Positions 1 through 33,636 of a DNA stretch of 33,636 bases are shown piece by piece. The notes below the pieces were generated by a model that had not been told where the DNA came from, made no database searches, and saw nothing but the letters and a program-made list of their open reading frames with translations. Within the stretch, counting starts at the first letter, position 1. Every line of letters starts with the position of its first letter. Source of the stretch: Deltaproteobacteria bacterium. GTDB lineage: Bacteria > Myxococcota_A > UBA9042 > DTJE01 > S145-11. The position numbers and the translations under genes were made by a program. The stretch is taken from positions 1 to 33,636 of the forward strand of contig WGCQ01000089.1 in NCBI GenBank assembly GCA_015493765.1. Reading direction: 5' to 3'.

Positions 1-583
1 AGTCAAAATGCAACGATTGGTCCTTCAGGCAGTCGTCATCAATATCGCAGTTGCATGCAGGGTTGTGTTTCCCACCCTCGCATACACCTGCCTTGCACGT
101 CGTCGTCCCATCCAACGTGCACGGGTCATCGTCATCGCAAACCGTACCGTCATCCACGTTCTGGACAATGCACTCCCCGGTCGCCTTGGCACAACGCATC
201 ACCGTGCAGGGGTTACCGGTGTCATCACATTTTTTTGGTGTGCCCTGGCATACGCCCGACTTGCACTGGTCGGACTGGGTGCAAGGATTATCGTCGTTGC
301 ACACCTGGCCGTCCTTGGTGTCATCGGGTATGGATTCGCACAAACCGGTACTAATGTTGCAGTGCATACGCTGACACGGGAGAGGCTTTACACCGACACA
401 GTCCTGGTCGCTGTGACATTTTATGTTGGTTACCTCGGTGGACAGATCACCACTGGCATCCGGCTGCTGCACATCGACATCCACACCCGGTAAAATATCG
501 GCTTCCGGTGTATTTTTACCACCGGATGAACATGATATTGCCAATCCCAGGATAACAAAGAGAGACATCTGTTTCAGGGTCAT
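1..583 (-). CDS. Cysteine-rich secreted lipoprotein, 3' end cut by window edge
   Basis: The reading frame is open from 583 to the window edge, giving 194 codons with no stop. The protein starts MTLKQMSLFVILGLAISC, a lipoprotein-type signal with a plausible lipidated Cys18. A low-complexity Ser/Gly/Asp stretch follows, then dense cysteine repeats of the form CNDDNPCT, CKSGVC, CDDTGNPCT, CDDDDPCT, CKAGVC. Such DD-PCT/GVC repeats are common in secreted proteins of deltaproteobacterial predators and fermenters and probably form small disulfide- or Ca-stabilised knots; this is family recollection. A GGAGGT ribosome site (589-594) lies 2 nt before an ATG at 584-586 and 5 nt before the next ATG at 581-583, so I favour the second. 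It has its own strong promoter at 670-698. The function is unknown; surface exposure is inferred. Confidence 0.8.
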   Translation of the reverse strand, partial: MTLKQMSLFVILGLAISCSSGGKNTPEADILPGVDVDVQQPDASGDLSTEVTNIKCHSDQDCVGVKPLPCQRMHCNISTGLCESIPDDTKDGQVCNDDNPCTQSDQCKSGVCQGTPKKCDDTGNPCTVMRCAKATGECIVQNVDDGTVCDDDDPCTLDGTTTCKAGVCEGGKHNPACNCDIDDDCLKDQSLHFD

Positions 584-669
584 CATGTACCTCCTGTCAA
601 TCAACCCAAACATGTAAAAGGCCTTTGAATATCCAACGCATTACATAAAAGCGTTTAAATTTCTGCAAT

Positions 670-698
670 ATTAAAAGATTATCACTTGGGATTGTCAA
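670..698 (-). promoter_or_regulatory. Sigma-70-type promoter of the Cys-rich lipoprotein gene
   Basis: On the minus strand a perfect TTGACA (complement of 693-698) is followed after 17 bp by TTTAAT (complement of 670-675). The transcript would begin near 662, leaving an AT-rich leader of about 80 nt before the start codon. Confidence 0.7.
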
Positions 699-730
699 GA
701 TAATTTCCGTTTTTTTTCAGGGTTCGGAAA

Positions 731-1310
731 CATGATGGGCTTGTACAGTGGGCCAGAGGATGATTCGGAATTCCCGGTTTTCCAGCCGGGGTTTTGCTCG
801 CAATCACCACCGGCCCCCCACGGCCACGGTCACGGCCACGGTCAACGGTCTCGGCCACGGAAAAGGCGGGCGGGACGCCCGCGAAACAAGCAGGCGAGGC
901 CGCCTGCGCTCCACGGCTTCCGTTTTCACCGGGATCACACGGTCTCGGCCACGGTCTCGGTCAACGGCCAACGGCCACGGATTCGGGCCTCTGGTATCGG
1001 GCGTCGGGTCGCAGCCTGCGGCTGCTTTCGGGACGGCCCTGCGGGCCTTTCGGGAAACTTCCGTCTTAACCGGGAGCACACTGCCACGGTCTCGGAAAAG
1101 GCCGGCTGGAAGCCGGCGATCCCAGGGGGCCGCCTGCGCTCCACGGCTTTCATTTTCACCGGGATCACACGGCCAACGGTCTCGGCCACGGCCAACGGCC
1201 TCGGCAACGGTCAACGGCCAACGGTCTCGGTCTCGGCCAACGGTCTCGGCAACGGTCAACGGTCAACGGCTATCGCGAACAATTATCCCTTGCATGGATT
1301 GAGGTCTTAA
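731..1310. repeat. Composite intergenic repeat block (ACGG-phased arrays and GC hairpins)
   Basis: This 580-bp stretch has no credible gene. It is built from short units ending in CGG (GGTCTCGG, GGCCACGG, GGTCAACGG, GGCCAACGG) that repeat with 6-7 bp spacing at about 820-860, 940-980 and 1170-1265. Two longer modules interrupt the array: CGCCTGCGCTCCACGGCTT followed by a TTTTCACCGGGATCACACGG tail, at 898-942 and again at 1128-1172 (offset 230 bp). Each module is preceded by AAAAGGC plus a GC-rich hairpin (865-883 and 1098-1117). The same modules occur inverted at 31160-31310. Long open frames in both strands here are a by-product of the missing stops. Confidence 0.85.
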
Positions 1311-1333
1311 TTTTTATGAATAATAACAATGAG

Positions 1334-2170
1334 TTACATCTGGTCTTTCGATGTGGCACAGGCCTTGTTCGGATAGCACACATTTTTGTCCATGGAGGCA
1401 TGAATACACAGCACATTGGACAATGCATCATCCTGGCCTGGCATACAAGGAATGGCATTACTTTGGGGGCTCATGGACAGAGGGTCATTCGTTATGTACC
1501 TGACCAGGCACCCCCAACACAATTTAACCGGAAACATGAAGGTGTTCGATGAAACCTTGTGACCGGAGGATGTAACCCCTTCCATCTTGACATAGGCATA
1601 TACCTCGGCTGATGGCGCGCTGCACGCATCGGCATTTATCCTGGCCTTGAACACCTTGCGTAGTTCGTTACCTATGGATTCGGGAATGATTTCTACGGCG
1701 GTCATCACATCGGTATCTGGCTCCAATCCACCTGCGGCAGGCACGAAAAACCCATCCACCATCGCCGAATACAGTTTGGTCTGGTCAACATTGGAGTCGT
1801 TATAGATACTCCCGGGTATGTCCAGCCTTACATCAGCGCCCGTAATATTGAGGTAGTTATTCTCAACATCCAGGTTTACCTCGGAGGTACCGTTAATGGC
1901 CATGGAAGATGGCATATTATTGTAAATATGCGGAAACATGTAATAGTGGTTGGTCACTGCCAGGTCCAGCACGCCGAAAGGCCGTACGAACTGACCGCTG
2001 GTGCCGCTTTGGATGGTGCACTGGTTCTGCCTGGTCATGGCCATTGACTCCAGGATCACGATGGACCCCGGGTGCTGGTTGGGACAGCTCACGAACAGTC
2101 CGCATACTGCGACAAAAGCAACCATCTTTAATTGCTTCAATTGGATGAGTTTTTTTATCCTTTGCATCAC
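1334..2170 (-). CDS. Exported hypothetical protein encoded directly after pilQ
   Basis: This 278-aa protein has an N-terminal basic and hydrophobic segment ending VCGLFVSC29. That could be a weak lipobox (Phe at -3 is unusual) or a cleavable signal. The mature part is Ser/Thr/Asn-rich and beta-like, and has eight further Cys, six of them in the last 100 residues (for example CWGC near residue 225 and CYPNKAC near 265), which suggests disulfides in an oxidising compartment. Its ATGATG start overlaps the pilQ stop by 4 bp, so it is almost certainly translationally coupled to pilQ as the last gene of the pilus operon. I do not recognise a family. A role as a PilQ-associated outer-membrane or pilus accessory factor is inferred from position only. 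Confidence 0.75.
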   Translation of the reverse strand: MMQRIKKLIQLKQLKMVAFVAVCGLFVSCPNQHPGSIVILESMAMTRQNQCTIQSGTSGQFVRPFGVLDLAVTNHYYMFPHIYNNMPSSMAINGTSEVNLDVENNYLNITGADVRLDIPGSIYNDSNVDQTKLYSAMVDGFFVPAAGGLEPDTDVMTAVEIIPESIGNELRKVFKARINADACSAPSAEVYAYVKMEGVTSSGHKVSSNTFMFPVKLCWGCLVRYITNDPLSMSPQSNAIPCMPGQDDALSNVLCIHASMDKNVCYPNKACATSKDQM

Positions 2171-5100
2171 AGGTTCACCTCCCTGTTTACTACCTTGGGA
2201 GTAATAAATATCAGCAATTCAGACCGGTCGTCTTTGGAACTCTTGGTCTTGAACAGCCATCCCAGTATCGGAATATCGCCAAAGAACGGCAGTTTATGGT
2301 AGGACTTGGACGTATTTTTGGTGTAAATTCCGCCGATTACGGCCGTATCCCCGTCATTGACCAACAATTCGGTCTGGGCCTCCTTTTTCTGAATTGTGGG
2401 GTTGCCATTTGCAGCCATGTTACCAAAATCAGGTTCGTTCTTTGAAATGAATATCTTTAGCAGTATATGGCCGTCCCTGGTTACGTGTGGTGTTACCTGC
2501 AATTTCAGGTCAGCCGAGAAGAACTGGGTATTTACCCCGGCTGCGCTGACCACGCTGATAGGGATCGACACACCCTGGGAAATAACGGCCTTTTCGTTGT
2601 CCAGGGTTGAAATCCTGGGTGCGCTGATAATCTTTACATCACCGTTTTCCTCGGCCGATGACAGGCGCAAGCTGAGGTTGGCCGCCCCACCCAGGCTGCC
2701 CAGCGTAATACCCAGGGCGCCACCGGAACCCATACCTGCGGGTGCAGGCAGGTTGACTGCAAAGTGCGGGGAATCGTTGAACAGCCCGCCCAACGGTGCG
2801 GATTTATCATCGGCACCACCACCAATACCTATTGTATTCGGGAACACCAGGCCCGTATCGTTGCCATAACCCGGTGCCATAACAAATTTTCCACCCCATT
2901 GGATGCCCATGGACCTGGTAAAACTGGTTCTGGCCTCAACAATACGTGCCTCGATTAATACCTGTGGCGTCTGCATGTCCAGTTTGTGGACGAGTGACTC
3001 TATGGCCACCAGGTGGTCTTCCGTATCCTTGATGATCAAGGTATTGGTCCGCTTGTCAAAACTTACGGACCCACGCTTGGACAACAGGGACTTGACCTTG
3101 CCGGCCAGGTCCTGGGCCCTGGTATAGTTCACCGGGATCAAACGGATCATCACGGGCTTTAATGCCCTTGCACGCTTCCGTTTTTCCATCTCACGCTGAT
3201 ATTCGGCCTGAATCTGTTGGGCCGGTGCCACCCTGTAAATGCCTTGTTCCACCACGTAATCCAGGCCATTGACCTTGAGGATCGTGTCAAGTGCCTGGTC
3301 CCACGGCACATTTTCCAGGTGGAAACTGACCCTGCCGCGAACCCCTTTTGTGGTAACGATGTTCACATGACCTTCCTTGGCCAGGAATGTCAACACGTTT
3401 ACGATATCCGCATCCTTAACGGTCAAGTTAATCCGTTTGCCCCTGAAGCGCTTCCGTTTAGGCACGACAAAGGGCTTCAGGTAGGTCGGACTAATCGTCT
3501 GGCCTGTTTGTGCCGTCCTGATGGCATTCGGCACCTTGTACCCGGAGGGGGCCACACCGGTTTGCCCGACCTGGGCCACCATGTTACCTGACTCATCCGG
3601 CAACACGTTCCATACAATCAAACCGCTGAGTTCATCCAGGCGGTCCCGCACGGCAATCTTGCCTTCCAACAGCAATTTGACGTTACCCTTGCCATCGCTA
3701 TAGATCGTCACCTGTTTCACCGGGGTATCGAACGCGCTCACGTCCATCTTCTTTTCCAGGGACGGGTCAATCGACGCCCTGCGGATCGTCATCAACAGGG
3801 TCTTGGGCCCCAGCCGTGTCACCGTGTAGTCCGGTACACCCTTGATGGACAAACGGATCATTCCGGCACTCCGCCCCTGTTCAAACGCCACCTTTCGGAT
3901 CGTGCAAACCAGGCCCTTCCGAACCTTGTAGTTTTGTTCGATGCCCTTTGCCTGGGCCTGCTTGCGCGCCATCATCCGCCTGGTTCGACGCAGTTCCTCC
4001 ATGGCCCTGGCCTGCTTCCGCTCCAGTGCCCTGCGTTTTTGTTTCTCCGCCTCCAGTTCCTTCTGGAGCCTGGCCACTTCGCCCTTGTTTTGCGCCTGGG
4101 CCTGTGACAACTGTTGTTGCAGTTCGGCAATACGGCGCTTGCTTTGCCGGTTTTCCATGGTCAACTGGTTCAACCTCTGTGTCGTGGCATGGACCTTTTC
4201 CTTCATGGCCGCCAGTTCACCCTCGGCCTTGACCAGTTTGTCCATCAGGCTCACGACCTTTGCCGCGGCCTGGGCCTCCCTTTGCCGGGCCTGCTGCTCA
4301 CGTACCGACGCCTGCTTCAGACTGCGCTTCAAGGCCTTCAATTTGGCCTGCTGGGCCTGCAAGGCCTGTTTGCCGGCCTGGTTCGCCCTGAGTCTGCGGA
4401 TTTCCGCCTCCTTCCGGGATATGGCCTTGCGCAGTTTTTCCACCTCCACGGACTTACGCTGTGCCACCTGCCTCTGAAGTATCTCCAACTGCCTGGTCAG
4501 TTCGCGTATCCGCTTCTCGCGCTTGCTGCGCAACATGTTTTCCCTGGCCAGTAACGATTTGTATTTCCTGTTCAATTCCCTGGTCTGTTGCACGTAGGAC
4601 TTCAGGTCGCGACGCAGTTGCGTGATCTCGCGCTTCTGGGACCTGGTCTTTTTGCCGTGTAACCCGGCATTCCTGATGGCCTGGCGCATGACCTCGATTT
4701 CCTGTTCCCTCTCGTGCAGGCGTTTTTTGAGCGCCTCCAGTGCCTGTGTCTGCGAGGATTTGGTGTTTTTCAAATCCTGCAATGCCACGGACAAACGCCT
4801 CACCTCCCTGGCCTTTTGGGTGGCCAGCGCATTTAGTTGCGCGATCTTGGCCTCGTATTGCTGCCTGGTCCTGGCAAGTGCAGCCTTCAATTGCTGGATA
4901 TCCCGGCCCTTTGGCGCCCGCTGCAAAGCCGCCTCCTTTTGCGCCAGGCGCTTTCTGAGCACACTCGCCTCCCTGGACACCTGCTGTAACTGCCGGGTCA
5001 GTTGGGTCAAATTGCCTTTTGCCTGCTGAAGGTCCTGGACCCTGGCCTGTAGCCTTTGTACCTCCCTGGCCCTCTGGGCGGCCAGTGCGTTGAGTTGCGC

Positions 5101-6324
5101 GATCTTGGCCTCGTACTGGCGCCTGGTCCTGGCAAGCGCGGCCTTCAATTTCCGTATATCCTGGCCCTTTGGCGCCCTCTGCAAAGCCGCTTCCTTTTGC
5201 GCCAGGCGTTGCTTGAGCACACTCGCCTCCCTGGACACCTGCCGTAACTGCCGGGTCAGTTGGGTCAGTGTGCCCTTTTTCTTTTGTAATCCCTGCACCT
5301 GGGCCTGGAGGTTCTGGACCTGCCTGGACAGGCGTGCGTGTTCCGCTTTTGTCCGCTGTAGTTCGGCCCTTGCCTTTGCCAGTTTACCCCTGGTATCAGC
5401 CAGTTGCGCCTGCAGTCTGGCCACCTGGCGTTGCGCCTTCACGTAATTCTTCAACGCCGAATTACCCTTTTTAACCAGTGCCGCCAGTTTCGCCTCCTGG
5501 GCCTTGCGTTCCCGGGCCTTCCTGCGCAACATGTCTTCTTCCTGGCGTACCTGGGCTGCCAAGGCCTCCAACTGCTGCGATTGTTGCGCCTTTTGTGCGG
5601 CCAGTTGCTTCAATTCAGCCAGCAATTTACGGTTCCTGGCAGAACTCTTTTCCGCCTTGATGCTGAGTATCCGTTTTTCCGTGGACTGCTTTTCCAACAG
5701 GGCCTGCTGTGATGCCTTCAGGTATTTCAGGCGTTCTTCCTCTTTTTTTGCCGCTTCCTGCAATGCCAGGCGTCTTTCCTGCTCCTGTTTAATCAGGTTT
5801 TGTAATTCTTTTAGTTTTTTCGCATTGCCCAGTTGTTCACTCAGGCGTGCCGCCTTTGCCTTTGCCTTTTGCAATTCTTCCCGGATGCCCTGCATCCTGG
5901 AGCGTAACGTGTTTACATTCTCATGGCGGTACAAAGCGGACAGTTTGACCAGTATGTCCGTACCCTGGGTCCGGACTGTGTATGGGACGTCCCGGACCAG
6001 TGTGATGACAACCCTTGTCTGGGCCTGGCCGGCGGACAGGAATTGCACAACGCCGATTCGGCTGATCACCCCATTATCCACTGTAATCGATCCGGGAAGG
6101 CTGTTCGTGCGTATCGAGGACACATCCACGAATATCCTGGGCGGATTTGCCAGTTTGAACACGTTGAAGGTCGGAGTTGACCTGGTGTGTATCACGACTA
6201 CGGACGCATCCTGCTGCTCCGTAACGGACACCTTTTGCACGCTATTTGTCTCCCCGGCCCATCCAGTCACACCAACCAGCAACGAGGCGGTGATCACCAC
6301 GGCTCTCACTCGGGCTCGCATCAT
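2167..6324 (-). CDS. pilQ: Type IV pilus secretin PilQ with giant coiled-coil insertion
   Basis: PilQ forms the outer-membrane pore through which type IV pili extrude. The order is: signal peptide (1-24), AMIN domain (about 30-130), long coiled coil (about 137-795), second AMIN domain (about 815-920), STN domain (about 985-1060, containing KDADIVNVLTFLAKEGHVNI), secretin N1 domain (RLIPVNYTRAQDL...TLIIKDTEDHL), and the C-terminal secretin channel (VLIEARIVEA, then a VPDF-like region and LFKTKSSKDDRSELLIFITP). At 1385 aa it is about twice the usual 650-900. The excess is all coiled coil, rich in Lys, Gln, Arg, Ala and Leu, and includes a tandem 86-residue duplication. The start has GGAGGT 4 nt upstream. 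It is 60 bp from pilP and overlaps the next gene by 4 bp. Confidence 0.95.
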   Translation of the reverse strand: MMRARVRAVVITASLLVGVTGWAGETNSVQKVSVTEQQDASVVVIHTRSTPTFNVFKLANPPRIFVDVSSIRTNSLPGSITVDNGVISRIGVVQFLSAGQAQTRVVITLVRDVPYTVRTQGTDILVKLSALYRHENVNTLRSRMQGIREELQKAKAKAARLSEQLGNAKKLKELQNLIKQEQERRLALQEAAKKEEERLKYLKASQQALLEKQSTEKRILSIKAEKSSARNRKLLAELKQLAAQKAQQSQQLEALAAQVRQEEDMLRRKARERKAQEAKLAALVKKGNSALKNYVKAQRQVARLQAQLADTRGKLAKARAELQRTKAEHARLSRQVQNLQAQVQGLQKKKGTLTQLTRQLRQVSREASVLKQRLAQKEAALQRAPKGQDIRKLKAALARTRRQYEAKIAQLNALAAQRAREVQRLQARVQDLQQAKGNLTQLTRQLQQVSREASVLRKRLAQKEAALQRAPKGRDIQQLKAALARTRQQYEAKIAQLNALATQKAREVRRLSVALQDLKNTKSSQTQALEALKKRLHEREQEIEVMRQAIRNAGLHGKKTRSQKREITQLRRDLKSYVQQTRELNRKYKSLLARENMLRSKREKRIRELTRQLEILQRQVAQRKSVEVEKLRKAISRKEAEIRRLRANQAGKQALQAQQAKLKALKRSLKQASVREQQARQREAQAAAKVVSLMDKLVKAEGELAAMKEKVHATTQRLNQLTMENRQSKRRIAELQQQLSQAQAQNKGEVARLQKELEAEKQKRRALERKQARAMEELRRTRRMMARKQAQAKGIEQNYKVRKGLVCTIRKVAFEQGRSAGMIRLSIKGVPDYTVTRLGPKTLLMTIRRASIDPSLEKKMDVSAFDTPVKQVTIYSDGKGNVKLLLEGKIAVRDRLDELSGLIVWNVLPDESGNMVAQVGQTGVAPSGYKVPNAIRTAQTGQTISPTYLKPFVVPKRKRFRGKRINLTVKDADIVNVLTFLAKEGHVNIVTTKGVRGRVSFHLENVPWDQALDTILKVNGLDYVVEQGIYRVAPAQQIQAEYQREMEKRKRARALKPVMIRLIPVNYTRAQDLAGKVKSLLSKRGSVSFDKRTNTLIIKDTEDHLVAIESLVHKLDMQTPQVLIEARIVEARTSFTRSMGIQWGGKFVMAPGYGNDTGLVFPNTIGIGGGADDKSAPLGGLFNDSPHFAVNLPAPAGMGSGGALGITLGSLGGAANLSLRLSSAEENGDVKIISAPRISTLDNEKAVISQGVSIPISVVSAAGVNTQFFSADLKLQVTPHVTRDGHILLKIFISKNEPDFGNMAANGNPTIQKKEAQTELLVNDGDTAVIGGIYTKNTSKSYHKLPFFGDIPILGWLFKTKSSKDDRSELLIFITPKVVNREVNL
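4800..5315 (-). repeat. 258-bp tandem duplication inside pilQ
   Basis: Two in-frame copies lie side by side with an offset of 258 bp (86 codons). For example, CCTCCCTGGCC occurs at 4803 and 5061, and GCGATCTTGG at 4841 and 5099. At protein level both copies carry RAPKG-DI--LKAALARTR and QYEAKIAQLNALA with few substitutions. Copy boundaries are approximate. Confidence 0.85.
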
Positions 6325-6384
6325 CGAAACCTCCGGTCCTTAGCTATTTCTATTGTACGACACATTCGTTCCATCCCAAAAAAA

Positions 6385-6972
6385 TTAGTATTCATACATG
6401 GACTCGATTAGTTTTGCCATTTCCTTTTTACTTTCCATCAATTTCATCGTAACGGGCGGCTTGCCCGGCTGTTCCACCACGATACCGTCATCCGTGATGG
6501 CCGTCACCCTGCCACCGAGGTTACCGATTGGCGTACCCAGTTTGACCACGTAGGTATTCCCCTTTCCGTCCACGACCAGCGCCTTGGGCAGGGCCGTCCC
6601 GCTGATTATCGCGGTCAACCGGTAATAGGAAAGGTCGTGATATTCCAGCGGGGTCTTGGGATTTTCCTTTTTCTGTTGCTTGGCCTCTGTCACCACAACG
6701 GAAACCTTGGGTGCAAACATGGCCAGGTTCGACTTGAACGGGTCCACAAGCCCCTCGTTTCGTTGAATGTATTTTGTGAAAAAAGGCCTGATTATGTCGA
6801 ATTTGGCATTTCCCGAACCGGGGAGCGCCTTGTGTTTGGGCTTTTCAATGGTTGCTTGTTTTTGTGCAACAGGCATCCTTACCACCGGCATACTACGACC
6901 CGGGCCGCAACCAAGGCTCAAGGCGGTTATACCTGCCAGGACAAATATGAATAAAGCGCGACGTCTCATCAT
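6385..6972 (-). CDS. pilP: Type IV pilus inner-membrane lipoprotein PilP
   Basis: PilP links the PilN/PilO inner-membrane complex to the PilQ secretin. The 195-aa protein starts with a lipoprotein signal ending SLGC22. A Pro/Lys-rich linker follows, then the conserved IQRNEGLVDPFKSN segment (residues about 72-86) and a C-terminal beta domain (ALVVDGKGNTYVVKLGTPIGNLGGRVTAITDDGIVVEQ), which is the HR-type fold of PilP. Its length is normal for the family. Its ATG overlaps the pilO stop by 4 bp. The assignment is secure from both sequence and context. Confidence 0.93.
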   Translation of the reverse strand: MMRRRALFIFVLAGITALSLGCGPGRSMPVVRMPVAQKQATIEKPKHKALPGSGNAKFDIIRPFFTKYIQRNEGLVDPFKSNLAMFAPKVSVVVTEAKQQKKENPKTPLEYHDLSYYRLTAIISGTALPKALVVDGKGNTYVVKLGTPIGNLGGRVTAITDDGIVVEQPGKPPVTMKLMESKKEMAKLIESMYEY

Positions 6973-7667
6973 TTTTTACCTGTATACATGAAAACAAAAG
7001 CCTTCATCGACACATCCAAAACCGTGCGCTTGGCCGCTTCCTCAAAAAGAATCAGCCGTTTAGCCTGTTGTTCCGAGGGTGTCAATTGCCTTGAGGCCTC
7101 CCTTTCCTTTAGCACCCTCAAAAGCCCTATGTCGCCGATACTCTTTTCCACATCCCTCAGGTTTGGCATACTGGCCTTGATCTGGAAGGACTCAATGTTT
7201 ACCAGTCGCTTGGTCGGTGCGGCCAGCGCATCCAGAAAGGCTATCAACTGGGAGTAACGGCCTTTGACCCTGATTGATATGGGAATTTTTATATAAGACG
7301 GGCCCCTGAGGTTCTTTTTTTGTTTTTCGAATTTGACCAGTTCCAGGCCCGCGGTATCGGCATCCGTCTTCAGACTTTCAATGAATTCCGGTACTTCGGC
7401 CCGCGTGGGAAGCAAACGTTCGTAACTGGCCTTTTTTTCCTCAAGCGCCTTTCGTTCCTTTTCGATTTGCTGTTTGAATGCCGGGCTGTCAAAGCGTTTC
7501 AGTTGGTAGTAACGGGTCATGTTACGACGGTAACGCGCAATCTGGGAATTGGTATCCGTATAGACAGGGTCGATCAGGCCATAGTATGTTCCCCCCCCGA
7601 CCACTACCATAACCACTACCAGGGCCAGTAATTTTTGAGGTAATGGTAATTCAAGAAATTTATCCAT
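6969..7667 (-). CDS. pilO: Type IV pilus alignment protein PilO
   Basis: This 232-aa bitopic membrane protein has a short cytoplasmic N-terminus (MDKFLELPLPQK), one membrane segment (about 12-29), a periplasmic coiled coil (about 35-100, including QIEKERKALEEKKASYERLLP) and a ferredoxin-like domain. The motif RGPSYIKIPISIRVKGRYSQ followed by FLDALA is typical of PilO. It pairs with PilN in the inner membrane and contacts PilP. It lies between pilN (1-bp overlap) and pilP (4-bp overlap), which indicates a single translationally coupled transcript. Confidence 0.93.
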   Translation of the reverse strand: MDKFLELPLPQKLLALVVVMVVVGGGTYYGLIDPVYTDTNSQIARYRRNMTRYYQLKRFDSPAFKQQIEKERKALEEKKASYERLLPTRAEVPEFIESLKTDADTAGLELVKFEKQKKNLRGPSYIKIPISIRVKGRYSQLIAFLDALAAPTKRLVNIESFQIKASMPNLRDVEKSIGDIGLLRVLKEREASRQLTPSEQQAKRLILFEEAAKRTVLDVSMKAFVFMYTGKK

Positions 7668-8350
7668 TATTTTACCCCCTCAATACCGGTTGTCCCCATG
7701 GCAAGATTGATTGGCACCGTGTACCTGACCTGCCAATTCGCCCTGAATTTAACCGGCATAAACCCCAGATTTAACTTTGTTTTCATGCGTTCCAGTTCCT
7801 GGGAGCCCGGATTCAAGGCCACCACGTAGGCCGAGGATTCCATGCGCTTGTATAATTCGGCCACGTCACCATGGTCAATGGCCATGCCCTCCATGGTCAC
7901 ATTGCCTTTTTTATCGATCAGCCTGGTCAGCCAGACACGCCGAGGGTCCCACCTGGTGTCCCAGCCTGCCAATTCCTGCGCCTTCAATTCCTCCAGGTTG
8001 GACGGGGTCTCAGGAAGCTTGGTCAGCATGTAGGAAAAGAACCGTAACATGCGGGCCGGTCCTGTTTGGATGTACCTGAGGCGTTCCAGGACCTTCATGC
8101 GCGCCTTGATGCCCTTTTTCTTTTTCTGCCACGCGTCCCATTGTTTTTTCAGTTTATCCAGTTTCACGACCTTCTGGTGTACCTCCCTGGCCCTCCTGGT
8201 TGCCAGGTCCAGGTCACCCTGGGCCCGCTGGTACCATACAAACATGAAAACCAGTTCCACCACGAGGATTGCAAGGAACACGAACAACTGGCCTTTTGGT
8301 GCCCTGGCCTTCCTGCGGACACGCCTTCCTATAAGGTTAATTCTAATCAT
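7667..8350 (-). CDS. pilN: Type IV pilus assembly protein PilN
   Basis: PilN bridges cytoplasmic PilM and periplasmic PilO. The protein begins MIRINLIGRR, matching the conserved INLL/INLI motif that binds the PilM groove. A basic stretch follows, then a membrane helix (about 22-40), a coiled coil (about 45-90) and a periplasmic fimbrial-assembly domain with VWLTRLIDKKGNVTMEGMA. The length of 227 aa is slightly long for PilN. It overlaps pilM by 4 bp and pilO by 1 bp. Confidence 0.93.
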   Translation of the reverse strand: MIRINLIGRRVRRKARAPKGQLFVFLAILVVELVFMFVWYQRAQGDLDLATRRAREVHQKVVKLDKLKKQWDAWQKKKKGIKARMKVLERLRYIQTGPARMLRFFSYMLTKLPETPSNLEELKAQELAGWDTRWDPRRVWLTRLIDKKGNVTMEGMAIDHGDVAELYKRMESSAYVVALNPGSQELERMKTKLNLGFMPVKFRANWQVRYTVPINLAMGTTGIEGVK

Positions 8351-9420
8351 GCTACTGCCCTGTCCCCGGGTTTACGCAAACCCAAACCAATGGCCACGCC
8401 GGCAGCAGGGGCAACCCGCTGCAACAGGTCGATATCGAATTTCTTGGCATCCACCACGATATTTTTGAATGGATTGGTCAGTTCAACCGGCACGCCGAGG
8501 CGATTTTCCAGGCGCCTCACCAGGGCCGGAACCTGGGCCGACCCACCGGTCAGGTAAAGCCTGGTTATATCCGCCTTCATGTTCGTTGCCACGAAAAAGT
8601 CCAGGGAACGCTTGATTTCGGTAACCATGTCGTCGGCCACGCGTTCGGATATACGACCCACCTCCCTGGCTATGGTGGAGGATGACAGGGAACCTTCCAC
8701 GCCGGTTTTGAACTGCTCGGCCTCTTCAAAGGTCACGTTCAACTGTTTCTGGATTTCAGTGGTCAGTTTACTGCCACCCATGCCCAGGTCCCTGGTAAAT
8801 GCCAATGTACTGTTCGATATAACTATCACGTTGGTCAAGGAGGCCCCAACGTTGATCAGTGCGATGGTTTCACCGGGCGGCAACTGGTAATTGGCCTCAA
8901 ACATGTTATAAACGGCAAAGGTCGCCGTATCCACGGTCACCGGTTTCAACCCGCCCTCCAGGGCAACCGATACATGCTCGTCCACGTACTCTTTTTTTGC
9001 CGCAACCAGCAGCACGTCCATCTGGCCGTGTCCGGCCCTCGGGTTGAGTATCTGGATATCCACGTTCACCTCGGACAGGTCAAACGGAATATACTGCTCG
9101 GCCTCCCACTGCAAGGATTCCTCCAGTTCGTAGGCCGTCATTTCCGTCATCAGCAGTTTTTTGATGATAACAAAGTTTCCCGACACCCCCAGGGCCGCTT
9201 CCTTGCCCTTGAGGCCGTTGGTTTTAACCATTTCCCTGACACGCTCCACCACCGCGGCAAAATTCATGATCCTGCCGTCCACCACGGTTTCAGGCGGAAG
9301 AGCCACCATGTCGAAGCTCAACAGCTCCACGCCCCTGGACGTCTCTTTCATGTGGGCCATCTTGACGGACGAGGTCCCGATGTCCAGCCCAACCAGGTTA
9401 CCTTTCCCAAACAATGCCAT
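8347..9420 (-). CDS. pilM: Type IV pilus actin-like ATPase PilM
   Basis: PilM is the cytoplasmic actin/FtsA-fold protein of the pilus alignment complex. The phosphate-1 loop GLDIGTSSVK lies at residues 10-19, followed by SLQWEAEQYIPFDLSEVNVD, INVGASLTNVIVISNSTLAFTRDLGMGG (phosphate-2 region) and LYLTGGSAQVPALV (adenosine motif). I start it at the ATG at 9418-9420 (MALFGKGN), which gives 357 aa. An in-frame TTG four codons upstream is less likely. It is the first gene of the pil operon, with a candidate promoter at 9448-9475. Confidence 0.93.
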   Translation of the reverse strand: MALFGKGNLVGLDIGTSSVKMAHMKETSRGVELLSFDMVALPPETVVDGRIMNFAAVVERVREMVKTNGLKGKEAALGVSGNFVIIKKLLMTEMTAYELEESLQWEAEQYIPFDLSEVNVDIQILNPRAGHGQMDVLLVAAKKEYVDEHVSVALEGGLKPVTVDTATFAVYNMFEANYQLPPGETIALINVGASLTNVIVISNSTLAFTRDLGMGGSKLTTEIQKQLNVTFEEAEQFKTGVEGSLSSSTIAREVGRISERVADDMVTEIKRSLDFFVATNMKADITRLYLTGGSAQVPALVRRLENRLGVPVELTNPFKNIVVDAKKFDIDLLQRVAPAAGVAIGLGLRKPGDRAVA

Positions 9421-9447
9421 TATTCCACCCAAAAAAACTCATTTTTA

Positions 9448-9475
9448 TGATTACATGCCCATGTTTATATGTCAA
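9448..9475 (-). promoter_or_regulatory. Candidate promoter of the pil operon
   Basis: On the minus strand a perfect TTGACA (complement of 9470-9475) is followed by AT-rich sequence. The best -10 (TAATCA, 16-bp spacing) is poor, so only the -35 is convincing. It sits in the 112-bp gap between the cupin gene and pilM. Confidence 0.4.
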
Positions 9476-9532
9476 GAAAATTGCTTTTATAGCCGATAGG
9501 TATGCAGTCACTGTACTAATATTCCAGGTTTA

Positions 9533-9889
9533 TTAATTGCGGCCATATCGGTCCTCAAGCCTGACCACATCCGTAAGTTCCGTGGTGGACACCTCGATCA
9601 ACCTGCAATCCGCATGTTCGGGCGCGATATAACGGTGGACCGTACCTGCTGGCACATGAAATGCCTTGCCAGGCTCCAGTTCCAACCTTTCTATCGGGTC
9701 CCGGCCGATCTCCAAAATCAGCGGACCGGCCAGCACATACACGGTTTCATCCTTTTTTCGGTGGTATTGCCGGGACAACAAGGCCCCTGCATGGATGACG
9801 ATCTCTTTGCCCACGTATTTGTCCGTATGCGCAAAGATGATTTCCCTGCCCCATGGTTTCTCAACAATTTCAATGTGTTGCTGTGGCAT
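9533..9889 (-). CDS. Small cupin protein, mannose-6-phosphate isomerase type II-like
   Basis: The 118-aa protein is a single double-stranded beta-helix. EKPWGREIIFAHTDKYVGKEIVIHAGALLS leads into QYHRKKDETVYVLAGPLILEIG, the first cupin motif with metal-ligand-like His and Glu. GKAFHVPAGTVHRY is the second motif with its His. PWG near the N-terminus and PAGTVHR are typical of the isomerase domain of GDP-mannose pyrophosphorylase/phosphomannose isomerase type II, here as a stand-alone domain without the nucleotidyltransferase. It overlaps the SPOR gene by 20 bp and ends the argS operon. A role in sugar-phosphate metabolism is plausible but unproven; substrate binding or sensing is an alternative. 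Confidence 0.75.
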   Translation of the reverse strand: MPQQHIEIVEKPWGREIIFAHTDKYVGKEIVIHAGALLSRQYHRKKDETVYVLAGPLILEIGRDPIERLELEPGKAFHVPAGTVHRYIAPEHADCRLIEVSTTELTDVVRLEDRYGRN

Positions 9890-10598
9890 GCCTGTTCTTC
9901 CTTTTCAATACTACCAGTCCATCTATGCTTTGCATGCGCCTGAAACGCGCCCTGAACCTGATAGCCCTGGCCCTGTTTTTGAACCTGCCCACGAATACCC
10001 TCAGCCAGACCGTACCTGCCTGGTCCCTGTATTTTTCCGTCCACAAACTGTATCCCTGTGCCTTCAGGCCATGGATAAACGTCCTGGCCTCGTCCATGTC
10101 CTTGAATGCACGTATCTGGAGGGCATAAAAGCCATGCACCGCACGTTGTGGCACAGGGCGCTTTTGTTGAACCCCTGTTTTATCCACCTTTTTGGGAGGT
10201 GTAACAGCAGTTTCTTTATTCTTCCGGATATTTGTTTTTTTATTCACCACCGGCATGGGTACGGCCACCACGTTACGCCTGTGCGCCACCTGCGCACCTG
10301 CGAAAATAACCCTGGCCCGCTTGGGTATCGCCACGATACTGAACATGGGCTGCCGCGTCCTGTCCAGCCCCCGCTCGGCGAACAGTACGGGCAAGGCCTC
10401 GGCCTGCCTTATGGTTTCAATGCTTTTGCTTTCGTGGCTGCTACCGGTCCACATGCCAGCGGCAAAACACGCGGCACCGAATACCAGCAATTTGCCAAAG
10501 GAAAACAATGCATTATGAGAACCAGGAGGACTGATTTCCCGGATCTTGTCCAGGTCCCTCACCTCCAGGCGGTCCTGCGTGCTCTCGTCATGGTTCAC
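9870..10598 (-). CDS. SPOR-domain membrane protein
   Basis: This 242-aa bitopic protein has a short cytoplasmic tail, one membrane helix (about 31-50), a Lys/Pro-rich linker (about 110-152) and a C-terminal SPOR fold (about 155-232: HGFYALQIRAFKDMDEARTF, GYSLWTEKY, VWLRVFVGRFKNRARA). SPOR domains bind denuded septal peptidoglycan, so the protein probably acts at the division site or in wall remodelling. I use the GTG at 10596-10598. It has GGAGGT 8 nt upstream inside the end of argS, and the genes overlap by 11 bp, which implies coupling. Location downstream of argS is common for SPOR genes in several proteobacterial groups. Confidence 0.85.
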   Translation of the reverse strand: MNHDESTQDRLEVRDLDKIREISPPGSHNALFSFGKLLVFGAACFAAGMWTGSSHESKSIETIRQAEALPVLFAERGLDRTRQPMFSIVAIPKRARVIFAGAQVAHRRNVVAVPMPVVNKKTNIRKNKETAVTPPKKVDKTGVQQKRPVPQRAVHGFYALQIRAFKDMDEARTFIHGLKAQGYSLWTEKYRDQAGTVWLRVFVGRFKNRARAIRFRARFRRMQSIDGLVVLKRKNRHATATH

Positions 10599-12291
10599 GG
10601 TTCATCACCTCCGGCGCACTGACCCCAACCAGGTTCAATCCTTCCTTTATAATCCGCGCCAACGCAGCGGTCATAACCAGGCGTGCGGCCCGTTTATCCG
10701 GGTCCCGGGACAACACCTTGTCCGTGTTCTTGTAACGGGTGTAATAGGAATGAAACGTCTTTACCATGTCCATCAAGGTAAACGCCACCAGGTGCGGCTG
10801 CCTGGTCAAAGCGGCCTGCTCCACGGTAAACGGAAACATGGCGGCCTTTTTAATCAGTTGTTGCTCCTCGGGGTGTTGCAGGAACCGCGACAATTCAGGA
10901 CGAAATTCAATGTCATCGATGGACAACTCGGCCTTCGCAATGATCGAACGCAGCCTGGCATGACCGTACTGGACGTAATAAACCGGGTTTTCGAGGCTGC
11001 GGGAACGGGCCAACTGGATATCGAATTCCATCTGGGCGTCCGCCTTGCGTGTCAGGAAGATAAAACGCACCGCATCTTTCCCGACCTCCTCAACCAGTTG
11101 CCTCAGGGTGTAATAGTCACCGGAGCGTTTACCCATGGTAACGGGCTTGCCCCCCTGGACCAGGCTGACCATCTGGACCAGGATGATTTCCAGTTTCTCG
11201 GGGTCATAGCCCAGGGCCTTCATGGCGGCGTGCATCCTGGGGATATAGCCGTGGTGGTCCGCGCCCCAGATGTTGATCAGCCGGTCGAGGCCCCTGCGGA
11301 ATTTCTGATCATGATACGCGATGTCCGATGCAAAATAGGTGGGTTGCTTGTTGGAGCGTATAACGACCCGGTCCTGGTCATCCCCGAACGCCGTGGACCT
11401 GAACATCACCGCACCGTCCTGCAATTCGTACAACAGGCCCTTGCCCTGCAGCCTGGTCAGCACCTGCTCGACCCGTTTTTCCCGGTACAGGCTGCGCTCG
11501 CTGAACCAGTTGTCGAAACGGATATCCAGGTCCTCGAGGTCCTTTTTTATCTCTTCCTGCAGCATACGACTGGCCGTAGTGGCCAGGGGATTGGAATCGG
11601 GCTCACCCAGCGTCTCGTATTGCAGTTTGAAACCTATTGCATCCGGTGATTCCATGATCCGTTTTGCGATATCGATCAGGTATTTGCCCTTGTAAGCGTT
11701 TTCAGGGAGTTCATCGTCATAACCATGTTGCTGGCGGCCCCTGACATGCACGGACCTGCCCAGTGCCGCGATCTGGTTGCCCCGGTCATTCAGGTAGTAC
11801 TCCTTGTGCACGGCAAAACCGGCAGCAGCCATGACCCTGGCCAGGGCGTCGCCCAGGATAGCGCCCCTGGCATGACCCACGTGCAACGGACCCGTGGGAT
11901 TTGCGCTGACGAATTCGATCAGCACACTCATGTCGTCACCCACGTCCGAGGTAATGAACCGCGCCGGGTCATTCAGCAGCCCTTCCAGCATATCGAACCA
12001 TGCCCCGGGTTTTATGAAGACATTTATGTATCCGGGTCGCGCGACTTCGACCTTTTCCACCTCCGAAGGAAGGTCGCCGATATATCCTGCAATCTGTTCG
12101 GCTATGTCCATGGGCGACCTGTGCAGTACTCGTGCCAGTGCGAGGGCACATGGACAGGCGAAGTCGCCCTGTTTCTCGAATCGAGGTTGCTCAACCTGGA
12201 CAGGGATATGGGCGATACTGAGGCCGTTTTTCACTGCCAGTTGGGCAACAGCGTCTGTAAGCATTGAACGCACTTTTGTCCAAACCTTCAT
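10588..12291 (-). CDS. argS: Arginyl-tRNA synthetase
   Basis: ArgS charges tRNA-Arg with arginine. The class I signature ANPTGPLHVGHARGA (about 130-144) contains the HIGH-type HVGH, and the KMSKS-equivalent is the divergent MGKRSGDYYTL. The C-terminal DALR anticodon-binding domain follows (NPVYYVQYGHARLRSI through VGVSAPEVMNREP). The N-terminal Add-1 domain is present, so the protein is full length at about 567 aa from the ATG at 12289-12291 (MKVWTKVRSM). An in-frame ATG at 12264 (MLTDAV) is the alternative. The upstream promoter candidate at 12299-12327 would leave almost no leader for the longer form. Confidence 0.95.
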   Translation of the reverse strand: MKVWTKVRSMLTDAVAQLAVKNGLSIAHIPVQVEQPRFEKQGDFACPCALALARVLHRSPMDIAEQIAGYIGDLPSEVEKVEVARPGYINVFIKPGAWFDMLEGLLNDPARFITSDVGDDMSVLIEFVSANPTGPLHVGHARGAILGDALARVMAAAGFAVHKEYYLNDRGNQIAALGRSVHVRGRQQHGYDDELPENAYKGKYLIDIAKRIMESPDAIGFKLQYETLGEPDSNPLATTASRMLQEEIKKDLEDLDIRFDNWFSERSLYREKRVEQVLTRLQGKGLLYELQDGAVMFRSTAFGDDQDRVVIRSNKQPTYFASDIAYHDQKFRRGLDRLINIWGADHHGYIPRMHAAMKALGYDPEKLEIILVQMVSLVQGGKPVTMGKRSGDYYTLRQLVEEVGKDAVRFIFLTRKADAQMEFDIQLARSRSLENPVYYVQYGHARLRSIIAKAELSIDDIEFRPELSRFLQHPEEQQLIKKAAMFPFTVEQAALTRQPHLVAFTLMDMVKTFHSYYTRYKNTDKVLSRDPDKRAARLVMTAALARIIKEGLNLVGVSAPEVMNREP

Positions 12292-12298
12292 ATTCCTA

Positions 12299-12327
12299 TT
12301 TTTAATCCAATTACATGTATTTAGCAA
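12299..12327 (-). promoter_or_regulatory. Weak argS promoter next to the left end of the inverted-repeat element
   Basis: On the minus strand TTGCTA (complement of 12322-12327) and TAAAAA (complement of 12299-12304) are 17 bp apart. The -35-like box begins 15 bp beyond the GGG that terminates the element at 12343, close to the 14-bp spacing seen at the other copies. Each box matches only four consensus bases. Confidence 0.35.
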
Positions 12328-12342
12328 GATTTTTGCAAAAAA

Positions 12343-12609
12343 CCCAAATCACCTGTCAAATTTGATGGACTCGTAAAAAGTCCGATTTTGGTCATTTTAT
12401 CCTCTGTAACTCTTTGATTTTATTAGACATGGATTTGCCTGTTTTGATTTATTACGAGTCCATCAAATTTGAGTACAAAGGTTGCAGAAAGTTGTTCAGA
12501 TGCAAGAAGTTGAGCCCATTTGAGCGCCGTCGAGCATACATGGGTGAAAATGACGCAGCAGATGGACCGCTTGCGGCGTACGACTGCCGAATTTAGTCAG
12601 GTATTTGGG
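12343..12609. repeat. Inverted-repeat element, copy A (interrupted by a MITE)
   Basis: The left end CCCAAATCACCTGTCAAATT and the right end (12586-12609, core TTAGTCAGGTATTTGGG) are near-complementary. The interior shares CAGATGG-CCGCTTGCGGCG and TACGACT-CCGAATTTAGTC with copy B at 33342-33513. Copy A is longer because a 97-bp element sits at 12366-12462. It lies between the divergent genes argS and the Sel1 gene. No gene is visible; the short open frames here are not supported. Confidence 0.8.
12366..12462. mobile_element. 97-bp MITE-like insertion, copy 1
   Basis: The element has perfect 11-bp terminal inverted repeats TGGACTCGTAA (12366-12376) and TTACGAGTCCA (12452-12462). It is flanked on both sides by the 10-bp palindrome TCAAATTTGA (12356-12365, 12463-12472), as expected of a target-site duplication. 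The corresponding place in copy B (33355-33364) has TCAAATTTGA once and no insert. A second, inverted copy lies at 31668-31762. It contains no coding capacity. Confidence 0.75.
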
Positions 12610-12622
12610 CCTTCCTGTACAC

Positions 12623-12650
12623 TCGACATTGACCTGAGATATGATATAAT
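12623..12650 (+). promoter_or_regulatory. Promoter of the winged-helix/Sel1 membrane protein gene
   Basis: TCGACA (12623-12628) and a perfect TATAAT (12645-12650) are separated by 16 bp. The -35 begins 13 bp after the element's terminal GGG (12607-12609). The predicted start is near 12657, giving a leader of about 27 nt. Confidence 0.65.
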
Positions 12651-12683
12651 TCGACTAAACCTGATTGAGAATCAATGTAGAAT

Positions 12684-15473
12684 ATGGAGAATACAGGTAC
12701 ACAGTCCAAGGCCACAGAGGTAATCAGGGCAAACAACGGGAAGGTCACCCTGCCCGCTTTTACCGCACAGATGGGTACTGACCGTATGACTGCATTACAG
12801 GTACTCAAGTCTTTGATGAGGCAGTACAAATGTAACCTGATCGTCACGGACGAGGGTGTGATCATCTATGATTTCGGTCCGAATTTCCGACCGCACCACC
12901 CGGCCCTGGCAATCCTTGTCATGAATATCGTCGTTTTTTTTATCAAAGTGTGGGATGTGATAAAGGCCCGCTCCCTGTTTGCCGCCTGGTATGTCACCTT
13001 GCCGAATGAAGACCTGTACGGAATGGACTACTACGACGACAAGCAGGAGAAACAGGACAATGCTGCGAGAAAAGAGCAGGACGAAGATGCCTTTTCATGG
13101 GTGGACAGGGAACGAAAAAAGGGCGAGGCCCTTGCCACCCGGGTGATTGCCGGCAAAAACAAGCGCGTTTTTGAGTATCCTATGCCGGACCAGTCGTTCA
13201 TGCATACATACCCGCCGGCCAGCCGTTTATATGCTGACATTGCGAACATGAAACACTGGATAATACGCAAAAATACACGCAACAGGCGGTTCATGAACTA
13301 CGTCAATGCCGTGGGCGGAAAGGTAACCGCAATGGAGTGGGCCGTGTTGTTCGATACGGACCTGCGGGAGGCGGAGGATGCAATTACTGCCCTGTATGCG
13401 GAATACGAATCCGAAGTCCATGTGAGTACGGAAGGGGAACTGGTGTTCGATTTTTCCGCTGCCCTGGGAAAGGATTTTGGCCTTCCGCCGGCACCGTTGT
13501 CCCACAAATTCACGCTGATGCGTGCCACTATCGACCCTGGATTACGGGCAGGGATCTACTTCATGGGCCTGTTCAGGCTGTTAGGTGCACTGGACATGTT
13601 CATTGTTCTACCCTTGCTTATGTTACTGTACCCCGCCTCGTATCACGGTTTCGACCTTAGCCATTTGGGCATAATCGGATTTTTCTGGCTTGTAATCGGT
13701 TTTCTGAACGAAGATCGCATCTTTGGAAGCCCAGACGACCCAGACGACGTATATGGAACGGAATTTTTGAAATGGGTGATTCTGGCCATCTTTATAGGTT
13801 TACCTGTGAAGTACATCGTCGATCTGTTCTGGATGGCCCAGGGGGTGCCCCAGGTGTTGTTTTTGATCTCTTTTATCCTGGCCTTGATGGTATTTTCCAT
13901 CATGTTTGTGGACATGAAGAGGTTTATGATCTACGAGATTGCCATGTTCGGAGGCATATTTATAAGTGCGCTCCTGGTTTCCTGGAACGTGGTTCCACCA
14001 GGACATGGGGCCTTTATCTTTATCACAATGGCAATCATGTTCATCGGGTGGATGATCGAACTGGGGGCTGTATCGCCGATCGCATTTTTCCCCCTCCTTT
14101 CCCAGGTGTTTACCATGATCAGAAGGCTCAAAAACCGCAACCTGTGGTTCAGACTGGCACTACACGAGCACCTGATGCACCGCAACACTGGTATTCCACC
14201 GGACCCTTCGGACGCTGCCGCATTCCTGGGCAAAGAATGCCCGTTTCCGGTGCCAGTGCCTTCTAACAGGGGGTTTACCCGCACCATCGCCGACTTACAG
14301 GGTGAATTACAGGCACCCAATGACCCCAGCAAGCCTGCGTTTTTCGTGTTTCCACGGGTACAGGGCCAGAAAAGGGCGCTTGGATATATTGAAGGGGAGA
14401 AAGAGTTACAGGCCCAGGCGTATGCCCCTCCTAAACCTGCATCGCTATGGTTCAGGTACCGGCTGTACATAAGGCGTTTTATCGTTGGACTGGCATTCGT
14501 GGTGGGGTTCGGGTGGCATCATTATTCGAAGATACACTATTTGATTGCCGGGTGTAACAGTGGCTATGACCGGGCGTGCTATGCACTGGCACAGGAGTAT
14601 GAAACGGGTAAAGACGTCAGGCGTGACCTGCACAAGGCATTGAAACTATACGAAAAGTCCTGTACTGCCGGATACGGCAAGGCATGCAACTACGCAGGAT
14701 GGTGGTTGGAGCATGGAAATCTTGGTTACCGGGACCTGAAAAAGGCCAGGGACCTGTATGAGCAGGCATGCAAAAAAGGCTACAGCATTGGGTGCCTCAA
14801 TGCAGGAGTCGTGTGGGAAGACGGCCGGGGTGGGCCGAAGAACCTGGGGAAGGCCTTTGAATTATATCTTTTGGACTGTAAACGAAATTATCATGCGAAC
14901 AAAATAAAGACTATCCTTGAGGAGGATAATAGTTGTTCCAGGTTAAAGCCCTTGTTGAAACAGGACAAAAATCTCAGGGACCGGGCCGCGGTATTGTGTA
15001 ACAAAGGGAACGCCCTGCTCTGCAATTACCTGGGGGAATTAGCGGAACACGGTCAGGGTGGGCCCAAAGATTTGGAAAAAGCCCTTGTGTTTTATCTAAA
15101 ATCCTGTGACAAAAACAACGATGACGGTTGCCACCATATGAATGCCTTGTTGAATCATAACAAAAGGGGCAGGGACCTGCTCAGGCCCATATGCAACAAG
15201 GGGAATACCACAATTAGCGGCATGGCATGCAATCAACTGGGGTGGAGGCTACGTAATGGCAAAGGGGGACCAAAGGACCCGAAACAGGCCAGGATTTTTT
15301 ATAAGAAGGCCTGTGATAAAAACTATCATTGGGGATGCACCAATCTGGGGTGGCTAATGGAAATTGGTGAAGGTGGACCAATCGACGTGAAAGGGGCAAT
15401 CAAGTTGTATACCAAGGCTTGCAAGTTAGGCGATCCGGATGCATGCAAGTCTGCAAAAGGGCTGTCCAGGTAA
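12684..15473 (+). CDS. Polytopic membrane protein with duplicated winged-helix-like modules and Sel1/Hcp-like repeats
   Basis: 929 aa. Two related N-terminal modules, residues 16-66 (NNGKVTLPAFTAQMGTDRM...VTDEGVIIYDF) and 206-258 (VGGKVTAMEWAVLFDTDLRE...STEGELVFDF), look like winged helices (helix-turn-helix plus beta wing). After each comes a hydrophobic part: one segment at 76-93, then about seven segments between 288 and 470. A last membrane helix (about 599-617) precedes a C-terminal array (623-925) of Sel1-type helical repeats (KALKLYEKSCTAGYGKACNYAGW and so on). These have paired Cys about 7-8 residues apart, as in the disulfide-stitched Hcp proteins of Helicobacter. That suggests the repeats face the periplasm. 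The start ATG has only a weak ribosome site. The function is unknown; a membrane-anchored sensor or scaffold is one possibility. Confidence 0.8.
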   Translation: MENTGTQSKATEVIRANNGKVTLPAFTAQMGTDRMTALQVLKSLMRQYKCNLIVTDEGVIIYDFGPNFRPHHPALAILVMNIVVFFIKVWDVIKARSLFAAWYVTLPNEDLYGMDYYDDKQEKQDNAARKEQDEDAFSWVDRERKKGEALATRVIAGKNKRVFEYPMPDQSFMHTYPPASRLYADIANMKHWIIRKNTRNRRFMNYVNAVGGKVTAMEWAVLFDTDLREAEDAITALYAEYESEVHVSTEGELVFDFSAALGKDFGLPPAPLSHKFTLMRATIDPGLRAGIYFMGLFRLLGALDMFIVLPLLMLLYPASYHGFDLSHLGIIGFFWLVIGFLNEDRIFGSPDDPDDVYGTEFLKWVILAIFIGLPVKYIVDLFWMAQGVPQVLFLISFILALMVFSIMFVDMKRFMIYEIAMFGGIFISALLVSWNVVPPGHGAFIFITMAIMFIGWMIELGAVSPIAFFPLLSQVFTMIRRLKNRNLWFRLALHEHLMHRNTGIPPDPSDAAAFLGKECPFPVPVPSNRGFTRTIADLQGELQAPNDPSKPAFFVFPRVQGQKRALGYIEGEKELQAQAYAPPKPASLWFRYRLYIRRFIVGLAFVVGFGWHHYSKIHYLIAGCNSGYDRACYALAQEYETGKDVRRDLHKALKLYEKSCTAGYGKACNYAGWWLEHGNLGYRDLKKARDLYEQACKKGYSIGCLNAGVVWEDGRGGPKNLGKAFELYLLDCKRNYHANKIKTILEEDNSCSRLKPLLKQDKNLRDRAAVLCNKGNALLCNYLGELAEHGQGGPKDLEKALVFYLKSCDKNNDDGCHHMNALLNHNKRGRDLLRPICNKGNTTISGMACNQLGWRLRNGKGGPKDPKQARIFYKKACDKNYHWGCTNLGWLMEIGEGGPIDVKGAIKLYTKACKLGDPDACKSAKGLSR

Positions 15474-15673
15474 GATTTCCGGCTCTTCCGGAATTAGCCT
15501 GGGTAATGGATCGGGATTTGAGTTTGATATGCGATGCATATCGGCTGATAGGGTCCGACTGTGGTCCTGAATCCCGAATTTAGTTCGGTAATTTGGGTCT
15601 TAGTCCGGTAATTGACAAACATCCGCTATTTAATGTAAAAAGACTTAATGACTTGCACCCATGGGAGGTAAAC
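15474..15673 (+). promoter_or_regulatory. OPT operon upstream region with tandem TTAGTC-GGTAATT motifs and promoter
   Basis: Three versions of the recurring motif lie here: a degenerate one at 15490-15511, a good one at 15575-15597 (CGAATTTAGTTCGGTAAT then TTGGG), and a partial one at 15600-15616. A perfect TTGACA (15612-15617) stands exactly 14 bp after the GGG of the good copy. The -10 is weak: TGTAAA at 16 bp or TAAAAA at 18 bp. The 17-bp palindrome GATATGC-GAT-GCATATC is at 15526-15542. Confidence 0.6.
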
Positions 15674-17656
15674 ATGGCAGGACCTGGTAAGCACTTTGTT
15701 CCACCTGAACAACAGATGACGGAACTCAGTATCAAGGCAATACTTTTAGGCATGTTACTGGCGGTGATCCTGGGCGCTGCGAATGCATACCTGGGACTCA
15801 AGGCGGGCATGACCGTTGCGGCAACCTTCCCGGCTGCGGTCATTGCAATGGCAGTGCTGAGACCGCTGCGTGGCACAATCCTGGAGGAAAACCTCGCCAG
15901 GACCACTGGTGCCGTTGGCGAGGCATTGGCTGCAGGCGCCATTTTTACACTGCCGGCATTCATTATGACCGGTGTATGGAAACACCTGCATTACCTGGAA
16001 GCAACCGCAGTGGTACTGGTTGGTGGGATTTTGGGCGTTTTATTCATCATATTCCTGCGCCGGGCACTGGTGGAGGATACCACGCTGCCCTTCCCCGAAT
16101 CCAAGGCAACCCGGGAAATCGTGGTTGCAGGCCAGGGCGGCCAGACCGGGGCGGCTTACGTTTTGTGGGCCATGGTCTTTTCGGCGGTCGTGGAACTATT
16201 TAATAACGGCAAGGGCCTGAAGTTGATAAAGACCTCGGTGACCTGGATATGGACCATCGGCAAGTCCAAGATCCAGTACCTCAATCCCTCGACCAGCAAG
16301 GCATTCAAGCTGGCCGGCACCCACAAGGCTGTGGCACCGGCAAACTACACGGGCCACCTGTACTTTGCCACGCCAAACGTATCGGCGGCACTGGTCGGCG
16401 TAGGCTATATAATCGGGCCGAAACTGGCCTCCTTGACCTTTGCCGGCGGGGTGTTGGGATGGTTGTTTCTAATGCCTATTGTACTCTTCCTCAACAAGGA
16501 CCTGATAGGGCTCCAGCACGTTACCGGTGCAAAATCCTTTATGACCATCGCCGCTTCCGCATACAATGCCCAGGTCAAGCCCATTGCTGTGGGCGCCATG
16601 CTGGTAGGTGCGTTTTACACGCTGTACAAGATGCGTAACAGCCTGTTTGAAGGCGTAATCAGGGCTTTCAAACCCGCAGGTACAGGTGCGACCGAGGAAA
16701 AGGATTCCCGTGTAAACAAGGACATATCGTACAAACTGGTCGGAATTGGCGTCCTGTTGCTGCTGGTTCCACTGTTCTTGATTTACTGGCATTTTGCAAC
16801 GAGCATGGCCGCTGGCCTGGTTGCGACCCTGGTGATGGGTGCGCTCGGATTTTTGTTCGCCGCTGTTGCAGGCTACCTGGTTGGCATGATCGGGTCTTCG
16901 TCCAACCCCATATCCGGCCTGACATTGTCCACCCTGCTGATCGCCGCCATCCTGATGGTTGCCATGGGTTCAAAGGGTAAATCCGGTATTGCGGCCGTGC
17001 TGGGCGTAGCAACCGTGGTATGCGCCGTTGCCGGCGTGGCTGGCGACATGATCCAGGACTGGAAGGTCGGATATATGCTGGGTGGTACGCCCTGGAAGAT
17101 GCAGGTGGGAGGCCTGTTGGGTGTTACGGCAGCCGGCCTGACCCTGGTATTCGTCATATCCCTGCTGCAAGGCGACATCATCAACGGTACGTTGCCAGCC
17201 CCCCAGGCCGGGCTAATGGCCATGATGTCCCAGGGTATCGTAGGCGGCCAGATGGCGTGGTCATTGGTGATCGTTGGCATGCTGTTCGCCGTGGCCCTGA
17301 TCCTGATGGGCTCACCCAGTCCGATGTTGATCGCAGTGGGCATGTACCTGCCGTTTCAGTCCACATTCGCCATATTCTTCGGCGGGCTGATCAAATGGTT
17401 CGTGGAGTCGTACCTGGAAAAACGCAACGCATCCAAGGAACAGAAACAGGTGGCCGAAAACTCAGGACTGCTGTTGGCGTCAGGCATGATCGCCGGTGAG
17501 GCGTTGATGGGCGTCACCATTGCAGGTCTGTTTGCCGCAGGCATAAAATTCCCTGTGTTGGGTGATTCGGCCTGGCTTGGATTCTTTTTACTGTTGACAT
17601 TCGCTTTTGTGCTGAGTTATTTCCCGATCAAGAAGGTCATGGGTGCGAAAAAATAA
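15674..17656 (+). CDS. OPT-family oligopeptide transporter
   Basis: The 660-aa protein is almost entirely membrane-embedded, with about 14-16 hydrophobic helices. It carries features of bacterial OPT transporters: ANAYLGLKAGMTVAATFPAAV near the N-terminus, FPESKATREIVVAGQGG in the first half, and MIGSSSNPISGLTLSTLLIAAI in the second half. The family imports small peptides or metal-chelate complexes, probably coupled to protons; the substrate cannot be read from sequence. I start at the ATG at 15674 because GGAGGT sits 4 nt upstream (15664-15669). An in-frame start at 15593 would overlap the promoter. The next gene overlaps its end by 14 bp. Confidence 0.93.
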   Translation: MAGPGKHFVPPEQQMTELSIKAILLGMLLAVILGAANAYLGLKAGMTVAATFPAAVIAMAVLRPLRGTILEENLARTTGAVGEALAAGAIFTLPAFIMTGVWKHLHYLEATAVVLVGGILGVLFIIFLRRALVEDTTLPFPESKATREIVVAGQGGQTGAAYVLWAMVFSAVVELFNNGKGLKLIKTSVTWIWTIGKSKIQYLNPSTSKAFKLAGTHKAVAPANYTGHLYFATPNVSAALVGVGYIIGPKLASLTFAGGVLGWLFLMPIVLFLNKDLIGLQHVTGAKSFMTIAASAYNAQVKPIAVGAMLVGAFYTLYKMRNSLFEGVIRAFKPAGTGATEEKDSRVNKDISYKLVGIGVLLLLVPLFLIYWHFATSMAAGLVATLVMGALGFLFAAVAGYLVGMIGSSSNPISGLTLSTLLIAAILMVAMGSKGKSGIAAVLGVATVVCAVAGVAGDMIQDWKVGYMLGGTPWKMQVGGLLGVTAAGLTLVFVISLLQGDIINGTLPAPQAGLMAMMSQGIVGGQMAWSLVIVGMLFAVALILMGSPSPMLIAVGMYLPFQSTFAIFFGGLIKWFVESYLEKRNASKEQKQVAENSGLLLASGMIAGEALMGVTIAGLFAAGIKFPVLGDSAWLGFFLLLTFAFVLSYFPIKKVMGAKK

Positions 17657-18044
17657 GGACCACACCGCTGCCAAATCAGGGGACGTGGACATCCTGCAAA
17701 CCGTACCGGTGGTCCGCGTGGAATCCGAGATCGCCGAAGATGGCAAAGTAACCCTGCTGGTCCCCCGGTATCATTCCCGCCTGGCCAAAAAACTGCTCGG
17801 CGCCGTAAGCGGAAAGGACGTTGTCCGGGTGGACCTGGACGAAATCGGCAGCAAGGTATGGCGTTTAATCGACGGACACCGTTCAGTGGCCGAGATTACA
17901 CACAGCCTTCAGTCCGAAATGGACGTGGAACAGGCCGAGGCCAGGATGCAATTATTCATACGTGCGTTGTCAGCACGCAGATTTGTGGACCTGTTTATCG
18001 TCACGCAACAAGAGGAAGCCCCCCCCTCAGAGCCAAACAGGTAA
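17643..18044 (+). CDS. PqqD-like peptide-binding protein coupled to the OPT transporter
   Basis: The 133-aa protein has a PqqD-type winged-helix core. VDLDEIGSKVWRLIDGHRSVAEITHSLQSEM (about 61-91) contains the hallmark LD-iGa-iW-liDG-tsv-ei pattern, followed by a C-terminal helix. PqqD folds are RiPP recognition elements that hold leader peptides for modifying enzymes, but no radical-SAM or precursor gene is visible here. The start is GTG at 17643, within the last codons of the OPT gene (AAGAAGG about 7 nt upstream), so translation is coupled. The pairing suggests a cytosolic partner that binds a transported peptide or regulates the transporter; this is inference. Confidence 0.8.
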   Translation: MRKNKDHTAAKSGDVDILQTVPVVRVESEIAEDGKVTLLVPRYHSRLAKKLLGAVSGKDVVRVDLDEIGSKVWRLIDGHRSVAEITHSLQSEMDVEQAEARMQLFIRALSARRFVDLFIVTQQEEAPPSEPNR

Positions 18045-18170
18045 ACTTCAACCAAATTTACTGACCGGTCGTTTTCAGGAAGGGGGATCAGACCCCGCAT
18101 GTGCGCCTCGCGTATCCGAAAACAGCACGGCTGGCATCAGTGGAATAAAACAGGAATCCGGACTTTGGGC

Positions 18171-18758
18171 TTATTTCACCCGTTTTTTCAAGTAATTAAC
18201 AAGGATATTGACCGAATCCTGGATATGCCTGCCCAGCCAACTACCCAGGGCGGTAAATCCACCCCTGGCCCCGGAATTGGCATCTATGGTGAAATCCGCA
18301 ATGGTCTTGCCGCCTTTTGTGATGGTCACGTCCGTCAGCATGTATGAGGCGCCCGCCCCAAATCCTACCATGAACCTGGCAGCATTCGAACCTGCATCAA
18401 AGGTCTTTACATCCAGGTTTACCACGGCAGCACCCGGCATGGTTGCAGCCGTTTTCGGGGTATAAAGCAATGCCTTTAAACCTTCCTTACGCAAATTTGC
18501 CACGGCCTGCTGCGCAAAGGTATCATGCAGTTGTTTACGCCCCGCAGCCACGCTGGGTGGGTCATCCGAAAAATCCCCTTGAAATTTCGTTTTGGACGCA
18601 TCAACCGGCTTAATCAGGATGGGATCGGACCGGGTAATTGCCCCCGGATTCAATTGCAACCTGGCCTTTGTTACCTCTGCACCAGCACAACCAGCCACGG
18701 CCAGGGCAACTGCCGACAGAATGACCACCATCAGGGTTTTGATCGATTTCTCAAGCAT
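18171..18758 (-). CDS. DUF4410-like outer-membrane lipoprotein
   Basis: The 195-aa protein has a clear lipobox, LAVAGC24. The mature part contains ILIKPVDASKTKFQGDFSDD and FAQQAVANLRKEGLKAL. A Gly-rich segment follows (MVGFGAGASYMLTDVTITKGGKTIADFTIDANSGARGGF), then a C-terminal amphipathic helix (ILVNYLKKRVK). This layout (a beta strand with a functional-site pattern, a glycine-rich region, then a GxxGR-type segment) resembles DUF4410 lipoproteins. The biochemical role is unknown. The gene has its own good promoter (18795-18823) and GAGGAG ribosome site. It is convergent with the OPT/PqqD operon. Confidence 0.7.
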   Translation of the reverse strand: MLEKSIKTLMVVILSAVALAVAGCAGAEVTKARLQLNPGAITRSDPILIKPVDASKTKFQGDFSDDPPSVAAGRKQLHDTFAQQAVANLRKEGLKALLYTPKTAATMPGAAVVNLDVKTFDAGSNAARFMVGFGAGASYMLTDVTITKGGKTIADFTIDANSGARGGFTALGSWLGRHIQDSVNILVNYLKKRVK

Positions 18759-18794
18759 CGCTTCTCCTCATACGTACAGGTTATAAGTTACCCT

Positions 18795-18823
18795 ATTGTA
18801 TCAGCATGCCCGGTTTTTGTAAA
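18795..18823 (-). promoter_or_regulatory. Promoter of the DUF4410-like lipoprotein gene
   Basis: On the minus strand TTTACA (complement of 18818-18823) and TACAAT (complement of 18795-18800) are 17 bp apart; each matches five of six consensus bases. Confidence 0.65.
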
Positions 18824-18830
18824 TATGAAA

Positions 18831-18864
18831 TGCCGGACGGACCTGAACCTGGAAATTTCCGGCA
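18831..18864 (-). terminator. Possible weak terminator after hisC
   Basis: TGCCGGA (18831-18837) pairs with TCCGGCA (18858-18864) immediately after the hisC stop. The minus-strand transcript continues with TTTCATATTT rather than a clean U-tract, so the call is tentative. Confidence 0.35.
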
Positions 18865-18867
18865 GTC

Positions 18868-20037
18868 TCAGATTAAATCCGGCTTGTTGGGATAGGCATT
18901 CATGGACGGGCGGATGGATTGCCTGGTACCGGAAAGCACTACTGCAACCCGGTTAACGAATTGACGCATATCGTCCATAGTGCCCACGGTAACACGGATC
19001 CAGCCATCCATGCCAGGCATGGATGAGCGGTCACGTACGAAGCAATTCAGGTCATGGAGCCCCCGGACGAAATCGTGCGGATTGTCCACGTGAAACAGGA
19101 TGTAATTGGCATGTGTCGTCCTGGCGTCTATGCCCATTTTTAAGAGCTGGTCCACCGTCCATTCCCTGGCTGCCCTGACCCGTTTTACATATGTACTCAT
19201 GTATTCGACATCCTCCAGGGCACCAACGGCTGCTGCCTGGTTCAGGCTCGCCACACTTTTAGGGTTATGCAATTTCGACAGTGTTGCCACGACCTCGGGG
19301 TGGGCCAGCACGTAACCAACGCGTAACCCGGCCATGCCAAAGGCCTTGGAAAATGTCCTGGTGACGATGATATTTGGGTAGGTGTCCACCAGGTGCGCAC
19401 AGGTGGTGCCTGAGAATTCGAAATAGGCCTCGTCCAGCAGGAAGATTACATTTTCGAAACGCCTGGCCATGCGTTTGACCAGTTCGCCATGGTAAACAAT
19501 GCCCGTTGGATTTGACGGACTCGGCAGGTAAAGCATGGATACGCCATCATTTAATGCGGCCCGTAAAGCATTCCAGTCCACCTGAAACGGGTCCTGGTAC
19601 ATGATTTCCCGGATCTGCAACCCCGCGCCCCTTGAAAACACCACAAAATGGCTGTACGTCGGCACAGGTACGCCCACCACTGAGCCCGGGTCCATAAAGG
19701 TCCGAACAATGAGTTCCAAGGCGGAATCGCTGCCGTTGGTTACGAGGATGTGATCCGCGCCAAGCCCCGTGTACCGGGAAATTGCCATGCGCAGGCGTTT
19801 AACGGCAATATCCGGATACAGGTTCAGGTGATTTTTCGACAGGTGGTTGCGTATTGCCTGGACCACGTTGGGTGAAGGTGGCCGGGTGGACTCGTTCCAG
19901 TCCAGTTTCAGCGGCACGGGATACGTTTTGCGCAAAGAGGCATCCCTCGTGTTGGCCGGGTCGTACGGGGACAGGGTCTGAACCGCTTTGTTGGGCTTTG
20001 GAATTGGTGTCAATGTGTGTTTGCTGTCCTTGCTCAA
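18868..20037 (-). CDS. hisC: Histidinol-phosphate aminotransferase family enzyme
   Basis: This PLP fold-type I aminotransferase would convert histidinol phosphate and 2-oxoglutarate to imidazole-acetol phosphate and glutamate. Visible sites are WNES near residue 47, VTNGSDSALELI (phosphate-binding loop), PSNPTG (about 173-178), LDEAYFEF with the PLP-binding Asp202 and Tyr205, TRTFSKAFGMAGLRVGY with Schiff-base Lys231, and the C-terminal substrate Arg in GWIRVTVGT. I start at TTG (complement of 20035-20037), since AGGAGGT lies 6-7 nt upstream; the longer ATG frame puts this site inside the coding region. The gene is alone, away from other his genes, so activity on aromatic amino acids is also possible. 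Confidence 0.88.
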   Translation of the reverse strand: MSKDSKHTLTPIPKPNKAVQTLSPYDPANTRDASLRKTYPVPLKLDWNESTRPPSPNVVQAIRNHLSKNHLNLYPDIAVKRLRMAISRYTGLGADHILVTNGSDSALELIVRTFMDPGSVVGVPVPTYSHFVVFSRGAGLQIREIMYQDPFQVDWNALRAALNDGVSMLYLPSPSNPTGIVYHGELVKRMARRFENVIFLLDEAYFEFSGTTCAHLVDTYPNIIVTRTFSKAFGMAGLRVGYVLAHPEVVATLSKLHNPKSVASLNQAAAVGALEDVEYMSTYVKRVRAAREWTVDQLLKMGIDARTTHANYILFHVDNPHDFVRGLHDLNCFVRDRSSMPGMDGWIRVTVGTMDDMRQFVNRVAVVLSGTRQSIRPSMNAYPNKPDLI

Positions 20038-20069
20038 GGTAGCACCTCCTGTCGCAACATACTGCAAAA

Positions 20070-20117
20070 AGCATACCACAATTATTTTATTACTCAAGAA
20101 AATAATTCATTGAGTAA
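20070..20117 (-). promoter_or_regulatory. hisC promoter with overlapping inverted-repeat operator
   Basis: On the minus strand TTGAGT (complement of 20092-20097) and TATGCT (complement of 20070-20075) are 16 bp apart. The -35 is embedded in a perfect 8-bp inverted repeat TTACTCAA-N12-TTGAGTAA (20090-20117), the layout expected of a repressor site. Confidence 0.55.
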
Positions 20118-20174
20118 AAACAAAGTATTACACTTTTTTGGGAACTTTTAGCGTACCACAAACCTGCGCCTTGT

Positions 20175-20203
20175 GGATAATGTTTTATCCGGTTAGTGGA
20201 TAA
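20175..20203. promoter_or_regulatory. GGATAA/TTATCC repeats after lgt
   Basis: GGATAA (20175-20180), TTATCC (20185-20190) and GGATAA (20198-20203) make two overlapping inverted repeats: a 4-nt loop hairpin and a TTATCC-N7-GGATAA arrangement. The latter is identical in spacing to the one inside the lgt promoter. It lies immediately past the lgt stop and upstream of hisC, so it could be part of a terminator or an operator. Confidence 0.4.
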
Positions 20204-20206
20204 ATA

Positions 20207-21163
20207 CTACTCCGTGTGTTGCTGAGCCCGGTGTGATGTCCATACGTATAAAAACAGCGCTGCAAAAAAGACCGGAATCCCTATCCATTGGGACGTGGAG
20301 AGGCCCCAAAAACCACCTCGAGGGTCACCGCGGATGAATTCTATGGTAAACCTGGTTACTGAGTACAGCATCAGGAACACGTAAAAAACCTGGCTGTCGA
20401 ACTTGCGTCTTGGCCGCAAATAAAAGTACAGGAAGGCAAATATCAGGAAATTGCTGATGCTGTGCAGCGGTTCCGTTGGATAAACCGGCAGGCTGTGGGC
20501 CGCTGATGCGGACAGGATGTGTAATTCCCTCACCTGGTGCTCCCACGCAGGGCTGCCACGGGGAAACACCAGGCAATACCAGTGGTGGACCTTGCAGGGG
20601 AGACCGAAACAGCATCCTGCCAGCAGGCAGCCGATTCGGCCGAATCCAAGGCCGAGGGCTATCCCCCATCCCGCTGTATCCATGATCTTGAACAGGGGCA
20701 GTTTGAAACGCCGGATGTACCACAAGCCCGCAAGCACTGCCAGAAATACGCCTCCGTAAAATGTAAGCCCGCCGTACCAGAACTTGAAGGCCCTCAGGCA
20801 GTCGCGGCCCGGATGGCATACCCCGGTGGATTTATCGCATAATTCGCCTTTGTCCGCAGCCTTGCACTGGTCGTTGCTTATGCACAGGCGTCCGCCTGGC
20901 AGGTGCTCACCCTGCACCAGCAACGGGTTGGTGCACAGGTGGACGTAGTCCATAAAATAACCGTCTGCAACCACGCTGAACAACCTGGCACCTACGATTC
21001 CTGCGATGAACAACACGATGACCAGGTCAACGCCCCTGTTCCTGGGTATGCCTTCCCGATCAAATTCCCTGAACGCCATAAACGATACAATCAGGTATCC
21101 TATTGTTAACATCAGGAAATAGGATGGCAGTTCCAACGGTCCCAAATGAATCACAGGATGCAT
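20207..21163 (-). CDS. lgt: Prolipoprotein diacylglyceryl transferase with Cys-rich loop
   Basis: Lgt transfers diacylglycerol from phosphatidylglycerol to the lipobox Cys of prelipoproteins in the inner membrane. The 318-aa protein has about seven hydrophobic helices, YGGLTFYGG (about 130-138), the signature FGRIGCLLAGCCFG (about 174-187; Cys where E. coli-type enzymes have Asn, a variant I recall from many non-gamma groups), YPTEPLHS (228-235) and TRFTIEFIRGDPRG (270-283). A loop at about 77-122 is expanded and contains six Cys (CISNDQC, ELCDKSTGVCHPGRDC). Start ATG has GGAGGT 5 nt upstream and a near-consensus promoter. Confidence 0.93.
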   Translation of the reverse strand: MHPVIHLGPLELPSYFLMLTIGYLIVSFMAFREFDREGIPRNRGVDLVIVLFIAGIVGARLFSVVADGYFMDYVHLCTNPLLVQGEHLPGGRLCISNDQCKAADKGELCDKSTGVCHPGRDCLRAFKFWYGGLTFYGGVFLAVLAGLWYIRRFKLPLFKIMDTAGWGIALGLGFGRIGCLLAGCCFGLPCKVHHWYCLVFPRGSPAWEHQVRELHILSASAAHSLPVYPTEPLHSISNFLIFAFLYFYLRPRRKFDSQVFYVFLMLYSVTRFTIEFIRGDPRGGFWGLSTSQWIGIPVFFAALFLYVWTSHRAQQHTE

Positions 21164-21181
21164 ACACGACCTCCACGCATC

Positions 21182-21210
21182 ATTATCCCTGGTAAGGATA
21201 AACTGGTCAA
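21182..21210 (-). promoter_or_regulatory. lgt promoter with internal inverted repeat
   Basis: On the minus strand TTGACC (complement of 21205-21210) and GATAAT (complement of 21182-21187) are 17 bp apart; each matches five of six consensus bases. Between and across them lies TTATCC-N7-GGATAA (21183-21201). Confidence 0.65.
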
Positions 21211-22035
21211 GAACGGAGGCTTAGCCTGAAATTAGTCGGGTAATTTTGGGAAAATGAGCCAACTTCGATGTCTTCGGATACTTGACAGGTAAGGGCTTGA
21301 GATGGTAGCAAAAAAGAAAATACCCCAAGAATCAACGGTAAGTTTGGGTTTTTCGGCTCTAATCCTGCAAAAATTCCAAATTTTTACCCCAACCGGGTCG
21401 TTTAACATCCGTATTCCGTGGCCGAGTCCGCGGCCGTTGGCCGTGTACACAAGGTTATGCGTGGTCACATATGAAAATCTTGCGTTTTCGTTTTTGTGAT
21501 ATTGAAACCGTGCGGGTTTACACCCGCCACTACGAATCATGCACGGTATTCTTGCTGGCGACACCGACCCCGAGCCATTGCAACAAACCTTTGCCTGTTT
21601 CAAATCTTGCATCCCTGCCTGCCGGACCTAAACCCTGATATGCAACGCATATCACATCTTTATTGAGGCCCGGGAGGGCCGAGCGAGTCACGCAGCCACA
21701 GCGCAACAAACGGCCTCGAAGCCGGCGAGGAATCAGGGAGGCAGGGACACATTCGGACCCAGTAGCCGATATGCATCGCATATCAACAAAAATCTTGCAA
21801 TTCAAAAACGCTATAAGTGCATGTAAATACGCCACTATGGCCACCAAATGTTTACCCTAATCCCCTGTACATGCGTTTTGTCAGAATGGACGATTTTGTG
21901 CCCTGATTTTGTAATGCTTTGATAAATAACGTACTCTAAAAATAACCTGTATCGAAGATTCCTCGAAAATGCATCAAACTTGACAGTGGAAGTGTTCTTT
22001 GAAACAATAGCAGAGGGAATATATAAGGTGAGAAC
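21211..22035. other. Gene-free intergenic region with several repeat families
   Basis: No credible gene in about 825 bp. It holds a degenerate motif copy (21228-21250, TTAGTCGGGTAATTTTGGG), a short ACGG-type remnant (about 21417-21445), and two direct copies of a longer unit that begins CGGACC and ends in the palindrome GATATGC-N3-GCATATC (palindromes at 21637-21653 and 21768-21784). A related inverted unit is at 15526-15542. The small open frames inside lack ribosome sites and protein-like composition. The right end carries the FHA operon promoter. Confidence 0.7.
21980..22008 (+). promoter_or_regulatory. Promoter of the FHA operon
   Basis: A perfect TTGACA (21980-21985) is followed after 17 bp by AACAAT (22003-22008, four of six). 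The leader would be about 20 nt with AAGGTGAG before the ATG. Confidence 0.55.
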
Positions 22036-23907
22036 ATGATAAAGATATTGATTACGGAGCGAGGCAAAAAAAAGAGGACTATCACTGTTAACAAAACTGT
22101 GGCGACGATTGGACGCATACCGAAAAATGACATCACACTGCCCAAACCCAACATATCCAAAAGACATGCAACGTTGAAACTTGAGGGTGAACAGCTGATC
22201 ATAGATGACAATGGCAGCACGAATGGAACCTATGTAAATGGCAAAAGGATCAGTGCCCCCCAGCCCATAGGACCGGAGGACCGTATATTTATCGGGGATT
22301 TTGTGCTGAAAGCCACGGCGGAGGAAGCAGGCGCAAAACCGACGAAACAGGCTGAAGAGGCAAAACCTGCGCCGCCTGAACAACAAAAGAAACCAGAATA
22401 CAAGGCAACCCTGACCCAAAAGGCTGTTGATGTGGCAGAGGTGGAAAAGGCCGCTGTTTCGGGCAAGGAGGAACTCCCCCCTCCACCGGACGAAGAGGAA
22501 TTGGAAATAGTCCTGGAGGACGAGGACATTGTGGAAGAGGTGGAGGAGATCGAAGCGGAGGTCCTGGAAGAGCCGGAGCAGGTGAAACCACAAAAAGAGG
22601 GCAAAACCGAAAAGACAAAGCCAATGGCAAAGTCCAAGAAGAAAACAGCGGAACAGGCCAAGGATAAGGATAAAGAAAACCAGGCCGTACTGGCCAGGGA
22701 TGCGGATGTGAATGCCGGGCTGACCGACAAGGTGGCCACCATTCCATCGGAGGCAAAACTTGATGCCGCGGGTAAGGACCTGGAGGCCTACAGGTTGGTG
22801 TTGTCAGAGGTTGCCCAGAGGGCCAGTAAGGCGGTCTTTAAGGATATGCCGGTGGGCGACAAAGAAATATCGGATGAAGAATGGTCCTACTATTCTGACC
22901 GGTTGATGCAAATAGTGGAAAGCATGAGGCGATCCAATGAAATTCCATCGAGCATAGACCCCTACGTATTGTCCCAGGACATACTCTCGGAGTACACAGG
23001 ACTGGGGCCGCTTGAGGAACCACTGGCGGATGAAGCCGTAAGGGCCATACACGTGACCGGTTGTACCAGTATATTTGTGCTACGCGGTTTTCAATGGGAA
23101 CGGATATCCAAGGTGTTCAGTTCCACTGCCGCCCTGACCAGGGTCATGGCGAAACTCGTAAAACAGGCAAACATAAAGGACGTTTCCGCCAGGCACTACC
23201 TGAGGGGACGGATGGATAACGGTACCCTGTTACAATTGCTGCTGCCGCCGTTGAGTGGCAAACATACGATCATCCTGGAAAAAGGCAAGGCATCCAGGCT
23301 GACGTTGCAGGACCTGTTGCAGGCAAAATCCCTGGACCAGAAGGCTGTTGATTTGATAAAAGACGCGATAGACCACGACCAGAACATCATAATATGCGGC
23401 CCGAAACATTCCGGCAAGACGGTTTTGTTGAATGCACTGCTGTCACTTATGCCGTTGGAGGCCAACCTGGTGTTACTGCAAGGCAGGAGTGAACTCAGGG
23501 CACCCCATGTCAATACGATACTGGTCAACAAGGACAACCTGGACCAGGAACCGACACACGCAGCATTCATCCTGGACAGCATCAGCCCGGACTGGGTGGT
23601 GTTTGAGGACCTCGACCTGAACGATGTCAAGGTAATGCTGGAGCTGATCGTATCGGGGCGTCATTCCATAATCGCAACCCTGTCGTCGTCGGATTGCCAG
23701 GCCTGCCTGGACAGGCTCGTTATGGAATTAAATATCCTGTACCCTGCATTGACGCATACGGACCGCTTAAGGATGATATACTCCACGATTGACCTTATTA
23801 TCAGCATGGAAAGGCAACCCGGCATTGGCTCCAGGGTGACCAGGGTAACCCGCCTGAAAATGGACAAGGATTCACCCGGTAAAGAGGTGTTGTTTGGGGA
23901 TAAATAA
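22036..23907 (+). CDS. FHA-domain protein fused to divergent CpaF/TadA-like ATPase
   Basis: 623 aa. The N-terminal FHA domain (about 5-93) has GR26-27, S41-H44 and the NG-TYVNG loop, so it should bind phosphothreonine. A charged Glu/Lys/Pro linker follows (about 95-245). The C-terminal half follows the plan of secretion ATPases of the CpaF/TadA type: SEYTGLGPLEEPLADEAVRAIHV, RGRMDNG, a Walker A loop GPKHSGKT (455-462) and a Walker B-like DWVVFED (519-525, Glu524 kept). The motifs expected between and after are eroded: the conserved Asp box EDTxEL reads LQGRSEL, the GEVRG region reads FEDLDLN, and the TTIHAN motif reads ATLSSS. It may bind ATP but be weakly active or a pseudo-ATPase. It overlaps the next FHA gene by 1 bp. 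Confidence 0.8.
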   Translation: MIKILITERGKKKRTITVNKTVATIGRIPKNDITLPKPNISKRHATLKLEGEQLIIDDNGSTNGTYVNGKRISAPQPIGPEDRIFIGDFVLKATAEEAGAKPTKQAEEAKPAPPEQQKKPEYKATLTQKAVDVAEVEKAAVSGKEELPPPPDEEELEIVLEDEDIVEEVEEIEAEVLEEPEQVKPQKEGKTEKTKPMAKSKKKTAEQAKDKDKENQAVLARDADVNAGLTDKVATIPSEAKLDAAGKDLEAYRLVLSEVAQRASKAVFKDMPVGDKEISDEEWSYYSDRLMQIVESMRRSNEIPSSIDPYVLSQDILSEYTGLGPLEEPLADEAVRAIHVTGCTSIFVLRGFQWERISKVFSSTAALTRVMAKLVKQANIKDVSARHYLRGRMDNGTLLQLLLPPLSGKHTIILEKGKASRLTLQDLLQAKSLDQKAVDLIKDAIDHDQNIIICGPKHSGKTVLLNALLSLMPLEANLVLLQGRSELRAPHVNTILVNKDNLDQEPTHAAFILDSISPDWVVFEDLDLNDVKVMLELIVSGRHSIIATLSSSDCQACLDRLVMELNILYPALTHTDRLRMIYSTIDLIISMERQPGIGSRVTRVTRLKMDKDSPGKEVLFGDK

Positions 23908-25187
23908 TGGCGGATGGTCGTTTTAAAATCCTGGTTGAAGACCGGTTTGGCACGGTAACGGACGAATATGAATTCGATGCGGGAAAATTCATTCTGGGAC
24001 GCAGCAGTAATTGCGATATAGTGCTTCCCGGGGATAATGTATCCAGGCGGCATGCCAGGCTGTTTACCAAGGATGATGCCCTTTTTATCGAGGACCTGAA
24101 TAGCGCAAACGGAACCTTTGTAAACGGCAAGAAGATCACAAAACCCGTTATGTTACTGGATGGTACCGTATTTCGAGTGGGTGATTTTCATATCCATGTT
24201 CATGGCGGAGTACAAAGTCTTGAACCTGATACGGTTTTTTTGCGATTGATAGGGTTGAATCGCTCGGTAAAGGACGAAATATTTGAGGTTAAAGAGAAAA
24301 CTTCTCTGGTTGGCAGGGGCAATGATTGCCAAATCGTTATTGTGGACCCGTCGATTTCCAGGGTCCATGCCAGGTTTTTGGTAATGAATCCCAGTACGGT
24401 CCTGGTGAAGGACATGGGCAGCGCCAACGGGGTGTACGTAAATGGTCGCATGGTCAACACGTGGGAATTACGCAGTGGTGATGACCTGAGGATCGGTGAC
24501 CTGGAATTCAAAGTTGAAATCCCTGGTGCGGATACCACCAAGACCAAGAGTGGTTGGATAATTCCGGGCAAGATCCAGACCCCATCTGCCAGATCCAGGA
24601 TGCTATTGGCAGTTAGCGGGATATTGGCCATAATACTGGTTCTCCTGGTCTTTTATGTGGTGAGAACACTGAGCAAACAGTCGTCATCCGGACAGGTGCA
24701 GCCGCGAATCGTAAAACACGGGCAGATAGCGCACAATAAGCAGCCCTCCGTAAAAGTCGTCCCTGCACACAAAATCCGGGATGTGGATATTTCAGCGCTT
24801 TTAGCGCAGGCCAAGGAGTTCCTGAAACACGGCGACCTGGATGCAGCGGAAAGCCTTCTTGCCAAGGCGGACAAATTATCCCCTGGTGACCCTAAAGTCA
24901 TAACATTGAAAAACCAGGTTGAACTCGAAAAGGAAAACAGGAAATTATTGATCGCTGCCCAGAAATCCATGAGCCAGAAAAAGGTCATGGATGCCGCAGG
25001 GTTGTTATTACGCATCCCGGAAACATCGATCTTTCATAAAAGCGCTGGTATTATGCTGGAGGATGCCAAGGACAACCTGGCGTTATTGCAGAATCGCGTA
25101 TGCAGGACCAGTCGCAGCAAGCGTGGAGTCAGGTGCAGGCAGATACATGCATTGATCAGCCGTATCGACTCTAAAATAGCACACTGA
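23907..25187 (+). CDS. Tandem FHA-domain membrane protein with TPR-like C-terminus
   Basis: 426 aa. The first FHA domain (about 5-98) has GRSSNCDIVL, SRRHAR and NSANGTFVNG. The second (about 108-205) has GRGNDCQIVI, SRVHAR and GSANGVYVNG. Both keep the phosphothreonine-binding Arg, Ser and Asn. One membrane helix (232-253) separates the cytoplasmic FHA pair from a Lys-rich linker and a helical, TPR-like segment (about 294-395: FLKHGDLDAAESLLAKADKLSPGDPKVI), presumably periplasmic. The topology resembles inner-membrane ring or scaffold proteins that pair with secretion ATPases, but no pore gene is nearby. It starts at the overlapping TAATG with GGGGA upstream. Probably acts with the upstream FHA-ATPase. 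Confidence 0.82.
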   Translation: MADGRFKILVEDRFGTVTDEYEFDAGKFILGRSSNCDIVLPGDNVSRRHARLFTKDDALFIEDLNSANGTFVNGKKITKPVMLLDGTVFRVGDFHIHVHGGVQSLEPDTVFLRLIGLNRSVKDEIFEVKEKTSLVGRGNDCQIVIVDPSISRVHARFLVMNPSTVLVKDMGSANGVYVNGRMVNTWELRSGDDLRIGDLEFKVEIPGADTTKTKSGWIIPGKIQTPSARSRMLLAVSGILAIILVLLVFYVVRTLSKQSSSGQVQPRIVKHGQIAHNKQPSVKVVPAHKIRDVDISALLAQAKEFLKHGDLDAAESLLAKADKLSPGDPKVITLKNQVELEKENRKLLIAAQKSMSQKKVMDAAGLLLRIPETSIFHKSAGIMLEDAKDNLALLQNRVCRTSRSKRGVRCRQIHALISRIDSKIAH

Positions 25188-25249
25188 AGTCAGGTGAGCG
25201 CGAAGGAAAGGTCTGTTGTGGGGGTTACCTCAGGATTGCGCCGCCACGG

Positions 25250-25663
25250 TTAATTTTCCCTGGTTTTGCCTGCAACCTGAATCCTGATTTCGGCCTTGGC
25301 CATGGACAATTGCAGGCGCTGGTAGTCCTTGGTGTTGGGTTCGGCATCCTTGAGGGCCTGCCGGACGCTTTCCAGTTTTTGCCTGGCCCGCGCCACGTCG
25401 ATTTCGTCCCTTGTCTCGCAGGTCTCAACCAGGCAATTTACCGTGTCCGCCAGCACCTCCACGTAACCCCCTGAAATCGCAGCAATCGTTTCATGCCCCT
25501 GTGCGTCCGATACCCGCATGACACCAACGCGCAGCGCCGCCATCAACGCCTCGTGACCGGGCAGGATTTGCATCTCGCCCACCTTGCCCGGCAGCGTGAC
25601 CGACGCGACCTTGACGCCTTCGAACTTTGCACCGTAAGGGGTTACAACATTCAGTATCACCAC
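25250..25663 (-). CDS. atpC: ATP synthase epsilon subunit
   Basis: The epsilon subunit caps the central stalk and modulates ATP hydrolysis. The 137-aa protein has the N-terminal beta sandwich (VTPYGAKFEGVKVASVTLPGKVGEMQILPGHEALMAALRVG, then SGGYVEVLADTVNCLVE) and the C-terminal helical hairpin (about 85-130). It starts with GTG directly after the atpD stop codon; two consecutive GTG codons are possible starts (25661-25663 or 25658-25660), preceded by GGGGAG. It ends the atp operon and is convergent with the FHA operon. I see no clear terminator in the 62-bp gap. Confidence 0.93.
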   Translation of the reverse strand: MVILNVVTPYGAKFEGVKVASVTLPGKVGEMQILPGHEALMAALRVGVMRVSDAQGHETIAAISGGYVEVLADTVNCLVETCETRDEIDVARARQKLESVRQALKDAEPNTKDYQRLQLSMAKAEIRIQVAGKTREN

Positions 25664-27091
<1,428 letters not shown>

Positions 27092-27967
27092 TTATTTCAG
27101 GGCCTCCGCGCCCGCGACAATCTCCATCAATTCCGTTGTAATGGCGGCCTGCCTGGTCCTGTTGTATTGCATGGTTAGCCGCGTGATCATATCCTCGGCA
27201 TTGGTCGTTGCCGCATCCATTGCCGTCATCCTGGCCCCCATTTCGGCAGCCAGGGACTCGAGCACTGCGAAATACAGCCTCACATTCACGTACAACGGCA
27301 GGATCGCCTCCAACACCTGTGCCATTGACGGCTCATACAAAAATTCCCGCGTGTCCTCCACGGGCCTCAACTCGACACCCATTTCCTCGGGCAGGATCGG
27401 CAGCAGGCGTTCCACCACGATGTCCTGTTTCGCCGCATTCTTGAATTCGTTATAAATAATGTATGCCGCATCCAGCCCGTTATCGATGTAGCGGCTCACG
27501 ATTTCGGCCCCGATCTCGGAGGCACGCTCCATGGTCGGCTCCGTCAGTACGTCCATGTATTCCCGGTTTATCCGGTAGTTGTGAAAACGCAGGTATTCCC
27601 GGCCCTTTTTGCCGATCACGGCCAGGTCAATCTGCTCGTGGCCGCCTTCGTTGTCCTTTATATAGCGCTCGGCTCGTTTGCTGATATTGGCATTGAAGGC
27701 ACCGCACAACCCGCGGTCCGATGTCACCACGATCACCATGGCATGCTTCTGCGGCCTGACAGCCAGCAGCGGGTGGGCATCCCTGTTCACACGCATCCCC
27801 AGGTCCGCTATCACCTGCCTGACTCCGTTTGCATACGGCTTGGCACGCTCCATGTTCGCCTGGGCACGCCGCAGTTTCGCAGCCGCCACCATCTTCATGG
27901 CCTTGGTGATCTGGTGCGTCTTGGTCACCGCAACGATGCGCTTTTTCAACTCCTTCAGAGTGGCCAT
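27092..27967 (-). CDS. atpG: ATP synthase F1 gamma subunit
   Basis: The central rotor shaft of F1, 291 aa. The N-terminal helix TLKELKKRIVAVTKTHQITKAMKMVAAAKLRRAQ and the C-terminal helix ERASEIGAEIV...EMGARMTAMDAATTNAEDMITRLTMQYNRTRQAAITTELMEIVAGAEAL form the coiled-coil axle. The central Rossmann-like region contains VIVVTSDRGLCGAFNANI. The ATG overlaps the atpA stop by 1 bp, so expression is coupled. Confidence 0.96.
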   Translation of the reverse strand: MATLKELKKRIVAVTKTHQITKAMKMVAAAKLRRAQANMERAKPYANGVRQVIADLGMRVNRDAHPLLAVRPQKHAMVIVVTSDRGLCGAFNANISKRAERYIKDNEGGHEQIDLAVIGKKGREYLRFHNYRINREYMDVLTEPTMERASEIGAEIVSRYIDNGLDAAYIIYNEFKNAAKQDIVVERLLPILPEEMGVELRPVEDTREFLYEPSMAQVLEAILPLYVNVRLYFAVLESLAAEMGARMTAMDAATTNAEDMITRLTMQYNRTRQAAITTELMEIVAGAEALK

Positions 27968-29505
27968 CAGCCGGCCTCCTGTGTGAAGGTCGCCTTGAAT
28001 TCCCGTATCCCCTGGGCCATCTTCTCGCGCACAACGTCGGACAACTGGCCGCTGTCCCTGATTTCATCCAGTACATCCTGGTGCTTTGCCTCGAAATAGG
28101 CCAGCAATTCCTTTTCAAAGCGTCCCAGCACGTCTGTTGGCAGGTCCATCAAAAAGCCTTCCTTCGCGGTCCCGGCAAAGATGATCAACACCTGTTTTTC
28201 CATGGACAAGGGCTTGTACTGTGGCTGTTTCAGGATTTCCACCAGTCGCCGCCCCTTTTCCAACTGGGCCAGGGTCGCCTTGTCCAGTTCGCCCGCAAAC
28301 TGGGCGAATGCCTCCAGTTCCCTGTACTGCGCCAGGTCCAAACGCAGGCTGCCGGCCACCTTTTTCATGGCCTTGCGCTGGGCCGCGCCACCCACACGGG
28401 ACACGGACAGGCCCACGTTGATGGCCGGCCGTATGCCCTTGTAAAACATGTCGGTTTCCAGGTAAATCTGGCCGTCGGTGATGGAAATCACGTTCGTAGG
28501 GATGTATGCGGACACGTCGCCCGCCTGGGTCTCGATGATCGGGATCGCTGTCAGGCTGCCGCCGCCCAGTTCGTCATTCATCTTTGCCGCACGTTCCAGC
28601 AGTCGCGAATGCAGGTAGAACACGTCCCCGGGATATGCCTCGCGGCCAGGCGGACGCCGCAACAGCAACGACAACTGGCGGTATGCATTGGCGTGCTTGC
28701 TGAGGTCGTCATAAAAGATCACGCTGTGCTGGCCGTTGTCCCTGAACCATTCGCCCATGGTACAGCCTGCATAGGGTGCAATATACTGCATGGGGGCCAT
28801 CTCGGATGCGGTGGCCGCTATCACAGTGGTGTACTCCATGGCACCGAACGATTTCAGGCGTTCCACCACCTGGGCCACGGTGGACTGCTTCTGACCGATG
28901 GCCACGTATATGCAGTACACCGGCGTATCCGTTTCGTGCGTGTACTTCTGGTTGATGATCGTATCAATCGCGATGGCTGTCTTGCCGGTCTGGCGGTCAC
29001 CGATCACCAGTTCTCGCTGGCCGCGGCCGATCGGCGTCATGGCATCGATCGCCTTGATCCCTGTCTGCAGGGGCTCGCGCACGGGCTGCCGCGCCACAAT
29101 CCCCGGGGCCTTTATCTCGATGCGGCGGTATTCCTGGGCCTCCACCGGGCCAAGCCCGTCCAACGGCTCGCCCAGGGCGTTCAGCACGCGCCCGACCACC
29201 GCCTTGCCCACCGGCACCTGTGCGATCTTGCCGGTCCGCTTGCACGTATCGCCCTCACGAATTTTCGTTGCCTCGCCAAACAACGCAACACCCACGTTGT
29301 CCTCTTCCAGGTTCAGCACGATCCCCTTCACGCCATGCGGAAATTCCAGCAACTCGCCGGCCATGGCCTGGCTGAGCCCATAAACCCTGGCGATCCCGTC
29401 GCCGCTGTACATGACCACGCCCGTATCCGACAGTTCCAGTTTGCGACCGAACTGCTCTATCTGGTTGCGCAGTACCTTGGTTACTTCACTGACCTTGATG
29501 TCCAT
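27967..29505 (-). CDS. atpA: ATP synthase F1 alpha subunit
   Basis: The non-catalytic nucleotide-binding subunit of F1, 512 aa. The beta-barrel region carries [10 protein letters not shown] and [13 protein letters not shown]. The Walker A loop GDRQTGKT lies at 169-176 and the Walker B-like strand is [48 protein letters not shown]. The arginine-finger motif [13 protein letters not shown] is intact. It is 3 bp from atpH, whose stop precedes it. Confidence 0.97.
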
Positions 29506-29508
29506 GTA

Positions 29509-30063
29509 TCAGCCTCCCACCAGCCGTGTTTTCAATGCCTCGATGTATCCCTGTATCGTCATGTCGAACACCCGATCCCCTGTTACCACCTTTAGCCCGC
29601 CCAGCACCTTCGGGTCTACCACCTTTTCCACTATCACCCGTTTTGCCCCGAGTTTCTTTTTGATTGCGTCGCTAAGTTTCGTTACCAGGAACATGGACAA
29701 GGGTTTTGCCGTGATCACACGTACCCTCACCCAGCCGTTCGCCTGATCCAGGGCCTCGGTAAAGCCCACGGATATGGCGCCGATCAAGTCCAACCTGTTG
29801 TTGTGCAACAATAATTTTAACAGGTTCATGGTCAATGTATTAAAACGCGCTGCCTTGGCAACCTTTGCAATCAAATCCATGCGTTGTTCCATGGGCAGGG
29901 CGGGATTTTTCAGGGTCGATTTCAATTCCCGGACCTGGGTAAACAACCGGTCGGCATCCTGAAGGTCCTTTTGAATGACCTGGGCCACGCCCTTGGCCTG
30001 TGCAGCCTGCAGCAAGGCATCCGCGTAACGCCTTGCCAGGATATTTACGAATACCTGGGTCAC
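29509..30063 (-). CDS. atpH: ATP synthase delta subunit
   Basis: The 184-aa delta subunit joins the peripheral stalk to the top of F1. The N-terminal six-helix domain begins NILARRYADALLQAAQAKG. The C-terminal signature region reads VIVEKVVDPKVLGGLKVVTGDRVFDMTIQGYIEALKTRL, matching the conserved V-P-LiGG----ig--viD-S---rL pattern. Its ATG overlaps the atpF stop by 4 bp. Confidence 0.94.
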   Translation of the reverse strand: MTQVFVNILARRYADALLQAAQAKGVAQVIQKDLQDADRLFTQVRELKSTLKNPALPMEQRMDLIAKVAKAARFNTLTMNLLKLLLHNNRLDLIGAISVGFTEALDQANGWVRVRVITAKPLSMFLVTKLSDAIKKKLGAKRVIVEKVVDPKVLGGLKVVTGDRVFDMTIQGYIEALKTRLVGG

Positions 30064-30611
30064 AGGGCCTCCATTTCCTTGATGAATCGATCAATCAGTT
30101 TAGCGGTCGGTGCAATTCCACCTTGTTTTTTCAGTGCATCGACAATTGCATCCACGGCCAGGTTCACCACGTTGCCGCGGACCCTTTCCGACATCTCGGC
30201 CTGTGCCAGTGCGACCCTGGCCTCGGCCTGTCGTTTCAAGCGTTCGGCCGCAGCCACAGCCTCGTGCATGGCCGCCTGCTTTTCCTGTTCACCCTTGGCC
30301 CGGTAACTGGCCAGCAGTTCGTCGATTTCTGCCTGGATGTTGGCCATGTGGGCCTTGTATTCGTCCAGTTTCGCCTCGGCCTGCCGCAATGCGCCTTCCG
30401 CCTCGTCCAGTGCCGCCTTGACCTGCTCGGAGCGGTCCTTGAAATAGCGCTTGATCGTAGGGGCCAGCAGCCACCACATGAGCCCCACGCCCACGATGAA
30501 ATCGATGATGTAATTGCCGTGGATCGACCAGATGAACTTGTTTGCCTCGCCGGATTCCCCGGCAAACGCCAGTGCGGGCATCAGCAACAGCAACAGGACC
30601 AGGCCCCTCAT
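30060..30611 (-). CDS. atpF: ATP synthase b subunit with N-terminal signal-like segment
   Basis: A peripheral stalk subunit of 183 aa. The hydrophobic leader MRGLVLLLLLMPALAFAGES looks like a cleavable signal peptide. It is followed by a membrane helix (about 33-51) and a long amphipathic stalk helix. A signal-like leader on AtpF is something I associate with deltaproteobacteria. The ATG at 30609-30611 has GGTGGAG just upstream and overlaps the b' stop by 4 bp. The open frame extends further upstream without a ribosome site, so the longer form is rejected. Confidence 0.92.
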   Translation of the reverse strand: MRGLVLLLLLMPALAFAGESGEANKFIWSIHGNYIIDFIVGVGLMWWLLAPTIKRYFKDRSEQVKAALDEAEGALRQAEAKLDEYKAHMANIQAEIDELLASYRAKGEQEKQAAMHEAVAAAERLKRQAEARVALAQAEMSERVRGNVVNLAVDAIVDALKKQGGIAPTAKLIDRFIKEMEAL

Positions 30612-31060
30612 CGCTCCACCTCCATGATCTTTGCCTGCATCACGCCGGCCAGTTCCCTGGCGATTTGTTCCTCCTGGGCCTTCAACTGGGCCTCTTGTGC
30701 CTTCAGCACCTCCATGTCCTTTTGCACCTTGGCCTGCAATTGCTGTTGTTCCCGTTGCAGGATTTCGTCCCGTGCGCGCATGCCCTCCTCGCGCAGCCGT
30801 GCACGTTCGGCCTGGCCCTTTGCCCTGGCCTTTTTCAGGTTCTCCATGTACTCCTGTTTCATTTCCTCGGCCTTGACCTCGATCTCCCTGGCGTCCTTTT
30901 TGCGGCCTTCGGTCAGGTCCTCTTGAACCTTTTTGGCCTTCAGGTAGGGCTTGAACACCAGGGGCGTCAGGATGCCCCATAACAGCAGGAACGTGATTAG
31001 CTGCACAAAAAACGAACCATCAAGGTCGATCAATGCGGCCCTTGCGATTTCTATTTCCAC
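30608..31060 (-). CDS. atpF2: ATP synthase b' subunit
   Basis: This is a second peripheral-stalk subunit of 150 aa. ALIDLDGSFFVQLITFLLLWGILTPLVFKPYLKAKKVQEDL contains the membrane helix, followed by a highly charged stalk helix to the end. A b/b' heterodimer is used by phototrophs, cyanobacteria and many deltaproteobacteria. The start is GTG with GGAGG 12 nt upstream, a long spacing. It is the first gene of the operon; genes for subunits a and c are absent. Confidence 0.9.
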   Translation of the reverse strand: MEIEIARAALIDLDGSFFVQLITFLLLWGILTPLVFKPYLKAKKVQEDLTEGRKKDAREIEVKAEEMKQEYMENLKKARAKGQAERARLREEGMRARDEILQREQQQLQAKVQKDMEVLKAQEAQLKAQEEQIARELAGVMQAKIMEVER

Positions 31061-31093
31061 GGTTCAGCCAGCCTCCACCAATATCAACCATGA

Positions 31094-31146
31094 CAACACG
31101 GAAAGGTGTTGCGCATATCCCTACCATTGAACCACTTTTTTGTCAA
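31094..31146 (-). promoter_or_regulatory. Candidate atp operon promoter and leader hairpin
   Basis: On the minus strand a perfect TTGACA (complement of 31141-31146) has only a poor -10 (TAGGGA) at 17 bp. The leader contains a hairpin CAACAC-N6-GTGTTG (31094-31111). The hairpin may affect translation, but nothing more can be said. Confidence 0.4.
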
Positions 31147-31159
31147 GATTCAAAGATCA

Positions 31160-31310
31160 AGATCAGTGGCCGTTGACCGTGACCGTGGCCGTTGACCGTG
31201 ACCGTTGACCGTGTGGGGCCGGCATCCTGCCGGCCTTTTCCGTGGCCGTGGCCGTTGACCGTGGCGGTGACGGAAGTCATGGAGCGCAGGCGTCAGCCGG
31301 CATCTTAAAT
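31160..31310. repeat. ACGG-phased repeat block, inverted relative to 731-1310
   Basis: Read on the minus strand this stretch contains ACGGTCAACGGCCACGG-type units, AAAAGGCCGGCAGGATGCCGG (hairpin at 31216-31235) and CGCCTGCGCTCCATGACTTCC, matching in the same order the modules at 731-1310. The rest of the gap up to 31440 shows no gene. Confidence 0.75.
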
Positions 31311-31443
31311 TATCTTTGTATTTCAAACTATTACAAGACAGACAAATTTCCGAATTCGTCACTAAATCCATCAAATCAACACCCTCGGCCTCGCCCGCCT
31401 TTCCGCGGCCGTGACAACGAATCGCCAAGCGACGTTTGGCTCC

Positions 31444-31508
31444 AAATTTAGTCAGGTAATTTGGGGATCAATCCGGACCTTGACAAAAACGGGTATAACA
31501 AGTAAAAA
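31444..31508 (+). promoter_or_regulatory. tRNA-Ser promoter with recurring upstream motif
   Basis: The motif AAATTTAGTCAGGTAATTTG plus GGG ends at 31465. A perfect TTGACA starts exactly 14 bp later (31480-31485), and a weak -10 TAAAAA lies 17 bp downstream (31503-31508). Transcription would start a few bases before the tRNA. Confidence 0.6.
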
Positions 31509-31520
31509 TCATTCAGCCTT

Positions 31521-31611
<91 letters not shown>

Positions 31612-31667
31612 GCAAATATGGTTCTTCCGGATCCCGCCCCGGTGGAGGCTAACACCGGAGACCAGGA

Positions 31668-31762
31668 TGGATTTGTAATAAATCAAAACCGGTAATTTTA
31701 TGTCTAATAAAATCAAAGAGTTACAGAGGCCAAAAAGCCAAAATCGGCCTTTTTACGAGTCA
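31668..31762. mobile_element. MITE-like element, copy 2 (inverted)
   Basis: This is the reverse-complement homologue of 12366-12462, with shared blocks around AATAAAATCAAAGAGTTACA and the GATTTATTAC end. The ends TGGATTTGTAA and TTACGAGTCAA are slightly diverged terminal repeats. The right flank keeps TCAAATT; no duplication is preserved on the left. Confidence 0.7.
31732..31754. terminator. Possible bidirectional terminator inside MITE copy 2
   Basis: AAAAAGCC (31732-31739) and GGCCTTTTT (31746-31754) form a hairpin with A/T runs on both arms. It would give a U-tract for the tRNA transcript on the plus strand and for pepD on the minus strand, and it lies between these convergent units. Confidence 0.45.
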
Positions 31763-31821
31763 ATCAAATTAGTAATTCCGGATGCGTTTTATGTGCTTGC
31801 ACTTGTGGATCGGGCCATTGT

Positions 31822-33276
31822 TTATGCGGATGCCAGTTTTTTGAGTACCCTCTTCACCAGGTCATAAAAACGCTGTGTGGAATCGATTTCCACGTATTCT
31901 TCCGGTGTATGGGCGTTACGGATGTTCGGACCGAAACTGACCATGTCCATGCCCGGGAAATGGTCACCCAGTATTCCGGTTTCAAGACCGGCATGGATCA
32001 CAGTGACTTCAGGGTCATGCCCGTACATCTCGTTGAAGGCCTCGCGTGTCACCTTCAGGGTCTTGGCATTCATATTGGGCCTCCAGCCCGGATACGAACC
32101 CTGGAATTCCACGATTGCACCGGCCAGTTCACCCGTGGCTGCGATCCTGTTCAGCACGTACTTGATTTCGGAATCCACACTGGAACGGGAACTGCACACC
32201 ACGTCAATGCGGTTGTCCGGTATCTCCACTGATGCCACGTTGGACGATGTCTGGACGATTCCGGGCAGTTCCAGGCTCATGGCCAGCACGCCGTGTGGCA
32301 ACGCCATAATCGTGTTGACCAGTCGCATGCTGAGGTCTGATGTCCAGGCGTTCCCAGGCTTCGACGCGGTGGTAACCTCCACGCTCAAACCAGGGTCAGA
32401 TGTCTTGAATTCATCCTTTAACACCGCGGCAAAATCATTGATCGCCTTTTTGAACCCATCGGCCTTTGCCCTGGGTATCAACACCGTTGCCCAGGCATCC
32501 CTGGGGATCGCGTTGCGCTTGTCACCGCCCTCGAATGTGGACAGGGTGGTCCATGCATCCCTGGTATGTCGCAACAGCCTGGCCAATACCTTCAAGGCAT
32601 TCGCCCGATTGTCATTGATGTTCAAGCCGGAGTGCCCGCCTTTCAGGCCGCCCACCTTTAATTGTAATGCCACGCTGTCCTGGGTTGTTGCCTGGGTTTC
32701 CAGTTTGAAAGAGGTCACGGAATCCGCACCGCCTGCACATCCCACAAACAGGATGCCTTCATCCTCGGAATCCAGGTTCAACAGCAGCCTGCCCTTCAAC
32801 ATTTCAGGCTTCAGGTTGCCCGCACCAGTCAGTCCCCGCTCTTCATCGATCGTAAACAGCAATTCCAATGGTCCGTGCTCCACCGATGGGTCATCAGCCA
32901 CGGCCAGCGCAGTGGCAACGCCTATACCGTTATCAGCCCCCAGGGTTGTACCTCGGGTCTTGATGATATTCCCATCCACCACCGCAGGAATGGGGTCCTT
33001 TTCGAAATCGTGTTCAAAATCAGGGTGTTTTTCGCACACCATGTCCATGTGGCCTTGAAGTACCACTGTAGGGGCCGACTCAAGGCCCGGACTCGCAGGC
33101 ACCTGGATCACCACATTTCCCACCTCGTCGGTCTTGTATGCAAACCCCTTTTGTTTTGCGAAATTGACCACGTAATCCCGTATTCCGGCCTCGTTGCCGG
33201 AACACCTCGGGACAGTCAGAATCCCTGCAAACTGTTTGAACAATGCCTTTGGCTCAAGGTCTTTTATCTCTGCCAT
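31822..33276 (-). CDS. pepD: Aminoacyl-histidine dipeptidase (PepD, M20 family)
   Basis: PepD is a cytosolic dinuclear zinc dipeptidase with broad specificity, including Xaa-His dipeptides. The 484-aa protein has QGHMDMV (His76, Asp78), TTLGADNGIG (bridging Asp115), TIDEERGLTGA (catalytic Glu145 and metal Glu146), LNLDSEDEG (Asp169) and the lid-domain GGHSGLNI. The C-terminal His-bearing region is VTVIHAGLETGIL...MVSFGPNIRNAHTPEEYVEID. Length and motif order are typical. GGAGG lies 6 nt before the ATG. Transcribed from a promoter at 33306-33335. Confidence 0.96.
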   Translation of the reverse strand: MAEIKDLEPKALFKQFAGILTVPRCSGNEAGIRDYVVNFAKQKGFAYKTDEVGNVVIQVPASPGLESAPTVVLQGHMDMVCEKHPDFEHDFEKDPIPAVVDGNIIKTRGTTLGADNGIGVATALAVADDPSVEHGPLELLFTIDEERGLTGAGNLKPEMLKGRLLLNLDSEDEGILFVGCAGGADSVTSFKLETQATTQDSVALQLKVGGLKGGHSGLNINDNRANALKVLARLLRHTRDAWTTLSTFEGGDKRNAIPRDAWATVLIPRAKADGFKKAINDFAAVLKDEFKTSDPGLSVEVTTASKPGNAWTSDLSMRLVNTIMALPHGVLAMSLELPGIVQTSSNVASVEIPDNRIDVVCSSRSSVDSEIKYVLNRIAATGELAGAIVEFQGSYPGWRPNMNAKTLKVTREAFNEMYGHDPEVTVIHAGLETGILGDHFPGMDMVSFGPNIRNAHTPEEYVEIDSTQRFYDLVKRVLKKLASA

Positions 33277-33305
33277 TTCATGCCTCCTGTAAAACAGACC
33301 GACTG

Positions 33306-33335
33306 ACTATAGCACCAAAAAGGTGGGGTATCAAA
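33306..33335 (-). promoter_or_regulatory. pepD promoter
   Basis: On the minus strand TTTGAT (complement of 33330-33335) and TATAGT (complement of 33306-33311) are 18 bp apart. The -35 is only 6 bp from the left end of inverted-repeat element copy B. Confidence 0.5.
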
Positions 33336-33341
33336 CAGGGA

Positions 33342-33513
33342 CCCAAATTACCTGTCAAATTTGAGGACAAAGTACGCCGAAAGTGGTCCAGGTACAAGGC
33401 CCAATTTGAGGCAGGCGTACTTAGCGGTACGTTGAGCATCAAATTGGTGCAAACGACGAAGCAGATGGGCCGCTTGCGGCGTACGACTACCGAATTTAGT
33501 CAGGTAATTTGGG
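33342..33513. repeat. Inverted-repeat element, copy B (uninterrupted)
   Basis: The 172-bp element has ends CCCAAATTACCTG and CAGGTAATTTGGG that are perfectly complementary over 13 bp, with looser pairing further in. The interior carries CAGATGGGCCGCTTGCGGCG like copy A. TCAAATTTGA occurs once (33355-33364), at the point where copy A holds the MITE. It lies between divergent pepD and the gene at 33574. Confidence 0.8.
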
Positions 33514-33527
33514 AGGGGCATCCCAAA

Positions 33528-33556
33528 TTGACAAGCACCGCCTTATCATGTAGCAT
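33528..33556 (+). promoter_or_regulatory. Promoter of the gene at the window end
   Basis: A perfect TTGACA (33528-33533) stands exactly 14 bp after the terminal GGG of element copy B. TAGCAT (33551-33556, four of six) follows after 17 bp. Confidence 0.6.
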
Positions 33557-33573
33557 AAAGGGGCACATGGACG

Positions 33574-33636
33574 ATGAGGATATCAGTGAAACAAAAGATT
33601 TTTATAATTCTGACGATGGTTGGCATAGTATGGCTC
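33574..33636 (+). CDS. 5' end of a probable exported or membrane protein, cut by window edge
   Basis: From the ATG at 33574 the frame reads a basic start (MRISVKQK) followed by hydrophobic IFIILTMVGIVWL, a typical signal peptide or first membrane helix, open to the edge. AAAGGGG lies about 10 nt upstream and a promoter at 33528-33556. A second ATG at 33567 in another frame gives an acidic peptide and is less likely. The product is unknown. Confidence 0.55.
   Translation, partial: MRISVKQKIFIILTMVGIVWL

Follow-up and report, generated by a model that had tools for sequence, protein, structure and literature searches.

A long coiled coil between two AMIN domains of the type IVa pilus secretin PilQ in Myxococcota: a possible lateral cell-wall tether

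The last gene of the intact pilMNOPQ operon in the DNA analysed here (a stretch of 33,636 nucleotides from an uncultured Myxococcota bacterium, referred to as the window) encodes a PilQ in which a coiled coil of about 660 residues separates two AMIN domains; a coil in the same position is found in PilQ from a large part of the Myxococcota. The coil-bearing PilQ is apparently a widespread, so far undescribed redesign of a well-studied pilus machine: the open-access papers searched do not describe a coiled coil in PilQ. With respect to its function we consider it quite possible, if not yet probable, that the first AMIN domain (AMIN1) binds peptidoglycan and that the coil is a lateral tether leading from the secretin ring to the distant cell wall.

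The pilQ gene (positions 2167–6324, minus strand) is an open reading frame of 1385 residues without interruption, with the Shine-Dalgarno-like sequence AGGACCGGAGG immediately 5′ of the ATG. The protein matches the PilQ model TIGR02515 over the full model with 423.2 bits (residues 962–1380), which exceeds the curated cut-off of 284.35 bits, and Pfam finds AMIN (33–122, two AMIN stretches), STN (989–1035), Secretin_N (1061–1121), and Secretin (1225–1379), with STN/N0, Secretin_N, and Secretin in the correct order. Judged from these matches, the window protein is PilQ, the type IVa pilus secretin. From its N-terminus onwards, and always on the minus strand, the gene encodes a putative signal peptide (residues 1 to about 22; 6259–6324; MMRARVRAVVITASLLVGVTGWAGE, by inspection), AMIN1 (residues 29–129; 5938–6240), the coiled coil (residues 138–798; 3931–5913), AMIN2 (residues 807–909; 3598–3906), and the N0/N1-secretin core (residues 961–1385; 2170–3444; TIGR02515 and the three Pfam models just named). 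AMIN1 has a beta fold according to Pfam, the strands predicted by AlphaFold2, and its best PDB fold matches, which are AMIN domains; AMIN2 is defined by alignment to the third AMIN domain of PilQ from Myxococcus xanthus and by AlphaFold2, and an AMIN profile and beta fold are thus found on either side of the coil. The limits of the coil were set by a composition filter and are accurate to about 15 residues. A PilQ with a coil between two AMIN domains had already been proposed in a preliminary description of this DNA, and TIGR02515, Pfam, and AlphaFold2 bear this out; the coil limits given there (137–795) were correct to a few residues.

The genes preceding pilQ in the operon, likewise on the minus strand, are pilP (6385–6972; PF04351), pilO (6969–7667; PF04350), pilN (7667–8350; PF05137), and pilM (8347–9432; TIGR01175, PF11104). 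PilN, PilO, and PilP are of ordinary length (227, 232, and 195 aa), and PilB and PilT are encoded in the same genome. The pilQ stop is overlapped by the start of a gene for a putative lipoprotein (1334–2170, minus strand) without a match in Pfam or NCBIfam. Many Myxococcota with the coil and some without it have a homologue (e.g., L033, L035, L038, L117, L125), mostly with a recognisable lipobox, whose gene has the same orientation as pilQ and follows it immediately or after about 1.5–3 kb; in Myxococcaceae the search did not find one. The lipoprotein is a candidate partner of PilQ, e.g., a pilotin, and is not specific for the coil. In the other family of the order (f2; L033–L044) pilQ and the lipoprotein gene stay together and, unlike in the window, the DNA retrieved around pilQ yielded no homologue of pilM, pilN, pilO, or pilP. 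Elsewhere in the window there are two adjacent FHA genes (22036–25187, plus strand), of which the first encodes FHA fused to a weak match to a T2SSE-type ATPase and the second two FHA stretches; a gene (12684–15473, plus strand) whose 929-residue product has hydrophobic segments and carries Sel1 repeats at its C-terminus; and, downstream of the operon (732–1310), short repetitive DNA with spurious-looking open frames (repeated translation of the Asn-Gly-Gln-Arg/Ser-Ala-Thr-Val type).

Residues 138–798 contain 15% Ala, 14% Gln, 13% Arg, 13% Leu, 12% Lys, and 9% Glu; Pro occurs twice and Gly 15 times among the 660 residues, and the codon-position GC of this part of the gene is coding-like, as it is in the flanking domains. 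The hydrophobicity spectrum has a peak at a period of 3.48 with a power of 4.7, the highest power in 20 composition-preserving shuffles being 2.7. The segment is therefore a heptad coiled coil and not just a sequence of biased composition. A heptad period of 3.48–3.56 is also found in most coils of relatives; a clear peak at 3.5 is lacking in some coils, mainly those of one family. There are coils in relatives with proline-free stretches of 1300–1667 residues and with stretches of 250–435 residues free of both Pro and Gly. Similarity of the coil to SMC/KIF profiles was discounted as generic coiled-coil composition. Within the window coil 86 residues are duplicated in tandem (residues 351–522; 4759–5274, minus strand) with 79% amino-acid and 80% nucleotide identity, and two Pro-Gly breaks (385–387 and 471–473) fall inside the duplication. 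In one family the coil has internal modules of about 200–240 residues. The repeats are not fixed to multiples of 7: lags of 25, 43, 86, and 103 are present, which indicates that the coil registers shift. Autocorrelation of Gly/Pro across the coils of relatives gave no consistent signal for a regular hairpin spacing beyond that of the sequence repeats. The window coil is strongly basic (net charge +98), whereas most other coils are near neutral, and a conserved DNA- or wall-binding role of the charge was rejected for this reason.

The secretin was searched for in 53 genomes from the same order, class, and phylum, from which the loci were then retrieved. Within the class, 28 pilQ genes including that of the window have an uncut 5′ end, and all 28 encode a coil, which is 557–2014 residues long and of which that in the window is the third shortest; the longest PilQ has 2787 residues (L065). 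The order is AMIN1-coil-AMIN2-core in these uncut members, the coil starting 120–190 residues from the N-terminus just after AMIN1, and the length of the coil can differ by hundreds of residues inside one genus. In some genomes of the class (e.g., G011, G021, G024, G028, G043) PilQ was not detected, for which loss and a gap in an incomplete assembly are both possible; G021, G024, and G028 (family f10) have no PilQ above the model cut-off and weaker secretin matches only, and may have lost the type IVa secretin. One PilQ frame of about 2215 residues (L051, G020:C37) is interrupted, about 400 residues from its C-terminal end, by a single in-frame TAA, which is either a sequencing error or indicates a split gene. 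Among 237 genomes of the phylum, PilQ open frames outside the class mostly have about 450 to 1560 residues, and the longer ones, in those examined, carry a coil of about 270–770 residues at the same position in many families. With 80 named contigs added to the survey, a coil of 481 residues was found in PilQ from the cultured Enhygromyxa salina and none in those from Myxococcus, Corallococcus, Hyalangium, Archangium, Citreicoccus, and Anaeromyxobacter. For absence outside the phylum we refer to the solved PilQ structures and to one annotated plasmid-borne PilQ from Acinetobacter (about 720 aa). In a FastTree of the PilQ core (113 rows; long branches and no reliable root) the coil trait needs 6 changes vs. 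29.6 with shuffled labels; it should be noted that L173, scored as having a coil, contains 12 Pro and 19 Gly and is probably a false positive, and that L059 and L062, scored as having none, are cut at their 5′ ends. The trait is clustered on this tree, which is compatible with one early gain and a few losses but does not prove a single origin.

The homolog survey of insert length suggested in the preliminary description shows that relatives do carry the coil, with about 270 to 2,000 residues. The implied peculiarity of one organism has to be given up, since the coil is not unique to the window genome and spans a large part of the Myxococcota, the window coil being among the shorter ones in its class. 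A frameshift, an assembly artefact, or a wrongly called start, of which the first two had been considered from the outset, is rejected by the uninterrupted open reading frame, by the same architecture in the uncut class members, and by the substitution pattern. In close pairs dN/dS is 0.10–0.45 for the coil, 0.02–0.13 for the core, and 0.06–0.36 for the AMIN domains. Judged from these ratios, the coil is a constrained protein segment under purifying selection that tolerates length change. Its length changes fast, in part via internal duplication, and the variation both within the class and inside a genus agrees with what one would expect of a tether whose length is under a soft constraint.

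AlphaFold2 was run on residues 23–945 of the window PilQ with four relatives aligned. The model (pLDDT 65, pTM 0.27) shows the strands of AMIN1, helices over residues 137–802, and the strands of AMIN2. The helices are broken at about 383–386, 469–473, 556–560, and 648–651, which are Pro/Gly sites, leaving helices of 82, 82, 87, and 94 residues; for a relative of 1083 residues, helices of 66, 134, and 111 residues were predicted (pTM 0.29). The significant PDB fold matches of the window model are the AMIN domains of PilQ and of the amidase AmiC from Escherichia coli; MacA and EmrA are weak, non-significant matches. From the low confidence of both monomer models and from these matches it follows that the secondary structure can be used, the tertiary arrangement not.

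The nearest solved relative is PilQ from M. xanthus (901 aa; PDB 3jc8/3jc9), with which the first AMIN, the last AMIN, N0/N1, and the secretin of the window protein align (AMIN1 with the first AMIN; residues 769–1382 with residues 300–895). However, the M. xanthus protein has three AMIN domains and no coil, whereas that of the window has two and a coil, which occupies the place of the middle region of the former (about 146–300, its second AMIN included). The PilQ proteins from Pseudomonas, Neisseria, and Vibrio (571–761 aa; PDB 6ve2, 4av2, 9sh1, 6w6m) have about half the length and no coil; their core aligns over residues 957–1382 of the window protein with E values of 1e-65 or better. AMIN domains have been reported to bind peptidoglycan in AmiC and in M. 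xanthus PilQ, and the latter needs these domains, of which one suffices, in order to be recruited to septum and poles (PMC10653833). A cell-wall-binding domain followed by a long coiled coil and an outer-membrane part is known from SlpA of Deinococcus and Omp-alpha of Thermotoga, the coil of the latter, an upright spacer, being predicted to be 45 nm long (PMC9388160). The domain logic is the same, but this is an analogy rather than membership in that connector family, since SlpA and Omp-alpha have an SLH domain and a porin-type barrel or transmembrane helix where the window protein has AMIN and the secretin. MacA/EmrA and EnvC have a periplasmic coiled-coil hairpin beside flanking domains; their hairpins are short, the fold matches are weak, and a relation is not claimed.

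The coil lies N-terminal to AMIN2, N0, N1, and the secretin and hence off the axis that secretin, PilP, and PilN/O make up. In the proposed mechanism the secretin ring with AMIN2, N0, and N1 would keep its usual place in the axis of the type IVa pilus and meet PilP as elsewhere, and the coil would form a very long arm in the periplasm, tipped by AMIN1. The 12–15 arms per ring, perhaps paired as dimers or trimers, would run sideways in the periplasm, their terminal AMIN1 domains binding peptidoglycan away from the pore. As guy-lines or struts they would fix the secretin in the cell wall, determine its position there, and distribute the load that arises when the pilus retracts across a larger area. 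Consistent with such a tether are the conserved order of the AMIN domains and their fold matches, the heptad period, the proline-free stretches, dN/dS, the soft length, the lengths of PilN/O/P, the presence of PilB and PilT, the AMIN-dependent recruitment of M. xanthus PilQ, and the precedent of SlpA and Omp-alpha. Against it stand the predicted helix breaks, which are compatible with a fold-back into helices of 80–95 residues; AMIN2, which alone may suffice for wall binding, one AMIN domain being enough in M. xanthus (PMC10653833); the charge, basic in the window and near neutral in most other coils, which leaves no conserved charge role; and the coils without a clear 3.5 peak.

The length of the coil bears on several other explanations. 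As an upright rod it would measure 98 nm in the window (660 × 0.1485 nm; roughly 100 nm had been estimated before) and 299 nm in L065, more than even the "extraordinarily wide" periplasm of Thermus of ~70 nm (PMC4463427). That the coil keeps outer membrane and peptidoglycan far apart in a very thick periplasm, as the likeness to SlpA and Omp-alpha might suggest, is therefore highly improbable, all the more since it does not lie between secretin and PilP and since PilN, PilO, and PilP are mostly of ordinary length. The unusual envelope that the preliminary description had envisaged is not borne out in this respect: apart from one family, some members of which have a longer PilN, the lengths of PilN/O/P are mostly similar in lineages with and without coil, and this speaks against a periplasm of greatly increased thickness. 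In the members concerned (L048, L052, L054, L057, L061, L064, L065, L073, L074, all of one class family) PilN has 349–388 residues vs. about 230, with start codons as called, and the coils are very long. With an upright rod exceeding the periplasm, a rod along the wall or a folded-back rod remain. The earlier conclusion that the coil must fold back, wrap around the pore, or form a cage is not borne out as stated, since the coil could also lie along the wall; the AlphaFold2 models do not decide this.

Folding into antiparallel hairpins or bundles, which would surround the periplasmic vestibule as a collar or cage and stiffen the ring or restrict access, is doubtful but deserves consideration. 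It would agree with the helix breaks in both AlphaFold2 models, which in that of the window fall at Pro/Gly sites, with the 200–240-residue modules of one family, and with the bracketing of the coil by AMIN1 and AMIN2, reminiscent of the beta domains around adaptor hairpins as in the weakly matching MacA and EmrA. However, the Gly/Pro spacing, which is not consistently regular across relatives beyond the sequence repeats, and the long stretches free of both residues in some coils do not fit well, and a fourfold length variation in one class would be odd for a fixed collar. Since long heptad coils naturally homo-oligomerise and type IVa pili are often polar, the coil might instead join neighbouring secretins, so that the pilus machines would form arrays or clusters at the pole; nothing in the operon suggests this, and we regard it as unlikely. 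Even less do we expect that only a short coil is functional and that repeat slippage has added an excess without a role. Rapid length change and recent internal duplications would be explained in this way, but three observations would not: the purifying selection over the whole coil, more than 1000 residues with hardly any proline, and the lack of complete class members with a coil below 557 residues.

If the coil is indeed a lateral tether, then in a large part of the Myxococcota the secretin would bear radial, cell-wall-bound coiled-coil arms of about 40 to 300 nm, and for such a spoke-like anchor in the periplasm no counterpart is known among other machines for pili or secretion; in this generality the proposal is speculative. 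How a type IV pilus secretin stays in the cell wall under a large pulling force is an open mechanical question. With respect to the coil of PilQ the standard model M. xanthus is not representative of its phylum, which offers a natural series from PilQ without coil in Myxococcus to coils of about 270 to 2000 residues elsewhere, the cultured E. salina included. This series makes wall anchoring, the placement of the machine, and the role of the AMIN domains directly testable.

Follow-up and report, generated by a model that had tools for sequence, protein, structure and literature searches.

A dispersed fold-back element found at a fixed distance from predicted sigma-70 promoters in a deltaproteobacterial genome

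In most copies of a dispersed fold-back element an end lies 14 or 15 bp upstream of the predicted -35 box of a gene, and the genes are unrelated. An earlier note had pointed to such a relation at four sites of the window, i.e., the whole stretch of 33,636 nucleotides that was analysed. We confirmed that the spacing is genuine and genome-wide, and it is much stronger than the earlier note could know. The family is probably best explained as a MITE that is guided to sigma-70 promoters when it transposes, and that inserts at about position -50.

Anatomy of the element and its copies in the window

The motif TTAGTCAGGTAATTTGGG is the terminal inverted repeat (TIR) of a dispersed fold-back element. 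A search of the element's own genome (3.57 Mb, 279 contigs) on both strands gave 396 end matches with at most two mismatches and none with the reversed-pattern control. Complete elements, of which 71 were paired in the first set of sampled sequence and 89 overall, are non-coding, most commonly 178 bp long and bounded by the ends CCCAAATTACCTGTCAAATTTGAGG and CCGAATTTAGTCAGGTAATTTGGG, and the TIRs pair over 20 positions. The TIR, which can also be given as CCCAAATTACCTG, is accompanied by a 5-bp target-site duplication that is partly eroded: flank identity is raised across all positions at a length of 5, 11 of 71 duplications are exact and 22 of 71 agree in at least four of the five bases, and their sequence is varied. 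Many other ends are solo or part of longer or composite forms, and there are mosaic copies, which show recombination between subfamilies. On account of its TIRs, the 5-bp duplication and the length, the family is classified by anatomy as a MITE, non-autonomous; the short non-coding form with TIRs, the target-site duplication and the many dispersed copies are all found here. The signs of mobility are indirect and consist of rejoined genes at insertion sites and reconstructed empty sites.

Within the window the motif was matched seven times with at most three mismatches, compared to 0.01 matches expected by chance. A complete fold-back element of 172 bp, reaching from L end to R end, is located at 33342..33513 (plus strand), carries the TIRs CCCAAATTACCTGTCAAATTTGAGG and CCGAATTTAGTCAGGTAATTTGGG and can be aligned with 34 other copies. 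It is followed by a predicted sigma-70-type promoter at 33528..33556 (plus strand), which consists of TTGACA at 33528-33533 (separated from the R end by 14 bp), a spacer of 17 and TAGCAT. Another element of the same family at 12343..12609 (plus strand) is longer because a second repeat (12359-12472) is nested in it, and its R end lies 13 bp from the predicted promoter of a Sel1-repeat gene at 12623..12650 (plus strand; TCGACA, 16 bp, TATAAT). The motif copy at 12593 is one base short (GGTATTTGGG). Two of the seven matches are situated on the minus strand and represent the other ends of these two elements. These far ends face outward too, which the earlier note had overlooked, together with TTGCTA at 12322..12327 (minus strand), 15 bp outside the L end at 12343 and facing argS. 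Solo R ends were found at 15574..15597 (plus strand) upstream of an OPT transporter gene, with TTGACA at 15612..15617 (plus strand) 14 bp away, and at 31442..31465 (plus strand) upstream of tRNA-Ser(CGA). The predicted promoter of this tRNA-Ser (31521-31610) at 31480..31509 (plus strand) combines TTGACA, 14 bp from the end, with a spacer of 18 and AAAAAT. The Sel1, OPT and argS assignments were made by protein domains.

The distances which had been given between the GGG of the motif and the -35 box were reproduced: 13 bp from 12607-12609 to TCGACA at 12623, and 14 bp to TTGACA from 15595-15597 (box at 15612), 31463-31465 (31480) and 33511-33513 (33528), so that three of the four boxes are indeed perfect TTGACA. 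The degenerate copy described at 21228..21250 (plus strand) is present as an end adjoining another repeat (GAGCCAACTTCGATG...), but lacks a promoter at 14/15 bp. The proposed multiplication of the motif at 15490-15616 stood in part: there is one extra partial copy, TTAGTCCGGTAATT, at about 15600-15613, which overlaps the -35 box, while the stretch CCGGAATTAGCCTGGGTA is a different repeat family.

Distance between element ends and -35 boxes

The spacing was determined in two sets of sequence. The first set comprised 1.17 Mb with 280 ends, composed of the window and of stretches that were picked mostly for holding copies. A second, held-out set of 0.45 Mb with 98 ends was fetched afterwards, and both sets amount to 1.62 Mb and 378 ends. 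In the first set a TTG starts after 14 bp in 67 cases and after 15 bp in 31 (98 of 280), compared to about 6.5 per offset elsewhere. The held-out set contained 26 of 98 ends with TTG at 14/15 bp versus 4.6 expected (p 6e-12), and for both sets combined the ratio is 124 of 378 versus about 18 expected (p ~2e-59). The argument that a randomly scattered repeat would not hold its spacing was thus correct, and the proposed genome-wide check for a preference of 13-15 bp, with a background of 9.1 per offset, did not refute the relation.

Exact TTGACA occurs 27 times at 14 bp and nine times at 15 bp, and at most four times at every other offset (378 ends). A position-weight promoter score peaks at 14/15 for R and L ends alike. 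Moreover, a promoter-like flank at 13-16 bp was detected in 61 of 89 complete elements versus 9-24 of 89 in shifted windows; about 30% of the complete elements are without a recognisable promoter at 13-16 bp. Other dispersed repeat families of the same genome show no peak at 14/15. Chance, or a generally promoter-rich intergenic DNA, is ruled out by the sharp 14/15 peak, the shifted windows and the held-out data. An artefact of duplicated loci is likewise ruled out, since 83 (14 bp) and 40 (15 bp) cases remain after near-identical flanks were removed.

Alignment of the flanks at the TTG revealed TTGACA and, some 17 bp further on, a TATAAT-like box, which is preceded by TG in the 15-bp class. 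Of the TTGs at 14/15 bp, 59% have a -10 box with at most two mismatches downstream; for TTGs elsewhere the figure is 32%. These flanks resemble sigma-70 promoters of the host that serve unrelated genes, among them tRNA-Ser and the Sel1-repeat, OPT transporter and argS genes. Between end and TTG the sequence is random, with a pairwise identity of 0.26, and therefore the promoter is not carried by the repeat. It had also been proposed that the repeat carries its own promoter. Such a promoter would point outward in the manner of Correia elements, and promoters do adjoin both element ends. This is contradicted by the 14 bp between end and TTG, which are unrelated between copies (26% identity), by the repeat-free flanks, which give -35 and -10 boxes, and by the offset itself, which varies between 14 and 15. 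A promoter inside the repeat was rejected on the basis of the flank comparison, and we consider it extremely improbable.

Insertion targeting and selection as possible explanations

In the mechanism proposed here the element would be moved by a transposase supplied in trans, which would pick its targets by recognising promoters, either via bound sigma-70 RNA polymerase or via the -35 hexamer itself. The ends would be joined 14-15 bp upstream of the -35 box, about position -50 from the start site and just outside the core promoter. As the core promoter would be left intact, insertions would be well tolerated and the element would spread to promoters without breaking them; if the AT-rich end next to the promoter influences transcription at all, this would be secondary. 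We judge the chances to be evenly balanced that the transposase is led to its targets by the transcription machinery, with RNA polymerase-sigma-70 bound at a promoter, or its -35 contact, guiding integration to about 50 bp upstream of the start. Ty1 and Ty3 retrotransposons integrate upstream of Pol III genes at a place fixed by the transcription machinery; being eukaryotic, integrase-driven retroelements, they are a mechanistic analogue only, and no homology is claimed.

Searches for PF01609 (DDE_Tnp_1) and IS1634 detected transposases, none with matching TIRs, and no stretch of 0.43-6 kb bounded by TIR and target-site duplication was found in the 1.62 Mb examined. An IS1634-type transposase with a CCCAAATTACC end upstream was considered as parent and is not supported; other repeats lie between the end and the gene, and there are contig breaks.

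Insertions within genes were recognised by the reading frame that is restored after joining the flanks minus one target duplication; the gene names were read from the translations, and the IS4 gene was assigned by NCBIfam. TTG at 14 bp was found in three of the four in-gene insertions, a small number: in a TolB-like gene (duplication TCAGG, TTGACA, poor -10), in an IS4-family transposase gene (duplication ATATA, TTGCTG) and in an Rpn-like gene (TTGTAC, inexact duplication). The exception is a nuoN-like gene, with no TTG at 14/15. None of these insertions has an evident downstream gene to activate. In most of them the spacing is preserved even with no gene downstream that would need regulation, which points to insertion targeting rather than to a designed regulatory site. 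The TolB-like gene with its perfect TTGACA and poor -10 would also suit a transposase which reads -35-like DNA (TTGAC) directly, RNA polymerase being uninvolved. For such a hexamer reader, a sub-case of the best explanation, the -10 boxes, the spacing and the TG extension enriched in the flanks are beyond its needs, an objection that is softened by intergenic TTGACA being mostly promoter DNA anyway. Altogether we regard this sub-case as possible, with considerable doubt.

At about ten places a second end lies 178-187 bp behind the first, an element being interposed between an older end and the promoter; the short junction (mostly 4-6 bp) agrees in most cases with the next flank. Because the upstream copies are dissimilar (52-69% identity), an origin of these dimers by tandem duplication was rejected. 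The position set by the promoter seems instead to have received a second, independent insertion.

It is also conceivable that the MITE inserted at random and that selection then mainly kept the well-spaced copies, in which the TIR would bind an activator or act as UP element near -62. The TIR end is located near -51 and the centre of the 24-bp palindrome near -62, which suits the position of a class I activator. Class I activator sites (CRP-type) have their centre near -61.5; the palindrome thus takes the same location relative to the -35 box, at a fixed distance as in an activator regulon, but in contrast to such sites it belongs to a mobile element with target-site duplication. Among R ends, those on the promoter side are better conserved (0.47 mismatches versus 1.23 in distal ends, p 0.02), and no such difference was found for L ends. 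This hints at some selection after insertion, and a later regulatory use is therefore possible. Furthermore, of 113 promoter ends, 91 are oriented towards the closest called ORF. Selection of randomly inserted copies is nevertheless difficult to reconcile with the spacing retained in most in-gene insertions, with a promoter fraction that is independent of end divergence, and with the unrelated genes concerned (tRNA-Ser, argS, Sel1, OPT). Neutral intergenic positions should have been filled as well. Promoters are equally frequent at solo and at paired ends (42% vs 41%), and hence promoter-side ends were not specially kept. We consider this explanation unlikely. From the interpretation in the earlier note the fixed promoter relation is retained and the promoter-carrying repeat is dropped; a site for a shared regulator is possible, albeit less likely than promoter-directed insertion.

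Fold, distribution and related systems

The whole element folds back. Across 35 copies 95.9% of the pairing is kept over 55 pairs, and in 20 of these both partners have changed, a strong compensatory signal. The covariation score is 0.224, higher than in any of 500 shuffles (mean 0.124) or in any slid version (0.042 or less). The consensus fold reaches -49.8 kcal/mol on the L-to-R strand versus -23.7 on the opposite strand. There are 214 G-U versus 25 A-C cells; this raw count is biased by how the structure was derived, and the comparison of the two strands is the fairer test. Since the fold is much weaker on the opposite strand, the G-U or G-T wobbles matter, which suggests that the constrained form is a single strand, RNA or ssDNA. 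The element may pass through, or be constrained as, such a folded single strand, given that the fold is maintained on the L-to-R strand only. Matching arms could also arise from the repair of imperfect palindromes; such repair is, however, not expected to prefer the wobbles of one strand. No Rfam model matched at E<=1.

The TIR was found neither in 51 other genomes of the class nor in viral contigs, and the TIR 24-mer gave no match in the GTDB 220 contigs. No precedent for a fixed promoter distance was found in the open-access literature, which speaks only weakly for novelty. A review on prokaryotic MITEs gives an intergenic preference, and its section on insertion preference contains no nucleotide-precise spacing to the -35 box. 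Correia elements (CREE/NEMIS) of Neisseria are likewise short, TIR-bounded fold-back MITEs, which are intergenic, mostly just upstream of genes, and linked with sigma-70 promoters (PMC10969869, PMC2229807). They contain promoters, whereas in the present family the promoter lies outside the element, in host DNA at a fixed distance; their target-site duplication is TA, in line with a general statement in PMC2229807, whereas here it comprises 5 bp of varied sequence. ERIC, RUP, BOX, YPAL and other bacterial MITEs share a length of 100-200 bp, the high copy number, the palindromic structure and an RNA-like fold (PMC10969869, PMC2229807). For these families, in contrast to the present one, the insertion-preference section of the review again gives no nucleotide-precise -35 spacing.

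The exact spacing and the in-gene insertions of the present family make it testable whether bacterial MITEs come to lie close to genes as a result of targeting or of selection. Guided target choice is known for bacterial transposons, with attTn7, CRISPR guides and the replication clamp as guides. If promoter-directed insertion is true, guidance by promoters with a precision of one or two bases over about 100 sites would represent a new guide for bacterial transposons, and in an uncultured lineage the insertions would naturally mark the promoters that are active. For the PilM protein encoded in the window, the closest named relatives (61%) come from uncultured Myxococcales and deltaproteobacterial genomes.

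Fold of the element

The fold of the element at 33342-33513, a mobile element of the DNA type, is strand-specific and shows strong compensatory change, as examined with alignment A1 (of element copies).

Other repeats

At 12359-12472 and 31666-31770 lie copies of a second repeat family, likewise dispersed (ACTCGTAAAAAGTC ... GATTTATTACGAGTC); the former is inside the element at 12343-12609 and is flanked on either side by TCAAATTTGA. The motif which the earlier note described as multiplied at 15490-15616 is in part accounted for by a third repeat, the palindromic, dispersed GGCTCTTCCGGAATTAGCCTGGGTA at 15487-15510, which also occurs in another sampled stretch of the genome (L070) and elsewhere. 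Units of the GGCCACGGTCAACGG type form long arrays at 810-1290 and 31154-31290 in both orientations, and also break up many elements across the genome. Identical, mutually inverted copies of the 23-bp TTGATATGCGATGCATATCGGCT are located at 15524-15546 and 21764-21786.

Composite repeat and gene copies carrying the element

At 21232-21275, GAGCCAACTTCGATG... is joined to a degenerate element end, a pairing which recurs in three other sampled stretches (L071 4919, L050 16686 and L072 6655) and is a composite repeat that lacks the promoter. Two Rpn-like gene copies (L062 5149-5326 and L034 near 128) share the same element insertion; the gene was apparently copied with the element already inside.
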